From: an uncultured Opitutaceae bacterium
GTDB taxonomy: Bacteria > Verrucomicrobiota > Verrucomicrobiia > Opitutales > Opitutaceae
Length of the DNA: 64,000 nt
NCBI GenBank assembly: GCA_951813085.1
Contig: OX638348.1
Span: 4,736,501 to 4,800,500 of the forward strand
Direction of reading: 5' to 3'
The notes below the pieces were generated by a model that was not told the origin of the DNA, ran no database searches, and worked only from the letters and a program-made list of their open reading frames with translations. The position numbers and the translations under genes are program-made. Position 1 is the stretch's first letter, and each line of letters starts with the position of its first letter. Below, one piece after another: positions 1-64,000 of this stretch.

Positions 1-2
1 GG

Positions 3-653
3 GATCCCGAGATAGCTACGCGAATCGTCCAGTATGAGCTCGCTTATCGCATGCAGTCATCCGTGCCGGAATTGACCCAGCTTGACGACGAGCCGGAGCA
101 GACCTTTGAGGCCTATGGTCCGGATTCCAGACGCAAAGGAAGCTATGCCCAGAATTGCATCCTTGCCCGGCGATTGATTGAGCGCGACGTGAGATTTGTA
201 CAGCTATTTCACATGGGCTGGGACCAGCACAAGACGTTGCCCAAGCAAATAAAGGGGCAGTGCTACGATACGGATCAACCTACCGCTGCGTTGATCGAGG
301 ATTTGGAGCAACGCGGCCTGCTGGAGGACACGCTCGTAATTTGGGGCGGAGAATTCGGTCGGACAATCTATAGCCAAGGGACCCTGACGGAGACCAACTA
401 CGGGCGCGATCATCATCCGCGCTGCTTTACGATCTTCATGGCCGGAGCGGGTGTAAAGCCGGGGATGACCTATGGGGCGACAGATGACTTTTGCTATAAT
501 ATCACCGAGAACCCCGTCCATGTGCACGATCTGCATGCGACCATCCTACATATGCTTGGCATTGATCACGAACGGCTCACTTACAAATTCCAAGGGCGAC
601 GCTTTCGCCTAACGGATGTGCATGGCCACGTGGTGAAAGGCATTCTTTCCTAG
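3..653 (+). CDS. DUF1501 family protein, C-terminal part (5' end outside window)
   Basis: The reading frame is open from the first bases of the window, so this is the last ~216 residues of a longer protein. The text fits the C-terminal half of DUF1501 proteins: a run of rare Arg/Asp-rich residues with [18 protein letters not shown], the motif FHMGWDQH, then [11 protein letters not shown] and [19 protein letters not shown], and a closing LLGID-like segment (HMLGID). DUF1501 proteins belong to the alkaline-phosphatase/sulfatase-like fold, are usually Tat-exported, and in Planctomycetes and Verrucomicrobia are normally paired with DUF1549/DUF1553 cytochrome-type proteins; their biochemical role is not established. 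The stop codon overlaps the GTG of the next gene (TAGTG), so the two are probably co-translated. The partner expected upstream is outside the window. Confidence 0.85.
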
Positions 654-1753
654 TGAACTATCAAGCTATGAATATCGTATACAAAATTTGGGTATTTACT
701 GGCGCCCTGACCTGCCTAATTGGGCTAGGCGCGCTTGAAGCAGCGAACGATTTTCTATACGTGGCGCTGTCCGGCGAGAATCGCATTGCGGTCTATCGAC
801 AAGACGAAAGAGACGGTTCACTAGAGCGCGCTTCCGACATTGAAACAAGCGCCTCTCCTAAGTCGCTGGGTATCGCTCCGAACAAAGACTACCTGTTCGT
901 CTCGTTGGCGGGCGATGGAGAGATCGCGGGATTCCGGATCGATCCTGAAACCGGTGAGGGCTCCCTAACTAGCCAAGTGAGTACAGGGTCGCATGCGTCC
1001 TTTATTGAAATGGATGCATCGGGATCGTATTTGCTTTCTTCTTACTATTCGTTGGGGAAAATACAGATCCATCGATTTGATGGGGGCAGGCTTTCTGAAT
1101 CTCCTTTGCAAGACGTTGCGACTGACGAGCGTACGCATTCAATCATTCTCGATCCTTCCAATCGATATGCGTTCGTTTCCCATACGAGACCGGACGCGAT
1201 TCATCAATTCTTGTTCGATTCCCGTTTGGGACACGTAAAAGAAAATCCGATTCCCTTGCTTCAACGAGCGAATGAAACGGGGCCACGACACTTGCGATTT
1301 GATACGAACGGAAAATATGGTTACGGAAGCGATGAGCAGGGCAGCGCCATAACCGTTTATCGCTTAAACTCTGCGAATGGGCAGTTGTCGAATATTCAGG
1401 CGCTCTCGTCCTTGCCCGATGGGTATGACGCCAGCAATTCGACATCCGATGTTCGGATTCATCCTAGCGGTCGATACGTCTACATCGTCAATCGAGGGCA
1501 CGACACCATCGCGGCCTACGCGATCGACCCGGATAGTGGTCGCGTGAGTTTCATCGATTGGGTTCACTGCGAAGCGAATACGCGGTCCATCGACTTCTCG
1601 GATGATGGAAAATTCCTCTACGGCGCCGGTAGCCGATCGCACAAGCTTGCGATCTATAGCGTCGATGCGGAGAATGGGAGCTTGAGGCAGATTGAGACAC
1701 TCGATGTGGGGAAGACGCCGTGGTGGACTCTGTTCGTATCTCACGATAACTGA
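653..1753 (+). CDS. Lactonase-family seven-bladed beta-propeller protein, exported
   Basis: A 366-residue protein of the 6-phosphogluconolactonase-like lactonase family (PF10282 type). A signal peptide lies at about residues 6-31 (hydrophobic FTGALTCLIGLGALEA). The rest is propeller text with repeated blade motifs such as FLYVALSGENRIAVYR, YVYIVNRGHDTIAAYAID and FLYGAGSRSHKLAIYSVD. Family members open sugar lactones or are non-enzymatic propellers, so a role hydrolysing an aldonolactone formed by a sugar dehydrogenase is possible but not shown. The start is GTG at 653, overlapping the stop of the DUF1501 gene; ATG at 668 gives a cleaner signal peptide and is equally likely. The export signal argues for a periplasmic role rather than the pentose-phosphate pathway. 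Confidence 0.82.
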   Translation: MNYQAMNIVYKIWVFTGALTCLIGLGALEAANDFLYVALSGENRIAVYRQDERDGSLERASDIETSASPKSLGIAPNKDYLFVSLAGDGEIAGFRIDPETGEGSLTSQVSTGSHASFIEMDASGSYLLSSYYSLGKIQIHRFDGGRLSESPLQDVATDERTHSIILDPSNRYAFVSHTRPDAIHQFLFDSRLGHVKENPIPLLQRANETGPRHLRFDTNGKYGYGSDEQGSAITVYRLNSANGQLSNIQALSSLPDGYDASNSTSDVRIHPSGRYVYIVNRGHDTIAAYAIDPDSGRVSFIDWVHCEANTRSIDFSDDGKFLYGAGSRSHKLAIYSVDAENGSLRQIETLDVGKTPWWTLFVSHDN

Positions 1754-1794
1754 TGTAACTATCGCAAGGAGCTATGGAGTAATGCTAACAAGAA

Positions 1795-2330
1795 ATGCCT
1801 GAAAACTCCAAAGAGCCCCGCTTGCCTGATGATCGATTCATCACCGCATTCACCGAGTCGCAATCTGCCTTGCGTGGGTTTTGCGCGGCATCGATCGGGA
1901 ACTCAGAAGATAGCCGGGACGTATTTCAGAAAGTGTGCCTGGCGCTATGGAAGAAGGTTGGTGATTGGGATCCAGATACCTCCTTCTTGAAATGGCCTTC
2001 GCAGTGGCTCGTTTCGAAATTCTCGCCTACACCCGCGATCGCAGTCGGGACCGTCTCGTCTTCGACGAAGATGTGGTAATGGCGATGGCGGGAACCTCCG
2101 AACCTCTCGCAGCGAGGCAATCGGAGCGGATCGATGCCTTGGAGGTTTGCCTATCGAAGTTGAAGCCCGAGCACCAGAAGACGCTCACTGACTACTATGC
2201 GAAAGGCTACAATTTCAAGGAGATCGCTGCGTTTCAAGATCGGGGGCACAGCGCGGTAAAGGCGATGGTGATGCGACTAAGGCAGTCGCTGGGCAAATGC
2301 ATAGAACGGCAAATGGCGAGTTCCGCCTAG
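1795..2330 (+). pseudogene. ECF RNA polymerase sigma factor, interrupted by a -1 frameshift
   Basis: Two overlapping frames together spell a complete ECF sigma factor of the planctomycete/verrucomicrobial type. The first frame gives region 2 (FITAFTESQSALRGFCAASI, then DVFQKVCLALWKK and WDPDTSFLKW). The second continues with FAVARFEILAYTRDRSRDRL and region 4 (LKPEHQKTLTDYYAKGYNFKEIA, AVKAMVMRLRQSL). The frames join at about 1993-1996, where TGGCC stands in place of an expected TGGGCC (…KW-AFAVARF…), so one G is missing. The FecR-LamG gene begins 6 bases after the stop, the usual sigma/anti-sigma order. Either the gene is inactive or the missing G is an assembly error; everything on both sides of the lesion is well preserved, which favours a recent lesion or an error. 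Confidence 0.8.
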
Positions 2331-2336
2331 CGGAAA

Positions 2337-3893
2337 ATGAGTACTAGCGAAAAAAAGGATCCCAATGCGGATGACGTTCGCAAGCGTCTCGCAGAGCTGC
2401 TCGAAGATTCGAGATTCAACAGTGACTTTACTGAAGAACAACGTTCCGAGTTGAACACGGCGCTGCGCTCGAGCGAAGAGAACCGAACGTTCGCATCTCA
2501 ATACCTTCTCGATAGCGAGTCGCTAAAGGAAGCGTTGGCAACCGATGAAATCTCCGCTATTTCTACAGGTAAATCGACTGGTCGGATCACGGATACGAGA
2601 GAGGCAGGAATGTTGAGGCGCTCGCTGCCTTGGGTAGCGATGGCTGCATCTGCAGCGCTGGTGGGTCTGTTGTGTTTCATGTGGCTAAGCAGAGCTCCCA
2701 TTGGCTACATCCAAGACGAGTCCGGGGCATTGTTCGCGGAGGGCGCAGGTCCACGGGACGGCATATTGGAGCGTAGGTCCTATGAGCTTGTTTCCGGTCT
2801 GATCGCAGTCGAGTTGCGTAATGGCGTTACCATGACAGTGAAGGGTCCTGCAGAGTTTGATGTAGTCGATGCGTTTAGAGTGCGACTGCATAAGGGAAAT
2901 GTTCGCGCTATGGCGCCTGAGACTGGACATGGGTTTACGATCGAAACACCTAATGCGGATATTGAGGATCTCGGTACGGAATTTGGCGTTTCGGTGGATA
3001 AGGAATCAGGGGACAGCGAAGTCCATGTGTTCGATGGTCGTGTCGACGTTAAGAACCCAGGCGAGAATGCAGCGATCGCTTCGCTTGAACTGGGAGAATC
3101 GGCGCGGATATTGAAAGGACAGATCAATTCAAACGGCTCCGCTCTTCCCGATCGATTTTTCACGCCGGCGGATGTGAGCTATTCGAGATGGGCTCGAGCC
3201 AGCGAATCGATTCGACAGGATGAGGACGTAGTATTCTACTATGGATTCAACGAGCAAATTGAGGATGACCGTTTGCTGAAGGACGAAGCCCTTCATGGCG
3301 ATGCGAACGATGGGACCATTACAGGCGCCCGCTGGGTGAGCGGTCGATGGCCTGGGAAGAGGGCCCTCCTATTCGATCAGCAAGGAGATTCCGTCCAGAT
3401 CGAAATCCCTGAGGCGTTGCCGCGCTTTACCTTCGCTGCCTGGGTCAAGCTTGATCGTATGGACGAACCTCTTACAGCGATCCTGAATTCAATGGGATGG
3501 AAGGAAGGGTCTCTCCATCTGCAGATTTCGCGCAGCAGAGAGTCCTTTGTTCCTAGGGCATTTCCCAGACCGGTTCGAAAGAAATCGTCGGTACGCGTTC
3601 CTACGGGCCAGTGGTCCCTGCTCGTTGCGGTGGTCGACGTGGAGGCGCGCACCGCTAGAACGTGGATCAATGGAGAATTGACCATCGATGGCTATATGGC
3701 GGAAGTCCCCATCATCGATCCAGGAACCTGTTTCCTTGGGGAGTATCGCGAATCAATCGATGGCGCCCGTTCGCGTGGCTTTCGGGGACGTATGGACGAG
3801 GTGGTTTTGTTGCGAAGAGCGATGAGTGAAAAGGAAATCCGGAAAATGTACAATCGGGGTCGGCCGCACTCGAAGGCGTTGCGCGATACTTAG
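2337..3893 (+). CDS. FecR-domain and LamG-domain membrane protein (putative anti-sigma partner)
   Basis: A 518-residue protein with a cytoplasmic N-terminal ~90 residues, one transmembrane segment at about 94-117 (LPWVAMAASAALVGLLCFMW), a FecR domain at about 165-240 (…RLHKGNVRAMAPETGHGF…ETPNADIEDLGTEFGVSV…VHVFDGRVDV) and a C-terminal concanavalin A-like LamG domain at about 300-510 (FTFAAWVKLDRMDEPL, WSLLVAVVDVEARTARTWING, GRMDEVVLLRRAMSEKEI). FecR-type proteins sense a periplasmic signal and control an ECF sigma factor; the LamG module would be the glycan-binding sensor. The sigma gene lies directly upstream. In Verrucomicrobia and Planctomycetes such pairs are common next to sulfatases, and a sulfatase follows here. 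With the sigma gene frameshifted, the sensor may be orphaned. The ligand is unknown. Confidence 0.88.
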   Translation: MSTSEKKDPNADDVRKRLAELLEDSRFNSDFTEEQRSELNTALRSSEENRTFASQYLLDSESLKEALATDEISAISTGKSTGRITDTREAGMLRRSLPWVAMAASAALVGLLCFMWLSRAPIGYIQDESGALFAEGAGPRDGILERRSYELVSGLIAVELRNGVTMTVKGPAEFDVVDAFRVRLHKGNVRAMAPETGHGFTIETPNADIEDLGTEFGVSVDKESGDSEVHVFDGRVDVKNPGENAAIASLELGESARILKGQINSNGSALPDRFFTPADVSYSRWARASESIRQDEDVVFYYGFNEQIEDDRLLKDEALHGDANDGTITGARWVSGRWPGKRALLFDQQGDSVQIEIPEALPRFTFAAWVKLDRMDEPLTAILNSMGWKEGSLHLQISRSRESFVPRAFPRPVRKKSSVRVPTGQWSLLVAVVDVEARTARTWINGELTIDGYMAEVPIIDPGTCFLGEYRESIDGARSRGFRGRMDEVVLLRRAMSEKEIRKMYNRGRPHSKALRDT

Positions 3894-3940
3894 TATAAAG
3901 ATTGGCGCCTGTATAGGTTCATGCATAATTACCTGTCCAA

Positions 3941-5395
3941 TTGATTCAGAAAACCATAGGTAGAACGTTTTTCCGTGTCTTCGCATTGTTTGCGGCGACA
4001 GCGACAGGATTGTATCCTATTCTTGGGGACGAACGTCCTAACATTCTCTTCATCGCGATCGATGATCTCAATGCTTGCTTGGAAGGGATGAATGGCGAGA
4101 CCACGGTGCATACGCCGAATATCGATCGGCTCGCGCAACAAGGGGTGCTGTTTACGAACGCCCATTGCGCGGCACCTGCCTGCAACCCATCACGAGCCAG
4201 TGTCATGTCCGGCCTGGCGCCCGCGACGACAGGCGTGTATTTCAATTGGCAGGACTGGCGCGTGAATCGGATGCTGAAGGATCACACGACCTTGCCGCAC
4301 CATTTCCGCGACAATGGATATCGTACCTTGGGGGGCGGGAAGCTGTATCATGCCGCGTCCTTAAGCGCTCGAGGCTTTACGGGATTGCTGGACGCGCGTC
4401 CCTGGGACGAATTCTATCCGTCAAAAACAAGGCAGATGCCGGAAGAGATTCGCCCTGATAATTTTCCAGTCAATGGCAACAAGGCGTTTTATAGAGGCCA
4501 TATGGATTGGGCTCCTCTGGATATCGACACGAATGAGATGGCCGATGCTAAGGTCGTTGATTGGGCGGTGGGGCATTTGTCCAAAGAGAGTGATCAGCCT
4601 CTTTTTCTAGCGGTGGGCATTTACCGGCCGCATATTCCCTGGTGGACGCCGCGAGAGTATTTCGACCGACATCCGATCGAGTCGATTGTCCTTCCCGAAG
4701 CGCCCTCGGACGACTTGGACGATGTTCCGGAAGCGGGGAAGGCGATGGCGCGACGTCATTAGCAAAAGTGGACCGTTGACAATGGTAAGTGGAAGGAAGC
4801 CGTCCAAGGCTACAACGCCTCGGTGAGCTTCGCGGATGATATGGTGGGCAGGCTGCTAGTTGCTTTGGAAACGGGGCCGCATGCGGACAATACGATTGTG
4901 GTCTTGTGGGCGGACCATGGCTATCATTTAGGGCAGAAGGAGCATTGGGAAAAATTCGCTCTGTGGGAGCAAACCACGCGCGTCCCGCTTATCGTGTCTG
5001 CGCCCGGTACGGAATTGCAGGCAGGGGCTACGTGCGATCAGCCGGTTAGCCTGCTTGATCTCTATCCCACCTTGGCGGAGTTGACCGCAACGCCACTGGT
5101 CGAGTCGCTTGATGGAGAAAGCTTGGTCCCTCTATTGCGGACGCCAGATAGTGAAACGGGAAGATCCGTGGTCTGTACGCAAGGCTATCGGAATCACGCC
5201 GTCCGGACGGACCGGTGGCGCTACATTCGATACGAAGACGGTTCCGAGGAGCTGTACGACCAGTTGAATGACGCCAAGAACTTCCACAATTTGGTAGGCG
5301 ATGCGCGGTATGCTTCCGTGAAGCGCGAGATGATCTCCCGCTTGCCAAAGGTCGACGCAGAGCTGCATCCCGAAGAGAACTATAATCGGCGCTAA
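3941..5395 (+). pseudogene. Iduronate-2-sulfatase-like sulfatase with an in-frame TAG stop
   Basis: One frame runs from a TTG start at 3941 to 5395 but is cut by TAG at 4760-4762. Before the stop there is a signal peptide (about residues 8-28), NILFIAIDDLN with the paired metal-binding Asp residues, and the formylglycine motif C81-N-P-S-R inside HCAAPACNPSRASVMSG. After it come VSFADDMVGRLLVALE, TIVVLWADHGYHLGQKEHW and the usual C-terminal LYDQLNDAKNFHNLV. Total length (~484 codons) is normal for the family, so only the stop is wrong. Translation could restart at GTG 4823, but that would give an inactive fragment without the catalytic Cys. No sign of suppressor or recoding elements was seen. 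The gene follows the sigma/FecR-LamG pair. Function if restored: removal of sulfate from a polysaccharide in the periplasm. Confidence 0.85.
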
Positions 5396-5479
5396 ACGCG
5401 TAGTCTCTGATTCGTTTCATAGGGTTTCCTAACAACGAGTTGACGATATATAAATCCTATAGAGGGCGTTTCGTTCTTT

Positions 5480-5508
5480 TATATAGGCAATCACTTCTGC
5501 CCTATATA
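5480..5508. promoter_or_regulatory. Inverted repeat upstream of the TonB receptor
   Basis: TATATAGG at 5480-5487 is mirrored by CCTATATA at 5501-5508 with 13 bases between the arms. It lies in the 345-base gap before the TonB receptor, just ahead of the stronger palindrome at 5521. The right arm includes a TATAAA-like sequence that could serve as a -10 element, but no matching -35 was found. Role unknown. Confidence 0.35.
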
Positions 5509-5520
5509 AATAGAGCATTT

Positions 5521-5535
5521 GGTCAACTATTGACC
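5521..5535. promoter_or_regulatory. Palindromic operator candidate before the TonB receptor
   Basis: GGTCAA-CTA-TTGACC is a 15-base inverted repeat with 6-base arms. The same sequence, 18 of 20 bases when the following TAAT is included, occurs at 15380-15394 in front of the LacI-family regulator. A degenerate copy lies at 5595-5609. LacI-family proteins bind palindromes of about this size as dimers, so this is a plausible operator for the regulator encoded at 15478. The link is inferred from the shared sequence. Confidence 0.6.
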
Positions 5536-5565
5536 TAATTATGATTCGAGTCTTGGGCGGGATAT

Positions 5566-5580
5566 TACAGGATGCCTGTA
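5566..5580. promoter_or_regulatory. Second short palindrome in the TonB leader
   Basis: TACAGG-ATG-CCTGTA is a perfect inverted repeat with 6-base arms and a 3-base centre, the same geometry as the operator 30 bases upstream but a different sequence. It may be a binding site for another regulator or the stem of a small RNA hairpin. No second copy was found in the window. Confidence 0.3.
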
Positions 5581-5594
5581 TCCAGGTCGAACTG

Positions 5595-5609
5595 GGTCAA
5601 CTGTTCAAC
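5595..5609. promoter_or_regulatory. Degenerate copy of the operator palindrome
   Basis: GGTCAACTGTTCAAC matches the 5521 site at 12 of 15 positions, with a perfect left arm and a damaged right arm. LacI-family repressors often use a strong and a weak site at one promoter and can loop between them; centre-to-centre spacing is 74 bases. This is an inference from sequence likeness. Confidence 0.4.
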
Positions 5610-5740
5610 AAGCGACCGACCGTTGTGAGTTCGAGCAATTATTAAATCCCATTAACCCCTGATTATAACCCAAACACTGTTTCTTGAAGCAGGTCGCTTC
5701 GTCGGCGATTAAGCGGACGAAGCCAACCTATAAACTAGAG

Positions 5741-8700
5741 ATGAACACTAAAACGACTATACAAAAATACCGTAGCCCGCTGATAGGGCTGCTCGCGCTT
5801 GCGCCCATTGGGCTTCAAGCTCAGGACGATACGGAGGAGGCCTTCGAATTGTCGCCCTTCTCGGTTGCGGCTGACGACGACAATGGATACGTAGCCACCA
5901 CGACTTTGGCGGGAACGCGCCTCAAGTCTCAATTGAAAGACCTTGCGGGAGCGATTCAGATCGTAACCACCGAGTTTCTTGAGGATACTTCGGTTACTGG
6001 CACCGAGGACTTGTTCCTCTATACGACCAGTACGGAAGCATCGGGTCCGGATGGTAACTTCGGCAACGGCGGCGCGGAACGTCGCAATCCGAATTCGACT
6101 CGTGTACGTGGGTTGGCCAACCCGGATAGAACGCGTGGCTATTTTCTCACGGACATCGGCTTCGATACCTATAACACTGACCGTGTTGCGATCGCTAAAG
6201 GTCCAAACGCTATTCTGTTCGGTCTAGGAAGCCCGGCGGGCATTGTTAATAACAATTTGAAGCAAGCCAAGTTTGAGGACTCCAACGAGATACAGCTTCG
6301 ATATGGAAGTTGGGATTCGTTTCGAATGGTCATGGATTTCAATCGAGAGTTGATTGAAGACCAGCTCGCTGTTCGTATAATTGGTCTCAACGACGATACT
6401 AAGTTTAAGCAAAAGCCAGCATTTGAAGATGATCGCCGAATCTACGGAGCGATCCACTACAGAGCGAATGAGAAGACGACTCTCCGGGCGAACGTCGAGA
6501 TGGGATCCATCACTGCGAGCCGCCCGAACACAAGTTCACCTACTTCGAATATTCCGAGCTGGGTATCCACTGGAATGGTGACGACGACAGGGGCATCTGG
6601 ACAATCCGGTTTCAGCAGTTTCGGAGGAAACCGCAATGCTCAGTACATCTATGATGGCCCCGCTGCGGAGCAGCCATCGCTCGGTTTCGACCCAGATCCC
6701 GCAACCTCAGGACCAGATGGAATTCGTCGCACGCACTTCACCCACAGAAATATTGAAGACGAAAACCAGTCTGGCTTCAGCAACGGAGTACTGACTGATG
6801 AGAACAGCTGGGTTTTCCCTTTTCGGAGTCGATCGCTCTCAGGCCTTGACAACACGCAGGACTATTCGTTCGACGCGGTAAACATCACGTTAGAGCATCG
6901 CTTTAACGAGAATGCGGGTATTGAGCTGTCCTATGACGACCAGCTCTATGAACGATTCTCGAGAGACCGCGTTGGCAACAATGTAAACGTCGATGTGAGT
7001 TCCTTTCTGCCATACCTAGTCCCTGACGGAGTGGGTGGAACTAGAGAGCCTCTCAATCCAAATGTAGGGCGTCCTTACGTGACAATGACCGAGAACATGC
7101 GGAAAGCCGAAACAGAACGTTCCGCCACTAGGCTTACGGGCTACTATGATTTGGATTTCGCTGAGAAGAGCGACGACATGCGTTGGCTGGGCCGTCATGT
7201 CTTTACCGGTGTCATCACAGAACAGAGACGTGAAGTGCTCAATTACCAAAACAACTATGGCAGCACGATTACCGGCGAGCAAGAAGCCGTTCTTGAGGCC
7301 AATCGTAGTCGCGACTTTACCTCCAGTTCCTGGGACCGCCGTTCACAAGGTAAACGCTATTTGGGACCTGCTATTACGGGCATTCCCTCGAGCGGAACGG
7401 TTGCTCAAGGCGTATTGACTGGAGGAACGCCAAGGCTGAACGAATTCCAGGCATGGATGTATGACAGCCAAGCGGATCCGATCGTCCCGGGCCACAATGG
7501 CGCTTACCGAATCGTGAACTCCACGCTCCTTCTGGATCCGCTCACCTCTGCTTCAGTAGACAGGCAGGATATCGATTCCTTAGCGGTAACGGGTCAGAGC
7601 TATTTCTTGGACAATAATTTGGTGGCGACCTACGGTTGGCGAGAAGACGATGCGTCTTCATTTCGAGATGTAGCGGATCAGACCTCCGACAACATAGCGC
7701 TGCTGGACACGCTAGGCGTATCAAAAACGCCTGACTCCACTACGAAGGCGAGTGTCTTCTCCTGGGGAGCCGTGGCTCATTTGCCGCGTGGCATGGCTGA
7801 TAACATCGGACTGGATTTGAGCGCCCACTATGGCGTATCCGAGAATTTCGTACCGTCTCCTGGTCGGATTACGATATTGAGCCAACCGCATCCAGACCCT
7901 GCGGGAGAAACGACTGAATATGGATTTTCGATCGGAGCCTTCCAAGGCAAGTTCTTCCTTCGAGTAAACAAGTACGAGACCATATCTCTGAACCAAACCG
8001 ACGGCTCTTTGGGTTCCGCAAGTATCCCTAATTGGGAACGCTTGTTCTACAATAACGTGCGCAACTCTCTCCAGGAAATGGAGCTCCGCGATCCCGATAA
8101 TCCCTCGCAAGGTTACTGGCCGAACAATATCAACTGGGCCGATACGTACACGCTTCCGCCGCTCGGCATGAGACAAGCGTTCTGGAACCCAGTTGAGCCC
8201 GATCCGTCTCCTGGAGGAACACCACAGGTTTCGGACAGCCCGAACTCGAATGTAACGGGTGTATCCGATTTTCAGTCGGAAGGTCTCGAGATCGATGGCG
8301 TTTGGAATCCGAATGCAAACTGGACGTTCTCATTCAATGCGGCTCAGCAGGAAGTTAAGAAGACGAACGTGCTGCAGTCGTACCGCGAGTACTTCGATAT
8401 TCGGGAGCCTCAATGGCTTGCCATGGGCGACTTGATCGCTCGGCCAAATACCTATCAGAATGAGTTTCCGCAGACGATCTATCAACGGACTCGTACGGTT
8501 CAATGGCCCAGGCTGTTGAGAGAGACACAGCAAGAAGGGGCTTCAAGCAATGAAGTGCGCGAATGGCGTTTCAACGTCGTCGGCAAGTACACCTTCGCCG
8601 AGGACAGCAGACTAAAGGGCTGGTCCGTAGGCGGCGCCTACCGCTGGCAAGACGAAGTGGGCATAGGTTACCGCAACGGTTTTGCGACCGAAGCTGAACT

Positions 8701-8965
8701 CGGCGTCGTCGGCGTCGGCGAGCTCGGCATCTCTGATGTGACGCAGCCAATATTCGGGCCCTCTGAGCAAAACCTGGATATCTTCTTCGCTCATGCGCGC
8801 AAAATCCTTAACGATAACGTGGACTGGAAAATTCAGCTGAACATTCGTAATGTACTGAACAATGATGATCTCATTTACACCGCAGTGAATCCCGATGGGC
8901 TTCCGACCCGTGTACGGATCATGAATCCAATGAACTTCCGTCTATCGAGTACATTCCGATTCTAA
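5741..8965 (+). CDS. TonB-dependent outer-membrane receptor (first of two)
   Basis: About 1074 residues. The chosen start is ATG 5741, because it places a normal signal peptide first (residues 1-28, LIGLLALAPIGLQAQ); a TTG 57 bases upstream keeps the frame open but adds a charged tail. After the signal comes FELSPFSV, an N-terminal signature common in verrucomicrobial TonB receptors, then the plug domain (AGTRLKSQLKDLAGAIQIVT, VRGLANPDRTRGYFLTDIGF, RVAIAKGPNAILFGLGSPAG). The beta-barrel follows and ends in Phe (RLSSTFRF), as expected for Bam-inserted barrels. No carboxypeptidase-like domain of the SusC type is seen and no SusD partner is nearby, so it is not a classical SusCD pair. It likely imports oligosaccharides for the downstream sugar-acid enzymes; the shared operator with lacI supports this. 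The substrate is unknown. Confidence 0.9.
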   Translation: MNTKTTIQKYRSPLIGLLALAPIGLQAQDDTEEAFELSPFSVAADDDNGYVATTTLAGTRLKSQLKDLAGAIQIVTTEFLEDTSVTGTEDLFLYTTSTEASGPDGNFGNGGAERRNPNSTRVRGLANPDRTRGYFLTDIGFDTYNTDRVAIAKGPNAILFGLGSPAGIVNNNLKQAKFEDSNEIQLRYGSWDSFRMVMDFNRELIEDQLAVRIIGLNDDTKFKQKPAFEDDRRIYGAIHYRANEKTTLRANVEMGSITASRPNTSSPTSNIPSWVSTGMVTTTGASGQSGFSSFGGNRNAQYIYDGPAAEQPSLGFDPDPATSGPDGIRRTHFTHRNIEDENQSGFSNGVLTDENSWVFPFRSRSLSGLDNTQDYSFDAVNITLEHRFNENAGIELSYDDQLYERFSRDRVGNNVNVDVSSFLPYLVPDGVGGTREPLNPNVGRPYVTMTENMRKAETERSATRLTGYYDLDFAEKSDDMRWLGRHVFTGVITEQRREVLNYQNNYGSTITGEQEAVLEANRSRDFTSSSWDRRSQGKRYLGPAITGIPSSGTVAQGVLTGGTPRLNEFQAWMYDSQADPIVPGHNGAYRIVNSTLLLDPLTSASVDRQDIDSLAVTGQSYFLDNNLVATYGWREDDASSFRDVADQTSDNIALLDTLGVSKTPDSTTKASVFSWGAVAHLPRGMADNIGLDLSAHYGVSENFVPSPGRITILSQPHPDPAGETTEYGFSIGAFQGKFFLRVNKYETISLNQTDGSLGSASIPNWERLFYNNVRNSLQEMELRDPDNPSQGYWPNNINWADTYTLPPLGMRQAFWNPVEPDPSPGGTPQVSDSPNSNVTGVSDFQSEGLEIDGVWNPNANWTFSFNAAQQEVKKTNVLQSYREYFDIREPQWLAMGDLIARPNTYQNEFPQTIYQRTRTVQWPRLLRETQQEGASSNEVREWRFNVVGKYTFAEDSRLKGWSVGGAYRWQDEVGIGYRNGFATEAELGVVGVGELGISDVTQPIFGPSEQNLDIFFAHARKILNDNVDWKIQLNIRNVLNNDDLIYTAVNPDGLPTRVRIMNPMNFRLSSTFRF

Positions 8966-8996
8966 TTAGGTTTGTTGTAGTAAGTATGTGGGAAAA

Positions 8997-9033
8997 TTGC
9001 GGGCTGGCTCATATGGATTCTGCCAGTCCGCAA
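8997..9033. other. Hairpin after the TonB receptor
   Basis: TTGCGGGCTGGC at 8997-9008 pairs with GCCAGTCCGCAA at 9022-9033, twelve pairs with one G-T type mismatch. There is no T-run after it. It may be a processing or 3'-stabilising structure between the receptor and the downstream operon. Confidence 0.45.
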
Positions 9034-9052
9034 TCTCCTGAATCCTATTCTG

Positions 9053-9087
9053 GCGGGTTGCTTGCATATGAGAAGCAACCCGCTTTC
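9053..9087 (+). terminator. Rho-independent terminator or attenuator between receptor and catabolic operon
   Basis: GCGGGTTGCTT at 9053-9063 pairs perfectly with AAGCAACCCGC at 9073-9083 around a 9-base loop and is followed by TTTCGTT. It ends only 9 bases before the ATG of the next gene, so it also sits in that gene's leader. It would end receptor transcripts or reduce read-through into the enzymes. Confidence 0.6.
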
Positions 9088-9095
9088 GTTGATAG

Positions 9096-10397
9096 ATGAA
9101 CAATACGCGTCGCCAATTTTTAATGACGGGGACAGCCGCTGCCGCTACTTTTTTTTCTATGCCGCAAGCAGTAGCTCAGACGATGGAATCGTCCCAGCGG
9201 GGGACCAGTCCACTCAAGATCACAAAGGTAGAGCCGCTTATCGTGGCCTCTCCTATGATCGCTGAGTCGCTCGACCACTATGTCGAGATGCCGTCGGTTG
9301 GCGCAATGAACGAATTGCCAGGTATCGGCAGTCGATTGAACCACTCGCTTCCTTCACGGACGAAGGACCGAAAGTTCACTATGCTTCTCAGAATCGAGAC
9401 CAATCAAGGAATTGTCGGTTGGGGAGAGGCGCATGCTCCGGTCGCTCCTGCGGTTCATGCAAAAATCATTACCGATCTGTTCGCGCCCATCTTGATGGGT
9501 CAAGATGCCAGAGCGATTGGACCCTTGTGGGAAAAACTATACTCAAGCCAACGGGTTCGCGGGTATTCAACCGGTTTCTACACCGAGTCGATCGCTGCGG
9601 TAGACATCGCTCTTTGGGACATACTGGGAAAGTTCGCCGAGCTGCCAGTTTATCAGCTACTGGGTGGAAAGTATCGCGATCGAATACCTACCTATCAAGG
9701 GGCCGGAACTCCAGAGGCTGCCCAGCGCTCAATGGAGGAGGGGTTTACCGCGGTCAAGATGGGCTTCAATAAATCTGGATCCGAAGGGATTGAAGTGGTG
9801 GAGAAGGTTTCGGAGGCAATTGGAGACAAGGGGCAACTGCTCATAGATTCCCTCGGAGCTTTTAAATTGCATGAAGCCATCAGAGCAGGGCGCCAATTCG
9901 ATGAGCTGGGCAACATTGGCTGGTTCGAGGATGCCCTGACTCAGGATGATTGGATCAACTATCCAGTTCTTGCCGAAACTCTGGATACGCCGATATGCGC
10001 TGGGGAAGCCATATCGAATCGATTTCAGTTTCGCGATCTCTTTCAGAATAAAGGCGTGGATGTTGTGAACCCCGATGTTGGCCGTGCTGCGGGCATTACG
10101 GAGTGCAAGCGAATCGCCGATCTAGCGGATACCTTCGGAGTGCTTTGGTCGCCCCATGTGAGTACCGGAATGCCTCCCTACGTGGCTGCATCGTTGCACC
10201 TCGCTGTCGCTACCCCGAACGCGGTAATCATGGAAGGGGGCAACATTCACAAGGCCACTGGCGTAAGCGATTCCCGAGGAAATGTACTTCTCAAGCAACC
10301 GATCGAGTTCCAACCCGGGTACGCTGTCGTACCTGAGTCTCCTGGATTGGGAATTGAGTTTGACGAAAAAGCCCTAAAGAAAGTGGTCGTCTCATGA
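9096..10397 (+). CDS. Tat-exported mandelate racemase/muconate lactonizing enzyme family protein
   Basis: 433 residues of the enolase superfamily, preceded by a twin-arginine signal (RRQFLMTG at residues 5-12, then an Ala-rich stretch to about residue 28). The capping and barrel domains are complete. Likely active-site residues are Lys221 (AVKMGF), metal ligands Asp251 (LLIDSLGAF), Glu278 (GWFEDAL) and Glu304 (CAGEAISN), and His354 (WSPHVSTG), which fits an acid-sugar dehydratase or lactone cycloisomerase. Most relatives work in the cytoplasm, so the Tat signal is unusual and suggests a folded, Mg-loaded enzyme acting in the periplasm. First gene of a four-gene set with the DHDPS-family enzyme, a second enolase-superfamily enzyme and a symporter. 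The exact substrate cannot be read from sequence. Confidence 0.88.
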   Translation: MNNTRRQFLMTGTAAAATFFSMPQAVAQTMESSQRGTSPLKITKVEPLIVASPMIAESLDHYVEMPSVGAMNELPGIGSRLNHSLPSRTKDRKFTMLLRIETNQGIVGWGEAHAPVAPAVHAKIITDLFAPILMGQDARAIGPLWEKLYSSQRVRGYSTGFYTESIAAVDIALWDILGKFAELPVYQLLGGKYRDRIPTYQGAGTPEAAQRSMEEGFTAVKMGFNKSGSEGIEVVEKVSEAIGDKGQLLIDSLGAFKLHEAIRAGRQFDELGNIGWFEDALTQDDWINYPVLAETLDTPICAGEAISNRFQFRDLFQNKGVDVVNPDVGRAAGITECKRIADLADTFGVLWSPHVSTGMPPYVAASLHLAVATPNAVIMEGGNIHKATGVSDSRGNVLLKQPIEFQPGYAVVPESPGLGIEFDEKALKKVVVS

Positions 10398-10458
10398 AAA
10401 TTCTCCGGGATCAGCGATTGCCTAGACTATTCAATTCAAGAATTTGCGATAAAATTTT

Positions 10459-11385
10459 ATGACTTCAAAACTAATAGGAATCCTTCCCGTGCTCCCAACT
10501 CCCTTCGATCAGGCGGGTGAAATCGACTTAGTCGCCATGGGAAAAGTGGCCCGGTTTTGCATTGATGCCGGCGCTGCCGCATTGGTCTTTCCGGGTGTGG
10601 CCAGTGAATATGATCACCTTTCTTTGGAGGAGCGCCTTTCCCTATTGGGAGTAGTATGTCGCGCTGCGAAGGGTAGAATTCCCGTGGTTAGCGGGGGAGG
10701 AAAAGGAACGCCCGAAGAAATCGCTAGCAAAATTCTGAAAGCGAAGTCACTGGGAGCTGCCGTCGCCATGGTATTGATACCGAAGCAATTTGAAAAAGAT
10801 GAGGACGGAGCGCTTGCCTTCATGCTGTCCATCATCGAAAAGGCGCCTGGCGTGGATATCATTCTTCAGAATGCGCCGACTCCGATTGGAGCAGGATTGA
10901 GTACGGAATCTATCGCCCGTATCGTAGCGGCGTCCGATTCTATCCGCTACGTTAAGGAGGAGGTGCTGCCTTCAGGACCTCGCATAAGTGGCTTGAAAGC
11001 AGCTGCGTCGGCTCACCTCATTGGCGTAATTGGAGGGGGTGGCGCTCGTTATCTAATCGACGAGATGAATCGCGGAGTGATCGCCGCCATGCCTGCAGCG
11101 GAAATCACCGATATCCACGTAGATATGTGGAATGCCTACCACGGTGGCGATACTGAAAAAGCGCGTGACTTGTATATGCGTTCGCTCCCGCTGCTGATCA
11201 TTCAGACGATATATCGCATGCGCTTGACGAAGCACATACTTACGCAGCGCGGGGTACTTCAGAATGCGCGCGTTCGCGCGCCATTGCCTACATTCGATGA
11301 ATTCGACGTGGATGAGCTATCCGTACAGCTCAAAAGCCTTTCCAGAATCTTGAGAATAGCTCCTATTAAAACGGCTGCTGCATGA
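10459..11385 (+). CDS. Dihydrodipicolinate synthase-family aldolase/dehydratase
   Basis: 308 residues, a full-length DHDPS-superfamily TIM barrel. The Schiff-base lysine is Lys166 in SIRYVKEEV. The usual GTTGE loop appears as FPGVASEYDHL. The Tyr of the common YN-x-P motif is replaced by Gln (LQNAP, residues 136-140), so it is not a lysine-pathway DapA and points to a 2-keto-3-deoxy sugar acid enzyme. Such enzymes cleave or dehydrate the 2-keto-3-deoxy acids made by enolase-superfamily dehydratases, two of which flank this gene. The stop overlaps the next start by four bases (ATGA), showing translational coupling. Products would be pyruvate plus an aldehyde, or a 2-oxoglutarate semialdehyde; which one is undetermined. 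Confidence 0.87.
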   Translation: MTSKLIGILPVLPTPFDQAGEIDLVAMGKVARFCIDAGAAALVFPGVASEYDHLSLEERLSLLGVVCRAAKGRIPVVSGGGKGTPEEIASKILKAKSLGAAVAMVLIPKQFEKDEDGALAFMLSIIEKAPGVDIILQNAPTPIGAGLSTESIARIVAASDSIRYVKEEVLPSGPRISGLKAAASAHLIGVIGGGGARYLIDEMNRGVIAAMPAAEITDIHVDMWNAYHGGDTEKARDLYMRSLPLLIIQTIYRMRLTKHILTQRGVLQNARVRAPLPTFDEFDVDELSVQLKSLSRILRIAPIKTAAA

Positions 11386-12548
11386 ATCGGGTCGTCAAGT
11401 TAGAGCCCTTTATCCTGACTGTGCCGCGGGATGAACCCTACTTGGGGGCCTTGCGCGAGGGCGAGGAGCCGAATGCGAAAGGCTATTTCGTCCGAAAGGG
11501 AAACAAGACCGTTTATCCCACCGTGGATCGCTCTGTACTTGTTCGGGTGGAAACGGATACGGGCATCGTAGGCTGGGGCGAAACCTATGGGATCGTCGCT
11601 CCACGAGCGACCACGGCGATAATTGAAGACCTGCTCGCTGACTTTGTGGTTGGGCGCGATCCTTTGCAGCCGTCTGAGATTCACGATGATTTGTACAATT
11701 TGATGCGCGTTCGTGGATACACGGGTGGCTTCTATTTGGATGCGCTGGCGGCGATCGACATCGCCCTTTGGGATGCTGCAGGACGGTTGCAGGAGAAGCC
11801 TGTCTGCGAATTGCTGGGAGGACGTATCCATGAGACTCTTCCCGGGTACGTTTCCGGGTTGCCCAAACCTACTTTGGCAGAGCGAGTCGCCTTTGCCCAG
11901 GAATGGCAAGCCCGTGGCTTCGACAGCTTTAAATTCGCCGCTCCGGTTGCGGACGACGGAATCGTTGCAGAAATTTCGGAACTGCGAAAAGCCCTGGGTC
12001 CGGACGCTCGCATTGCCGCAGATATGCATTGGGCCCACACCCCGGATGAGGCGATAGCGGCGATATTGGAAATGGAACCGCATGGACTGTGGTTCGCAGA
12101 GGCGCCTATCGCGACTGAAGATGTTCAAGGGCTCGCTCGTGTTTGCAAAGGCGTTTCGTCGCCCGTAGGCGCCGGAGAAGAGTGGCGTACCATTTTTGAA
12201 GCCCAATTACGCTTCAACGCGCAAGCAGTGAATATCGTCCAGCCTGAGATGGGGCACACGGGTATTACGCAATTTACGCGCATCGCTCGCGCCGCGCATG
12301 CGCTGGGCATACGCGTTATCCCGCATGCGACCATTGGCTCCGGGATTTTTCTAGCGGCAAGCCTGCAGGCCACATTGGCCCTAGAGGGTGTGGACGGCCA
12401 TGAATTTCAACATTCGATTTTTCTCCGTAACCAAGGACTCATTACAGACGGATTGGAATGTTCCAATGGAGAGTATCGAGTCAGCGATTCCGTCGGTATT
12501 GGAGTTGAGCCAACTGACAAGCTCGTCTCTCAATTGGAACGACCCTAG
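11382..12548 (+). CDS. Mandelate racemase/muconate lactonizing enzyme family protein (cytoplasmic)
   Basis: 388 residues with no signal peptide. Typical enolase-superfamily features are GIVGWGETYG, RGYTGGFYLDALAAIDIALWD and CELLGG. Candidate active-site residues are Lys184 (FKFAA), Asp214 (ADMHW), Glu240 (WFAEAP), Glu266 (GAGEEW) and His315 (VIPHATIGSG). This set fits dehydration of a sugar acid or ring-opening of an aldarolactone (galactarolactone cycloisomerase-like). It is coupled to the DHDPS-family gene by ATGA overlap and followed 50 bases later by the symporter. With the flanking sugar dehydrogenase genes it would give an oxidative, non-phosphorylating uronate or deoxyhexose route; this is an inference from gene order. 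Confidence 0.87.
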   Translation: MNRVVKLEPFILTVPRDEPYLGALREGEEPNAKGYFVRKGNKTVYPTVDRSVLVRVETDTGIVGWGETYGIVAPRATTAIIEDLLADFVVGRDPLQPSEIHDDLYNLMRVRGYTGGFYLDALAAIDIALWDAAGRLQEKPVCELLGGRIHETLPGYVSGLPKPTLAERVAFAQEWQARGFDSFKFAAPVADDGIVAEISELRKALGPDARIAADMHWAHTPDEAIAAILEMEPHGLWFAEAPIATEDVQGLARVCKGVSSPVGAGEEWRTIFEAQLRFNAQAVNIVQPEMGHTGITQFTRIARAAHALGIRVIPHATIGSGIFLAASLQATLALEGVDGHEFQHSIFLRNQGLITDGLECSNGEYRVSDSVGIGVEPTDKLVSQLERP

Positions 12549-12598
12549 CCTCTTGATTCGCCCTCCGAAGAAACGCATAAACGCAGCATAGCCCCTCC

Positions 12599-14320
12599 AT
12601 GCAAAACGTAGACTATATCGTAATCGTACTTTACATCGTTGGCATCGTCGGCGCGGGAACGGTGTTCGCGAACAAGATGAAGAATTCCAAGGAGATGTTC
12701 GCTGCGGGCGGGCAATCGCCCTGGTGGGTATCCGGACTGTCCGCATTCATGACGATGTTCTCTGCGGGGACGTTTGTCGTGTGGGGTGGGATCGCTTACA
12801 AATACGGGGCTGTGGCGATCGCCATCAATTTGTGTTACGGAGTGTCCGCTTTGCTGGTGGGCTGGTTGCTCGCAGGCGTGTGGAGGAATGCGGGCGTAAA
12901 TTCAGCCTCCGAGTTTCTCCAGCTACGATTCGGTAATTCAATCGTTCAATTCTATACCTGGTTCAAAGGATCCTTGACCTTGTTCTCTAGCGGCGGGGCG
13001 GTGTATGCCTTGTCCAAGATCGTTAGCGCCCTGATGCCACTGCCGGCGGGCCACATATTGGCGGATCCGGCGACTGGGTACCTTTCGGTACCCTTAACAT
13101 CGATCGCGATTTGCTTGATTGTAATAATCATCGCGTTCGTTGGAGGGCTTTGGGCGGTGTTGATGACCGATGTGCTTCAATTCGTCATCCTCACCGTATC
13201 CGTCGTGTTTGTCGTGCCACTGATCTTGATCGAAGTAGGAGGATGGGGGTCCTTCGTGTCTGTAGCGCCTGACGGCTTTCTAAAACCGGTAGCCGCTGAT
13301 TTCTCGGGCTGGTTCTTGCTCGGATGGATGACCGTTAACTTCTTCGTTTTCGCTGGCGATTGGTCATTCGTGCAACGTTGGGTATGCGTTCCCACTGCTA
13401 AAGATGCGAAGAAGTCAGCTTACCTGATTGCGGTTCTATATCTCGTCAGCCCCGTATTCTGGATGTTGCCACCGCTCCTGTATCGCGCCATAAATCCTGA
13501 CGCGGATACCGAGCAAGCCTACATTCTCGCCTGCAAGCTGGTGCTACCTGCGGGAATGATGGGTCTCATGGTAGCAGCCATGGCCTCCGCCACCGCGAGC
13601 CAAGCGACGACGCGTCTCAATGTATTCGCGGGAGCATTTACAGAAGCCTACCATCGATTGATAAATAAGGGCGCCTCCGAAATTCAGCTCGTTCTTGCGG
13701 GAAGAGTCATCACCGTGATTCTTGGCCTAGTCACTATGGCAGGCGCCTTGTTGATTCCTCGCTACGGATATACCAAGTTCATAGTCGATATCAATACCTT
13801 GCTGTACGTACCCTTGTTCCTTCCAACGGTTTGGGGTCTCTTCTCAAAGAAAATCGGGCTCACCGCTTGCTGGGTGACCACGGCAGCGGGATTCGTAACC
13901 GCCTATGTGGTTAAGTTCGCCCTTGCTCGGGGTGGATTTCTCACAGAGGTCGAAATGCTGCAGCCTATTGTCGGTTGGATCGCTGAAAATTCGAGAATTG
14001 CCGACATGCTGGGTGGAATCGTAATGCCATTTCTGATACTAATCGTCTGGGAGTTGGCAGGAAAGCGCGAAAACGCAGGATGGCAACGCGCCCTGACGGC
14101 GCAGCGAGCGTTTCACGAGCAACCAGCGGCCAGAATCGATACCTTGCCTGGTAGAATGGTAGCGATATCGTTGGTTGTGATCGCTGTCGTGATGCTAGGT
14201 CTAGCGATCGTCGGCGTCGGTCAAGCGGGAGTGCTCGTCGCCTTCTCCTTGGTGCTCTTCGCTATTTCGGCAGTTTTATTCGTAATCCTCAAGCGAACGG
14301 ACCGGTCTGTGAACGGATAG
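12599..14320 (+). CDS. Sodium:solute symporter (SSS family)
   Basis: 573 residues, about 13 hydrophobic segments spread over the whole length. Features of the family include an early KNSKEMFAAGGQSPWWVSGLSAFMTMFSAGTF stretch (residues about 25-57), the conserved GDWSFVQRW segment after helix 7 and an ATASQATTRLNVFAGAF region. Such transporters bring sugars or sugar acids into the cytoplasm with Na+. As the last gene of the operon starting at 9096, it most likely imports the mono- or disaccharide acid product of periplasmic cleavage. The convergent minus-strand epimerase gene ends 16 bases away; no clear terminator lies between the two stops. Confidence 0.9.
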   Translation: MQNVDYIVIVLYIVGIVGAGTVFANKMKNSKEMFAAGGQSPWWVSGLSAFMTMFSAGTFVVWGGIAYKYGAVAIAINLCYGVSALLVGWLLAGVWRNAGVNSASEFLQLRFGNSIVQFYTWFKGSLTLFSSGGAVYALSKIVSALMPLPAGHILADPATGYLSVPLTSIAICLIVIIIAFVGGLWAVLMTDVLQFVILTVSVVFVVPLILIEVGGWGSFVSVAPDGFLKPVAADFSGWFLLGWMTVNFFVFAGDWSFVQRWVCVPTAKDAKKSAYLIAVLYLVSPVFWMLPPLLYRAINPDADTEQAYILACKLVLPAGMMGLMVAAMASATASQATTRLNVFAGAFTEAYHRLINKGASEIQLVLAGRVITVILGLVTMAGALLIPRYGYTKFIVDINTLLYVPLFLPTVWGLFSKKIGLTACWVTTAAGFVTAYVVKFALARGGFLTEVEMLQPIVGWIAENSRIADMLGGIVMPFLILIVWELAGKRENAGWQRALTAQRAFHEQPAARIDTLPGRMVAISLVVIAVVMLGLAIVGVGQAGVLVAFSLVLFAISAVLFVILKRTDRSVNG

Positions 14321-14335
14321 TCAAGTTCGATACCT

Positions 14336-15301
14336 TTAGAGTGAGCTGGCCGCGTCTTCTACCATGCGCTCAAATGTCCATTCAGGCTTATAGCCTAGCA
14401 AGTCTTGAGCCTTGCGATAGTCGGTTTCATAGTAAAGGTCGGGTCCGGGTATATTGATGTCTACGATTCCAAGACCTGTTTTCGATTGAAGCAGCGCTAT
14501 AGCCTCGTCGAAGGATGTCGCCATGGGAGGGGCGAGATTGAATGTCTCTCCGATCGCCGCTTCCGAATCAAGCGCGCAGAGAATGCCCGAAACGGTATCA
14601 CGTGTATCTGATATTCCAATACGGTGTGGGCGACCATCCGAGTTGCGGCTGACAACAAGTTGATTGTCGCCGGTGTCGTAAGATTCCAAAAGATCCGCTA
14701 GGGCGTCGTTTCCAAATCCGCGCTGCTGCCGAATCTTCGCGTGAAGGTAGAAGCGAGATCCAGAAAAGAAGGAATTCGCATCGAGCAGCTCCGAAGCATT
14801 CTGAGTATGCGAAAATCTGAGAATAGTGGCCTTGAGCCCCTTCGAGCGTTCATGGTACCTGACAGCTTGTTCGCCCAGCAGCTTGGTTAACCCGTAGGGG
14901 CTGCTTGGGTTTTGCGGGTGATTTTCGTCGATGGGCAGGTAATTCGGGTTTCGATCCGGGTACACCTCACCGCTACTTGCGAATAGGAACCGTTCGACCG
15001 CGTTTGCAGTGGTGGCAGAAAGCAGGTTTACGGTACCATTGACGTTGGATTCGAATAGCAGGTCCTGTTCTTCTGCCTTCCAGGTCATTAGCGCCCCTAT
15101 ATGGAGAACGGTGTCTACGCCTTGGAATGCTTTGGCGATTGCATTGGGATCCGACAGGCTACCTTCAACGCCGCTAAAATTGGGATGCTCGATGCGCGAG
15201 CGGACGACATCGAAACCGATCACACGCTCGCCCCTGTCCAGGAGAATGGTTGCTACCTCGCGGCCGATTCGGCCTGCGGAACCGGTAATCAAGACGTTCA
15301 T
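14336..15301 (-). CDS. NAD-dependent epimerase/dehydratase-family sugar dehydrogenase
   Basis: 321 residues, extended short-chain dehydrogenase fold. The nucleotide-binding loop is GSAGRIG at residues 7-13, with Asp31 after the second strand (favouring NAD over NADP), Ser109/Ser110 and the catalytic pair Tyr136/Lys140 in SPYGLTK. The short, domain-poor C-terminus (DTRDTVSGILCALDS…FNLAPP) recalls uronate dehydrogenase-type enzymes, which oxidise uronates to lactones, but a true epimerase cannot be excluded. It is divergent from lacI and shares with it a 176-base promoter region holding the operator palindrome at 15380. In the proposed pathway it would supply the lactone or acid used by the enolase-superfamily enzymes. 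Confidence 0.82.
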   Translation of the reverse strand: MNVLITGSAGRIGREVATILLDRGERVIGFDVVRSRIEHPNFSGVEGSLSDPNAIAKAFQGVDTVLHIGALMTWKAEEQDLLFESNVNGTVNLLSATTANAVERFLFASSGEVYPDRNPNYLPIDENHPQNPSSPYGLTKLLGEQAVRYHERSKGLKATILRFSHTQNASELLDANSFFSGSRFYLHAKIRQQRGFGNDALADLLESYDTGDNQLVVSRNSDGRPHRIGISDTRDTVSGILCALDSEAAIGETFNLAPPMATSFDEAIALLQSKTGLGIVDINIPGPDLYYETDYRKAQDLLGYKPEWTFERMVEDAASSL

Positions 15302-15379
15302 CGAAAGAGGGAGCGGTAAAGGTTCATCAGTGTAACACGAGAGCGTAAAGGGCTTTTGTTGACTTAGAAACCCTCATTT

Positions 15380-15394
15380 AGTCAACTGTTGACC
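15380..15394. promoter_or_regulatory. Palindromic operator candidate between the dehydrogenase gene and lacI
   Basis: AGTCAA-CTG-TTGACC, an almost perfect inverted repeat, lies in the divergent intergenic region 83 bases before the LacI start. It is the twin of the 5521-5535 site (13 of 15 bases, and the following TAAT is also shared). A third half-site-like TTGACT lies at 15359. The position fits autoregulation of lacI and control of the minus-strand dehydrogenase. Confidence 0.6.
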
Positions 15395-15477
15395 TAATAA
15401 GCGTTCGATTGTGGGGGACGCAGGTGGAATACTGCATTTCTCCCCCGCGCTTAGGCTGATATGAGCGCTGAGCTTTT

Positions 15478-16581
15478 ATGATGAAGAGCGATGGATGTCT
15501 AAGTAGCGGTATGGGCGAAAATCCGAGAGTCAATAGGGTCAGCATGCGGGACCTAGCTAAGGAGGTCGGTGTTTCAGTATCGGCTGTGTCGCTCGCATTG
15601 CGGAATAGCCCCAAGGTGTCCGAGCGCCGACGGAAAGAAATTCACGAAGCCGCTGAGCGAATTGGCTATGTCAAGGATGGTCGAGTGGCTGAGTTGATGG
15701 AGCACATGCGCACCTTCCGATCTAAAGAACGCATGTCTACGATTGCCGTCATTATTTCTGAAATTCGCAAGTCAGAGATTTCCAACTACCCAAGGATGGT
15801 TACGCTGACGAAAGGAGTTGAGGAAGAAGCCAAGAAAAATGGCTATGGCGTAGACTTTATGTATCTTAGGGATCTTGGAGTTACGCCGAAACGTTTACGC
15901 AATATATTGCTCGCCCGTGGAATTAAAGGAATCGTTGTGATGCCATTTCCATCGGGAGTGGGAACGTTTGAAATGGATATCTCGGGATTTTGCGTCTCTA
16001 CACCAGGTTACAGCATTGTTAAGCCAACGATTAATCGCGCTTGCCCAGGCTTTCTACAAATGATGGACGAGCTTCTTGAGCAAATTTGTCGCTTGGGTTA
16101 CAAACGTATTGGATTTATTATGACATATCCTCCTGGGGGTATTGGACACAAGCTCTATTCATCTTCATTCCTCTACTACACAATGCTAATTGATAAGAGC
16201 CTTCGAATTCCCATTTTGACTCGAGAGGATGTTGGTATTGTTGGAATTCAAAAGTGGATGAACACGTACAAGCCAGACGTGGTAGTCAGCTCGGGAATGG
16301 TCTATAGGATTCTCGAGAATTTAGGCTACAAGATGCCTGAGAATCTGGGTTTTGCCAGTCTTGAACTGCAGGAAGACCATTGGCAGGCATCTGGTGTTGA
16401 CCATCGGTATGGGTTGGTGGGTAGCGAAGCCCTAAAGCTGACGTTCTCTGATATAAACTTGAATCACTTAGGGATTCCAGAGAATCCGAAGGTCGTCCTC
16501 GTCGATAGCCATTTCAGGGAAGGCAATACGCTTCGAAAAGTAGGAAGAGCTCGACCTATCAAGCTCAGGACGACGAAGTAG
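15478..16581 (+). CDS. LacI-family transcriptional regulator
   Basis: 367 residues. A LacI helix-turn-helix lies at about residues 22-46 (MRDLAKEVGVSVSAVSLALR, then a hinge helix SERRRKEIHEAAERIGYV). The C-terminal ligand domain is present but unlike textbook periplasmic-binding domains in its middle; it is closer to the divergent verrucomicrobial type (STIAVIISEIRKSEI, RGIKGIVVMPFPSG, ENLGFASLELQED). Start ATG 15478; ATG 15481 and ATG 15511 are also possible since the DNA-binding part begins later. Base composition is slightly AT-richer than the neighbours. The 5521 and 15380 palindromes are its likely operators, so it should control the TonB receptor, the dehydrogenase and itself, with a sugar acid as inducer. 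Confidence 0.9.
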   Translation: MMKSDGCLSSGMGENPRVNRVSMRDLAKEVGVSVSAVSLALRNSPKVSERRRKEIHEAAERIGYVKDGRVAELMEHMRTFRSKERMSTIAVIISEIRKSEISNYPRMVTLTKGVEEEAKKNGYGVDFMYLRDLGVTPKRLRNILLARGIKGIVVMPFPSGVGTFEMDISGFCVSTPGYSIVKPTINRACPGFLQMMDELLEQICRLGYKRIGFIMTYPPGGIGHKLYSSSFLYYTMLIDKSLRIPILTREDVGIVGIQKWMNTYKPDVVVSSGMVYRILENLGYKMPENLGFASLELQEDHWQASGVDHRYGLVGSEALKLTFSDINLNHLGIPENPKVVLVDSHFREGNTLRKVGRARPIKLRTTK

Positions 16582-16602
16582 CGAATAATTTGGCGCAATT
16601 GT

Positions 16603-17463
16603 ATGAGGATAGTTGTTACAGGTGCTTCAGGTCGATTGGGTGGAACGCTCTGTCGGGCATTAGAAGGAAATGGGGAGGACTTTATTGGAGTGGACCACGT
16701 CGTTGACGACTCTGTAGAACTTCCAGTTGTACATGCAGATTTGAGAATAGCGAGCGTGTGTGAAGGATTGTTCGATGGTGTGGATGTATTGGCGCACTTC
16801 GCGAACAATCCAAATTGGAATACCGGGAATCCGTTGGATATCTACAATGATAACCTCGTTATGAACCGAAATGTCTTTGGGGCGGCGATTGCTGCGGGAT
16901 GCAAAAGGATCATATTCGCTAGTTCAATACAGGTTTGCAATGGGTTCCTGCCGATAGATGACCGGGAACAACAAGAGATAGTGACTCCCTACATTCCCTT
17001 CGATTCCGATATGCCTGCTATACCGAGAAATATGTACGCTCTAAGCAAGGAAGCAGGGGAGAGCTTACTGCGATTTTATTCGGAAACGCAGGGCATCGTT
17101 TCCGTTTCGATTCGGTATCCTCTGCTTCTTGACGAGGGAGAGCTAAGAAAGGTGTTCGAAAAGGGGGGGATGCATCGCGGTAAGTGCTTCGATGCCTACG
17201 CCTACTTGCCTATGCGCTCAGGGGCTGCGGCGGCCCATGCGGCGATGACTGCCAGCTTGAGGGGTTATAATCAGTACTTTGTCGCATCGAATGACAATCT
17301 AGAGCAACGGTCTGCTCGTGACGTATACGAGGAACAGCTTTCGCGCCTACCTCTCAGGAATTCACTCGAATCCTTGGTCGATTGCATGAAAGCTGAGGAA
17401 GAACTAGGATGGCGGCAACCTCGGTCTCTATCAGAGGAGATGATGCGCGATGGAAAGAACTAG
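16603..17463 (+). CDS. NAD(P)-dependent epimerase/dehydrogenase (second SDR)
   Basis: 286 residues of the extended SDR fold with GASGRLG at residues 7-13, a VIA-type Asp (GVDHV), the Ser of FASSIQV and the catalytic YALSK motif (Tyr and Lys four apart). It is shorter than UDP-sugar epimerases and again resembles uronate dehydrogenase-like proteins (…PLDIYNDNLVMNRNVFGAAI, IRYPLLLDEGELRK). It starts 21 bases after lacI and is followed 11 bases later by a sulfatase, so it belongs to the same transcript. Two SDRs in one island suggest two different monosaccharides, or oxidation of both a uronate and a neutral deoxysugar; which is which cannot be told. Confidence 0.8.
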   Translation: MRIVVTGASGRLGGTLCRALEGNGEDFIGVDHVVDDSVELPVVHADLRIASVCEGLFDGVDVLAHFANNPNWNTGNPLDIYNDNLVMNRNVFGAAIAAGCKRIIFASSIQVCNGFLPIDDREQQEIVTPYIPFDSDMPAIPRNMYALSKEAGESLLRFYSETQGIVSVSIRYPLLLDEGELRKVFEKGGMHRGKCFDAYAYLPMRSGAAAAHAAMTASLRGYNQYFVASNDNLEQRSARDVYEEQLSRLPLRNSLESLVDCMKAEEELGWRQPRSLSEEMMRDGKN

Positions 17464-17474
17464 CTAATTGTTGA

Positions 17475-19028
17475 ATGAATAGATTTATAGTTGAAAAAAT
17501 TCGATTGGGAGGGCTGGTTCTGGCGGTCGTAGGCTGCGGGCTGCTTGCAGAAGATCCGCCCAATGTCATCATCGTCCTAGCGGATGACCTAGGAATCGGG
17601 GATGTTTCCTTCTACAACGAGAACGCTGCCTGGGAGACGCCGCACATCGATCGCTTAGCGGCCAAGGGCATGTCGTTCTCAGACGCCCATACGAGCGCCT
17701 CGATTTGCACTCCTACGCGCTATGGAATCATGACGGGTCGCTACAATTGGCGGTCAACGCGGAAGAGCGGGGGAGGCGATGGCTATTCACCACCGTTGAT
17801 TGAAGGCGATCGACTGACCTTGCCCGAACTCTTTAAATCGAAGGGCTACCATACGGGAATCGTAGGCAAGTGGCATCTTGGTTGGAATTGGCAGATCGAG
17901 GGATCGAAACAAGTGGCCTTCGATGACAAAATTCGTCCGGAAATTGACTTTAGCAAAACGATTAGCGGGGGGCCTCGAGACCACGGATTTGATTATTCCT
18001 ACGGAACGGCAGCGTCCCTTTCCTCGCCCCCGTTCATTTATGTCGAAAATAGCATGCCGACTGCTCTGCCGAATGGAATCTCCGTTAACTACGACGAAAA
18101 AGCGTTCTGGCGAAAAGGACCGATCGCTCCTGATTTTAAGCATGTTGAAACCCTGCCCAATATAGTGGATCGATCGATTGGCTATATCCAGGAACGGGCG
18201 GCTTCGGATCAGCCCTTTTTTCTCTACTGCGCTTTCACGGCGCCGCATGCCCCCGTCATTCCTCCGACCGAGTATATCGGAAAAAGCAATACGAACGCGT
18301 ATGGGGACTTCGTGCTTTACGTAGACGATATGGTAGGTCGAATTTGGGAAGCGGTCGAGTCGGATGATCGACTGGAGAATACGCTGCTATTCTTTACGAG
18401 CGACAATGGCCAGTCGCCCCGGGCGGATTTCGAGCTGGATGAGCTTCCGCTCGCGAATCACAATGGCAGCTATATCTATCGCGGAAGGAAATTCGACATA
18501 TACGAAGGGGGTCATCGCGTGCCATTCATCGCGGCTTGGCCCGGTAAGATTCGAGCCGGCTCGCGTTCGAAGGAGACGATTTGCACGGTTGATTTCATGG
18601 CGACCGCCGCGGAACTGCTCGATGTAGACCTTCCCGATGAAGCGGGCGAAGATAGCTATAGCGTGCTGCCGGTATTGACGAGACAGCAGTACTCGAAGCC
18701 ATTGCGCGAAGCCACGGTCATGCATTCAAGCGAAGGGCGATTCGCTATTCGAAAGGGCGATTGGAAGCTCATCCTATGGCCGGGTTCTGGCGGTTGGGGT
18801 TTTCCAGCGACCGAGGAGGAAATGAATGGGCTGCCCCGGTTTCAGCTCTACAATTTGAAGAACGATCCAGCTGAGTCGAAAAACCTCTACGAGTCGCAGC
18901 CCAAACGGGTGAGTGAGCTGAAGAATTTGCTGAAGTCCTATGTGCTTGAGGGACGTAGCACACCGGGGGCGCGACAAGCGAACGACGGTTCCGAGCGGTG
19001 GGCTGAATTGGATTGGATGGATGATTGA
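17475..19028 (+). CDS. Sulfatase, probable lipoprotein
   Basis: 517 residues, formylglycine sulfatase. The N-terminus has a signal with a lipobox-like VVGC ending at Cys21, so it may be lipid-anchored. NVIIVLADDLGIGD gives the metal-binding Asp pair, and C78-T-P-T-R in SICTPTRYGIMTGRYNWRS is the canonical site converted to formylglycine. Further hallmarks are GIVGKWHLG, APHAP, FTSDNG and a C-terminal FRLYNLKNDPAESKNL-like stretch (FQLYNLKNDPAESKNL). It sits between the SDR and the GH88/105 hydrolase, so it probably removes sulfate from an oligosaccharide before or after uronyl cleavage. Needs an FGE or anSME maturase encoded elsewhere. Confidence 0.92.
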   Translation: MNRFIVEKIRLGGLVLAVVGCGLLAEDPPNVIIVLADDLGIGDVSFYNENAAWETPHIDRLAAKGMSFSDAHTSASICTPTRYGIMTGRYNWRSTRKSGGGDGYSPPLIEGDRLTLPELFKSKGYHTGIVGKWHLGWNWQIEGSKQVAFDDKIRPEIDFSKTISGGPRDHGFDYSYGTAASLSSPPFIYVENSMPTALPNGISVNYDEKAFWRKGPIAPDFKHVETLPNIVDRSIGYIQERAASDQPFFLYCAFTAPHAPVIPPTEYIGKSNTNAYGDFVLYVDDMVGRIWEAVESDDRLENTLLFFTSDNGQSPRADFELDELPLANHNGSYIYRGRKFDIYEGGHRVPFIAAWPGKIRAGSRSKETICTVDFMATAAELLDVDLPDEAGEDSYSVLPVLTRQQYSKPLREATVMHSSEGRFAIRKGDWKLILWPGSGGWGFPATEEEMNGLPRFQLYNLKNDPAESKNLYESQPKRVSELKNLLKSYVLEGRSTPGARQANDGSERWAELDWMDD

Positions 19029-19040
19029 GGTGATGATTCG

Positions 19041-20084
19041 ATGAAGAGCACTTCTGCATCAATGAGCCCTGCGCCCAACGAATCCTTACAGCATAGGGAT
19101 ATCGTAGCGCGGGTGGCGGACACCACGATGCGTTGGCCTTTTCGAATGTGGGGGTTTGGTGAAGGAATCGCGTTGCGCGGGCTACTCGCCGCTTTTCGTG
19201 TTACAGGAAACGAATCCTATCGCGAATTCGTATTAAGCTTATTGCAGAACTATGTAGAAAAGAGTGTAGGAACACGAAACGAAGAGCATATCGCGCCCGG
19301 GACTGAATTGCTGTTGATGTATGAGGAATGCGGTGACGATCGATTTGTCGATGCCGCCAGAAAACTTGGAGCCCTGAACAAATCCTTTCCTGCTAATTCA
19401 TTTGGAGCGAAAATGCATCGACCGGATATGGCGGGCTGGCGTAGTCAAATCTGGGTGGACTGCATGGATGTCGATGCTCCATTTTTAGTCCGACTGGGAA
19501 AACTCGTCGGGGACGATTCTTACACGAACCAAGGGCTGGATGAGATACTCGGCTATGCGCGAGCTTTGCAGATCGATGGTCAGAGTAATGAGGAAGGTCT
19601 ATTTTGGCATGGATACGAGAGTAGCTGCGGTACCAATGGGCAGCTCTGGGCGCGCGGAAATGGTTGGGCGTTGATGGGGCTCGTCGAAACGCTTAAATTG
19701 CTTCCGGAATCGAGCGCAGACAGAAGTGAATTGACGGATCGATTGAATCAGCTTTGTCACGGATTGAAGCGGCATCAGCATACAGGCGGTTTATGGCATA
19801 CGGTCCTCGACCGACCCGATACTTACTTGGAATCAACTTTGGCCGTTATGGTAGCCTTTGCCCTTCGAGAAGCTTTTGAGCATGCTTTGGTGGATACGGA
19901 TGCCTATTCGGAAATGGAGCGCAAGGCGAGAGTCGCTGCGCTTGGATGCGTTTGCACCGACGGTGGATTGGATCGCGTCAGCGATGCCACGCCAATTGGT
20001 GAACTTGAAATGTACGCGTCGCGGCCTTTTGGAATTTTCCCATGGGGCCAAGGACCCTTGTTGCTAATGCTGTCCCAAGAATAG
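19041..20084 (+). CDS. GH88/GH105-type unsaturated uronyl hydrolase
   Basis: 347 residues, an alpha6/alpha6 toroid of the unsaturated glucuronyl / rhamnogalacturonyl hydrolase group. Recognisable segments are RWPFRMWGFGEGIALRGLL near the N-terminus, WVDCMDVDAPFLVRLGKL with the catalytic-region Asp, LWARGNGWALMGLVETL, and GLWHTVLDRPDTYLESTLAVM. These enzymes remove the 4,5-unsaturated uronic acid left at the non-reducing end by polysaccharide lyases. No signal peptide is seen, so it should act in the cytoplasm on imported oligosaccharides. Its presence is the best evidence that the island's substrate is a uronate-containing polysaccharide cut by a lyase. No lyase was identified with certainty in the window. 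Confidence 0.87.
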   Translation: MKSTSASMSPAPNESLQHRDIVARVADTTMRWPFRMWGFGEGIALRGLLAAFRVTGNESYREFVLSLLQNYVEKSVGTRNEEHIAPGTELLLMYEECGDDRFVDAARKLGALNKSFPANSFGAKMHRPDMAGWRSQIWVDCMDVDAPFLVRLGKLVGDDSYTNQGLDEILGYARALQIDGQSNEEGLFWHGYESSCGTNGQLWARGNGWALMGLVETLKLLPESSADRSELTDRLNQLCHGLKRHQHTGGLWHTVLDRPDTYLESTLAVMVAFALREAFEHALVDTDAYSEMERKARVAALGCVCTDGGLDRVSDATPIGELEMYASRPFGIFPWGQGPLLLMLSQE

Positions 20085-20086
20085 CT

Positions 20087-21292
20087 ATGAAAGTCGAACG
20101 AATCGAAACGTACGCCGTACAGGCGAAGCCTATAGACGCGAAGAGCTACTGGGGGAGTCGCGGCTGGGGAAAAGAAAATCGCTCGCCCGAGCTTTCGACA
20201 GAGTATCCGCCGCCTCTGCGCCGTCGCTTTATATATTCCAAAACGATTGATACGGTACTCGTGAAGGTGACTACGGATGATGGGCAAGTAGGTTGGGGCG
20301 AGTCGAAGGCGCCGGTTGCGCCGCAAGCCACGAAGCAGATTATAGATTTGCTGCTATCTGATATCGTTGTCGGCGAGGACCCTCACGATGTAGTGGTATT
20401 GTGGGAACGTATGTATGCAGGGATGCGCGTGCGTGGTCACCGGGCGGGATTCTATCTCGAAGCGATTAGCGGCGTTGACATCGCCCTTTGGGACCTCATC
20501 GGAAAAGCGTCGGGAAAGCCGCTTTATCAGTTGCTTGGGGGATGCTTTCGAAATCCAGTACGCGTGTATGCATCGGGATTGCCGGCGTTGAGCTACGATC
20601 AGCCAGAGGAGGCGTTTGAGAGCTTAGTAAACGATGCGCGTGACCTAGAAAGAGATGGATACACGGGGCTAAAGATGGCGATTGGAAGAGGAATCAAAGG
20701 CGACTTGAAAAGTATCCGCGCGGTTCGTGAGGCGTTGGGGGACGATTTCATGATCTATACCGATGCTGCGGGCGTTTATGATCGCGCCCAGGCGATGCAG
20801 CTGGGTCACGAGCTTCAGGAACTGGGCTGCATGTGGTTCGAGATGCCTACGGCACCCGAGGATGTAGCGGGCTATGGAGAATTGGCTCGCGCTCTCAGAA
20901 TCCCGATCGCGACAGATTCATTGACCTCTCGCTATGAGACTGCCGAGTTTATTCGTGCGGGCGGATTGGATGTGGTATTGCTTGACGTTTGCAGAGCGGG
21001 CGGAATCACCGAGTGCAAGCGCATCGCTGAGATGGCTGACGGATTTGGCCTCGCGTTCGCTCCGCACATCAGTATTGGCTCGGCCATACATTTCGCGGCA
21101 AGCGCCCATATGGCGACCGCCATGCCCAATACGATGACGTCGGAGTACTGGTTTGGCGACAACCCGATTGGCGATTGCCTGTTGCGCGAGCCGCTGCGGT
21201 TCGAAAATGGCTGCATGCATACTCCGGACAAGCCTGGTCTCGGAATCGGGATCGATGAATCGGTTCTCCAAGAAATCCTGGCGGGAGCTTGA
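20087..21292 (+). CDS. Mandelate racemase/muconate lactonizing enzyme family protein (third copy)
   Basis: 401 residues from ATG 20087, which lies three bases after the upstream stop; a longer frame from 20042 would overlap the GH88/105 gene and is not preferred. Active-site candidates are Lys196 (LKMAIG), Asp226 (YTDAAG), Glu252 (WFEMP), His327 (FAPHISIG) and Asp277 (ATDSLTSR). The last replaces the usual third metal-ligand Glu, unlike the other two family members here. It may therefore have a different substrate or metal geometry. The gene is followed closely by an esterase. Overall similarity to the copy at 9096 (RVRG, GRAAGITECKRIA-type C-terminal part) suggests related acid-sugar dehydratases. 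Confidence 0.86.
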   Translation: MKVERIETYAVQAKPIDAKSYWGSRGWGKENRSPELSTEYPPPLRRRFIYSKTIDTVLVKVTTDDGQVGWGESKAPVAPQATKQIIDLLLSDIVVGEDPHDVVVLWERMYAGMRVRGHRAGFYLEAISGVDIALWDLIGKASGKPLYQLLGGCFRNPVRVYASGLPALSYDQPEEAFESLVNDARDLERDGYTGLKMAIGRGIKGDLKSIRAVREALGDDFMIYTDAAGVYDRAQAMQLGHELQELGCMWFEMPTAPEDVAGYGELARALRIPIATDSLTSRYETAEFIRAGGLDVVLLDVCRAGGITECKRIAEMADGFGLAFAPHISIGSAIHFAASAHMATAMPNTMTSEYWFGDNPIGDCLLREPLRFENGCMHTPDKPGLGIGIDESVLQEILAGA

Positions 21293-21312
21293 GCCGGGAG
21301 ACTCTATCAATC

Positions 21313-22209
21313 ATGGCTAGCGATGCGCTCAGAAAGTTGATCGAACTAAAGCGTTCGAATCCGTATGATCCGAAAAAGACGATCCAAGCTCTTCGGGAGG
21401 TTGGAGCGGATGCGGGCAGCGAACCGCGCGAAGGAACCGAGGTTGCTTCGGTGGATGCCAAAGGAGTGCCTGCTGAATGGGTGGTCAATGGTGTACCCGA
21501 TACGGATACTGTATTCATGTTCTTGCACGGGGGCGGCTACTATCGCGGTTCAGCCCAGGCAAGTCGACGGATTGCGTCGGACTTGAGCGCGGCCTGTCAT
21601 TGTAAATGCATTACGGTTGACTATCGACTAGCGCCCGAACATCCGTTTCCCGCCGCATTGGATGATGCGTTCAACGTCTATTGCTGGCTGGAATCTAATG
21701 GCATTCCCGCAAGTCGTATCGTTGTAGGCGGCAGTTCCGCAGGTGGGGGCCTATCCGCAGCTCTTTTAGCAAGACTTAAACGTGAAAGCAGGGTGCAACC
21801 TGCGGCTGCCATATTGCTGTCGCCATGGACGGATTTAACGCAAAGCGCAGAGACCTTCGCTTCAAACGCTGCATCGGATCCTGCCATTTCGAAAGCCTAT
21901 CTCGATCGAATGGCCTTGGCTTACCTTGACGGAGTTTCTCCAACGGACCCTCGCGCATCGCCCGTATATTCGGACTTGAGCGGGTTGCCTCCCCTGTTGG
22001 TGCAGGTAGGAAACTCAGAGACCATGTATGGCGATGCCCTCGCCTTTGTGGCAAAAGCCCGTTCGGCAGGAGTTGAAGTGGCGCTTGAAGAATACGATGA
22101 TGTCATTCATGGTTGGCACAACAGCGCTCACACAATCCCGAATATTCCAGAGACCCTGAGGGCATTTGAACAGATCGGAGACTTCTTTAAAGAAATCGAC
22201 AAACGCTAG
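21313..22209 (+). CDS. Alpha/beta hydrolase of the hormone-sensitive-lipase family
   Basis: 298 residues from ATG 21313 (a TTG at 21289 overlapping the previous stop is an alternative). It has the oxyanion motif HGGGYYRG at about 72-79, DYRLAPEHPFPAAL, the nucleophile elbow GGSSAGG with Ser142, an Asp in SPTDPRASP, and His in VIHGWHNSA. HSL-family enzymes hydrolyse short acyl or acetyl esters. No export signal is present. In this island it may remove acetyl groups from imported sugars or open a lactone, as some HSL-like enzymes do. Downstream is a sulfatase 18 bases away, so it stays in the operon. Confidence 0.88.
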   Translation: MASDALRKLIELKRSNPYDPKKTIQALREVGADAGSEPREGTEVASVDAKGVPAEWVVNGVPDTDTVFMFLHGGGYYRGSAQASRRIASDLSAACHCKCITVDYRLAPEHPFPAALDDAFNVYCWLESNGIPASRIVVGGSSAGGGLSAALLARLKRESRVQPAAAILLSPWTDLTQSAETFASNAASDPAISKAYLDRMALAYLDGVSPTDPRASPVYSDLSGLPPLLVQVGNSETMYGDALAFVAKARSAGVEVALEEYDDVIHGWHNSAHTIPNIPETLRAFEQIGDFFKEIDKR

Positions 22210-22227
22210 TATCTTTCTTTTTGGCCT

Positions 22228-23721
22228 ATGAAATTTAAATTGAGTTCTTTCGAATGCGCGATTTCCGCCCTTGCGATTGTAGTCAGTATGGCGCAAAGCC
22301 CGGCGGCCCGACCGAATATTCTATGGATCGTGATAGACGACATGGGTTGCGAGATGTCTTGCTATGGCGAGGAATTAATCGAGACGCCGAATATTGATCG
22401 TCTCGCTCGTGAAGGCGTTCGATTCACGAATGCCTTCTTGACCTCTCCCGTCTGTTCAACGGCCCGATCGTCCATGATTACAGGCATGTATCAGACCACG
22501 ATCGGCGCGCACAATCATTTGAGTGGCCGTGGTGAGCGTAAGATCCAATTAACGAATGGCGTGGAGCCGATTCCCGTATTGTTTCAGAAAGCGGGGTACT
22601 TCACGTCCAATGGCGACTACCCCAAAAAAACGGAGGGCCTGGGGAAAAACGACTATAATTTCGAATGGGACGCATCCATGTACGAAGCCCCGTACTACCG
22701 CGGTAGAAAAGAAGACCAACCTTTCTTTGCGCAGCTCCAGCTTTGGGGTGGCAAGAATCGTCACCGCCCGCCCTGGGATAAGGGAGAAGCCGAGGATTTA
22801 TTGGGCTCGGTCGTGGATCCAAGTGAAGTCGTCTTGCCGCCGTACTATCCTCGAGATCAGCTAATCCTTGAGGATTGGGCCCAATACTTGGATACAGTCA
22901 GGTATACGGACAAGTTGGTAGGCCAAATTCTGGATCAATTGGAAGAGGAAGGAATTCGCGATGATACGATTGTCGTTTTGTTTGCGGATAACGGAATCAG
23001 TCATGCGCGAGGCAAGCAATTCGTCTACGACGAGGGAATTCGTACGCCATTGATCATAAGTGGTCCGGGAATCGCGCGTGGTCAGGTACGTGGTGACCTG
23101 ATCGAGCATATCGACCTTGCGGCGACATCGCTAGCGCTCGCGGAGGAAGCGGTACCTCTATGGATGCAGGGTGACGACATTTTTGCCTCGGACTACAGAT
23201 CGAAAGAAGCGGTATTCGCAGCCCGTGATCGTTGTGGAGAGACAGTAGACATGACGCGATCCGTCCGCACGACGAAGTATAAGTATATACGCAATTTCTT
23301 CCCTGGCAGGCCGCACCTGCAACCCACGAATTACAAAGATACGAAACCCATCTTGATTCGATTGAGAGAGCTGCACGAAAAGGGGAAATTGAATACGCTT
23401 CAGGAAAATCTGCTATTTTCTCCTGACCGTCCGATCGAGGAACTCTATGACATCGTGTCCGATCCATACGAAACCATTAACCTGGCAGGTCGCCCCGAGC
23501 ATGAAGGCCAATTGGTCTCGATGCGGCAGCGATTGGTGGATTGGATGAAGGATACTCATGACCCAGGTCCTGAATCGGATGAAATTTACGCCATCGAAAT
23601 GGAGTACCAAATCGAGAGGAACAAGCGCAATCCAGAAGGGTACGCAGCCATAAAGCGAAATGTAGAATTGTACCAACGTTGGATGACCGAGAAACCATAT
23701 GTCCCTTTGTTAGAAGAGTAG
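22228..23721 (+). CDS. Sulfatase with a non-standard C-S-T-A-R active-site motif
   Basis: 497 residues, secreted (signal about 1-26). ILWIVIDDMGCEMSCYGEELIETPNIDRLA is clearly a sulfatase start (residues about 31-60). The formylglycine Cys76 lies in SPVCSTARSSMITGMYQTT. The third position is Thr instead of the usual Pro, so the motif is C-x-T-x-R. The later parts are intact: WDSGEAE-like spacer, TIVVLFADNGISHARGKQF, and a C-terminal ELYDIVSDPYETINLAG. The overall pattern, with QTTIGAHNH after the active site, recalls heparan-N-sulfatase-like enzymes. The preceding HSL hydrolase and the following exported hydrolase are in the same run of genes. Function: removal of O- or N-sulfate outside the cytoplasm. 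Confidence 0.88.
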   Translation: MKFKLSSFECAISALAIVVSMAQSPAARPNILWIVIDDMGCEMSCYGEELIETPNIDRLAREGVRFTNAFLTSPVCSTARSSMITGMYQTTIGAHNHLSGRGERKIQLTNGVEPIPVLFQKAGYFTSNGDYPKKTEGLGKNDYNFEWDASMYEAPYYRGRKEDQPFFAQLQLWGGKNRHRPPWDKGEAEDLLGSVVDPSEVVLPPYYPRDQLILEDWAQYLDTVRYTDKLVGQILDQLEEEGIRDDTIVVLFADNGISHARGKQFVYDEGIRTPLIISGPGIARGQVRGDLIEHIDLAATSLALAEEAVPLWMQGDDIFASDYRSKEAVFAARDRCGETVDMTRSVRTTKYKYIRNFFPGRPHLQPTNYKDTKPILIRLRELHEKGKLNTLQENLLFSPDRPIEELYDIVSDPYETINLAGRPEHEGQLVSMRQRLVDWMKDTHDPGPESDEIYAIEMEYQIERNKRNPEGYAAIKRNVELYQRWMTEKPYVPLLEE

Positions 23722-23733
23722 GATCGCAAGAGA

Positions 23734-24657
23734 ATGGAATTTCCACGGTTTTTGGCAGTCAGTAGCCTTTTGCTTTGCAGTTTCCCTTTGCTGGGCAAGG
23801 AAGGAAACGTCCTGCTCGATACGAAATCGATGGATACGCTGGCGTTGCCGGAGCTTAGCGACGGCGCTCCTGCTGCGGGAAAGCTCGTGTCCGCTACCCC
23901 GACGGAGTATGAAGGCACGCAGGTGTATCATCTGCTTTATTTGCCCGTTTCATGGAATTCAGAAGGCGAACGATTGCCTATTATTTTTGAATACACGGGA
24001 AATTATTTTCCTCGATCAGGTTCGACGGGCGAAGTGAAGGATGCGGCGCTGGGTTATGGACTGTCGGGAGGAGAATTTATTTGGGTATCGTTGCCCTATA
24101 TCAAGCATGGGGGACAGCAGAACGAAGTGACTTGGTGGGGCGATGTCGGACTTACGGTCAACTATGCAAAGGTGAATGTCCCACGGATAGTCAGCGAATT
24201 CCATGCGGATCCCAATGCGGTTATTCTGTGTGGTTTTTCGCGAGGAGCGATTGGTGTGAATTTCATCGGCTTGCATGATGATGAGATTGCCTCGCTTTGG
24301 ACCGCATTCATCTCTCATGACCACTTTGACGGAGTGAAGGCTTGGACCAAAACGGATTGGGGAAGCCCTCTGGCGTCTTACCAAGCGGGCGCAATTGAGC
24401 GTCTCAAGCGAATCGGAGGACGCCCTTATCTCGTTTCGCAAAATAGGAGAAACTATGGAGCGGACATCTTCATCGGCGCGCATTTAGCGTCGATTGACAA
24501 TTTCACTTTCCTCTATGTCGATACGGGCAGTGTTTTTGGAATTTTCCCCAATGACTGGGCGAAATCGCCCCATACGGATAGATGGCCTTTGCTACCCAGT
24601 ATCCACCGTGAGCGCGCTTGGGAATGGATGAATCGAACGGTCGGGGACGTGAAGTAG
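23734..24657 (+). CDS. Exported alpha/beta hydrolase-like protein of unknown substrate
   Basis: 307 residues, signal peptide about 1-22 (FLAVSSLLLCSFPLLG). The body looks like an esterase/depolymerase-type alpha/beta hydrolase: an Arg-rich strand LPIIFEYTGNYFPR, GFSRGAIG as a GxSxG nucleophile elbow (about residues 169-176) and a late His-rich HDHFDG segment. The catalytic Asp and His cannot be placed with confidence. It closes the catabolic island; the sulfatase ends 13 bases upstream and a repeat-rich gap follows. It could be a carbohydrate esterase. No named family was recognised. Confidence 0.7.
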   Translation: MEFPRFLAVSSLLLCSFPLLGKEGNVLLDTKSMDTLALPELSDGAPAAGKLVSATPTEYEGTQVYHLLYLPVSWNSEGERLPIIFEYTGNYFPRSGSTGEVKDAALGYGLSGGEFIWVSLPYIKHGGQQNEVTWWGDVGLTVNYAKVNVPRIVSEFHADPNAVILCGFSRGAIGVNFIGLHDDEIASLWTAFISHDHFDGVKAWTKTDWGSPLASYQAGAIERLKRIGGRPYLVSQNRRNYGADIFIGAHLASIDNFTFLYVDTGSVFGIFPNDWAKSPHTDRWPLLPSIHRERAWEWMNRTVGDVK

Positions 24658-24680
24658 CCGCTTCTCCTCAATTGAACAAT

Positions 24681-24708
24681 GGTAGCGGCGGATCTCCGAG
24701 CCGCCACC
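24681..24708. repeat. Second hairpin repeat family, copy 1
   Basis: The stretch begins GGTAGCGGCGGATC and ends GAGCCGCCACC, able to fold as a GC-rich hairpin. Related copies lie at 44006-44035 (other strand) and 58960-58990. Here and at 58960 it stands 6-9 bases before a reverse unit of the TTAACAGGAT family, soon after a gene stop. It could also act as a terminator for the upstream gene. Confidence 0.55.
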
Positions 24709-24713
24709 GCTCT

Positions 24714-24795
24714 CTCATCACGTTGCCGCGGAGCGGCATCATGCGAGCGCCTTGTCTCGGCGAAGCTCGGAGAGCGTAGCCGGAATCCTGTTAAT
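24714..24795 (-). repeat. TTAACAGGAT/TGATGAG palindromic unit, locus A left (reverse)
   Basis: Read on the minus strand it begins ATTAACAGGAT and ends CGTGATGAG, with an internal CATGATG and two GC-rich hairpins (CTCCGAGC/GCTTCGCCGAG region and CCGCTCCGCGG). It is head-to-head with the next unit across a 38-base spacer. Confidence 0.75.
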
Positions 24796-24833
24796 AGTGA
24801 ATACAGGATATAGTTGTGAGGGCTTTCTTTTTA

Positions 24834-24899
24834 TTAACAGGATACGTCCCGCTGCCGCAGGACTACATGATGGCTCGCTTCGCGAGCCTGCATGATGAG
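24834..24899 (+). repeat. TTAACAGGAT/CATGATGAG palindromic unit, locus A right (forward)
   Basis: 66 bases: TTAACAGGATACG head, first hairpin and CATGATG, second hairpin (GCTCGCTTCGCGAGC) and the closing CATGATGAG. Same length and plan as the unit at 35928. It lies in the 315-base gap between two convergent genes; apart from these repeats nothing else was seen in that gap. Confidence 0.8.
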
Positions 24900-24972
24900 A
24901 AAAGAGGGGAAAGGGTATTGGTTCACAGGATTTGGCGGAACCCTGTTGATGGGTGGCCGCTTTGGCTGCGGT

Positions 24973-25755
24973 TTAACCGCTCCGCTTTTGCTTGAAGAGC
25001 CAGGTCATGAAGTCGCTCTCCGGATCGCAGCGGTCGCTGCTGGCCTCCGTAATGCCGTTGTCGGCGCCTGTGATGAACTTGCCGGCGATGCCGTGTCCGT
25101 CGCCCTTGAAGGTGGTGAGCTTCATGTTGCCATCCAGCGCTTTCATTTCTCCGAATAGCGTTAGCTGAGGCCCGATGGGGCAGGTGGTGTCCTTGTCTCC
25201 GTGAAAGGCCCAGACGGGTACATCCTTGATGAGCGACGCTTCGATAAAGTCGTTGTCTTGCGTGCGTCCCGTTCCCGCGCACGGTGCGGCAGCGGCGAAA
25301 TAGCCGGAATCGATTTGCAAAATGATGTTGATCCCATGACCGCCCATGGAGTGGCCGAGCACGTAAATGCGGTCCGTATCCACTGATGGGAGACTGGAGA
25401 TGATGGACTTGATGTGATTCAGCTGCGTTTCTCCCCAAAGCTCGGTCGATTGCGGGGCGAGCACGTAGCAAGGAAAATCCATCCGCCTTTGCGGGTCCGC
25501 AAGCTGCGCGTTCCAAGGTCTCAGTTGCTTTGCATTGTCGGTACCGCGCCCGCCCCCGCCGTGGAGCGAAACGATTATGGGGTACTTTTTCGAGGCGTCG
25601 TACCCTGCGGGTTCCATAAGCCGGTAAGGCATGGGGCCGTCGGAGTGAGGCTCGTAGAGATTGACCCAAGCCCGGTCCCGTTGATTGTCTTGAGCGCAGA
25701 GGCTGCTAGCGATTGAAGCGAGCACGAAGGGTATGAGGAATTGGTGGGGTATCAT
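24973..25755 (-). CDS. Exported esterase / prolyl-oligopeptidase-like alpha/beta hydrolase
   Basis: 260 residues from the ATG at 25755; a longer frame extends upstream but the signal peptide (MIPHQFLIPFVLASIASSLC) marks the true start. Motifs are SLHGGGGRG (oxyanion loop), GHSMGG with Ser136, AFHGDKDTTCP carrying the catalytic Asp, and GDGHGIAG with the His. This is the dienelactone/PHB-depolymerase-like set often annotated as a phospholipase/carboxylesterase or acetyl-xylan-type esterase. Last gene of a minus-strand group. Likely periplasmic removal of ester groups from glycans. A large antisense-like frame through the same stretch is only a shadow. Confidence 0.86.
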   Translation of the reverse strand: MIPHQFLIPFVLASIASSLCAQDNQRDRAWVNLYEPHSDGPMPYRLMEPAGYDASKKYPIIVSLHGGGGRGTDNAKQLRPWNAQLADPQRRMDFPCYVLAPQSTELWGETQLNHIKSIISSLPSVDTDRIYVLGHSMGGHGINIILQIDSGYFAAAAPCAGTGRTQDNDFIEASLIKDVPVWAFHGDKDTTCPIGPQLTLFGEMKALDGNMKLTTFKGDGHGIAGKFITGADNGITEASSDRCDPESDFMTWLFKQKRSG

Positions 25756-25871
25756 TGTTTCGAAGATTAGAAGTGAATCCGACTCTAGGTAAACAAAACA
25801 ATTGGAGGATTTCGAGCGTCTAGGGAATTCGAGGCAGGGGCGATTGCGACGCTGCGTTGGTGGGGTCGAAA

Positions 25872-26354
25872 TCAATATCCGTAGCCAATTGAGTAGGGCC
25901 GTGACGAAGCGTTCTGGGCTCTCAAGCCACCCCGGCTTCGGAGCGCTTCCCGCGCTCCCGGGCCTAAGACGCGGTTCATGGCGAGGCAGGGAGCGCAATG
26001 TGTAGCGCCCAGGAAATGGACGCCTTGTATCCTGAATGGAACGCCATAGAGCGCTTTCAAGTCTACGCCGGATACGATGAGGTTGCGACGTGTCACTTCG
26101 GGACCCATCGAATCAGGTAGCGATAGGGCCTTTGCCAGCGCTTGCCACACCTCGAGACTGAAGAAGGTCACATGCCCATTGTAGTCAGGTCGGTGGCGGC
26201 AGAATCGATCGCCCTCGATTCCGGAGTCCGCAATGAGGTTTATGGTTGAATGCGAACGTAGATCGGCGCCGTCTAGATTTCCGCCTCGTTGTCCGAATAC
26301 TTTATGGTCGGGCGCGGTGTATATTCCGTGGATTTCAATAGGGTAGCGGTTCAT
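25872..26354 (-). CDS. MOSC-domain protein
   Basis: 160 residues, a stand-alone MOSC domain (molybdenum cofactor sulfurase C-terminal type). Typical parts are the N-terminal IYTAPDHK, IEGDRFCR, GHVTFFSLEVW, the RRNLIVSGVDL segment, and ATHCAPCLAMNRVLGPGAREALRSRGGLRA with Cys120/Cys123. These domains bind or transfer sulfur in metal-cofactor chemistry; small ones resemble YiiM-like proteins. The start overlaps the stop of the upstream TIM-barrel gene by four bases, so the two are co-translated. No clear link to the neighbours' sugar functions is known. Confidence 0.87.
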   Translation of the reverse strand: MNRYPIEIHGIYTAPDHKVFGQRGGNLDGADLRSHSTINLIADSGIEGDRFCRHRPDYNGHVTFFSLEVWQALAKALSLPDSMGPEVTRRNLIVSGVDLKALYGVPFRIQGVHFLGATHCAPCLAMNRVLGPGAREALRSRGGLRAQNASSRPYSIGYGY

Positions 26355-27217
26355 TTATCCTGCATCAGGGCAGGGATCAATTTCAATCCTTTGAGGTTGT
26401 CGCGGAGGCTCTTGGCGGTGTCTTGGCTCTCAATATGATCGAGAATGCCAATAGGGCCCTTGTATCCAGATTCCATTACCGATTTGATCATTGCCATCTC
26501 GTGACGGCCGGATCCCACAGGGATGATCTTGTTCTCCAAGGTCTTGTGGTTGACGGTGTCCTTGTCCGCCATGCCATTTAAGTTGATGCAAAGGAGGTAA
26601 GGAAGCATTGCGTCAAGGTACTCCTCGAACCGATCCATCTCGTCGTGGCTATGATGGAAATTGTAAACGATGCCTACGTTGTCGCAGCCCTGCCGACGCA
26701 ATTCCTTGCAAACCGCGATCAAGTTGTCCGGGTGGCCTCCCCAGTTGCGGTGATTGTAGAGGCCAAAGGGGGATCCGAGCGCTTTCGCGCGTTTCGCGAA
26801 CGGCAGCATGCTGCGGGCGACGGGCGCCACTCTTTCCGCTTGAGTATCCGCGTTGGGCGAAGGGCAGGTTTTCCAGATTTGCGGCCTTAGGCCATGCTTC
26901 TCAAAAAGGGCGAATGCGTCCTCGTTCTCGTTCCAGAAGGCGAAGTACTCAATACCCTGCTTGCGGCATTCCAGTATCTCCGCTTCGAAATCGGGATTGT
27001 CCGCGTCCCGCCAATTGTAAGCGATGCGCCCGATTCCCATTTCCGAGAGCAACGCAGCTCGTTCGGCCGGACTTCGATTCTCGCTATCCCAACGATGGGC
27101 CACGCACCAGGCGACCAGACTGCTCGTTTTGAAATTCTCGGGGATTTCGGCTAGTGCCGACAGCGCCCATAAAAACGCAGCGCCAACTGCGAGAAGAGGT
27201 CTTGTGAGCGCGTTCAT
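26351..27217 (-). CDS. Exported sugar phosphate isomerase/epimerase-like TIM-barrel protein
   Basis: 288 residues from ATG 27217 (an in-frame TTG 87 bases upstream is less likely). Signal peptide about 1-23 (LLAVGAAFLWALSALA). The rest follows the xylose-isomerase-like TIM barrel (AP endonuclease 2 superfamily): GIGRIAYNWRDADNPDFEAEI, GIEYFAFWNENEDAF, NVGIVYNFHHSHDEMDRF, and LLCINLNGMAD, with several His and Glu residues suitable for metal binding. Exported members are common in Verrucomicrobia and Planctomycetes and their substrate is generally unknown. It follows the PQQ-like propeller gene by 59 bases and is coupled to the MOSC gene. Confidence 0.82.
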   Translation of the reverse strand: MNALTRPLLAVGAAFLWALSALAEIPENFKTSSLVAWCVAHRWDSENRSPAERAALLSEMGIGRIAYNWRDADNPDFEAEILECRKQGIEYFAFWNENEDAFALFEKHGLRPQIWKTCPSPNADTQAERVAPVARSMLPFAKRAKALGSPFGLYNHRNWGGHPDNLIAVCKELRRQGCDNVGIVYNFHHSHDEMDRFEEYLDAMLPYLLCINLNGMADKDTVNHKTLENKIIPVGSGRHEMAMIKSVMESGYKGPIGILDHIESQDTAKSLRDNLKGLKLIPALMQDK

Positions 27218-27276
27218 CGAATTGAAATAGATTGTTGAGAGTTTGCTAAATGCCAAGCATGGAGCCGGCGATCGTT

Positions 27277-28791
27277 CTAAGGCGATTCCTTCTTGAATGC
27301 CCAAAGGCTTTCGAAGGAACGGACATAAAGGGTGTCGTCTACGATTGCGGGCGTGGCGACGATTTCTTCGCCGAGCGTGTTCGTTGAAAGCAATTTGAAC
27401 GCTTCGCTATCTTCGATGACGAAGAGAGATCCGAGGCTAGAAATGATGAGGATCTTGTTTCCGAATTTTACCGGTGATGCGAAGTACTCGCCTTTGACGC
27501 CTGTGCGCATGCCTTCGAAGAACGGCTTCCCAGTTTCTGCATTCAGGCAAGTCACGATTCCTAGGGACTTAACGAGAAAGACGCGATTATCGCTGATAAG
27601 CGGCGACGCCACGTAGGGTAGGTGTTTACGCCATTCCCAAGCGATAACGTCGCTCCCATTGAGCAATCCCTCGCCTCCCGCTTCGATCGTGACCATTACG
27701 TTGCGCCCCTTACCCGCAGGTCGCAGTAGGATATCGAATTCATCGGTTTCCCAAAATTGGTTGCCGTTCCGATCGAGCCATTTGAATACGTCGCGGGCTC
27801 GGCTCGGAGGGAGCTCGGACCGCTCCAGGGCGCCGTCTTCGTTTTGATCGAAGCGCTTGAAGAATAGCGCTGGGTCGGCCAACTCCTCGTTGGTAAACGT
27901 CATCTCGTCATCGAAATGGGCCTCGAGCGTATCGCGACCTCCAGAACTGTTGGCGGACCAGGAAGGGAAATAGAGCCGATCGCTGCCCCCGGTGGGTGTG
28001 GTGCAAGGAAACCCGTTGGTATCGTCTACCTTCCAATTGAGGCGTCCAGACGTTGGATCGAGCGATACCAATGAACTCGTCCCCGCTATGACCAACTCCG
28101 TTCGTATACGATTCTTCCATACAAAGGGAGATGAGTGACTGATTCGATAGCCTAATCGTGGCCGTTTCCAACGTTCCTCGCCCGTTGCGGCATCCAAGGA
28201 AAGAATGCAGGGATCGTCGGTTCCATCGCGAATCAATAGGAGCGCGTCCTCGAAAAGGATAGGGGAGGTTCCCGTTCCCATGCCAGTTCGTGGTCGGCTC
28301 ATTTTCTTTTCCCAGGCAAGCGAGCCATCGAAGTTGAGGGCGACCAATCCATAGTTGCCGAAATAGAAGTAGATGCGTTTCCCGTCAGTGCACGGGGTCG
28401 CTTCCGCTGGACCGGACAGGCGGTGGGTGAAGGATTCCTCGCTTTGCGCGGTAACGCTCCGTTCCCAAAGTACGCTGCCGTCGTGTCGGTCAATCGCCAG
28501 CATGAGACGCTCTTGGCCTCGAAATGCGGCTAGAAATATTCGATCGCCCCAGACGATTGGAGATGCGTTGCCCCCTGGAATGCCGATTCGCCAAAGCAGG
28601 TTGCTATCGGGGCCGAATTCGATCGGGATATCCTGGTCGCCCGCATCCGCTTGTCCTTGGGGACCACGGAACTGCGGCCAGGCATCAGGCGGCAGCGCTT
28701 GGGAAATCGCTGAGAAAGTGAATACGGAATTCAGTATTCCAATACATGCGAGAATGATGCGCGCTGATGCGGTTTTCATTCTCGCTGACAT
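27277..28791 (-). CDS. PQQ-type beta-propeller protein with embedded EF-hands
   Basis: 504 residues, exported (signal about 5-32). Propeller blades of the PQQ/BamB kind are seen: WPQFRGPQG, LLWRIGIPGGNASPIVWGDRIF, DRHDGSVLWERSV, DAATGEERWKRP, NAETGKPFFEGM. Between blades, at roughly residues 315-350, two EF-hand loops occur: DQNEDGALERSEL and DRNGNQFWETDEF. Insertion of EF-hands suggests calcium binding that may control or stabilise the propeller. No cytochrome domain is present, so it is not an obvious quinoprotein dehydrogenase by itself. ATG 28791 or 28779 could be the start. It lies 50 bases after the Tat-exported TIM-barrel gene. Confidence 0.86.
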   Translation of the reverse strand: MSARMKTASARIILACIGILNSVFTFSAISQALPPDAWPQFRGPQGQADAGDQDIPIEFGPDSNLLWRIGIPGGNASPIVWGDRIFLAAFRGQERLMLAIDRHDGSVLWERSVTAQSEESFTHRLSGPAEATPCTDGKRIYFYFGNYGLVALNFDGSLAWEKKMSRPRTGMGTGTSPILFEDALLLIRDGTDDPCILSLDAATGEERWKRPRLGYRISHSSPFVWKNRIRTELVIAGTSSLVSLDPTSGRLNWKVDDTNGFPCTTPTGGSDRLYFPSWSANSSGGRDTLEAHFDDEMTFTNEELADPALFFKRFDQNEDGALERSELPPSRARDVFKWLDRNGNQFWETDEFDILLRPAGKGRNVMVTIEAGGEGLLNGSDVIAWEWRKHLPYVASPLISDNRVFLVKSLGIVTCLNAETGKPFFEGMRTGVKGEYFASPVKFGNKILIISSLGSLFVIEDSEAFKLLSTNTLGEEIVATPAIVDDTLYVRSFESLWAFKKESP

Positions 28792-28841
28792 TCCGGTAAG
28801 GCCGGTGAATCGTTCTTACCGACCCGCTTTATTGCGAGCTG

Positions 28842-29960
28842 TTACGCTTTAAGGCCCAGCCCAATTGACTTGCAGTAGCGGATGCTCTCTTCGATCTCGG
28901 CCTTCTGGTAGTCCTGGGTCGCCATGTCCTTGTTGTGATCGGCTCGATCCGCATTGGGTCCTACAGGCGCTTTCCAGGGCTCGCGTGGAGAGCCTTGGCG
29001 GGCCCACTTAATGTAGTTGGAAAGCGTGGACGCTTTCATGTCGGGAAATAGTTTCATGAAGCCGTCTTCCAGAAACGGGATCTCGCGATTGAATCCAGAA
29101 ATCGTCTCAATGTGAACGGGCACGTTCGGACAAAGCTGAGCGAAGCGCTTGAAGTAGGCTTCCCAGTCAACATCCCCTTTGCCCATGGCTGTCCATTGGA
29201 CCGTGGTTCCTTTCTCCGATGTCCAGATGGCTGAGTCTCGCAGGCTCGTCGTAAGCGCGTAGGGCCCCATGATTTCCAGATTTTCCAACGGATCCTCTAA
29301 CGTCCACGAGGCATTGCCCGCATCAAGATTGGCGCCCATGTAGGGAATGCCCCCTGCTTCCGCGATCAAGGTGACGACTTCGTGGGCTTGCATATCGCCG
29401 GCGTGGTTTTCGACAGCGATCTTAACCCCTGCATCCAAGGCTTGGGTACGGCAGGCGCGGCATACTTTGGCCGTGTCCTTAATTCGCGCCATGATTCCGC
29501 CTTCGGTGGCCCGGTCGTCGCGATTGCCGAGAATGACGCGGATGACGGGCGATCCCAGGGCTTCCGCGACGCGGATAGAAAGCCGCAGGTGCTCCTCCGC
29601 CGTTCCCCACGTGTCCTTGAAGGTCGTTGAAGTGGGGCAGATGCTCCAGGTGCCGACGTGAATATCCATTCCCTTGTCTGCCGCCTTCTTGCGGACATCG
29701 CGCAAGTAAGGCATGTCCAAGCTCTTGAAGTGATCGAGGTCCGACATGAAGAGGGAGTCGATACCGAGCCCTTCCGCGTATTCTAGATGATCCTCGACCA
29801 TCCAGTTCATGGCCCGCACGGCGAAGTTGTCGTAGCCGAGCTTGATGCCCATTTTCTTGTGGTGGGCGGCGAGACCTGCCAGCGGACTTGCCGCGGCGGC
29901 GATTCCTCCAGCCATTACGGTTTTCACGAATTCTCGACGGGGAGTAGATTGGGTAGGCAT
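28842..29960 (-). CDS. Tat-exported sugar phosphate isomerase/epimerase-family protein
   Basis: 372 residues from ATG 29960. RREFVKTVMAGGIAAAA is a twin-arginine signal (Arg8/Arg9 region). The rest is a xylose-isomerase-like TIM barrel: KLGYDNFAVRAMNW, GIDSLFMSDLDHF, VIRVILGNRDDR, VKIAVENHAGDMQ, YMGANLDAGNASW and VHIETISGF, whose Glu, Asp and His residues can bind a divalent metal. Family members isomerise, epimerise or, in newer cases, deglycosylate via 3-keto sugars. A frame extending to 30809 on this strand overlaps the transpeptidase gene and is spurious. First gene of the minus-strand operon; divergent from the transpeptidase gene. Confidence 0.86.
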   Translation of the reverse strand: MPTQSTPRREFVKTVMAGGIAAAASPLAGLAAHHKKMGIKLGYDNFAVRAMNWMVEDHLEYAEGLGIDSLFMSDLDHFKSLDMPYLRDVRKKAADKGMDIHVGTWSICPTSTTFKDTWGTAEEHLRLSIRVAEALGSPVIRVILGNRDDRATEGGIMARIKDTAKVCRACRTQALDAGVKIAVENHAGDMQAHEVVTLIAEAGGIPYMGANLDAGNASWTLEDPLENLEIMGPYALTTSLRDSAIWTSEKGTTVQWTAMGKGDVDWEAYFKRFAQLCPNVPVHIETISGFNREIPFLEDGFMKLFPDMKASTLSNYIKWARQGSPREPWKAPVGPNADRADHNKDMATQDYQKAEIEESIRYCKSIGLGLKA

Positions 29961-30104
29961 AGGGCGTTTCCTTTTATTGATTGGACGCCTATTTGTTGGT
30001 CGTACACGGCGCGTATCGCAACCCTTTTTAACGTAAGTCGCTCGGTTTGAGCGGCCGACGAAATACATTATTGCTATCCGTCGACTGGCCCGTAGAGTGG
30101 CTCG

Positions 30105-32036
30105 ATGAACCCGTTTTCGCTGCGACTCGGCCCGTTTTCGCTGCGACTCGGCCCGTTTTCGCTGCGACTCGGCCCCCTTCTTGCGCGATATCGGTTCCTG
30201 TTCTCCGTTTTGCTCACGATGCTGCCCTTCCTTCCCGCTACCGATATTTCCGCTACTGAGAGGCCTCCCTTGCATGGGCGCCATTGGATGGCGATTACTG
30301 GCAAGCCCTTGGCGGCCACCGCAGGAGCGCGAATGCTCGAGAATGGAGGCAATGCGGTGGACGCTGCCTGCGCCATGCTGGCCGCGGTTTCGACCTTGCA
30401 TGACTCGCTGGGTTGGGGTGGGGAAACGCAGGCTCTGATTTACAATCCCCATACTGGCAAAGTCGTTGGGATAAACGCGCTGGGAGTGGCTCCGACCGGC
30501 GCAACGGCGGAATTCTTCAAGTCGATGAATCTCAAGTATCCGCCAGAAGAGGGACCGCTGGCCGCGGTCACTCCGGGAACGCCCGGTGGCTTGATGGTGA
30601 TGCTGGCGGAATTTGGCACGATGTCGCTCAAGGAGGTTCTGGCGCCCGCCATGCAGCTGGCGGAGGGATATCCCATCGAAACTCAGTTGGTTCTCGCCAT
30701 TGAGAAGAACCAGGATCTGCTGCGGCAGTGGCCCTATTCGAAAGCCCTGTTCTTTCCGCATGAAGGCCGGCGTCCTGAATTCCCCAAGCCTGGCGAGCTC
30801 TTTAGGCAACCTGATCTTTTGGATACGCTACAAAAGTTGGCGGATGCGGAAGCCGATGCGCTCAGCGCCGGGCAAGATCGCAAGCAAGCGATCCTATCGG
30901 CTTACGACCGGTTTTACCGGGGCGACATCGCTACTGAAATCGTTCGCAGCGCTCGGGAGCAAGGGGGCTTGTTCACGATGGAGGATTTGGCGAATTGGGA
31001 GGTGAAGATCGAGGAACCGGTGATAACGAACTACAAGGGAATCGATGTCTGCAAGTTGACCTCCTGGGTTCAGGGACCGGCCATGCTGCAATGCTTGAAC
31101 ATGCTCGAGGACCTCGACCTGAAGAGCATGGGCTACAACAGCGCCCGCTATATCCATGCGCTGTACCAGGTTATGAACCTCGCTTTCGCGGATCGAGACT
31201 TCTACTACGGCGATCCCTACTTCGCCCCGCGCGAACCGCTCGAGGGCTTGCTTTCGCGCGAATACGGCCGCGATCGGATGCGCTTGATAAACTGGAACCG
31301 GAACAATCCAGACATTCGCCCAGGCGACCCCTATCCCTACCAGGGCGAGGTAAATCCCTTCTCGGATCTGCTCGAGAAATGGTCCAATCTAAAGAGGCCA
31401 GTTGAGCCAGAAGAAATCGCCATGAGTCGTGAGGACTTGAATGAAGCGTTTCGTCGTGGCACAACGTCGATACAAGCCGCTGGCGAAGACGGATGGGCGG
31501 TATCCATCACGCCGAGCGGCGGCTGGGTACCTGCGGTGATCGCGGGCAAGACTGGCGTGTCCTTGAGTCAGCGGATGCAGAGCTTCGTGCTAGATCCGGC
31601 TGAAAATCCTTTCAATGTGGTAGAGCCGGGCAAGCGGCCTCGGGCTACGCTCACGCCGAGCATCGCGCTCAAGGACGGCAAGCCCTTGCTTTGCTTCAGC
31701 GTTCAAGGAGGCGATACGCAGGATCAGAATTTGCTGCAGTTCTTTCTCAATGTCGTCGAATTCGGGATGACGGTTCAGGAAGCCTGCGAAGCGGCGAACA
31801 TTACAAGCGGCCAAATGCGCAGCTCGTTTGGGAGGCACGTCGCGGAGCCGGGATTGCTGACCTTGGTCGATGAAGTGCCGTCCTGGGTACGAAAGGAACT
31901 GGGCCAGATGGGCTACGAAATGACGTTCGTAAAGAAGAACTCAGGTCCCATTACGGCGATTCAGTTCGATCATGCCCACGGCACTCTCTGGGGGGGCGCG
32001 AGCAACCACGGTGAAGATCACGGCATCGCTTGGTAA
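30105..32036 (+). CDS. Gamma-glutamyltranspeptidase family protein
   Basis: 643 residues. The N-terminus carries three FSLRLGP heptads, then a hydrophobic signal (FLFSVLLTMLPFLPA). Mature sequence begins near HWMAITGKPLAATAGARMLENGGNAVDAA, followed by SLGWGGETQALIYNP, GPLAAVTPGTPGGL and LTPSIALKDGKP, all GGT landmarks. The nucleophile region is RGTTSIQA with Thr near residue 453, where the proenzyme would cut itself into large and small subunits. It hydrolyses gamma-glutamyl bonds (glutathione, poly-gamma-glutamate) in the periplasm. No partners in the neighbourhood explain it. ATG 30105 is the only good start; no clear ribosome-binding site is visible. Confidence 0.88.
   Translation: MNPFSLRLGPFSLRLGPFSLRLGPLLARYRFLFSVLLTMLPFLPATDISATERPPLHGRHWMAITGKPLAATAGARMLENGGNAVDAACAMLAAVSTLHDSLGWGGETQALIYNPHTGKVVGINALGVAPTGATAEFFKSMNLKYPPEEGPLAAVTPGTPGGLMVMLAEFGTMSLKEVLAPAMQLAEGYPIETQLVLAIEKNQDLLRQWPYSKALFFPHEGRRPEFPKPGELFRQPDLLDTLQKLADAEADALSAGQDRKQAILSAYDRFYRGDIATEIVRSAREQGGLFTMEDLANWEVKIEEPVITNYKGIDVCKLTSWVQGPAMLQCLNMLEDLDLKSMGYNSARYIHALYQVMNLAFADRDFYYGDPYFAPREPLEGLLSREYGRDRMRLINWNRNNPDIRPGDPYPYQGEVNPFSDLLEKWSNLKRPVEPEEIAMSREDLNEAFRRGTTSIQAAGEDGWAVSITPSGGWVPAVIAGKTGVSLSQRMQSFVLDPAENPFNVVEPGKRPRATLTPSIALKDGKPLLCFSVQGGDTQDQNLLQFFLNVVEFGMTVQEACEAANITSGQMRSSFGRHVAEPGLLTLVDEVPSWVRKELGQMGYEMTFVKKNSGPITAIQFDHAHGTLWGGASNHGEDHGIAW
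30110..30172 (+). repeat. 21-base tandem repeat, three copies, at the transpeptidase N-terminus
   Basis: Three perfect head-to-tail copies of a 21-base unit starting CCCGTTTTCGC and ending TGCGACTCGG, at 30110, 30131 and 30152, directly after the start codon. Each copy adds seven residues (FSLRLGP), so copy number can change without breaking the frame. Confidence 0.85.
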
Positions 32037-32139
32037 GCGCGTTTTACCGAGAAGCGATATTTGCCCAATCGGCGCATCGCAGAGCTTGTAATTGAGGCTC
32101 ATGTAGGAGATTATTGAAAGGCCCGAACCTGCGTAACCT

Positions 32140-33341
32140 ATGCTAACTCCAATGAACCAGAGACTTCTCTACGCTCTCCTGCCGTTTCTCCTTTCCTTGA
32201 CGGCCTTAGGCCATGGCTTGGCTCCGCAGCCACCGAATGACGAAGCCCGCAAGATCGTCTTTCCGGATACCGACGAGCATCTAACGCTCGTATTCGATCG
32301 CATACCTATTCTGTATTTTCCGATGGCCATGTATGGCCAAAGGTTCGGGTAGGCGAGGCGACGCGCGATGGCTTGGATGCCCTGGCGATAACGGAGCACT
32401 TGGAGTATCAGCCTCATATCGCGGACATCCCCCACACGGATCGGAATCGCTCTTACGAGGAAGCTGCCAATGCCGCACGCTACTCGGACTTGCTGGTGAT
32501 TCCCGGCGCGGAGATCACGCGCAAGATGCCTGCGAGCCATATGAACGCGATTTTCATCGATGACGCTAACAAACTGTATCACGTTCCCGGGTCCGATACC
32601 CCCTACAACTCGACGACGTTTCGCGATACGGCCCGCGAATGGCCTGCCCAAAACGCGGTAGACGCGGCCAATGAGCAAGGCGCCTTCGTTTTCTGGAATC
32701 ACTCCTGGTGGGCATCCGACTTCCCTAATGGGATACCTGTGGTCTCCGACTTTCACAAGCAGAACATCAAGAATGGCATGTTGCACGGAATAGAGATCGC
32801 CAATGGAAAGAACTATTCCGAAGACGCGTTCCAAATCGCCTTGGACAACGACCTCGCCTTGATTGGGACGTCCGATGTGCATGATCTAATCGATTGGGAC
32901 TACGAGCCCCATAAAGGCGGGCACCGGCCCGTTACCTTGGTCTTCGCGAAGGAGCGCTCGGCAAGCTCGATGAAGGAAGCCCTTTTCGATCGGCGTACCG
33001 TCGTGTGGTACAAGAACTGGCTCATGGGACGGGAGCGGGATTTGCAGCCGCTCCTGAAAGCGTCGTTGGAATTCGAGGACGCGGCTTACCAGGACGCCGA
33101 AATTCTTAGCGTCACGATTGCAAACCACTCCGATGCCGATTTCCATCTGCGCAGCCTCAGCCCGTTCGGACTGCACCGTCACGCAGCCACGTTCGTCGTA
33201 AAGCAGCACAGCTCGGAACGCCTCATGGTTCGCACCGGGAACGCAGTCGAATCTATAACGATGGAGTTCGAAGCGCTGAACGCCTACGTTGCCCCTAGTC
33301 AATCGACTCGAATCACGCTATCGGCCGACGTGGAGCAATAG
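32140..33341 (+). pseudogene. PHP-domain metal-dependent hydrolase, interrupted by a -1 frameshift
   Basis: The signal peptide and first ~50 residues are in one frame (LLYALLPFLLSLTALGHG … HLTLVFD) and the rest is in another (HTYSVFSDGHVWPKVRVGEA … DGLDALAITEH, VIPGAEITR, FVFWNHSWW, LIGTSDVHD). The switch is at 32299-32300, where two bases stand in place of one codon, so one base is missing just before the first metal-binding His. If joined the protein is ~400 residues with PHP motifs HxY-x3-SDG, ITEH and SDVH. Exported PHP proteins of this kind are common in Verrucomicrobia; substrate unknown. The downstream part alone, from 32373, lacks the first metal motif. Confidence 0.82.
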
Positions 33342-33418
33342 CGAAGAAGACATGTCTCTTGTTCCCGCCATCATAAGAGATGAAATAAAGGCGACTACTA
33401 AGGAGGGGGAATTTTAAG

Positions 33419-33447
33419 TTGACATATATCCGTAACGGATATACAGT
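33419..33447 (+). promoter_or_regulatory. Promoter with a palindromic operator in its spacer, upstream of padR
   Basis: TTGACA at 33419-33424, a 17-base spacer, then TACAGT at 33442-33447 form a good sigma-70 type promoter. The spacer is almost entirely a perfect palindrome, TATATCCGT-A-ACGGATATA at 33425-33443. A repressor on this site would block both elements. PadR regulators commonly bind such palindromes in their own promoters. Confidence 0.72.
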
Positions 33448-33515
33448 CGTCGCATCGCTAAAAAAATACAGTCAATGGGCCGCTGACTCCGGCGGCGCTT
33501 CACATACTGCTAGCC

Positions 33516-33806
33516 TTGGCGGGCGGGGACCGTCATGGCTATGGGATCATGAAGCGGGTCAAGGCCGATACCCAGGGGAAGGTAAAGATGGGTCCAGGCA
33601 CGCTTTATGGATTGATCGGACGGATGATTGAGTCGGGTCTAGTGCAAGAGAGCGACAAGCGGATCGATCTGGAGATGGACGATGAGCGGCGCGTCTACTA
33701 TAGGATTACGGGGCTGGGCCAAACGGCCTTGGCTGCTGAGTTGCAGCGCTACCGGGAAGTGGTCGCAATTTCCAGGGAGATTCGGCTATCGCCGTGCTTT
33801 GCCTGA
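33516..33806 (+). CDS. PadR-family transcriptional regulator
   Basis: 96 residues from TTG 33516; PadR-like text actually begins further upstream at 33480 (PLTPAALHILLALAGGDRHG), but no start codon exists there in this frame because of a stop at 33459. An ATG at 33475 would give MG-PLTPAALH only if one C were added to GGGCC, so a one-base deletion is likely. The rest is typical: HGYGIMKRV, GPGTLYGLIGRMIESGLVQ, DERRVYYRITGLG. PadR proteins act as ligand-responsive repressors. The palindromic promoter at 33419 is its probable target, and the membrane-protein gene three bases downstream is its operon partner. Confidence 0.8.
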   Translation: MAGGDRHGYGIMKRVKADTQGKVKMGPGTLYGLIGRMIESGLVQESDKRIDLEMDDERRVYYRITGLGQTALAAELQRYREVVAISREIRLSPCFA

Positions 33807-33809
33807 ACG

Positions 33810-34571
33810 ATGAGCGCTATGAAGACAATTCAACGGCTTCGAACGGGATACGCTGCGCTCGTTAGTCTCTATCCAAAGCCCTATCGAGATCGGTTTGGAG
33901 AGTCGATTGCGCAGACCTTTACCGGCTTGCTGAGGGAGCGTGCCGGGGCGAAGCGAGGTGTTGTTATATTTGCAATGTGGATCTATTTCGAAACCTCGCT
34001 TGGGATCGCCAAGGAGAATCTATCGTACTTGGCGGAGCGGAGCGGTCCCTTTGCGCGGGTCGCAATGTTCACTGCTCTTCTGTTGTTTCTGCCATTGATC
34101 GCTATGCAGTTTACGGATGAAGTGAACTGGGCCCTGGGAGATTTTCTGGTTGCGGGTGTCCTTCTTTTCAGCGCAGGTGGAGCCTTTGCATTCGTCACGC
34201 GAAAAGCCCGACATTCCGCCTATCGCTACGCAACTGGGATTGCGGTGTTTTCGGGGTTGGCCCTGATTTGGATGAACTTGGCGGTGGGGATCATTGGCAA
34301 CGAAGAGAATCTTGCCAACGTGATGTATGCGGGAGTACTTGCGGTGGCAGGGATCGGTTCGCTTGTCGCTCGCTTTCGACCAATTGGAATGTACCGAGCA
34401 TTGGTTGCGACCGCCGTGGCTCAGCTACTCGTTTCGGGCATCGCCTTCATTGCCGGATGGGGAGCGGCAATTCTTATCGACGGAGTCTTCGCTGGCTTGT
34501 GGATCTGTTCGGCCCGACTTTTCAAGCAGGCCGGAGATTCAGAGGCCCTTGAACATCAGGAAATGGCATAG
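33810..34571 (+). CDS. Membrane protein co-transcribed with padR
   Basis: 253 residues. Residues 1-40 form a soluble part with YPKPYRDRFGESIAQTFTGLL, a segment seen at the start of some ABC-type permeases. After about residue 47 come six or seven hydrophobic segments. The middle, DEVNWALGDFLVAGVLL … NLAVGIIGNEENLANVMYAGVLAVA, resembles a widespread family of unknown function typically encoded next to transcription regulators. ATG 33819 is an alternative start. The combination of the permease-like N-terminus and this membrane domain is notable. It starts three bases after padR and is probably controlled by it. Confidence 0.75.
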   Translation: MSAMKTIQRLRTGYAALVSLYPKPYRDRFGESIAQTFTGLLRERAGAKRGVVIFAMWIYFETSLGIAKENLSYLAERSGPFARVAMFTALLLFLPLIAMQFTDEVNWALGDFLVAGVLLFSAGGAFAFVTRKARHSAYRYATGIAVFSGLALIWMNLAVGIIGNEENLANVMYAGVLAVAGIGSLVARFRPIGMYRALVATAVAQLLVSGIAFIAGWGAAILIDGVFAGLWICSARLFKQAGDSEALEHQEMA

Positions 34572-34585
34572 ATTCGATTCATATC

Positions 34586-34840
34586 ATGAAATCGAATACG
34601 ATCACTTGGTTTTTCTGTATCCTTTTCTTTGCGATCGGTGTACTCAACGCCTTCATCATTCACATCGTACCCGGCGCGCTCTACATACTCTTGTCGCTCC
34701 TATACCTTCCTAAAGCGAATCTCCTTCTCAAGATGAAATTCGGATTCTCCTTGCCAATGGCAGCGAAGATAGGCCTTGGGCTGGTGGCGCTCTGGGGCAC
34801 GCTCGCCGTGGGCGACCTTGCGGAGCGGTTCGGACTATAG
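34586..34840 (+). CDS. Small integral membrane protein
   Basis: 84 residues, three hydrophobic stretches at about 6-24 (ITWFFCILFFAIGVLNAFI), 25-44 and 58-78 (AAKIGLGLVALWGTLAVGDL). It begins 14 bases after the PadR-linked membrane protein and is probably the third gene of that operon. It ends in a 6-base overlap with the convergent NHL-type gene. No known family was recognised. Confidence 0.65.
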   Translation: MKSNTITWFFCILFFAIGVLNAFIIHIVPGALYILLSLLYLPKANLLLKMKFGFSLPMAAKIGLGLVALWGTLAVGDLAERFGL

Positions 34841-35782
34841 CTTAAGGAACGCGAGACCGTTGTTGGGATTCATCGGAATCAGAAGCTGATTCTGAATGGA
34901 GTCGTAACCCATAGAGGCGGCGCTGGGAATCCCAGTGGCGATGATTTCCGCAGCTTCCCCGGGTCGGATGCGCGAGATGCTGCCAAATTTTACGCTGCTG
35001 ACGTATTTCGTCCCGTCCTTCATGATCACGAGGCCGTCGTTTCCACCTTCAACGGCCCGCTCGACGCGAACGATGTCTCCGGCAGGATTGTACGTTATGA
35101 CAGCGGCGCTCCCAACGTTGACGACGACGATATTGCCATCCATGTCCATCTCGACCCCATTAGGCAAGGTAATGGGTCCACCTTTCGCGAAAATGGATGA
35201 AGAACCGTCCGGATTGACTTTGAATACTTGCTCGGGTTCCCGGGTATTGGACACGTAGACGGTACCGTTTTTCGACACGCCGATCCCATTCAGAAATGTG
35301 GAACCCGGAACGTGGGTCGACTTGAGCGGTTTTCCAGTAGCCAGATCGAATGAGCGCACATGGTCGACGTCAGCCACGTAGAGGACGCCGTCTTCAATGA
35401 CGCTACCGAGCGGATTGTTCAGTATAACGCCTTCTTGGTTCGCGCTGATCCACTTGGCGGTGTGGACGCTGCCATCCGGATTGATCAGTGAAACGAAGCC
35501 GTCGTTCTTATTAGGATCGGTGCGATCGCCGGAGTTCATCGCCAGAATGAGGTTCCGCCTAGGGTCGAAGGTAGCGCTTTCGCAGAAATCGAAGCTCCCG
35601 AATACTTTCACATTGGCGGACATTTCCATCCGCTCTCCGGCCTCATTTGTCGTGCCGAGCGGCTTGCCTGCGTTGAACTCCTGAGCGTGGCTCGTGAGCG
35701 CCGCGGCGAAAACGAGGGTGGCGATTGCGGCGCGGACGTTGAATTTGCGTGAGAAAATGGGAGAAATTGAGGTATTGGTCAT
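34835..35782 (-). CDS. Exported SMP-30/NHL-type beta-propeller protein
   Basis: 315 residues from ATG 35782, with a signal peptide (AAIATLVFAAALTSHAQ). A longer frame reaches back to 36004 but runs through the palindromic repeat unit at 35928 and is rejected. The body is a six-bladed propeller of the gluconolactonase/NHL type: SATFDPRRNLILAMNSGD, GVLYVADVDHVRSFDLATGK, FLNGIGVSKNGTVYVSN, LPNGVEMDMDGNIVVVN, GNDGLVIMKDGTKYVSS. Such proteins are lactonases, streptogramin-lyase-like or non-enzymatic. No neighbour suggests a substrate. Confidence 0.83.
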   Translation of the reverse strand: MTNTSISPIFSRKFNVRAAIATLVFAAALTSHAQEFNAGKPLGTTNEAGERMEMSANVKVFGSFDFCESATFDPRRNLILAMNSGDRTDPNKNDGFVSLINPDGSVHTAKWISANQEGVILNNPLGSVIEDGVLYVADVDHVRSFDLATGKPLKSTHVPGSTFLNGIGVSKNGTVYVSNTREPEQVFKVNPDGSSSIFAKGGPITLPNGVEMDMDGNIVVVNVGSAAVITYNPAGDIVRVERAVEGGNDGLVIMKDGTKYVSSVKFGSISRIRPGEAAEIIATGIPSAASMGYDSIQNQLLIPMNPNNGLAFLKL

Positions 35783-35927
35783 AATAGCTCTAGAGACTAG
35801 GCGATTGTTAGCAGGAAGAAAAGCCTCAAGTTTGAAAGGATTTAGAGGTAAAAATCGGTGTGATCCGTTTGTAGTTAGATATTGAATATAAAATAGATAC
35901 GGTTCTGATTTCAAAACAGGAATTTTA

Positions 35928-35993
35928 TTAACAGGATACGTCCCGCTTTGACGGGACTGCATGATGTCTCGCTTCGCGATCCTGCATGATGAG
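35928..35993 (+). repeat. TTAACAGGAT/CATGATGAG palindromic unit, locus B left (forward)
   Basis: 66 bases with head TTAACAGGATACG, hairpin CGTCCCGC/CGGGACTG, CATGATG, hairpin CTCGCTTCGCGA, and CATGATGAG. The other unit of the pair follows after 48 bases. It lies in a 347-base gap between two minus-strand genes. Confidence 0.82.
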
Positions 35994-36041
35994 AAAGCCA
36001 GCAAATAGAGATTCGAGTGCGACCTATTGAAATTTCAAACT

Positions 36042-36109
36042 CTCATCATGTAGCTGCGCAGCAGCATCACGTGAGCGATCCCGCTAAGCGGGAGAGCGCA
36101 TCCTGTTAA
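36042..36109 (-). repeat. TTAACAGGAT/CATGATGAG palindromic unit, locus B right (reverse)
   Basis: 68 bases, read on the minus strand from TTAACAGGATGCG through hairpins CTCCCGCTTAGCGGGA and GCTGCTGCGCAGC to CATGATGAG. The middle copy of CATGATG is changed to CGTGATG. Tails of the two units face each other. The sulfatase stop is 20 bases further on. Confidence 0.8.
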
Positions 36110-36129
36110 TAACAAAAATCGGACGGCTG

Positions 36130-37593
36130 CTAGTTGACTGCCTGAGGCAGGTTCAGGTCATTGTCCCGAACGTCCCTGAGCTTCTCCGCTAGTTGCGCTT
36201 TGAATCGATCGACGGTTGAAGCGTATTCAGGATTCAATGCTAAATTCGTATACTGCCCTAGGTCCTTGTTAATGTCGAATAGCTCGATGCCGCCGGATGC
36301 GTCTTCATTGTACTGAATGTAGGCCCAATCGTCAGTGCGCAGGAGAAAGCCTTTGCGCATGGGAGCGACGCTGAAGACCGTGTCGCGAACCGTGTATTCA
36401 GGATCGTCGAACATTGGGGAAATGTCTTTTCCTTGAAGCCGATCCTGCCTGGGGAGTCCGCACAGGCTGGACAAAGTGGGGTAGAGGTCCAGCAGCTCGG
36501 TGAGAGAGTGGCATACGGCGGGCTCCTTACCCGGAACGCGAATGATAAGCGGAACTCCGGACGATTCATCCAGCAAGCTCACCTTGGCCCAGAAATCATG
36601 CTCTCCGAGATGATAGCCGTGGTCGCTGGTGAAGATCACGATGGTATTGTCTTCCTGGCCTGATCGTTCGAGCGCATCGAGCACCTTGCCCACTTGCCTA
36701 TCCAGAAACGCCACTGATGCATAGTATCCGCCAACGGCCTTCTTTTGGCGGCGTATGTCCATCTTCATGTTCTCGCTGGTCTTGTAATTGATTCCTGGGG
36801 TCGGAATGTCGTCCCAGTCGCCTTCCAGCTTGGGCGGCAATACCATGGAGTCGTAGGGCAAGTAGTCCTCGTAGTATTCCCGTGGAGCGACAAAGGGCAC
36901 ATGCGGGCGCACGAATCCGACTCCGATGAAAAAGGGCTCTTCCCTTTTCGTTTCGATCAGTTCAACCGCCTTGGCCGCTGTCTTGCCATCGGAGTGGACA
37001 GAGTCGTCGCCGTCCGCTTCTACCACGACGAAGGTGTTGCCTCCCATGACAGGCTTGGTTCCGTCCGGATTCCCCTCCAAGGTTTCGCCGGTTCCGGGGG
37101 CTTTCCATTCGGGCCCGGGACTGTTGAATCGCTCGGTCCAAGAAGCGGCGTCATCAGCGCCATGGCCCCCTTCCTCGATGCCGGTGGGTACGCCCATATG
37201 GAATATCTTGCTGACGCGGGCGGCGTAATAGCCGTTGTTCTTGAAGTGCTCCGACCACATGGCCCGGTCGCCGATCTGCGGACGTGGATTCTTGTACCCC
37301 AAGGAACCCGTGGCGTGTGGATAGTAGCCCGACATGAATGACGCGCGAGAGGGTCCGCAGTAGGTGCCTTGGCAATAGCCCCGCGTAAACAGCGTTCCCG
37401 TCTCGGCGAGTCGGTCGATGTTGGGCGTCTTGCAAACGGTGTTTCCGTAGCAGGACAAGGCAGTCGGCGTAAGGTCGTCGGATATGATGAAAAGGACGTT
37501 GTAGCGCTGGGCATTTTCTCCGCTCGATGCCGCAAACGCGACAAGGACGAGTACGGCGCAAAGAAGGGATCGAGCTTGGAAGAGAGGTTTCAT
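36130..37593 (-). CDS. Iduronate-2-sulfatase-like sulfatase
   Basis: 487 residues, signal peptide about 1-24 (LLCAVLVLVAFAASSG). Landmarks are NVLFIISDDLTPTALSCYG with the Asp pair, the active-site Cys79 in YCGPSRASFMSGYYPHATG, FFIGVGFVRPHVPFVAP, and TIVIFTSDHGYHLGEHDFW. The C-terminal part is complete (ELFDINKDLGQYTNLA). The pattern LxGSL after the active site and the overall length match bacterial relatives of iduronate-2-sulfatase. It is divergent from a sialidase-like gene, which suggests both act on the same sulfated glycan. It would work in the periplasm after formylglycine formation. Confidence 0.92.
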   Translation of the reverse strand: MKPLFQARSLLCAVLVLVAFAASSGENAQRYNVLFIISDDLTPTALSCYGNTVCKTPNIDRLAETGTLFTRGYCQGTYCGPSRASFMSGYYPHATGSLGYKNPRPQIGDRAMWSEHFKNNGYYAARVSKIFHMGVPTGIEEGGHGADDAASWTERFNSPGPEWKAPGTGETLEGNPDGTKPVMGGNTFVVVEADGDDSVHSDGKTAAKAVELIETKREEPFFIGVGFVRPHVPFVAPREYYEDYLPYDSMVLPPKLEGDWDDIPTPGINYKTSENMKMDIRRQKKAVGGYYASVAFLDRQVGKVLDALERSGQEDNTIVIFTSDHGYHLGEHDFWAKVSLLDESSGVPLIIRVPGKEPAVCHSLTELLDLYPTLSSLCGLPRQDRLQGKDISPMFDDPEYTVRDTVFSVAPMRKGFLLRTDDWAYIQYNEDASGGIELFDINKDLGQYTNLALNPEYASTVDRFKAQLAEKLRDVRDNDLNLPQAVN

Positions 37594-37735
37594 GAAGCGG
37601 TCTTTCGGTCCAGAGAATCGTTCGAGGTCGCGAATGCGAGAACAAACGGCATTCGGAAACTCGGACCGCTGCAGGGCAGCAAGTTCTCAGTTGCGATGCG
37701 CCGGAATTTCTTGTAATCCGATTGCTTGTTCTGAA

Positions 37736-38912
37736 ATGACAAAAGCCCGAATACCCCTGCTTACTTTGCTATGCCTTCCGACACTACTTGCGGGACCCTT
37801 GTCCCTGGAATACGAAGGAGATATCACTGAGCTTCGCGAGCTCCGGCAGGTGGATGCCCATCCGGACTCCTGGAGAGTCTGGCAACCCTTTATCACCCAG
37901 TGGAGGAACCGGCATTTGATCGTCGCCTTCGGCGCCATGGCCAATGGGAAAAAAGGACATGGGGGATATCTTTGCCATGGTGTCTCGCAATGACGGCGAT
38001 ACGTGGGACGAGCCCGTGGCGATTTTCGATCATGACGTTTGGCAAGGCGACATCCAGTTCGCCTACGCGAATCCCGTTCTTTTCAAGCCGGAGGATCAAG
38101 AGGTGGTTTGGTGCTTCGCTATGCGTTGCTCGATCAAGCAGGAAAACAGCGAGGAGTCGAAGCTGGTAGCCGCGTTCTCGGCGGATGGCGGCCGATCTTG
38201 GACGCCGGTCGAATTAGCGATGCATTACACCGGCCCCTTGATCACGAATGCGGGGGTGGTCGAGACGACTATAGATGGGAAAAAGCGCTACCTACTGCCT
38301 GCCCACCGGAATACTTTGGGCTCCGATCCACGCGGCAGCCGCGATCGCTTCGTTCTGAGCAGCAGCAGCCTTTTGGAGTGGGAGTTGGAAGCCTACATCC
38401 CTCTACCAGAGATGACTCGAGTCTTTCTACACGAAGGAAACATCGCTCATTGGGACGATTCCAATGTATTGAAAATCGTGATGCGCACCGCTCACTATGA
38501 CGATACGAGCAAGACGACCGATCCGCCGCGAGCGTACTCCAGCATCAGTCGCGATGGGGGACAGGCCTGGAGCGTCGCCAAGCCCGAGCCCGAGCTGCAC
38601 AATGCCAAGTCGAAAGGCTATTTCGGTTCCACAACTGACGGTCACATATACGTGTACAGCGATGGTCCTGCCCAGCGGGACTACAGCTGGCCGGGATTCC
38701 CCAATGGCGGGCGCACATCCCTGCGCTATAAGACCAAGTCGACGAAGGGAGAATGGAGCGCTCAGAAAACTTTCTTTCACGCGGGCGTAAAGAATTCCTA
38801 CCCGACCCTCGTGGAGGTGGCTCCAGGCGACTTTCGGGCGGTCTGGGACAGCGGTACGGAAACCCTTCCACGTACCCGGATCCTATTCGGCAAGCTGTCG
38901 TTGAATAAGTAG
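37736..38912 (+). pseudogene. Sialidase-family (BNR/Asp-box) protein with a one-base insertion
   Basis: A signal peptide (ARIPLLTLLCLPTLLAGP) and the first ~70 residues are in one frame, ending …RNRHLIVAFGAMANGKK; the rest continues in the next frame as DMGDIFAMVSRNDGDTWDEP. The switch falls in a run of six A at 37949-37954, where five would keep the frame. Asp-boxes are SRNDGDTWDEP, SADGGRSWTPV and SRDGGQAWSV. Overall ~392 residues, a six-bladed propeller as in exo-sialidases and other BNR glycosidases. Arg residues able to bind a carboxylate are present, but no enzyme class can be named. The stop is seven bases before the FG-GAP gene, so both share an operon. Confidence 0.82.
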
Positions 38913-38918
38913 ATCCGT

Positions 38919-40349
38919 ATGAACGCTCGAACCAGCCTCTGCATTATCGGGTCGATCCTGACTGGATCAGCCTTTTCGCTCGATACAATCGCGGATGACA
39001 GGGAGATCTCCCTTTATAGCAAAGTCGATATTCCGGCTGTCTTCCGGCAAACCAACGAGAAGGGCGTTTTCGGAGGGGATATCCGCATCGGCGATCTCAG
39101 TGGCAATGGCGTATGCGACTTCATTGTCTACCGGAGCGCTCAGGGAGGGGATATTCGCCAGCATGACGGAGGCATCAAGCCGTGCTATATTGCCGCCTTC
39201 GATATCGAGGGAAAAGCCCTTTGGGAGCAGGGGGAGGGAGGCGATCAGCCGGTACGCCCAGGACCCGTTTGCGTGTATGATTTCGATGGAGACGGGATCG
39301 CGGAGATCGCGAACCTCTGGCATCGGCCAGAATTGAAGGCCGATGCTTCGACGAACTGGCTCACGCTCTCTGACATGGTTCTGCAAATACGATCGGGAAA
39401 AACCGGGCGCGTACTGCGCGAGCGACACATCCCGGAGATCGCGTCTATCCGTATCGATAATCCAAAATCGTATACGTGGCCGCACCAGCGCATATTGATC
39501 GCTAACTTTCGCGGATTGGAGCGTCCCCGCGACCTATTGCTCAAGGCGGGCGATACCTTGGTTGCGGTCACGGATCAGTTGAACGTTCTCTGGACCTATC
39601 GTATTCGCCTCGATGATGAAAGCCGCTTTCCGCCCAAATTTCCGGCTGTAGGCGATTTGGATGGGAATGGTCGTGACGAGGTTCACGGGGGCTACTTCTT
39701 GCTTTCTCCAGAGGGCCGCCCGCACTGGAAGCTCGAGCGCTCAACTTACATGGACTCCGTTGCGATGCATCCCTGGGATTCGGGAAAGATGCGGGCGATT
39801 GGATCGGGCACGCCTCAGGTGATGGGGATCGACCCGGAGCCGATTCTGGGCTTGGAGGAATCGTTCATTCCGCATGGGCAAGAGTTGCGGGTCGCGGACT
39901 ATATCGCCTCCAGTCCGGGGCCGGAGATGGCGATTCGCAGTCACGGGCACGAAACCCGCGTGAAAGTCGTGTCGCTAAAAGGAGAGATATTGCAAGACTT
40001 CGACCTGAACGAAGCCCCTAACAATACTGGAATGGAGAGCGTGTACTTCGAAGGTCCTGATAGCCCGGCCTTGCTGTTCAATGGAGGCCTGATGTGGGAT
40101 CTCAACGATCGGTCTTCTTTCCCGCTTCCCGGATTGCCGCCTGCCAACGGGAAATCGGTCCATCGCATGGGATTCTATCACGCCATTCCTGTGGATATTT
40201 CAGGCGATGGCAACGAAGATCTTGTCGTATACGATCCCACAGCCACAAGTGTATACGTGTATTCAATACAAGAAAGCAGCGCGGTTCCTGCAAGTAGCAA
40301 GCGTTTTGGCGCGGGACCGCGCCAATATAATCCGAGACTAATGGATTGA
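38919..40349 (+). CDS. Exported FG-GAP/VCBS-type beta-propeller protein
   Basis: 476 residues, signal peptide about 1-26 (CIIGSILTGSAFSLDTIA). Calcium-binding FG-GAP-like repeats appear as IRIGDLSGNGVCDFIVYR, CVYDFDGDGIAEIANLW, AVGDLDGNGRDEVHGGYF and PVDISGDGNEDLVVYD. A glutamate/aspartate-rich propeller with these loops is found in rhamnogalacturonan lyases of family PL11 and in related uncharacterised proteins. The closing motif QYNPRLMD is recognisable in such sets. A lyase role would supply the unsaturated oligosaccharides needed by the GH88/105 enzyme, but this is a guess; no catalytic residue can be pointed to. It follows the sialidase-like gene directly. Confidence 0.75.
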   Translation: MNARTSLCIIGSILTGSAFSLDTIADDREISLYSKVDIPAVFRQTNEKGVFGGDIRIGDLSGNGVCDFIVYRSAQGGDIRQHDGGIKPCYIAAFDIEGKALWEQGEGGDQPVRPGPVCVYDFDGDGIAEIANLWHRPELKADASTNWLTLSDMVLQIRSGKTGRVLRERHIPEIASIRIDNPKSYTWPHQRILIANFRGLERPRDLLLKAGDTLVAVTDQLNVLWTYRIRLDDESRFPPKFPAVGDLDGNGRDEVHGGYFLLSPEGRPHWKLERSTYMDSVAMHPWDSGKMRAIGSGTPQVMGIDPEPILGLEESFIPHGQELRVADYIASSPGPEMAIRSHGHETRVKVVSLKGEILQDFDLNEAPNNTGMESVYFEGPDSPALLFNGGLMWDLNDRSSFPLPGLPPANGKSVHRMGFYHAIPVDISGDGNEDLVVYDPTATSVYVYSIQESSAVPASSKRFGAGPRQYNPRLMD

Positions 40350-40454
40350 AAGAGGAATAGGCGTTCTTGACGCGGCCCCTACTTTGTTTGATAAATTCGA
40401 AACTGCCTCGCATTGTAATCGCCTAGGAGACGATCCAGCTATTCGAGCGATCCT

Positions 40455-42606
40455 ATGAATTCGATATCAAAGACCAGAATTTGGATTTTTCGATTGCTGC
40501 TTGTCGTTGGCGCACCGCTGTTGTTTCTAGCCTTGCTGGAAGTGGGTTTGCGACTTGTGGGCTATGGCAATCCCACATCTTTTTTCATTTCTCAGGAAAA
40601 CGGTACCCTCGGAACCAATACAAAATTTGCCTGGCGCTTCTTCGATCCACGCATCGCTCGCATTCCGGAACCGATATCGATCGCGCCACGAAAACCCGAA
40701 AATACGAAGCGCATATTCGTTCTCGGAGGTTCTGCGGCTCAAGGCGTACCACACGCTGCCTACAGTTTTTCGCGCATTCTGGATACAATACTCGAAGAGC
40801 GCTACCCCGATCAAGCGTTCGAAGTGTACAATGTCGCCATGACGGCGATCAACTCGCACGTGGTTCTGCCTATCGCTCGAGAATGCGCCGCTCTCGATCT
40901 GGACTTGTTTATTGTATACATGGGAAACAATGAGGTGGTCGGCCCCTATGGGCCGGGATCGGTGATCACTGCCTTCCAGCCCAATCTCGCCATCATACGC
41001 GCCAGCGTTTGGATCAAGTCGACGCGTTTGGGTCAGCTGTTGGGCGCTGTTCTCGGGGGAGTGGGAAGCGTTCCGGAAGGCCCCGGTCAATGGACAGGCA
41101 TGGACCTTTTCGTAGACAAGGTGGTTTCTTCGAAGGATCCACGACTCGAAAGCGTCTATTCCCATTTTCAGTCCAACCTTGAGGATATTGTCGATGTGGG
41201 ACGAGGGGCGGGAGCGACTGTACTCGTCAGCACGGTCGCCTCCGTTTTCATCGCTGCACGCGCCGGAGCTCTCCGAATCGGATCAGCAGAAAGTAAAAAG
41301 CGAATACGAACGCGTGACAGAATGGATGGAGCAGGGCAGGCATGAAGAAGCATTGGCCTTGATCCAGCAGCTCGAATCTATCGATCCTCAATATGCTGCC
41401 CTTGCCTATGCCAAAGCCCGCTGCTACGAACACCTCGGTGAGCGTAACAAAGCGCGTCTAGCCTATAGCGATGCCCGTGATTTGGATGCCTTGCGCTTTC
41501 GGGCGGATACCGTATTAAACAATCGTATACGAGAAACGGTTCGTTCGTTCCAGGATGAGGGTGTCGTTTTGTTCGATGCGGAGCGTGCCTTTGGCGGAAG
41601 CGAAGCGTCTGCAGAAACAATCGCGGGATATGATTCCTTTTTCGAGCATGTGCACTTCACCTTCGAGGGCAGTTTTCAATTGGCGGAAGGATTGCTCGAA
41701 AAATTGCCGATAGCGCTCCCGGGACTTGGAGCCGTTGAAGCGGAGCGGTCCTTTTCCCTTGACGATGCCGCGGCAGCGTTGGGATGGAATGACTGGGGAA
41801 GAATCCAGCAGCTGGACGGGATACTGCCGCTCATCGACCGACCGCCATTCACGTATCAGCTGGGGCATGACGAGTGGATCGCGACGCTAACGCATGAGCT
41901 CAATCAATTCTACGCAGCCGTCGGAAGGGACAATGGAGCGGGAGCGTTGCAAAATTTTCAGGCTGCCTTGGAGCGCCGACCTGAGGATCCCTATTTACAC
42001 CAATTGCTGGGGGAGATGTTTTTCGCTCTAAATCGTTTTGATGAGGCGCAAGCGCGCATTGAGACGTGCCTAGACATTCATCCGAGCAGTCACGATGCCT
42101 ACATGCAGTTGGCCTATATCTACTTCAGGTTCGGCAGAGTAGAGGAGTCGATTCCTTACTTTCGACAAGCGATCGCGCTCAGTCCCTACTATCTGCAGAC
42201 GCAAGTGGATCTTGCCTCCGCCTTGGCTCATTTAGAGCGATACGATGAAGCGGAAGCGATCTGCAAGCAGACCGTCGAACGCCAGCCTGAGGACGCCGCT
42301 TTGCAATTCGGTTATGGATACGTGCTGCTTCAAGCGGGCAAGTGGAATCAGGCTGAGGAGCGATTGCTTAAAGCGTTTTCCCTAGAGCCAGACGCCTTCC
42401 CTTTGCGACAGATCGTGGATCCCCAGCTGCGAGCGGAGGGCAAGCAAGATCTGAGCCGCGCCTTCGACGACTTCTTCATCGCGAGCCAATCGGATCGCAG
42501 CGAGGCGTATGGGCGATTGATCGACTATTATTTCGAGATTAAGGATACGCCATCCGTAAAGTATTACCAAGGGCTACGCAGCGTTTTGAGCAATCCCGAG
42601 GAATAG
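40455..42606 (+). pseudogene. SGNH-domain plus TPR protein with an internal deletion and frameshift
   Basis: The first frame gives one transmembrane helix (about residues 11-35, FRLLLVVGAPLLFLALLEVGL), an SGNH domain start (IFVLGGSAAQGVP, YNVAMTAINSHV, DLFIVYMGNNEVVGPY) and ends GATVLVSTVA. The next frame resumes at PPFSSLHAPELSESDQQK and continues through several TPR-like helices (ALAYAKARCYEHLG, YLHQLLGEMFFALNRFDEA, AYMQLAYIYFRFGRVEESI). Homologous proteins carry about six more residues (often N-L-x-D-C-like) between the two parts. A 17-base deletion near 41234-41239 would explain both the loss and the shift. Intact relatives, about 715 residues, are common in this phylum; their substrate is unknown. 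Confidence 0.8.
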
Positions 42607-42635
42607 TCCTAGCGATGCGTAAGGCGTTATAACGA

Positions 42636-43955
42636 TTACTCTACCGCCTCTAGTTCCCTTAGGAGTCGACTCACGACTTCCGGATGGGCGGCGGCGATGT
42701 TTTTCTGCTCGCCAATGTCCTTGTCCAAATTGAACAGGAGCGGTGGGTCATGACGCGTGCTGGGAGTCCGTTGCCGCGTATGCGGGTCGGTTGGAAGCCG
42801 GGTGCTGCGGTGCAGCTTGAAATCGCCCGAACGATAGACGTCCGGGTTGTAGAACCAGGTCGTTCGAGGACTGGGCTTTCCGCGCAGTAGCGTTGGAGTC
42901 AGATCGGTCGAGATCCAGCCGGGCTTATCTTCGGGAACCGTTTCGGCTCCAGTGAGCGTGGCGAAGGTGGCGTAGAGATCGAGATTCACCCCAATGCCGT
43001 CGACTTCTCCGGGCTCGATCATTCCGGGCCAGTGAAAGATTCCCGGTACGCGATAGCCCCCTTCCCAAGAGGTCCCTTTCTCGCCGCGTAGTGGTTTCGC
43101 TGTTCCGGCATGACGCGGACCAAAGACGGTCCAGGGCCCGTTGTCGCTGCTGAAGATGATGAGCGTGTTGTTTTCGATACCCGCGGCTTCGACGGCTTTC
43201 CTGACTTCGCCAACGGACCAGTCGATTTCTTCGACGACGTCGCCGAAGGCGCCGCCCTCGCTCTTTCCCTTAAAGTCTTCCGAGGCAAAGATCGGAACGT
43301 GCGGCATGTTGTGGGCGAGGTAGAGAAAGAACGTTTCCTCTTTCTTATCCTCTATCCATTGAACTGCTTCCTCTGTGTACCGTTGGGTGAAGAGCGATTG
43401 GTCAGCGGGGTGCTCGACGACTTCGCGTCCGCGGATTAGAGGAGTCTTCCAGGTGTCGCTCGTTGCCTTGTCGAAGGCTTCGAGGGTTTGCTTGGGAGGT
43501 CCGGGAGCGTCGTTGGAGCCGGGAGTTCCAAAGTGGTAGTCGAAGCCGCATTCGAGCGGGTGCATAGGAGTCTGGGTAAAGTCTTCCGGGTAGCCGGCCA
43601 AGTGCCACTTGCCGAGAATCGCGGTTGCGTATCCTTGCCGCTTCAGCATAGCGGGGAGGAGAAGGGAGCGATCGTTCCTGAGCGGCTCCTTTTTCAGTAG
43701 GGCTGAGTGACGCCCACTCATGAGTCCCGTGCGACTCGTGACGCAAGCGGGCCCAGACGCGTAAAAACTGGTCCATCTTTGACCCTCGGTGGCGAGTCGG
43801 TCGATATTGGGCGTCTTGATGGTTTCGTTCCCGTAGCACGACAGGTCGCCGTAGCCTAGATCGTCGACAAATATGAGAATTATATTCGGCTTTTCAGCGG
43901 CATCGAGGAATGGAGAAAAGAGGAAGAGAAGTAGGGGAATTGGGCGGAGATTCAT
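42636..43955 (-). CDS. Sulfatase with a non-standard C-V-T-S-R active-site motif
   Basis: 439 residues from ATG 43955 (an upstream ATG 39 bases away is not preferred because the signal peptide starts here, PIPLLLFLFSPFLDAA). NIILIFVDDLGYGDLSCYGN provides the metal Asp pair. Cys71 lies in PACVTSRTGLMSG, with Thr instead of Pro at the third position. Downstream landmarks are AILGKWHLAG, APHVPIFASEDF-like (MPHVPIFASEDF), TLIIFSSDNGPW and LLFNLDKDIGEQKNIAA. The short C-terminus matches arylsulfatase A-like enzymes of marine bacteria. Whether the altered motif still receives formylglycine is open. No operon partner is close. Confidence 0.87.
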   Translation of the reverse strand: MNLRPIPLLLFLFSPFLDAAEKPNIILIFVDDLGYGDLSCYGNETIKTPNIDRLATEGQRWTSFYASGPACVTSRTGLMSGRHSALLKKEPLRNDRSLLLPAMLKRQGYATAILGKWHLAGYPEDFTQTPMHPLECGFDYHFGTPGSNDAPGPPKQTLEAFDKATSDTWKTPLIRGREVVEHPADQSLFTQRYTEEAVQWIEDKKEETFFLYLAHNMPHVPIFASEDFKGKSEGGAFGDVVEEIDWSVGEVRKAVEAAGIENNTLIIFSSDNGPWTVFGPRHAGTAKPLRGEKGTSWEGGYRVPGIFHWPGMIEPGEVDGIGVNLDLYATFATLTGAETVPEDKPGWISTDLTPTLLRGKPSPRTTWFYNPDVYRSGDFKLHRSTRLPTDPHTRQRTPSTRHDPPLLFNLDKDIGEQKNIAAAHPEVVSRLLRELEAVE

Positions 43956-44005
43956 ATTAGAGGAAGCTATACCGCATTGTATCTTGGCTGGCAAGACGCG
44001 GTGTT

Positions 44006-44035
44006 GGAGGCGAGCGCTGATCGCCCGCTACCTCC
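44006..44035 (-). repeat. Second hairpin repeat family, copy 2
   Basis: On the minus strand it reads GGAGGTAGCGGGCGATC and closes with GCTCGCCTCC, a hairpin with a four-base loop. It resembles the 24681 and 58960 copies (GGTAGCGG head). It lies in the 400-base gap 43956-44355; besides it an 80-residue minus-strand frame (43957-44199) is open but looks non-coding, and nothing else was recognised there. Confidence 0.5.
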
Positions 44036-44355
44036 AAAAAGCCGGTTCGTTCTTTCGAAGGATGGATCGTAAGCATATGGTAGTCGCAATCGTGCAGCGA
44101 GATTGATTCTACGGTATTGAAATACCTGTATCCCTCTTTAGAAACCTTTCTAGCAAAAGTAAAAGCGGTGGTCGCAAAGAATCTGGACGTGGGCTTCATT
44201 TGTTGAATCGAATGAGAATCGTTTATATCTCTGAATACAATTAACCTCGAAATTGTCTATTCTCGTATATACAAAATAGTTTCATTGCAGAACGAAAGAT
44301 CCACGAATCAATAATAGTCGGAAGATGCTTATCGATTTCACGAAATCATATATCA

Positions 44356-44683
44356 ATGCGAAACAATAAGAAGGTCACAGGAAAATTGCCGTTTATTTTT
44401 GCAATTATTGCGCTAACATCGGCTGTCATCCAATTTAATTTCGGTAGCGATTTTGCTATGCTTATTGCAATTTCCGCCTTGTTGATCGCCAACGTTGGTG
44501 CCTTGGTCTTGCAGGGTCGATATCCGATTTCCGTCGGAGTCAGTGTAAGTTTGCTAGACACGATCCTAGCCTTGGAGCTACATACAACAAGGTAGAAGTT
44601 ATTTGCAATATGCATACATTATTGCGGGTATTGGATTTGCGTTAGCGCTTATGATTCTTCTGGTTCGGTCCCGAAAATCTTAG
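44356..44683 (+). pseudogene. Small membrane protein, possibly frameshifted
   Basis: From ATG 44356 the frame gives two hydrophobic segments (LPFIFAIIALTSAVIQF and DFAMLIAISALLIANVGALVLQ) and stops at 44595. The next frame, from about 44570, reads SYIQQGRSYLQYAYIIAGIGFALALMILLV…RSRKS to a stop at 44683, which looks like a further membrane helix of the same protein. One extra base near 44565-44575 would join them. This is a low-confidence reconstruction. If real, the product is a three- or four-helix protein of about 108 residues of unknown role. Confidence 0.4.
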
Positions 44684-44977
44684 GGCGTCACCATTCAAGA
44701 TTTCTGCGATGGCTTTGCCGGCCTCGCCCGTAATGCGACACTGTTCAATTCTTAGATCGGATAGCATTTTTAAGGATATCAGCTCAATTGATAGTCATTG
44801 ATCTAGGGCTTTCAGAAAAGTATTTTGATCTAGGGATCTGATTCCTTGCCCAACTTGGTGACACTCTCAGTGTTTCAGGTAAGCCAAATTCGTTGCCTCT
44901 CCAGGATCAGTGGATCAGTCGAATAGCATCCAATGTTTAGTCGTTCCTTAAATATAACGAGTACGGAGAGAAAGCGC
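44684..44977. other. Non-coding gap with a possible leucine-rich-repeat remnant
   Basis: No complete gene was found. On the minus strand, between about 44795 and 44650, one frame reads LISLKMLSDLRIEQCRITGE followed by AGKAIAEIL, which has the spacing of a leucine-rich repeat. It has no start codon context and stops upstream. It may be a decayed gene end. Confidence 0.3.
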
Positions 44978-45012
44978 AAAAAAGCCGGTCCCCCTATTGA
45001 AGGAGGACCGGC
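44978..45012 (-). terminator. Rho-independent terminator of the second TonB receptor
   Basis: GCCGGTCC at 44984-44991 pairs with GGACCGGC at 45005-45012. On the minus strand the stem is followed by six T (the A run at 44978-44983). It begins 30 bases after the receptor stop, as expected. Confidence 0.85.
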
Positions 45013-45042
45013 AGTAAAGAAAACGATCTAGATCGCAGGGCG

Positions 45043-48000
45043 CTAGAAGCTGATCGTATTGGTCAGGTAGATATCCCTTGGGTTGGGATTGCGGACAACC
45101 GCTGTTCTTCCGTCTGGATTGATGACAACGGGGATGTAGTCATCGTCACCCAGCGCATTGCGGATGTTTAGCTGGATCTTCCAATCGTACTTGTCGTTGA
45201 TCCGTCTTTTGTAGCTTGTCCACAGATCTGCATTCCATTCAGCGGGCCCGAAGAAAGGACGATCGAGACGGGGGAGCAGGACGCCGCTCTCATTCAATTG
45301 GAGCTCGTATCCGGTAGCCGCCTTGGACTGGTAGCGATAGCCCCCTCCAAAGCCCCAACCTTTGAACCTGCCGTCCAAGATATCATAGTTGGTGGTCATG
45401 TTTACGCGCCATTCGCGTTGCTCGAGCGAAACGGTGTTATCCTTCGCCTGCTCTCTTGCGAGCGGAATGAGCGTGTTGCTATTCAAGCGGCTCCCGAAAG
45501 TAGCGTCCGCATCGTTGTCCGGAGCATCCTGAAGACCCCAGATACCTTCTCTTTGCATGGCAGCCACTACTTCATCGGCGACCTGGCTCAGTACCGGAGC
45601 GGTATTCGAAGTAACGGTTTCTTGCTGACCAATGTTCAGCAGCATGCGCCAATTCTGGGTCAAGTTGCCAATCAGCTCGATTTCGGTTCCTTCTGCCGTG
45701 AACGACCGCGTTGCGGTGAGACCGACTATGGGATCGATGAAGAAGGTCGCGCCGACATTTGGAAGCGTCGGCTCGTAGCGGGCATTGATCTGGGTCTCGA
45801 TGTCTTGTGGGAGGTAGGACCTGATAGCATTTTGCACATCCGCGTAGGAAGTGAAGGTGCCTGCCTCGGGGAAACGAGTGGGATCCGTCGCTTGAGTAAT
45901 GATTTCGTCGAACGGATTCCCTTCCGCTTCGATGACGCCCCAACGGAACGCGCCCAAGGGACTTAGGATCGCGTTGGCGGCGCCCGTCAAGTTGGCGTCG
46001 ACGTTGGCGCTGGACATCTTGAACTTGCTGATGCGCAGGGATAGGGCGCCTTGAAGGAATTCAAAACCGATTCCGTGCTCTTGAGTATCTCCCGTTGGGC
46101 TGGAAAGAATGTTTCCTCTAATATCGCGCCGTGTCGTCTCAGGCGAAAAGTTCTGCGATTCATTCCAGTGGAAGCTTACCCGAGTGCCACCCAGGTCGAT
46201 CAGGTCCTCCGGCACGTGAAACACGACGCTGTTGGTACGCGTACCGCCGCTGATGGCAGGATCAGAGGTATCAGCTAGCTGGGTTTGGCCGATATCGGCC
46301 GCTCCATTCGGTCCCCGACCTAGGCTTGCCTGGCCCGTATTCACGGATTCGTCGGATCTCCATCCGATCAGTCCCACGATGTTGCCGTTCCACCATCGAC
46401 TCTGCCAGGCCAGCGCTTCCGAGGTTATGACCTGCTCGTTTCGGCGAGCAGAGTTGAGCGTGAGCCGAGGAGTGAACGTATTGTAGAATGACGGGTCCCC
46501 GGATCCTGGAACATAGGTTTCCAGAGTAGACTCGGCTGGAACTCCCGGCCCGAGCTCAGGATTTGGATGGTCGTTCCAAGAAAAGAAGTACTGGTCGCCT
46601 TCCTGCGGCCTAACGGCGTTGATGTGCTGGGTGAGCCTAATGTCGCTCCCGGATTGGTATTCAGGGCCCCGCAAGTCGCCTGTGATGTAGGAATACATAT
46701 ATACATTGCGTCGGCCTCCAGAATCATTGCCGGAGAAGATGTCGGACGCCTCGCGAGGCGTATCCACGCCATCCCAAACGTAGCGTTGATTTAGCTGTAG
46801 ATTGTCAATGGTCTGCTCATTCCACAATCCAGTAAAGGTGTGTTTGCCAAGCCATCCGAGAGGGCCGTCCCGTTCGGTCATATTCAACTCGTAGAATGCG
46901 GTGGCGCGGAGGGAATCTCGAGTGGTTGTCCGGTCTGTGGGAGGGTGGGATCTCGAATAGATCAATGCCCTACCGGCATTGGGATTGGGCTGGTCATTGG
47001 TAAGGTGCGATGCCGTATCGATCCGAATTTCCTCATCCCACGGGAATATTTCATAGTTGTTGTATGTTTGTTCGTCAACCACGAGCTCGATACCTCCCTT
47101 GCCATTGAACAAGGACTGTTCAAAGGCGAAGTTCTTGGCATCCCAGTCGTGGGAGGCGAATTCGGTCGTGCCTTCCAGGAGGAGCTTGGTGTTGTCGATT
47201 ATATTCCGGTCCATGACCACGGGAGGAGTGAATCCGGGTGTGCGTCCTCCCGAGTAGATGGTTGTCGAGTGCAGCACTTCGAACCGGCCCCGAGGCGCAG
47301 GAACGGTGTTCCAGAGTACGCGGCCTTTGACGCCTTGTACTTCCGGCTGTCCCGGCAATCCAACCGAAGGAATCGGCGAATTGATGTCGTTCCATGTGAT
47401 AGGAATGTTCACCCAAGCGGAGAGCGTATTCGGAAATCCATTTCGTCCGATCGGTTGACCTTCGAGGGTGTTGATGATGGTCTTAGGAGAAAACAGGCCG
47501 AATGAATCGTCCGTGTTGTCGACGTATCCAGGAAGCGTTACACCGGTGATCGCCTCAATGCTTCGATCCACTTCGGGGGCGAACCAGCTGCTGAAACCAT
47601 CGCGTGGTGGGAGTACGTTTACGGGAGTGCCTTCGATCGAGCCGTCCTCGAAATTCGCCTTTATGGTAGTACGGCCCAAGAAGTCTGAGTTCTCATTTTT
47701 TGAGACGAGCCATTCCGCGGCAGCGTAGAACCGCTGGTCTTCTTCGTATGCGGGCTCTTGATGGAATTTTAGATCCTCATTCAATAGCGAAACCCGCACG
47801 GCGAGCTTGTCCTCGATAAGGACCTTGTTGTAGTCGAAGGTTTCGCGATGGCTTCCCGTTTCGCCAAGACGAACTCCGATCTGGCCGAAGGTTTCTCCGA
47901 GAGTGGCTTGCTTCACACCGTTGTTGATGATGCCCCCAGGGCTGCCCACTCCGAAAAGCAGGGAATTGGGGCCGCGATTTATGGTTACGCGATTCGTATT

Positions 48001-48474
48001 GTAGGAATCGAAAGGAATGTCCGTGAGAAAGTACCCGCGGGTGAGCGACGCAGAAGCCAGCCCTCGAACGCGCTGGGCATTGTTTTGCGGATTGGCGCGT
48101 TGCGCGTCCGTCGAGGGCCCAAAGTTGGTGGACTCGCCTCCGGCAAAATTTCCCATTTCGCCGCTGACTTCCGTATTGAGTCCGTAGGAAAGGACGGTGC
48201 CTGCGTCGGTAGCCCCCGTGTCCTCGAGAAACTCCGGAGTAAAGACGGAGATGGCTGCTCCGACATCGCGCAACTGCGATTTAATACGGGTTCCCGCAAG
48301 GGTAGAGGTAGCGGCGTATCCAGTAGAGTCTTCCGCGGTAACGGAAAACGGGGAGAGCTCGAAGATCTCCTCTCCTTCGTCGTCGTCTTGAGCGACGAGC
48401 ATCGGGCAACTCGCAATAGAGAGCCCGAGCAAGCCTCTTAAGAGGCCTGCGAATATTCGTTTTTCTAGTTTCAT
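45043..48474 (-). CDS. TonB-dependent outer-membrane receptor (second of two)
   Basis: 1143 residues. Signal peptide at about 1-28 (LLRGLLGLSIASCPMLVAQ), then FELSPFSV (about residues 38-45). The plug contains LAGTRIKSQLRDVGAAISVFT, RVRGLASASLTRGYFLTDI and RVTINRGPNSLLFGVGSPGG; the barrel ends in TNTISF with terminal Phe. It is closely similar in plan to the receptor at 5741 (the plug segments align almost word for word), so the two are paralogues with different barrels and probably different ligands. No sugar-acid genes follow it and the operator palindrome is absent upstream; it stands alone with its own terminator. Confidence 0.9.
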   Translation of the reverse strand: MKLEKRIFAGLLRGLLGLSIASCPMLVAQDDDEGEEIFELSPFSVTAEDSTGYAATSTLAGTRIKSQLRDVGAAISVFTPEFLEDTGATDAGTVLSYGLNTEVSGEMGNFAGGESTNFGPSTDAQRANPQNNAQRVRGLASASLTRGYFLTDIPFDSYNTNRVTINRGPNSLLFGVGSPGGIINNGVKQATLGETFGQIGVRLGETGSHRETFDYNKVLIEDKLAVRVSLLNEDLKFHQEPAYEEDQRFYAAAEWLVSKNENSDFLGRTTIKANFEDGSIEGTPVNVLPPRDGFSSWFAPEVDRSIEAITGVTLPGYVDNTDDSFGLFSPKTIINTLEGQPIGRNGFPNTLSAWVNIPITWNDINSPIPSVGLPGQPEVQGVKGRVLWNTVPAPRGRFEVLHSTTIYSGGRTPGFTPPVVMDRNIIDNTKLLLEGTTEFASHDWDAKNFAFEQSLFNGKGGIELVVDEQTYNNYEIFPWDEEIRIDTASHLTNDQPNPNAGRALIYSRSHPPTDRTTTRDSLRATAFYELNMTERDGPLGWLGKHTFTGLWNEQTIDNLQLNQRYVWDGVDTPREASDIFSGNDSGGRRNVYMYSYITGDLRGPEYQSGSDIRLTQHINAVRPQEGDQYFFSWNDHPNPELGPGVPAESTLETYVPGSGDPSFYNTFTPRLTLNSARRNEQVITSEALAWQSRWWNGNIVGLIGWRSDESVNTGQASLGRGPNGAADIGQTQLADTSDPAISGGTRTNSVVFHVPEDLIDLGGTRVSFHWNESQNFSPETTRRDIRGNILSSPTGDTQEHGIGFEFLQGALSLRISKFKMSSANVDANLTGAANAILSPLGAFRWGVIEAEGNPFDEIITQATDPTRFPEAGTFTSYADVQNAIRSYLPQDIETQINARYEPTLPNVGATFFIDPIVGLTATRSFTAEGTEIELIGNLTQNWRMLLNIGQQETVTSNTAPVLSQVADEVVAAMQREGIWGLQDAPDNDADATFGSRLNSNTLIPLAREQAKDNTVSLEQREWRVNMTTNYDILDGRFKGWGFGGGYRYQSKAATGYELQLNESGVLLPRLDRPFFGPAEWNADLWTSYKRRINDKYDWKIQLNIRNALGDDDYIPVVINPDGRTAVVRNPNPRDIYLTNTISF

Positions 48475-48928
48475 ATTAGGTTAGTGGGGGGTAATTTACG
48501 TTTGCTAAATCGGGAGTGTCGCACTCACGATGAAATCCAATTGCTCAAGCTGGTTTGAAGACTGCCTGCATCGAGCAGCTGGTAGAAATTGCGGGCTGCG
48601 AAATACTTCAGGACTGCCTTGGGAAGAGGGTAGCATTTAACGTCGTTGTAGCCTGAACGGGGTAGGGGTATGGGGGTAGATTATCTATTGTAGAGCATTC
48701 TATCGTAATCCGGCGTTTTCAGATTGTATTTTTTATAACCAAAAATGGTATTTTTTCGCCATAGACATCGTATTAGCAGAGTTAGGCGATCGAGGATAAG
48801 CCCATCTTTTGGTAAGATTTGCGTTTCATTAACGAAAATTATGACCGAGAAATAGGCGCTCGATCCCAGGGAAACGGGGTGTTCCGGAGTAGTGCCGGCG
48901 AATGACTCGAGAATCGCTTTCTTGCCCG
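48475..48928. other. 454-base gap upstream of the second TonB receptor
   Basis: No gene or clear regulatory palindrome was found. The strip at 48717-48765 holds TGTATTTTTTATAACC and, shortly after, TGGTATTTTTTCG, two related T-rich stretches that could be terminators or UP-like elements for the divergent transcripts. The receptor promoter must lie here but no convincing -35/-10 pair was found. Confidence 0.35.
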
Positions 48929-50104
48929 CTAGAACAGCCCAAACAAATAGGCTGTGAGTCCTCCCCAAGCGGTTCCGGAAACCATGCTGAGGATAGCGAG
49001 CAATACGGCGTGAGGCATCCACTCTTCGTTGTATGCCGCGGTTACTGCGGGCGCGGTAGAGATGCCTCCCAAATTGGCCATGCTGGCAATCGGTACCCAT
49101 GCCATGTGCAGCTTGAAGGCGCGCGCTACCAGCATCATGAATACGTAGTGGAGCAAGAGCCAAACCACTACTGCGACGGCGAATGAAATCGGTAGGCCAA
49201 ACCCGTTGAAGTCGAGCTTCAGGCCCAGAATCGCCATGATGAGCACGATGCTGAACTTCGCGATTTTCAAAGCCAGAGCGTGGCTCCACCAAGCGATGGC
49301 GTTGCCCAGCAGCAATCCCCCGATGGATAAGACAACGATTTTCCAAATGAAGGACGGGACTGTGAAATAGGCCGCGATAGCGGTGGCGACGAGCGCGGCG
49401 ACCGTCAGCGTATTCCTGCGAGCATCGTGTTCTACGGTTTCTGAAACGAAATCAGGGACCTCATCCTTGATTCCGAACTTCTGATTCAGCCAATCGCTCC
49501 GCTTGATCATTTGAAACATGAAAATCGTCCAAAGATTAACAAGAACGTTGTCGAGAACCAGGATTGCCAGGAAGAGCGATTCCGGACAGCCAACGATTTC
49601 CTTCAAGACGAGCTGGCTCGTGCTTCCTCCGATCCAGCTGCCGACTATAGGGACCAGTCCTTTCCAGTACCCATCGTCTATGAGCATGGCATGGAGCGCG
49701 TCGGTAAAGGGTAAGGTCGCAAGCAGTATCAGGATTGGCAATACGGCAATGATGAATGAACCCGAAACGAAGAGTCCGATAGGCCGAGCTCCGATCACCT
49801 TTAGCTGGCTGATGGAAAGGGCGCTCATCACGGATACGATCGCGATGGGAATGATCCATTCCTTGCTCCATTGATGTAGGACAACCCCCGAAAGATCCAA
49901 GTTGAACGAATGCGTAACGAGGGCAGGCACGACGTAGGCGAACAGGATCGCCGGAAACCAATCGAGAATCCGGCGAATCCAAGCCGTTTCCTGTCGAGTC
50001 AGCCAGGTGACGATGAACACGGTGAACAACGTGAGCAGGAGAGCGATTGGTAGGGCGGGGTATTCGATAAGGGCGTTGAAAGTAGCTCGTTCGGTAATTG
50101 TCAA
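48929..50104 (-). CDS. DUF819 family integral membrane protein
   Basis: 391 residues with about ten hydrophobic segments. It matches the DUF819 pattern: two related halves, a conserved loop GSWIGGSTSQLVLKEI in the first half, and MANLGGISTAPAVTAA in the second half with a late GTAWGGLTAYLFGLF end. The two-half layout suggests an inverted-repeat transporter. Members are proposed permeases of unknown solute. A small membrane protein gene ends 62 bases upstream on the same strand. Confidence 0.85.
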   Translation of the reverse strand: MTITERATFNALIEYPALPIALLLTLFTVFIVTWLTRQETAWIRRILDWFPAILFAYVVPALVTHSFNLDLSGVVLHQWSKEWIIPIAIVSVMSALSISQLKVIGARPIGLFVSGSFIIAVLPILILLATLPFTDALHAMLIDDGYWKGLVPIVGSWIGGSTSQLVLKEIVGCPESLFLAILVLDNVLVNLWTIFMFQMIKRSDWLNQKFGIKDEVPDFVSETVEHDARRNTLTVAALVATAIAAYFTVPSFIWKIVVLSIGGLLLGNAIAWWSHALALKIAKFSIVLIMAILGLKLDFNGFGLPISFAVAVVVWLLLHYVFMMLVARAFKLHMAWVPIASMANLGGISTAPAVTAAYNEEWMPHAVLLAILSMVSGTAWGGLTAYLFGLF

Positions 50105-50166
50105 CCGCAGGGAAAGCGGGAAGGGTCAGCAGAATCCTTTTCGAGAAACGCTTGCAGGATTCGGAT

Positions 50167-50698
50167 TCACGTTTCCCGAGGCATAAACTTGGCGAGAATA
50201 GCGCCGACGATGGCTCCAGCGATCACGGCATAGGCGAAGTTGGCCAATTAGCCATCCCCATGATTGTTGCCACCAGATGGCGTCGCCGAAACGAGCGACG
50301 AAGGCTCCCGTTGTGGCGACCAGAACCACGAATCCCACTCTCCCGCCATACTCGGTCTTCTTACAGATTTGCTTCAGGAGAAGAGCGAGCAAAATGCAGT
50401 AGATCCAGCCATGCAGGAAGCCGGTACCCATCATGGACATTGGGTTGGCGACCCCATTGGGTTTTATGTGCACCATGGCAACAGGGCCTCGTTTCTGGAG
50501 CTCCGCCATTTCGTCCGTTCCTGGATCCGGGAAAATATACGTGCCCTCGGAGGGGAAGCTAGCTTTCAGCGACAGGGCCACCGCGTCGGAAGAGTGACCG
50601 AGGACGTTGTAGGGAATGCCGCTGATGCCGAAATAGATGAAGCCCCAGATAAAGAGGGCGACCGCAGCGAGAAAGGAGCCGAGCAGGAGGTTTTTCAT
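50167..50698 (-). pseudogene. Small membrane protein with a one-base insertion near its end
   Basis: From ATG 50698 the protein reads KNLLLGSFLAAVALFIWGF…, then a periplasmic loop with SFPSEGTYIFPDP, then three helices (GFLHGWIYCILLALLL, GFVVLVATTGAFVARFGD). The frame goes wrong after WWQQSWGWLI. The other frame continues with ANFAYAVIAGAIVGAILAKF and stops at 50167, a natural end of about 176 residues; the uncorrected frame runs instead to 50126 with Arg-rich nonsense. An extra G in GGCC (about 50240-50245) explains it. Function unknown. Confidence 0.7.
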
Positions 50699-50873
50699 AG
50701 GGATCAAGGGGTTGAGATAGAAAGGCTGTAATTTGATGTGAGAATTGAATCGGCGCAAGCCGGCTTTCGAGGCGTCACATTCCAGGCGATTTCTCGATTG
50801 CTTTATCAGGTTGAGTCAGTCCCTGTCTGCTTATTGATTTATCTGGTAACGCAAGCTGAAGAGTTAGCGTTCA

Positions 50874-52430
50874 ATGCCTTGTAGACACCCGATCCTATTC
50901 ATGGCCGCTGATACCGTTTCCAAAACAAATTATGGCAAGTTGCTAAAACGAATCCTGATTGGATTGTTGATTGTATTGATCGTATCCATACCGATTGTCT
51001 ACTATCTGTTTTACGTACGCGTAACCAATGGGGGTCTTGAATTCGAGAATGCACTACGTATTCCGGAAGCGCTCGAATCAGAAATGGTGGAGGGCAAAAA
51101 GGTGTTCGAGCTAAGGCCCCAGCTCGGTCGCATGGAATTTCTGGAAGGAAAATCAGCCGAGACGATGGGATACAATGGCAATTTCCTGGGCCCTACGATC
51201 CGGGTGGATAAAGGCGATGAGGTGGTCATCAATGTCACCAATGAGCTAGACGAAATGACGACGGTCCATTGGCACGGCATGCATGTGCCGCCGGATATGG
51301 ACGGGACTCCCCATCAGAAAATTGTAGCGGGAGGAAGTTGGCAAGCACGCTTCCCCATTCTGAACGAAGCCTCTACCATGTGGTATCACCCGCATCCCCA
51401 CGGGGCGACGGCTCAGCAGGTGTACCGAGGGCTGGTAGGGCTGTTCCTAATCGAGGACGAGAACAGCAAGAGCTTGAATTTGCCTAGTGAATACGGCGTC
51501 GACGATATTCCGTTGGTTATACAGGAACGACTGTTCAATCGGGATGGTTCGCTGCATTACGAGCTCAATAAAGGCGCCTACTACGGTGACGCCATCCTGG
51601 TGAATGGAACGCTAGATCCGCATGTAAGAGCACCTGCAAGCCTGGTACGCTTTCGTCTGCTGAACGGATCGAATGCCCGCGACTACTACTTTGGTTTCGA
51701 AGACGAACGCAGTTTTCATCAAATCGCGACTGATGGCGGACTGCTCGAGTCGCCCCACGAGACGACGCGCATACGCCTGTCACCGGGCGAACGCGTTGAA
51801 ATCGTCGTCGACCTGAGCGATGGCGAAGAGGCTTTGCTGAAGACATTCCCTGATTATGGACTGACGCTATTGGCGGAGGCGGTTTTCGCCGACGGCATCG
51901 GCAACGGACAATTCGATATCCTCAAGATCATTCCCGAAGCCACCGATCGAGTTGCGGCGGAGCTCCCGCAAAGGCTCAACACGATCGAGCGCTGGGATCC
52001 GGAGGATGCGGACAAGACGCGGCGCATGATGCTGGGTGGCCCCGTTCGAGAAGGGCATCCTATGCCAGGCCCAGGCCCGAGGATCCCTATCAATGGCAAG
52101 TTGATGAGCATGTCCCGCGTTGACGAGGTGGTGGAGCTGGGTGCGGTTGAGATCTGGGAGCTCGTGAACCGAGGAGGGCAGGCCCATCCGTTCCACATAC
52201 ACGATGTTCAGTTTCTGATCCTGGATCGTAACGGCGCGCCGCCCGATGCCAGCGAATCGGGCTGGAAGGATACCGTTCTAGTGAATACGAACGAGACCGT
52301 GCGATTCATCACCCAATTCAATACCTACGCGGATCCAGACATCCCTTACATGTATCATTGCCATATCCTGGAGCATGAGGATGGCGGTATGATGGGACAG
52401 TTCCTCGTAGTCGATCCGGACGCTCCCTAG
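50874..52430 (+). CDS. Multicopper oxidase
   Basis: 518 residues with one N-terminal membrane helix (about 27-47, ILIGLLIVLIVSIPIVYYLF). The start is ATG 50874; ATG 50901 is a good alternative. All four copper signatures are present: HWHGMH, HPHPHG, HPFHIH and the C-terminal HCHILEHEDGGMM, whose Met suits a type-1 copper site. This matches the three-domain CueO/SufI/CotA type. Such enzymes oxidise Cu(I), phenolics or metal ions with O2; a copper-detoxifying or laccase role is likely, on the periplasmic side. The convergent DUF1552 gene ends 43 bases away. No copper regulator lies nearby. Confidence 0.92.
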   Translation: MPCRHPILFMAADTVSKTNYGKLLKRILIGLLIVLIVSIPIVYYLFYVRVTNGGLEFENALRIPEALESEMVEGKKVFELRPQLGRMEFLEGKSAETMGYNGNFLGPTIRVDKGDEVVINVTNELDEMTTVHWHGMHVPPDMDGTPHQKIVAGGSWQARFPILNEASTMWYHPHPHGATAQQVYRGLVGLFLIEDENSKSLNLPSEYGVDDIPLVIQERLFNRDGSLHYELNKGAYYGDAILVNGTLDPHVRAPASLVRFRLLNGSNARDYYFGFEDERSFHQIATDGGLLESPHETTRIRLSPGERVEIVVDLSDGEEALLKTFPDYGLTLLAEAVFADGIGNGQFDILKIIPEATDRVAAELPQRLNTIERWDPEDADKTRRMMLGGPVREGHPMPGPGPRIPINGKLMSMSRVDEVVELGAVEIWELVNRGGQAHPFHIHDVQFLILDRNGAPPDASESGWKDTVLVNTNETVRFITQFNTYADPDIPYMYHCHILEHEDGGMMGQFLVVDPDAP

Positions 52431-52473
52431 TCGCTTTTCGGCTCGGGCTTGAGAAATCGGGATCGGTAGCTTC

Positions 52474-53847
52474 CTAGACTTCTGACAGCGTGCCGACGCT
52501 GTCTGCAAACTGGTTGGTTTCCACGCCTAGGCGTTGAAGCATCGTTAGGTAGAGGTTGGAAAGCGGTAGCTCCTGGAAGTCGACTTCTCCCCGCCAACCG
52601 GCATCGGTGCTGATGCCGGAGGTTGCCTGGTTGTCCTCGTTGCCGGAACCGTACTTCAAGTACTGCCCGTGGGTGAAGCCCATCTTCTTCCCTCCCGCGA
52701 GTATCAAGGGATAATTGCGGGACAGGTGGAAAGCGCTGGATGCGGAGCCGAAGAGAAGCAGCGTATTGTCGAGCATGTTGCCGTCGCCTGCCGGTTCCGG
52801 GGTGGACTTGAGACGCGACGCAAAACGGGCGAACTCCTCGCTGAGGAAGTTGCAATAAGTGCCGAAATTTTCCCAACCACCGGGCTCCCGCGTCTTGTGC
52901 GTGAGCTGATGGGTTAGGTTGAAGCCCACCGCGCGTGCCAGGTAGTCGCTAACCCCGACCCCGTTTTCGCGGCCAAGCTGATAGGTGGCCACTCGGGTGG
53001 AATCGGTTTTAAACGCCAGATAAATCAGCTCGTACATCGTGCGCAGGAAATTGCGCGGATCTTCAGGAGTTACGTCGAGGTTGAGGTGGTTTACGTCGAC
53101 TTGAGCGAAAGGGATATTCAGCCACCGCTTGGCTTTCTCCACCTTTGTTTCCGTATCGCGAACGGATTGCAGATAGTCATCCAAGCGATCCTTGTCGGCA
53201 TGCGACAGGCGCCGTTTCAAGGCGCGCGCGTCGGCCATCAGGTCGTCCAGCGCGCTTTGGCTCATGGCGAGCTTGCGGGCGGCATCTTTGTCGCTGGTAG
53301 CGAAGAGCGTGTCGAAGATGCGCTTCGGGCGGTGCTCCGCGGGAATGGGCCGACCGCTGCGATTGAAGGAAAGAGTCTGGGCGCCGCGAGGCGAGCCGGT
53401 GCCGCCGTCCGTGGAGAGCACGAGCGAGGAGAAACGCGTGTTTTCGCCCACCTGTTCGGCATAGAGCTGATCTAAGGATATGCTGTTCTGGTAGTCGCCA
53501 TCGGCTCCGGTGTTGGCCCCTGTCAGGAACTGGTCCGCATTGGAGTGTCCATGCACATTTCTCACCGAAGGGTGGGACAGTCCGCCGAGAATCGTCAGGT
53601 CGCTGCGCAGCGGCTCGAGCGGGCTCAAGCATTTGGTAAAGGTGTAGTTTTTGCCGATGCCGTGGGGGAACCAGGCCCAGTCCTTGTGAGCGGGATCTTC
53701 ATTCAAGGGCATAGGTACGCCGTCCGGCATGTAGAATGCAGCGAAGCGCTTTACGTTCGAGCGCTTGGGCGCTTGGGCGAGCGTGGGAAAGGATTCGAAT
53801 AAGGGGAGGGCGAGGGCGATTCCGGCTCCTCTGTTCGACTCTCGCAA
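52474..53847 (-). pseudogene. DUF1552 family protein lacking its N-terminus (deletion product)
   Basis: The body is a typical DUF1552 protein: KRFAAFYMPDGVPM, LEPLRSDLTILGGLSHPS, HSNADQFLTGANTG, LDDYLQSVRDTETKVE, YELIYLAFKTDSTRVATYQLG, and FGSASSAFHLSRNYPLILAGG. The start is missing. The frame enters at a TTG at 53847 inside another gene and meets DUF1552 text at GAGIALALPLFESF, which in relatives comes about 15 residues after the start, following SRRTFLR. So the first ~15 residues, including the twin-arginine motif, are gone and the protein would not be exported. See the DUF1592 fragment at 53699 for the other side of the junction. DUF1552 proteins are of unknown function. Confidence 0.85.
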
Positions 53848-54643
53848 GGGCCTTTTCCAATCTCTCAGGATCGGTTTCCGTTCTGCGCGCCTTGGCGATA
53901 TCCGCTTCCTTGAGCGCGATCATTTTCGCTTCCGCCGCCGTTGCAGGAATGGAGTAGTAGCGCGTCTCCGGGGGTACTCCCTCGATAGCCGCTCTTTCCA
54001 GCGCGTTTCGACCCAGCTCGCGATAGGTCTCAAACTGCATCACGGACATTTGCAGCATCTCCGAGCTGTTCTCGAAGCCGTCTTCCGAATAGGTTTCCGG
54101 GGGAAGGTTCTTGGCGAAGTCGAACGGCAGACCCAGCAGATCCTGCAAGGCATAGTTGTATTCGTAGCGCGTCATGCGTCGGAAGGAGGAATGACCCTGC
54201 TCGCTGCGACGTACCTGCGAGGCGATTTGCAGCTCGTTGGAGAGCCATTCGATTACCTTGCCTTGGTCCGGACCCGGCATAGGTTCCTCGTCCTCAGGTG
54301 GCATTTCGCCGTTGCTCAAAACGTCGATCACCTCGAGCCACCAATCCACGTCGGGACCTCGCAGTAGGTTCGGATCCAGGGCATCTACGCGAAAGTCCGC
54401 TTTCTGCTTTTCCTCTCCATGGCACCGATAGCAATTCTCCTCTAGAATCGGCTCAATCTCTGCCTGAAATTCGTCCAGATTGGGCTCGGGAGGATCAATC
54501 CCAAGATTGATCGCCTTGCGCGTTCGGTAGGCGGATGATTCCGCCCCTAAGATCCGTGCCTCGTCGAGCGATTTAAAATCGGATCGAACCGTGGCGACTC
54601 CCGCTAACAGTAGAGCGTAAAGAGTGACTAGAGTCTTGGGCAT
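53699..54643 (-). pseudogene. DUF1587/DUF1592-type planctomycete cytochrome protein, truncated
   Basis: From ATG 54643 there is a short signal, then EFQAEIEPILEENCYRCHGEEK with a CxxCH-type haem motif, MPPEDEEPMP, and the DUF1587 stretch MTRYEYNYALQDLLGL. Full-length relatives have about 800 residues with DUF1592, DUF1588 and DUF1585 domains. Here homology ends near residue 270 (EKALARVEQRS). From there the DNA is DUF1552 sequence in another frame, and the rest of this frame to 53699 is nonsense. The gene order DUF1592 then DUF1552 is standard in this phylum, so a deletion of roughly 1.5-2 kb joined the two. Missing domains mean the product is not functional. Confidence 0.83.
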
Positions 54644-54885
54644 TCTGCGAGGTTGTAGCGAGGACTTGGAGAGACGAGCGAAATACAGCGTCGAGGATGT
54701 CCTACTTTATTGGTGGAAGGGCTTTTTTGGACAGGCCGACCGAGGCTTGAGTCGACTGAAAAACACGTTTCATTCAATATTGTTCGCGATCCCTTGCGAC
54801 GGGTCCAATTTTTTCCTCGCGACTGTTATTCGAGTCGTGCAGGTAGGATAATACGCCACTTCCTCAATCGTAACTGTATGCCCCA

Positions 54886-57327
54886 ATGAACTATCTCGCA
54901 CGAATCATCTGGCCCGCAATCGGGCTCTCTTTAGGGCATTCTTTCGCTGCAGCTCAGTCGGTGGATTCCTCGACCCGCTTGGATCACCCTAGCATCGCGA
55001 GCATCTCGCTTTTCGCGGAGAATCCGGACATCGTAACTCCGGTGGGGATCACGGTTGCGCCGGATGGACGCGTATTCGTTCAGGAAAATCATACTCACCA
55101 ACGTTCCCCTCGGTATAGCGGTCCAGAGAAGGACCGCATCCTCGTTTTTGAAGATACCGATGGCGACGGCGTTGCGGATAAACGTTCCGTGTTCTACGAG
55201 GGCCACGTATTTAGCACGGATCTCCTATTCGGTCCCGATGGGCATTTGTACGTGGCCACGCGGTGGTTTGTGGGTCGCTTCCCCAATGCCACCACACTGG
55301 CCAAGGCGGAAGGCGACCCGGAAATTTTGGTGACCTGCGAAACCGAGGGCGAATATCCGCACAACGGCGTGGGCGGATTGACCATCGATCCCGCGAATCC
55401 GGATTGGCTGGCTTTTGGCTTTGGCGAAAATTTGGGAGTGGACTATACCTTCGTCGGAAGCGACGGGATCGCTCTGTCCGGAGGTGGCGAAGGGGGGTCT
55501 ACCTACCGATGCCGCACGGACGGTAGCCAACTGGAGCGGCTTTCGACCGGGCACTGGAATGCATTCGGCATGGCCTTCGATTTGAAGGGCAACCTATTCT
55601 CAACGGACAACGATCCCGCCAGTACGCCGCCCAATCGGCTCCTTCATATCGCTCCCGGCGCCGACTTTGGATACGAATTTCGCTACGGACGAACCGGAAG
55701 CCATCCCATGGTCACCTGGACGGGCGAGAATCCGGGTACGCTGGGAATGGTTACCGGCATCGGCGAGGCCGCTTGCGGTATCGTCCCTTTCGGTCCCGGG
55801 CAAATGCTCATCGCCTCTTGGGGCGATAACAAAGTCTATCTGCACACCCTAGTTCCGAATGGGCGGAGCTTCGCGGCGACGCGAGAGAATTTTATTTCCG
55901 GGACGAATGCGTTTCGGCCGGTTCATTTCGCGTACACTCAAGATGCAAGCGCGCTTTATATTTCAGACTGGGTCGCATCGGACTACCCTGTCCACGGCAA
56001 TGGCAGGATTTGGAAGGTCACTTTGAAGCGACCTGCGGACTTGGAGCCCAGGCCTCGAGATCCCCTTCCAGAGATGACCTATCGAGAGGCGCTGAAGAAC
56101 CTGGGAAGCTCCGATCCCTATGTCCGCAATGAAGCGGTCCGCGTGGTTGCTCGCGATCCTAAAGAAGACTGGCGAACGTTTGACGATCCTGTTGCGCGAT
56201 CCCACTATGCGGTGGCTTTGCGACGCTCTGGGTCAGTGGACGCTGCGAAACAGATACCCGATCTATTGAAGGATTCCAGCGAACAAGTTAGCTATGTCGC
56301 CATAAAGTGGATATCAGACGATATATTGACGAGCTATCGTGCACAACTACTGGATCAGCTGGATCGGGAAGATCTCAGCCGCAAATTGATGCTGGCAATA
56401 ATGGCCGCCCAGCAGCGCCTGGATGGAATGCGCCCGATGGACCTGCCGACGCCCGCTCAATTGCAGCCCATTCTCGATGACGCCTCGAAGCCCGCCCGGC
56501 TTAGAGCGCTGGCGCTTAGTCTTTTGCCCGAGGACGCCATTGCTATGGAGACGCTTTTAGCGCTAACGCGCGCCGCCGCTCCAGAGATTCGCCTAGAAGC
56601 CGTCCGCAATCTCGCCAGCTCAGGCAATCCGGACGCGAGGAGCGCCCTTGCTTCGATAGCGAAGAATTCCAGTCAATCGCCGACAATACGAGCTGAGGCG
56701 ATTCTCGGATTAGCTGCGGATCCGCAAGCGGAGCAAGCGCTGCTCAAGCAGCTCAGCCAAGATACGAACGCGATCGTAGCGGCGGAGGCCATGCGGGCGC
56801 TTTCAGGAGGAGGCCTGGCGTCGCGAAATCTAGAGCCTAAGCCCAGCTCAATGGATGCATCGCAATGGGTAACGATGCTCAAGGAAGTAGGGAGTACTCA
56901 AAATACGGATACAGGACGACGGATTTTCTTTCATCCCACTCTAGCTACCTGCGCGAACTGCCATCAAATAGAAGGTCGAGGTCTCAGGGTAGGGCCGGAC
57001 CTCACTTCGATCCATCGCCAAGCTGGAGTCGATTCCCAATGGCTGCTCACCCACATCCTCAATCCATCGGACTCGATTGCCCCGCAATACCAGCCTTGGC
57101 AGATTGTTATGAAGGGCGGTGAAACGAAATTGGGATACGTCCTCCGCAAAGGCGGAACCAGGGAAACGTATATCGGAATCGACGGTGAAGAATTCAGCGT
57201 TCCAAAAACTCAAATCGAACGAACCGAAGAGCTATCTATCACCTTGATGCCGCCCGGGCTGCTGGATCCTCTTCAACCCACAGAGATACGAGACTTGATT
57301 GCGTATCTATTGCATGACGAAAAATAG
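54886..57327 (+). CDS. PVC-type propeller, HEAT and cytochrome c fusion protein
   Basis: 813 residues. Signal peptide at about 1-23 (IGLSLGHSFAAAQ). Residues about 30-390 form a sorbosone-dehydrogenase-like propeller (GITVAPDGRVFVQENHTHQ, LFGPDGHLYVATRWFVG, GDNKVYLHTLVP, ISDWVASDYPVHGNGRIWKV). Residues about 420-660 are HEAT-like helical repeats (ALTRAAAPEIRLEAVRNLAS, IRAEAILGLAADP). The C-terminal part has the haem motif CANCH at about residue 690, followed by GRGLRVGPDLTSI. This is the putative membrane-bound dehydrogenase/haem-binding architecture typical of Planctomycetes and Verrucomicrobia. Electron transfer in the periplasm during sugar oxidation is the usual proposal. The sulfatase gene starts 36 bases downstream. 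Confidence 0.88.
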   Translation: MNYLARIIWPAIGLSLGHSFAAAQSVDSSTRLDHPSIASISLFAENPDIVTPVGITVAPDGRVFVQENHTHQRSPRYSGPEKDRILVFEDTDGDGVADKRSVFYEGHVFSTDLLFGPDGHLYVATRWFVGRFPNATTLAKAEGDPEILVTCETEGEYPHNGVGGLTIDPANPDWLAFGFGENLGVDYTFVGSDGIALSGGGEGGSTYRCRTDGSQLERLSTGHWNAFGMAFDLKGNLFSTDNDPASTPPNRLLHIAPGADFGYEFRYGRTGSHPMVTWTGENPGTLGMVTGIGEAACGIVPFGPGQMLIASWGDNKVYLHTLVPNGRSFAATRENFISGTNAFRPVHFAYTQDASALYISDWVASDYPVHGNGRIWKVTLKRPADLEPRPRDPLPEMTYREALKNLGSSDPYVRNEAVRVVARDPKEDWRTFDDPVARSHYAVALRRSGSVDAAKQIPDLLKDSSEQVSYVAIKWISDDILTSYRAQLLDQLDREDLSRKLMLAIMAAQQRLDGMRPMDLPTPAQLQPILDDASKPARLRALALSLLPEDAIAMETLLALTRAAAPEIRLEAVRNLASSGNPDARSALASIAKNSSQSPTIRAEAILGLAADPQAEQALLKQLSQDTNAIVAAEAMRALSGGGLASRNLEPKPSSMDASQWVTMLKEVGSTQNTDTGRRIFFHPTLATCANCHQIEGRGLRVGPDLTSIHRQAGVDSQWLLTHILNPSDSIAPQYQPWQIVMKGGETKLGYVLRKGGTRETYIGIDGEEFSVPKTQIERTEELSITLMPPGLLDPLQPTEIRDLIAYLLHDEK

Positions 57328-57363
57328 CCGATCACCGCAGAAATTGGTCCCGCCAAATAATTC

Positions 57364-58941
57364 ATGAAACACACACGATTGAAACTCATTGTCTCCTTAG
57401 CTCTGATCGGCGCATCGGCCCAAGCCTCGATCACGCCCGTACCGGATTTGATCGAGCCGCAAAAGATTGAAAATGCGAAGCCGAGAAATGTGGTATTCAT
57501 CTTGTCGGACGATCATCGATACGACGCCATGAGCTTTATGGGGCATCAATTTGCCAGGACGCCTCGCATGGATTCCATGGCAGCCAATGGCGTGCACCTT
57601 AAGAACGCCTTCGTCACGACTTCATTGTGCTCACCGAGCCGGGCCTCGATTCTTACGGGGCTATATACCTTTCGTCACCGCGTGATAGACAATCAACGCG
57701 CGGTACCGGAGGGCACTCAGTTCTTTTCGCAGTACCTGCAAAAGGCCGGATACAAAACCGCCTTCGTGGGCAAGTGGCACATGGGCCATGCGAATGACGG
57801 CCCCCGTCCGGGCTTCGATTACTGGGTCAGCTTCAAAGGACAAGGCAAGTACTTCCCGCCCACGCCAGACTACACCATCAACGACAATGGCCGGCGCGTA
57901 AAGCAGGACGGATACATCACGACGTTGTTGACTCGCTACGCAGTCGATTTTCTCGAGCAGCAAAAAGGGAAAGAGGAACCCTTCATGCTCTACCTGTCGC
58001 ACAAGGCGGTCCATGACCCCTTTACGCCGGAAGACAAGCACCGCGGCAAGCTCGCCAATACGCCCTTCGTCAAGCCGGACAGCGCCGCGCCAGTGGACGG
58101 CAACGCCTTGAATCGGCCTCGTTGGCTGCTCGACCAACGCAACAGCTGGCATGGCATGGACTTCGCATTGCATTCGACCGAAGGCATGGAGCGATTCTAC
58201 AAGAACTACTGCGAGGCCCTTTGCTCGGTGGACGACAGCGTCGGAGCGGTTCTGGATCAATTGAAGCGTATGGGAATTTACGACGAGACCCTGGTCATCT
58301 ACATGGGCGACAACGGCTTCATGTTCGGCGAGCATGGATTGTTCGACAAGCGCGTGGCCTACGAAACTTCCAGTCGGGTGCCCATGCTGATGCAATGCCC
58401 AGACCTCTTCGAAGGAGGGACCGTGGTCGACGAAGTGGTTGCTAACATCGACATCGCTCCGACCATCATGGAGGCGATGGGGGTGCGCAAACCGCCTCAT
58501 ATGGATGGCCAAAGTTTCATCCCTTTGGCCCAAGGAAAGAGCATTCCCTGGCGAGACTATTTTCTATACGTGTACTACTGGGAACAGAATTACCCGCAGA
58601 CCCCGACCCATTTTTCGCTTCGAGGCGACCGTTTTAAATTCACGACTTACTACGGGCTTTGGGATACGGACGAACTGTTCGATATACAGTCCGATCCGAT
58701 GGAGCAGAACAACCTGTTTCACGATTCCGAATACGCGGATGTAAGAAAGCGCATGCAAGATCGGCTCTACGTTATGATGGACGAGCTGGGCGGCATGGAC
58801 ATCCCTATGAATCCGCCACGCGGGAATCAGCAGAACAAGCGCCTCCGCGGCAACGCCTACCATGGACGCAGCGGCGAGCAGGCCGCCGATTTCCCCGAAG
58901 CCATGGTTGTCGAGGAACCGCTTAGGAAAATCCTGAAATAA
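57364..58941 (+). CDS. Sulfatase, N-acetylglucosamine-6-sulfatase-like
   Basis: 525 residues, signal peptide about 1-21 (LIVSLALIGASAQAS). NVVFILSDDHRYDAMSFMGH has the metal Asp pair; the active site is Cys89 in TSLCSPSRASILTGLYTFRH, canonical C-x-P-x-R. Other landmarks are AFVGKWHMGH, FMLYLSHKAVHDPFTP, TLVIYMGDNGFMFGEHG and the C-terminal ELFDIQSDPMEQNNLF. The RH-R-V-x-N run after the active site is typical of N-acetylglucosamine-6-sulfatase-type enzymes. It follows the propeller-cytochrome gene and should share its transcript. Acts in the periplasm on sulfated glycans; precise sugar unknown. Confidence 0.92.
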   Translation: MKHTRLKLIVSLALIGASAQASITPVPDLIEPQKIENAKPRNVVFILSDDHRYDAMSFMGHQFARTPRMDSMAANGVHLKNAFVTTSLCSPSRASILTGLYTFRHRVIDNQRAVPEGTQFFSQYLQKAGYKTAFVGKWHMGHANDGPRPGFDYWVSFKGQGKYFPPTPDYTINDNGRRVKQDGYITTLLTRYAVDFLEQQKGKEEPFMLYLSHKAVHDPFTPEDKHRGKLANTPFVKPDSAAPVDGNALNRPRWLLDQRNSWHGMDFALHSTEGMERFYKNYCEALCSVDDSVGAVLDQLKRMGIYDETLVIYMGDNGFMFGEHGLFDKRVAYETSSRVPMLMQCPDLFEGGTVVDEVVANIDIAPTIMEAMGVRKPPHMDGQSFIPLAQGKSIPWRDYFLYVYYWEQNYPQTPTHFSLRGDRFKFTTYYGLWDTDELFDIQSDPMEQNNLFHDSEYADVRKRMQDRLYVMMDELGGMDIPMNPPRGNQQNKRLRGNAYHGRSGEQAADFPEAMVVEEPLRKILK

Positions 58942-58959
58942 GTACCCAGCCCGAGAACA

Positions 58960-58990
58960 GGTAGCGGCCGGTCCTTGGAATTCCGCCACC
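58960..58990. repeat. Second hairpin repeat family, copy 3
   Basis: Begins GGTAGCGGCCGGTCC and ends TTCCGCCACC. It matches copy 1 (24681) in head, tail and position: after a gene stop and 8 bases before a reverse unit of the TTAACAGGAT family. Confidence 0.55.
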
Positions 58991-58998
58991 CTAATTCC

Positions 58999-59063
58999 CA
59001 TCATGCAGGATCGCGATGCGAGCCATCATGTAGTCCCGCGCTAGCGGGACGTATCCTGTTTAA
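58999..59063 (-). repeat. TTAACAGGAT/CATGATG palindromic unit, locus C left (reverse)
   Basis: On the minus strand: TTAAACAGGATACG head (one extra A), hairpin GTCCCGCTAGCGCGGGAC, CATGATG, hairpin GCTCGCATCGCGATCC, CATGATG. Head-to-head with the next unit over 39 bases, nearly the same spacing as at locus A (38). Confidence 0.8.
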
Positions 59064-59102
59064 TAAAATTCAATGACTCTCCTCAGTAGCGCTGTTTATT
59101 TG

Positions 59103-59160
59103 TTAACAGGATGCGCTCGTGCCTCGCTCGCATGATGCCCTTGCAGGGTTGCATGATGAG
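59103..59160 (+). repeat. TTAACAGGAT/CATGATGAG palindromic unit, locus C right (forward)
   Basis: 58 bases: TTAACAGGATGCG, a GC-rich stem ending CGCTCG, CATGATG, a second stem CCCTTGCAGGG, and GCATGATGAG. The rest of the 505-base gap to the ThuA gene (59161-59446) holds one 7-base-stem hairpin TTTCAGC/GCTGAAA at 59203-59219 and no recognised gene. Confidence 0.8.
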
Positions 59161-59446
59161 AATGTTTTGGGGGCTTTGCCTGCCGACTAGTTTCGAACCT
59201 ATTTTCAGCTCTGCTGAAACCCATTTCCCGATTCCACTTAGTGGGAGAGGGAGCTAGCGATCGAAGTGAGCGATGTTTCAAATCGTTTAACGGAAATCCC
59301 GCCCATGCCAGATTGTGTTCGTTGCCCGAACAGTGGTGGCCCAACTCGCGTCGTCTTACGCATTGCGGTAGCGAATTCACTCGCAACGATATTGAAGATA
59401 GGTTTTGGGATAGGGATCTACAAAAACACCTTACCCTATATTGATC

Positions 59447-60439
59447 ATGCCTCGATATGTAGCTGTTTTCATCGCGACCCTGTATTTAGCTGTTTCCGCC
59501 GTGGCCAACGATACGCCCAAAGTCGTCTTCCTTACTGGCGACGAGGAGTACCGATCGGAAGAGTCGATGCCCATGCTGGCCAAGATTCTCCGTCGTGATT
59601 TTGGATTCGACGTATCGGTCGGCTTTTCTCTGGGACCCGATGGGACGATCGACCCGAACGCGGCCGACTCCCTGACGGGAACGGAAGCCCTGGCCGACGC
59701 GGACCTGATGGTGCTATTCCTGCGCTTTCGGCGACCCGACGAGGAAGGCTTCCAGCGAATCCTCGCTTATCTTGATTCCGGTAAGCCAGTGGTGGCGTTT
59801 CGAACGTCTACCCATGCCTTCCGATTTACGCAAGATTCGCCGCATGCTGGATGGGGCTATCAAGACGACCCCACGTTTGTCCACAGCTTCGCAGGGGGCG
59901 AACTGACGCGCGAGCTTGTAGGGCAAAAATGGATCACGCATCACGGCCACTTCGACGATGGAAAGAATCCACTGACCCGTGTGAGCTTGGATGCTTCCGC
60001 TGAGGGCCATCCTATATTGAGGGGAGTGAAAACCTTCGACGCGTATTCATGGCTCTATCACGTTGAAGGCGGCGGCGACTCCGTGGCAGGAGACCCTCAG
60101 TTTCTCCTCAATGGAAAATCGCTGCGCTCCAATAAGGAAGAGCGAGGACAGCTCAACCAGTACCCGTTGTCCAATCCAGTGGCTTGGACAAAGACGCAAA
60201 ATGGGGGCTTCAACCATGCTCGCGTTTTCACAACAACCCTGGGTCATCCTTACGACTTTAAAATCCCGATGATGCGTCGCCTCGCTCTGCAAGGCATCCT
60301 CTGGGCAATGTCGCGAGAGGATCTGATACCTGAAACAGGAGTCGAAACGGATACGGTTGGAACGTATGAACCTAACAACTCAGGCTTCGGTGAAACGTAT
60401 AAAGCCGGCCTAAAACCAGAGGATCTAATAAGCGAGTAG
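59447..60439 (+). CDS. ThuA-like domain protein, exported
   Basis: 330 residues from ATG 59447 (TTG 59441 is possible). Signal peptide about 1-19 ([16 protein letters not shown]). A ThuA-like (class I glutamine amidotransferase-like) fold follows: [66 protein letters not shown], and a C-terminal [13 protein letters not shown] that is diagnostic of the family. The nucleophile Cys of true amidotransferases is absent, as usual for ThuA. These proteins are regularly found beside PVC propeller-cytochrome proteins; the next gene is one. Their function in glucoside oxidation is proposed but not proven. Confidence 0.86.
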
Positions 60440-60454
60440 TGCAGACTTTTTTGT

Positions 60455-60495
60455 CTAACAGGATGCGCTCTCCCGCTAAGCGGCGACATGATGAG
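60455..60495 (+). repeat. Short palindromic unit, locus D left (forward)
   Basis: 41 bases with head CTAACAGGATGCG, one hairpin CTCCCGCTAAGCGGCG and CATGATGAG. It is the minimal one-hairpin form. The paired unit lies 48 bases away, exactly the spacing at locus B. Confidence 0.78.
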
Positions 60496-60543
60496 ATTTT
60501 GAATTGTCAATGAACTATACTTGAAACTCTATTTATCGCTATC

Positions 60544-60584
60544 CTCATCATGCAGTCCCGCGCTAGCGGGACGTATCCTGTTAA
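60544..60584 (-). repeat. Short palindromic unit, locus D right (reverse)
   Basis: 41 bases. On the minus strand it runs from TTAACAGGATACG through the perfect stem GTCCCGC TAGC GCGGGAC to CATGATGAG. It ends 40 bases before the next gene's ATG, so the repeat is part of that gene's leader. A start codon inside it (60550) is in frame with the gene but is not the real start. Confidence 0.82.
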
Positions 60585-60624
60585 AGTAAAATTGTCTAAT
60601 CATAATATCCAACTTACAATTACA

Positions 60625-63600
60625 ATGAAACGATTTTTAATCTCGTTAATCGGTCTCGCTGTTCTCGCTCCTTCTTCACATGCCCAAACGAACGAGCCAG
60701 GCTCAGGTGAGCGTATCGTTATCGTTGGCAGCGGGATGGCGTCGCGTATGACGAAGTTCGGTCATTTCGAATCTGAAATGTACCTGAGCTTTCCCGAGAA
60801 GGATCTTGTTATACGCAATATGGCCGACGAAGGGAACACTCCCGGTTTTAGGCCGCATCCAGGTCGGCACTACGACTACCACTTTGCTTTTCCTAGCGCC
60901 AAGGAGCTGGTGAAAGAGGAATATAGAATCGATACCCGAAGCGAGGGCCATTTCGAATCGCCTGATCAATGGCTCACGCGATTGCGGGCCGACACGATTA
61001 TAGCATTTTTTGGATACAATTCATCCTTCGAGGGCGAAGCGGGGCTCGAGCGCTACAAAAAGGAATTCGAGGGATTCGTGAAGCATACGCTTACCCAACG
61101 CTACAACGGATATGGTCCACCCAAGCTGGTGGTCGTGTCGCCTACGGCGTTCGAGGACAAGCCCCGCGATTTCGATGGGCCTGACGCAGCGATGATCAAT
61201 GGCAACTTGGAACGCTACAGCTCGGCCATGGCGGAAATCGCGGCCAAGCACGATGTTTTCTTCGTCGATGCCTTCGAGGCGTCGCAGCGATGGTACGAAG
61301 AAAGCGAGGTCCTCACAACGGATGGCGTTCTCCTGAATGATCGAGGTTACCGGAAGCTAGCAAAGTTTTTGACCGAATCCGTTTTTGGCAGCCGCTCGAT
61401 CCGCGAAGGGATTCGTGCCGCAGTGACCGATGCGGTCAACGAGAAGAACTGGGCCTGGCTGAACAATTTCAAGATTCCCAACGGCGTCCACGTCTATGGA
61501 CAGCGCTATAACCCCTTCGGCCCGCAAAACTATCCGGATGAATTGCGGAAGACCGAGGAAATGACCGAGGTCCGCGAACGAGCCGTGTGGGCGGCAGCAA
61601 AGGGGCTCGCCTTCGATTTGGCAGCTGAAGATGCTAAGACGCACGCCCTTCCACCCGTGCCGACCAACTACACGCCCAGCGCCAAGAATGGTACAATCGA
61701 ATACCTCGCTGGCAACCGTTCGGAAGGGGAGATTGACACGGCGGAAGGCTACCGGATGGAGCTATTCGCGTCGGAGCAGGATTTTCCTGAATTGGCCAAT
61801 CCCAGCCAAATTGCCTTCGGCAACAAGGGTCGCCTCTGGGTGGCTACCATGCCCAGCTATCCGCATTACCGCATCGGCGATCCACGGCCCAGCGATAAGC
61901 TGATCATCCTTGAGGATACGAACCAGGATGGCAAAGCGGACCAGTTGAAAGTGTTCGCGGACGACTTGCATATGCCGATCGGATTCGAGATCGCCCCGGA
62001 AGGCGTGTACGTCTCGCAAAGCGATAGCTTGGTTTTGCTCAAGGACACGAATGGGGATGATTCGTACGATGAAAAAGAATACATTCTCAGCGGTTTCGAC
62101 GATCATGATACGCACCATGCCATCAGCGCCTTTTGCGTGGATCCGTCCGGCGCGCTCATCATGGGCGAAGGATATTTCCTTCACAGCAATATCGAAACGA
62201 TCTATGGCCCGGAACGAGCATCCTGGGGCGGATACTTCAGGTACGATCCCAATCGCCGCAAGCTGACCCGTATCGCTGCGCTGAACATTCCCAATCCCTG
62301 GGGCGTTACCTTCGACGACTATGGCCAAGGATTCTTCCTTCACACGTCGAATCCTACCGTTAGCTGGCTCACGCCGGGAACAGTGAAGCCGGTTTATGGA
62401 TACAATATGATCGCTCCCCAGCTGCTGACGGATAGCTTCGTCCGCCCGACGTCGGGCATGGAGCTCGTTTCCAGCGCCCACTTTCCTGACGAGGTGCAAG
62501 GGGACCTGCTCTTTCTCAATTCGATCGGCTTTCTCGGCGCCAAGCAGCATCGCCTCGTCGAGGACGGTTCTGGATTCACCGCTAAGTTTAGGCACAATCT
62601 TTTCACTTCTAAGGACTTGAACTTCCGTCCAGTCGATTCCGAGTTCGCTCCGGATGGATCGCTCTATGTTGCGGACTGGCACAATGTCTTGATCGGCCAT
62701 ATGCAGCACAATGCTCGCGATCCGCACCGCGACCATGTCCACGGCCGCATCTATCGAGTGACCTACCCATCGCGTCCGTTGATCACGCCTGCCAAGATTC
62801 ACGGGGCGCCCATCGCCGATCTTCTGGAGACATTGAAGCATCCGCAATCGCGGACTCGTTACCGGGCGCGCCGCGAACTTCGCGGCAGGAACGCGGACGA
62901 TGTCCTGCCTGCCGCAAAGGCCTGGGCCGCGGCTCAGAGCGACGAGCGTCTCAAGCTGGAAGCGCTCTGGGTGACCTGGGGTCACAACGCTGTGGATACG
63001 GATTTGCTGAACGAACTATTCGCCTCTCAGGATCATCGCATTCGGAGCGCCGCGGTTTCAGTGGCGCGCTACAATATCAACCAAATTCCAGGAGCCGTAG
63101 ACGTGATCGCCTCCGCAGCCGACGATTCCCATGGGCGCGTTCGGTTGGAAGCTTTGGTGGCGGCTTCCTGGCTGCCGGCCGAAGTCGGCTTGCCGATCGT
63201 GGAGAAAGCCAAGGAACGCGGACTGGATAGCGCTGCATCGCTATCCAGCTACGAGGTCGCTCAAGCGGGATTGCGCGGCCTGCCGGTGCATCCGAGCGCG
63301 ACCGACAAGAACTACGCCATGAGGGGCGATTCGGCCAAAGACAGCTTTCTCGAGCTGGGTAGGGAAGTGTACTCGCGCGAAGGATTCTGCGTCACTTGCC
63401 ATCAAGCCGATGGCAACGGCTTGCCGGAAGCGGGCTTCCCGCCCTTGGCAAAGACCAGCTGGGTGACCGGGGACAAGGAAACGCTTATCAAGATCACGCT
63501 CAAGGGCTTGGTTGGACCAATGGAAGTCAACGGTACCCGCTATCCAGGGCAGGTGCCCATGACCGGGTTCGAAGGCTTGGTAGGCGATCAGGAATTGGCC

Positions 63601-63735
63601 GCCGTATTGACCTACGTCCGCCAGTCGTTCGGAAACGATGCCAGCGCGGTCAACGCATCGGACATCAAGTATGTACGGGAGAAGTATCTCGATGTAAATG
63701 GCCCCTTGGCCGCGACAGGTTTGAAGAGTGAATAG
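60625..63735 (+). CDS. SGNH, PVC propeller, HEAT and cytochrome c fusion protein
   Basis: 1036 residues from ATG 60625, with a signal peptide (LISLIGLAVLAPSSHAQ). Residues about 28-255 are an SGNH-hydrolase-like domain (IVIVGSGMASRM, FFGYNSSFEG, TTDGVLLNDRGYRKLA). In active relatives the last motif is DGIHLN; here Leu replaces the catalytic His. Residues about 375-715 form the sorbosone-dehydrogenase-like propeller (LWVATMPSYPHYRIGDP, LFLNSIGFLGAKQ, LYVADWHNVLIGHM). HEAT-like repeats follow (IRSAAVSVARYNINQIPG) and the C-terminus is a cytochrome c with CVTCH near residue 922 and a Met ligand region (VPMTGFEGL). Periplasmic electron-transfer protein, pathway unknown. ThuA gene directly upstream. 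Confidence 0.88.
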   Translation: MKRFLISLIGLAVLAPSSHAQTNEPGSGERIVIVGSGMASRMTKFGHFESEMYLSFPEKDLVIRNMADEGNTPGFRPHPGRHYDYHFAFPSAKELVKEEYRIDTRSEGHFESPDQWLTRLRADTIIAFFGYNSSFEGEAGLERYKKEFEGFVKHTLTQRYNGYGPPKLVVVSPTAFEDKPRDFDGPDAAMINGNLERYSSAMAEIAAKHDVFFVDAFEASQRWYEESEVLTTDGVLLNDRGYRKLAKFLTESVFGSRSIREGIRAAVTDAVNEKNWAWLNNFKIPNGVHVYGQRYNPFGPQNYPDELRKTEEMTEVRERAVWAAAKGLAFDLAAEDAKTHALPPVPTNYTPSAKNGTIEYLAGNRSEGEIDTAEGYRMELFASEQDFPELANPSQIAFGNKGRLWVATMPSYPHYRIGDPRPSDKLIILEDTNQDGKADQLKVFADDLHMPIGFEIAPEGVYVSQSDSLVLLKDTNGDDSYDEKEYILSGFDDHDTHHAISAFCVDPSGALIMGEGYFLHSNIETIYGPERASWGGYFRYDPNRRKLTRIAALNIPNPWGVTFDDYGQGFFLHTSNPTVSWLTPGTVKPVYGYNMIAPQLLTDSFVRPTSGMELVSSAHFPDEVQGDLLFLNSIGFLGAKQHRLVEDGSGFTAKFRHNLFTSKDLNFRPVDSEFAPDGSLYVADWHNVLIGHMQHNARDPHRDHVHGRIYRVTYPSRPLITPAKIHGAPIADLLETLKHPQSRTRYRARRELRGRNADDVLPAAKAWAAAQSDERLKLEALWVTWGHNAVDTDLLNELFASQDHRIRSAAVSVARYNINQIPGAVDVIASAADDSHGRVRLEALVAASWLPAEVGLPIVEKAKERGLDSAASLSSYEVAQAGLRGLPVHPSATDKNYAMRGDSAKDSFLELGREVYSREGFCVTCHQADGNGLPEAGFPPLAKTSWVTGDKETLIKITLKGLVGPMEVNGTRYPGQVPMTGFEGLVGDQELAAVLTYVRQSFGNDASAVNASDIKYVREKYLDVNGPLAATGLKSE

Positions 63736-64000
63736 CCGCCGACTCTGTCGGGGTCATTGATGAGACATCAATGATGAAGGGCAAGTCGTGTCCATGACTG
63801 GTAGCCTTTGAGGTCGTTTACGTGGAATTATGTGGGCGATGCGCCTTTTATTGTTGGTTCGGTAACTTTACCGCGCATTATCTACGTCTTGTGAGAATGC
63901 AGCGAGATCCGCTTGTTTCTCTAAACTACCCTTAACTACCTAACTGCCAACTAACCCACGAAATTGATGGACTAACCTCCATCCGGTTCTCTGTATGCCC
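63736..64000. other. Terminal non-coding stretch with one hairpin
   Basis: TCATTGATG-AGA-CATCAATGA at 63754-63774 is a perfect 9-base stem, 19 bases after the last stop codon, without a T run; it may be a 3'-end structure. Nothing else could be recognised to the end of the window. Confidence 0.4.

Follow-up and report, generated by a model that had tools for sequence, protein, structure and literature searches.

Hairpin repeats of an Opitutaceae genome as putative terminal repeats of small GxxExxY mobile elements

Results

The 64,000-nucleotide stretch of DNA analysed here (the window), from the genome of an uncultured Opitutaceae bacterium (G000), carries eight hairpin-bearing repeat units at four loci, all between protein genes and in opposite orientations at each locus, as an earlier note on this DNA had described from the letters alone; direct reading and a covariance model agree on them. 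In each unit a short direct repeat (ACAGGAT, ACATGAT, ACATGATGAG) occurs two or three times, and a GC-rich hairpin separates each copy from the next. At the first locus a minus-strand unit (24714-24794), with its head TTAACAGGAT at the right end, pairs with a plus-strand two-stem unit (24834-24899) that runs from TTAACAGGAT to CATGATGAG, so that the heads lie inside the pair. At 36 kb the heads lie outside: a two-stem unit on the plus strand (35928-35993) forms the left half of the pair and another on the minus strand (36042-36109) the right half, directly 3' of a sulfatase gene on the minus strand (36130-37593). The heads are inside again at 59 kb, where a minus-strand two-stem unit (58997-59062) pairs with a plus-strand unit (59103-59160) that, with a second repeat family, TTCGAACCTATTTTCAGC..GAGCGATGTT, lying 3' of it (59191-59277, boundaries by eye), makes up a composite of which it is the left end; this order of unit and second family recurs elsewhere in the genome (21 places in the 261 kb searched). 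The last locus is a 130-bp pair of one-stem units with heads outside, its left half on the plus strand (60455-60495) and its right half on the minus strand (60544-60584; model match 60532-60584).

At E <= 1 the covariance model returns exactly eight matches in the window, four of which match by construction, being among its 18 training rows. One mismatch occurs in 4 of the 16 end motifs, namely in the heads at 59053 (TAAACAGGAT) and 60455 (CTAACAGGAT) and the tails at 24714 (CGTGATGAG) and 58997 (CATGATGGG). With up to one mismatch allowed, the window holds nine copies of the head motif where 2.56 are expected, a count reached in 1 of 100 shuffles; the tail motif is unremarkable by itself, with 22 copies where 17.0 are expected, a count reached in 8 of 100 shuffles.

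The family extends well past these four loci. A whole-genome count of its motifs finds it throughout the genome: TTAACAGGAT is present 56 times, compared with 4 for the same pattern read backwards, and TAACAGGAT-N20-50-CATGATG 29 times, compared with 0. Covariance-model matches number 64 in this genome, 104 in G009 and 0-26 in nine other congeners, all of them lower bounds because 150 candidates were scored per genome; the training rows came from G000, G004 and G007 and none from G009, the genome with the most matches. The stems of the family are kept by compensatory changes (37 double-change cells versus 14.0). The exact pattern occurs in at least 106 stretches of other genomes' contigs; among nine examined closely, neighbouring motifs were present only in ANT-100 and OFTM265, whose coordinates are those of G004 and G007, and the remaining stretches were taken, from their record titles, as chance singles.

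Pairing is less strict than the earlier note had it. Inverted pairs are universal within the window but not beyond it: among the 138 placed units listed, 66 lie no more than 200 bp from another unit. Heads-outside pairs, as at 36 and 60.5 kb, are the rule, and the heads-inside geometry of 24.7 and 59 kb is rarer: 27 of 31 pairs counted in G000, G004, G007 and G009 have their heads outside, or 29 of 33 when pairs from G002 and G003 are added, in a count made of listed model matches plus three weaker units and leaving out the rows of G001, G008, G010 and G006 and the unpaired rows of G002 and G003.

Orthologous sites indicate that the pair at 60.5 kb (60455-60584) is a single insertion. It is missing from all four genus members that have the same neighbours, and the intergene that holds it measures 185 bp here versus 38, 38, 46 and 46 bp in G001, G008, G010 and G006 (start codons assumed). 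No unit lies within 420 bp 3' of any of four sulfatase orthologues (82-86% identity), whose downstream genes differ. Such a heads-outside, gene-less pair behaves as one piece, present or absent, like a REPIN or like a MITE, a non-autonomous inverted-repeat element. We reject a conserved terminator in view of the empty (60.5 kb) or unit-free (36 kb) orthologous sites. More broadly, the units might be ordinary intergenic terminators or mRNA-stability hairpins spread by local duplication, an idea encouraged by their GC-rich stems between genes and by a local duplication that carries two units (1265023, 1265388); we regard it as highly improbable given those orthologous sites, the range of 0 to 104 matches within one genus and the lack of any Rfam family at gathering threshold in the window.

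The same units also enclose a gene. At G000:4698099-4698645 (547 bp, 38 kb before the window) a unit, a GxxExxY gene (4698209-4698580; TIGR04256, E=1.9e-41) and an inverted unit follow one another, between protein genes and antisense to both neighbours, and the orthologous locus of G009 has the same arrangement; for this exact repeat family the link to a gene is one insertion seen in two genomes. Judged by sequence, GxxExxY fits the PD-(D/E)XK nucleases in its family profile and in its conserved E, D and ExK residues: across an alignment of 39 sequences E27, D66 and K78 (alignment numbering) are invariant and E76 is kept in at least 90%, and all 39 match PF13366, the profile with which they were gathered. 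Of 288 Verrucomicrobiota genomes sampled, 161 carry GxxExxY genes. Searches of viral contigs and phages with single GxxExxY queries found no relative, a single-sequence search for structures found no GxxExxY protein structure, and the literature searched, in its available text, rarely names the family, one mention being of a gene near a reverse transcriptase.

GxxExxY genes as a rule lie between terminal inverted repeats. These are found at p<=0.02 around 99 of 111 loci, with a median outer length of 474 bp: 80 of 89 in the phylum, where the loci are the best-scoring part of the GxxExxY matches and the sample favours intact genes, and 19 of 22 in the genus, after 12 of 34 loci were left out as broken or truncated (L188, L191, L194, L195, L198, L202-L204, L208, L209, L221, L222). 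None of 22 control genes and none of 120 random windows passes the same test; on plasmids, three of eight GxxExxY loci pass and five fail. Against a cross-pair control, which shares repeat types between loci, 7 of 33 genus loci exceed the 99th percentile; among 29 phylum loci, 22 exceed the 95th and 12 the 99th. The terminal repeats are often made of short direct repeats (ACCACGAAA, ACCACAGAG, ACAGGAT, ACATGAT), although direct repeats rise above 95% of shuffles in only 43 of 88 arms. Words of the window's units recur at other GxxExxY genes, with ACAGGAT repeats at L300, L314, L324, L343 and L347 and ACATGAT repeats at L373. Further repeat words named for GxxExxY clades, beside ACAGGAT, are CCACGAAA and CGCCAAG. 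For 85 GxxExxY elements, pairs not included, the best match for a target-site duplication is 2.79 versus 2.44 bases; this weak excess may be due to the A+T-richness of the flanks.

Repeat type follows the protein. The Mantel correlation is 0.36, with none of 2000 null values above 0.13, and the repeat-type labels change 28 times on the protein tree versus 60.9 when shuffled, with motif classes that are regular expressions of our own making, 22 of 99 rows classed as 'other' and three classes hardly or not clustered. Such agreement is expected from common descent and is no proof of recognition, because gene and ends are inherited together. Genus GxxExxY genes whose flanks are of the unit type or otherwise rich in hairpins group in a single clade (support 99/93), and the three genomes that carry them have the most unit matches (104, 64 and 26). 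The tree did not recover this hairpin clade as sister of the ACAGGAT clade, and at seven other hairpin-flanked GxxExxY loci the hairpin-rich repeats are largely in direct rather than inverted orientation.

The earlier note had likened the arrangement to that of REPINs, which a RAYT-type transposase mobilises, and had inferred mobility by an enzyme encoded elsewhere. The REPIN-like side of that reading is supported by the genome-wide family, the inverted-pair form, the empty orthologous site and the uneven copy number within the genus; a RAYT as partner is not supported. The window is indeed free of Y1 transposases, as that note had said, all five PF01797 matches of the genome lying elsewhere. 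Among 30 of the 34 Y1-transposase matches in the genus (G007:C177 and G007:C139 have no locus and two further rows are second halves of examined genes), no intact RAYT has units beside it. The one association is a broken remnant, L034, about 80 bp from head and tail motifs that stand in unit arrangement and are both degenerate; two other Y1 loci, L032 and L033, carry hairpin repeats of their own. That the units are an ordinary REP/REPIN family whose RAYT (a Y1 HUH transposase) has since been lost or acts from elsewhere, with GxxExxY a passenger between two units, is to our mind unlikely. The inverted pairs with short spacers, the five PF01797 matches and L034 speak for it, as does a tag of GTAG (13 of 44 units) or GCAG (9 of 44) before the first stem read in the reverse direction; GCTG stands there in 6 units and GTTG in 5. 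The available text of one report (PMC3733652) describes REP families with degenerate tags such as GYAG, which raises the odds of a RAYT, and calls Opitutus terrae rich in GTAG repeats. Against a RAYT stand the examined intact genes without units, the separate repeats of L032 and L033, and the return of both the direct-repeat design and its words around GxxExxY genes of other genera.

Genes for four-helix-bundle (IVS/S23) proteins show a similar terminal-repeat layout in 19 of 21 cases, also inside an ATP synthase operon. As described in the available text of PMC4990558, the Coxiella 23S intervening sequence (IVS) is cleaved by RNase III, ends in terminal repeats of 28 bp and contains heptameric direct repeats together with an S23 ORF. 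Together these make it conceivable that the elements are IVS-like, with ends that matter as stems in RNA for RNase III to cleave, GxxExxY and four-helix ORFs as passengers and spread by an unknown route. We think this improbable, slightly more so than a RAYT: repeat type tracks the GxxExxY protein, and expression from a host transcript is not required, because the unit-carrying GxxExxY element of this genome is antisense to both neighbouring genes.

Discussion

What, then, are these units? We favour the view, to which we give a probability of roughly 0.58, that they are the hairpin-bearing terminal repeats of very small GxxExxY mobile elements, that the pairs are gene-less, REPIN-like derivatives, and that GxxExxY is the putative mover. 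The gene-bearing form consists of a unit, a GxxExxY gene and an inverted unit, and the common form is gene-less, with two facing units and TTAACAGGAT outside. The GxxExxY protein may recognise the direct repeats, or a cruciform that they could form, and cut there; such cutting would spread the element that encodes it and also, acting in trans, the pairs that lack a gene.

A wider proposal, which we put forward tentatively and would not quite back at even odds, is that GxxExxY, a putative PD-(D/E)XK nuclease of about 125 amino acids, is the mover of an unrecognised class of mobile elements, working on the direct-repeat or hairpin arrays at the ends of its own element, with gene-less copies that behave like REPINs. 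Intergenic four-helix/S23 elements and rRNA IVSs would form a sister class. A substantial fraction of the anonymous bacterial intergenic repeats of the ACCACAGAG, ACCACGAAA and GTGAATGGTGAAT types would then represent the termini of elements of this kind. A shared mover acting in trans is possible, because the four-helix elements have a similar design without a nuclease.

Tying GxxExxY genes, and four-helix genes between other genes, to defined terminal repeats suggests what each may do. It also provides a possible origin of intergenic repeats that are widespread but unexplained, perhaps of 23S rRNA IVSs too, and makes that origin testable, with the GxxExxY protein and its terminal repeats as a concrete candidate enzyme-substrate pair. 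If the proposal is true, populations of REPIN-like repeats would not always require RAYTs.

Among known systems, MITEs resemble the window family in that its pairs, of about 130 bp, have matching inverted ends, lack a gene and are present or absent as one piece, the short pair at 60455-60584 being missing from four of four orthologous sites, and in that the same ends also bound a larger element with a gene, at G000:4698099-4698645; the window family differs in that neither a target duplication nor any known transposase family could be assigned to it and in that its candidate parent encodes a nuclease-like protein. T7-type endonuclease I, a junction resolvase, compares at the level of the protein: a PDB profile search with GxxExxY gave only two matches, over the catalytic part, to endonuclease I structures 3cae (E=0.75) and 1m0d (E=0.83), neither of them significant. 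REPINs and REPtrons, presented in the available text of PMC3116915 and PMC3733652 as REP doublets with a RAYT gene, share with the window family short, mostly intergenic hairpin repeats in inverted pairs, copy numbers that differ between relatives and a gene between copies. The window family differs in having no RAYT beside its units at the examined loci, a variable tag before the stem, units in which direct repeats alternate with hairpins, and GxxExxY as the enclosed gene. The 23S rRNA IVS, on the part of PMC4990558 available, is likewise a few hundred bases long, with terminal inverted repeats of short direct repeats and one small ORF. By contrast, the ORF enclosed here is GxxExxY (TIGR04256) rather than four-helix/S23, the units and the GxxExxY element sit between protein genes and not in rRNA, the repeats of the GxxExxY class are about 9 nt, and the window family has hairpins between its repeats and many gene-less copies.

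The palindromic units and their pairs

All eight units that the earlier note placed in the window are present on direct reading, at positions right to within a few bases, and a covariance model gave exactly eight matches there; this model was trained on 18 units, and four of the eight matches are training rows that match by construction. Across the whole host genome (G000; a single contig of 4852771 bases, of which the window is 4736501-4800500), the head TTAACAGGAT occurs 56 times versus 4 for the reversed pattern, and head plus tail 29 times versus none. Three of 141 genomes, each a member of this genus, have the exact head-tail pattern, with G004 and G007 among the relatives that carry it. 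Model matches per genus genome number 104 (in the relative G009), 64 (in G000), 26, 18, 15, 14, 8, 4, 2, 2 and 0, counts that are lower bounds and include weak matches without individual inspection.

Read forwards by eye, a unit consists of successive direct repeats (ACAGGAT, ACATGAT, ACATGATGAG) separated by hairpins; a one-stem unit holds two repeats and a two-stem unit three. In reverse a unit reads CTCATCATG, stem, ATCATG, stem, CGTATCCTGTTAA. Stem sequences differ yet pairing is kept: double-change cells number 37 versus 14.0 expected, a value reached by none of 500 shuffles, and sliding the partners by 1-3 columns lowers pairing from 75% to 35-44%. On the same alignment support is good for stem 1 (89% of cells paired) and weaker for stem 2 (62%). 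The common stem CCCT-GNA-AGGG is found with A, C, G and T at the N position. In single-stranded DNA such GNA triloops have a very high stability, which hints at a hairpin formed in DNA rather than RNA.

About half of the placed units (66/138) have a neighbor within 200 bp. Among 31 pairs of units at most 200 bp apart in G000, G004, G007 and G009 (G002 and G003, with one pair apiece chosen by hand, being omitted), heads lie at both outer ends in 27 and inside in 3, and in 1 the two units are in direct orientation; the spacer is 9-20 bp in 15 of the 27. Because two of the three heads-inside pairs are the window loci at 24.7k and 59k, these may be independent neighbors, not the mobile form. At G000:1604838-1604870 (L170), a 33-bp perfect palindrome consists of two heads set back to back and lacks every inner repeat; it may have arisen from a unit pair by deletion or excision. 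Units also enter a composite, in which first a spacer and then a second repeat family (TTCGAACCTATTTTCAGC..GAGCGATGTT) come after the unit, seen at 59103-59277 of the window and again at L007, L013, L015, L019, L020, L022 and L034; this second family occurs at 21 places within the 261 kb of G000 examined.

Orthologous sites

The pair at 60455-60584 lies between a ThuA-like gene and a following gene that are both kept in G001, G006, G008 and G010, where the intergene is unit-free and 38-46 bp long versus 185 bp in G000 (start codons assumed). Four orthologues (G004, G007, G002, G001; 82-86% identical) of the sulfatase gene at 36 kb have no unit within 420 bp downstream, although the genes that follow them differ from those of G000.

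Is a RAYT the mover?

The earlier note likened the pairs to REPINs and supposed that a RAYT, the Y1 transposase of such elements, moves them; its observation is right and the likeness real, but the RAYT inference is without support. A genus search for PF01797 gave 34 rows, 30 with loci; five matches are in G000, one a fragment with a stop. Among the genus RAYT loci examined, head and tail stand in unit arrangement beside the gene only at that fragment (L034), and both are degenerate there. L030 has a direct repeat with AAAAGGGGTCAG upstream. Two intact Y1-transposase genes, L032 and L033 (G000:957197 and 2068151), carry their own hairpin repeats on both sides (GTAGCTTCGACTGGTAGTCGAAG; TAGCTCAGCGCTTTAGCCTGAGC). 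The tag before the first stem is GTAG in 13/44 units and GCAG in 9/44; since published REP families include degenerate tags (PMC3733652), it does not decide for or against a REP origin.

A GxxExxY gene between units

The two inverted units at G000:4698099-4698645 have a single ORF between them, a GxxExxY gene (TIGR04256, E=1.9e-41) antisense to both neighbors, and the orthologous locus of G009 has the same arrangement. PF13366 matches occur in 10 of 11 genus genomes, with seven in G000. Genus GxxExxY genes whose flanks are of the unit type or otherwise rich in hairpins (L196, L197, L206, L212, L213, L214, L216, L219) form a single clade (support 99/93), held by G000, G009 and G007, the three genomes with most unit matches; the tree gives this clade no resolved tie to the ACAGGAT clade. 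Around several of these genes (L196, L213 and L216 among others, by eye) the hairpin-rich repeats are in direct orientation, each flank being an inverted pair. In the protein, E27, D66 and K78 are invariant and E76 is kept in 90% or more of the 39 sequences aligned; its profile matches only endonuclease I in the PDB, below significance. In nine genus genomes, moreover, an alaS-like gene is immediately preceded by a GxxExxY gene or remnant, several of them broken (L189, L190, L193, L195, L202, L204, L209, L217, L220), a series that represents an old insertion in decay.

Terminal inverted repeats are general around GxxExxY genes. With the flanks of each locus scored against 100 dinucleotide shuffles, 99/111 loci pass at p<=0.02 (80/89 phylum, 19/22 genus; median outer length 474 bp), versus 0/22 control genes and 0/120 random windows. 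Often these are short direct repeats (the signal exceeds 95% of shuffles in 43/88 left arms, and the commonest length is 9 nt), with words such as ACCACGAAA, ACCACAGAG, ACCGCCAAG, CACGGAT, ACAGGAT (L300, L314, L324, L343, L347) and ACATGAT (L373), the last two being the most telling for the window units. Repeat type tracks the protein: Mantel r is 0.36 for pairs below 60% identity (maximum of 2000 null values, 0.13), the nearest protein relative shares the repeat class in 33/61 cases versus 21% when shuffled, and class labels change 28 times on the tree versus 60.9 when shuffled. Gene and ends are thus shown to travel together, a pattern that is not in itself proof of recognition. Outside the phylum, 3/8 plasmid-borne loci pass (two Bacteroidota, one Sphingomonas). 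The plasmid GxxExxY genes L382, L383 and L385 of these groups have terminal inverted repeats, and the host genes on either side of them (radA, ade, fabD-fabG) point the same way.

A possible sister class and known systems

On the best reading, GxxExxY mini-elements have the units as their hairpin-bearing ends, and the pairs are derivatives without the gene; the GxxExxY enzyme may be what moves them. Literature naming GxxExxY is sparse, with two papers found outside subscription journals; in one, PMC8934634, it is mentioned in passing as a gene near a reverse transcriptase. With the same coverage we found one paper for PF13366, none on TIGR04256 or PDDEXK_3, and no title on such an element class in work on IVS, four-helix proteins, intergenic elements or Verrucomicrobiota repeats.

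Four-helix-bundle (PF05635) loci of the genus pass the same inverted-repeat test in 19/21 cases, with repeats 7 nt long by eye. In the ATP synthase operon, the gap from atpA to atpG was compared across ten genomes (G002 lies outside this count): it contains a GxxExxY gene in G000 (460 bp gap; L224, G000:3571500-3574800) and G009 (459 bp), has a four-helix match immediately upstream of atpG in G003, G007 and G001 (in G001 weak, below the curated cut-off), and is 42-53 bp with neither gene in G004, G005, G006, G008 and G010. The four-helix elements would be a sister class of the GxxExxY elements.

Clade genes between directly oriented hairpin-rich flanks recall RAYT genes between REPs. The four-helix elements, in turn, fit the layout of the intervening sequence of Coxiella 23S rRNA, described in PMC4990558 as 428 nt long, with an S23 ORF, heptameric direct repeats and terminal repeats of 28 bp.
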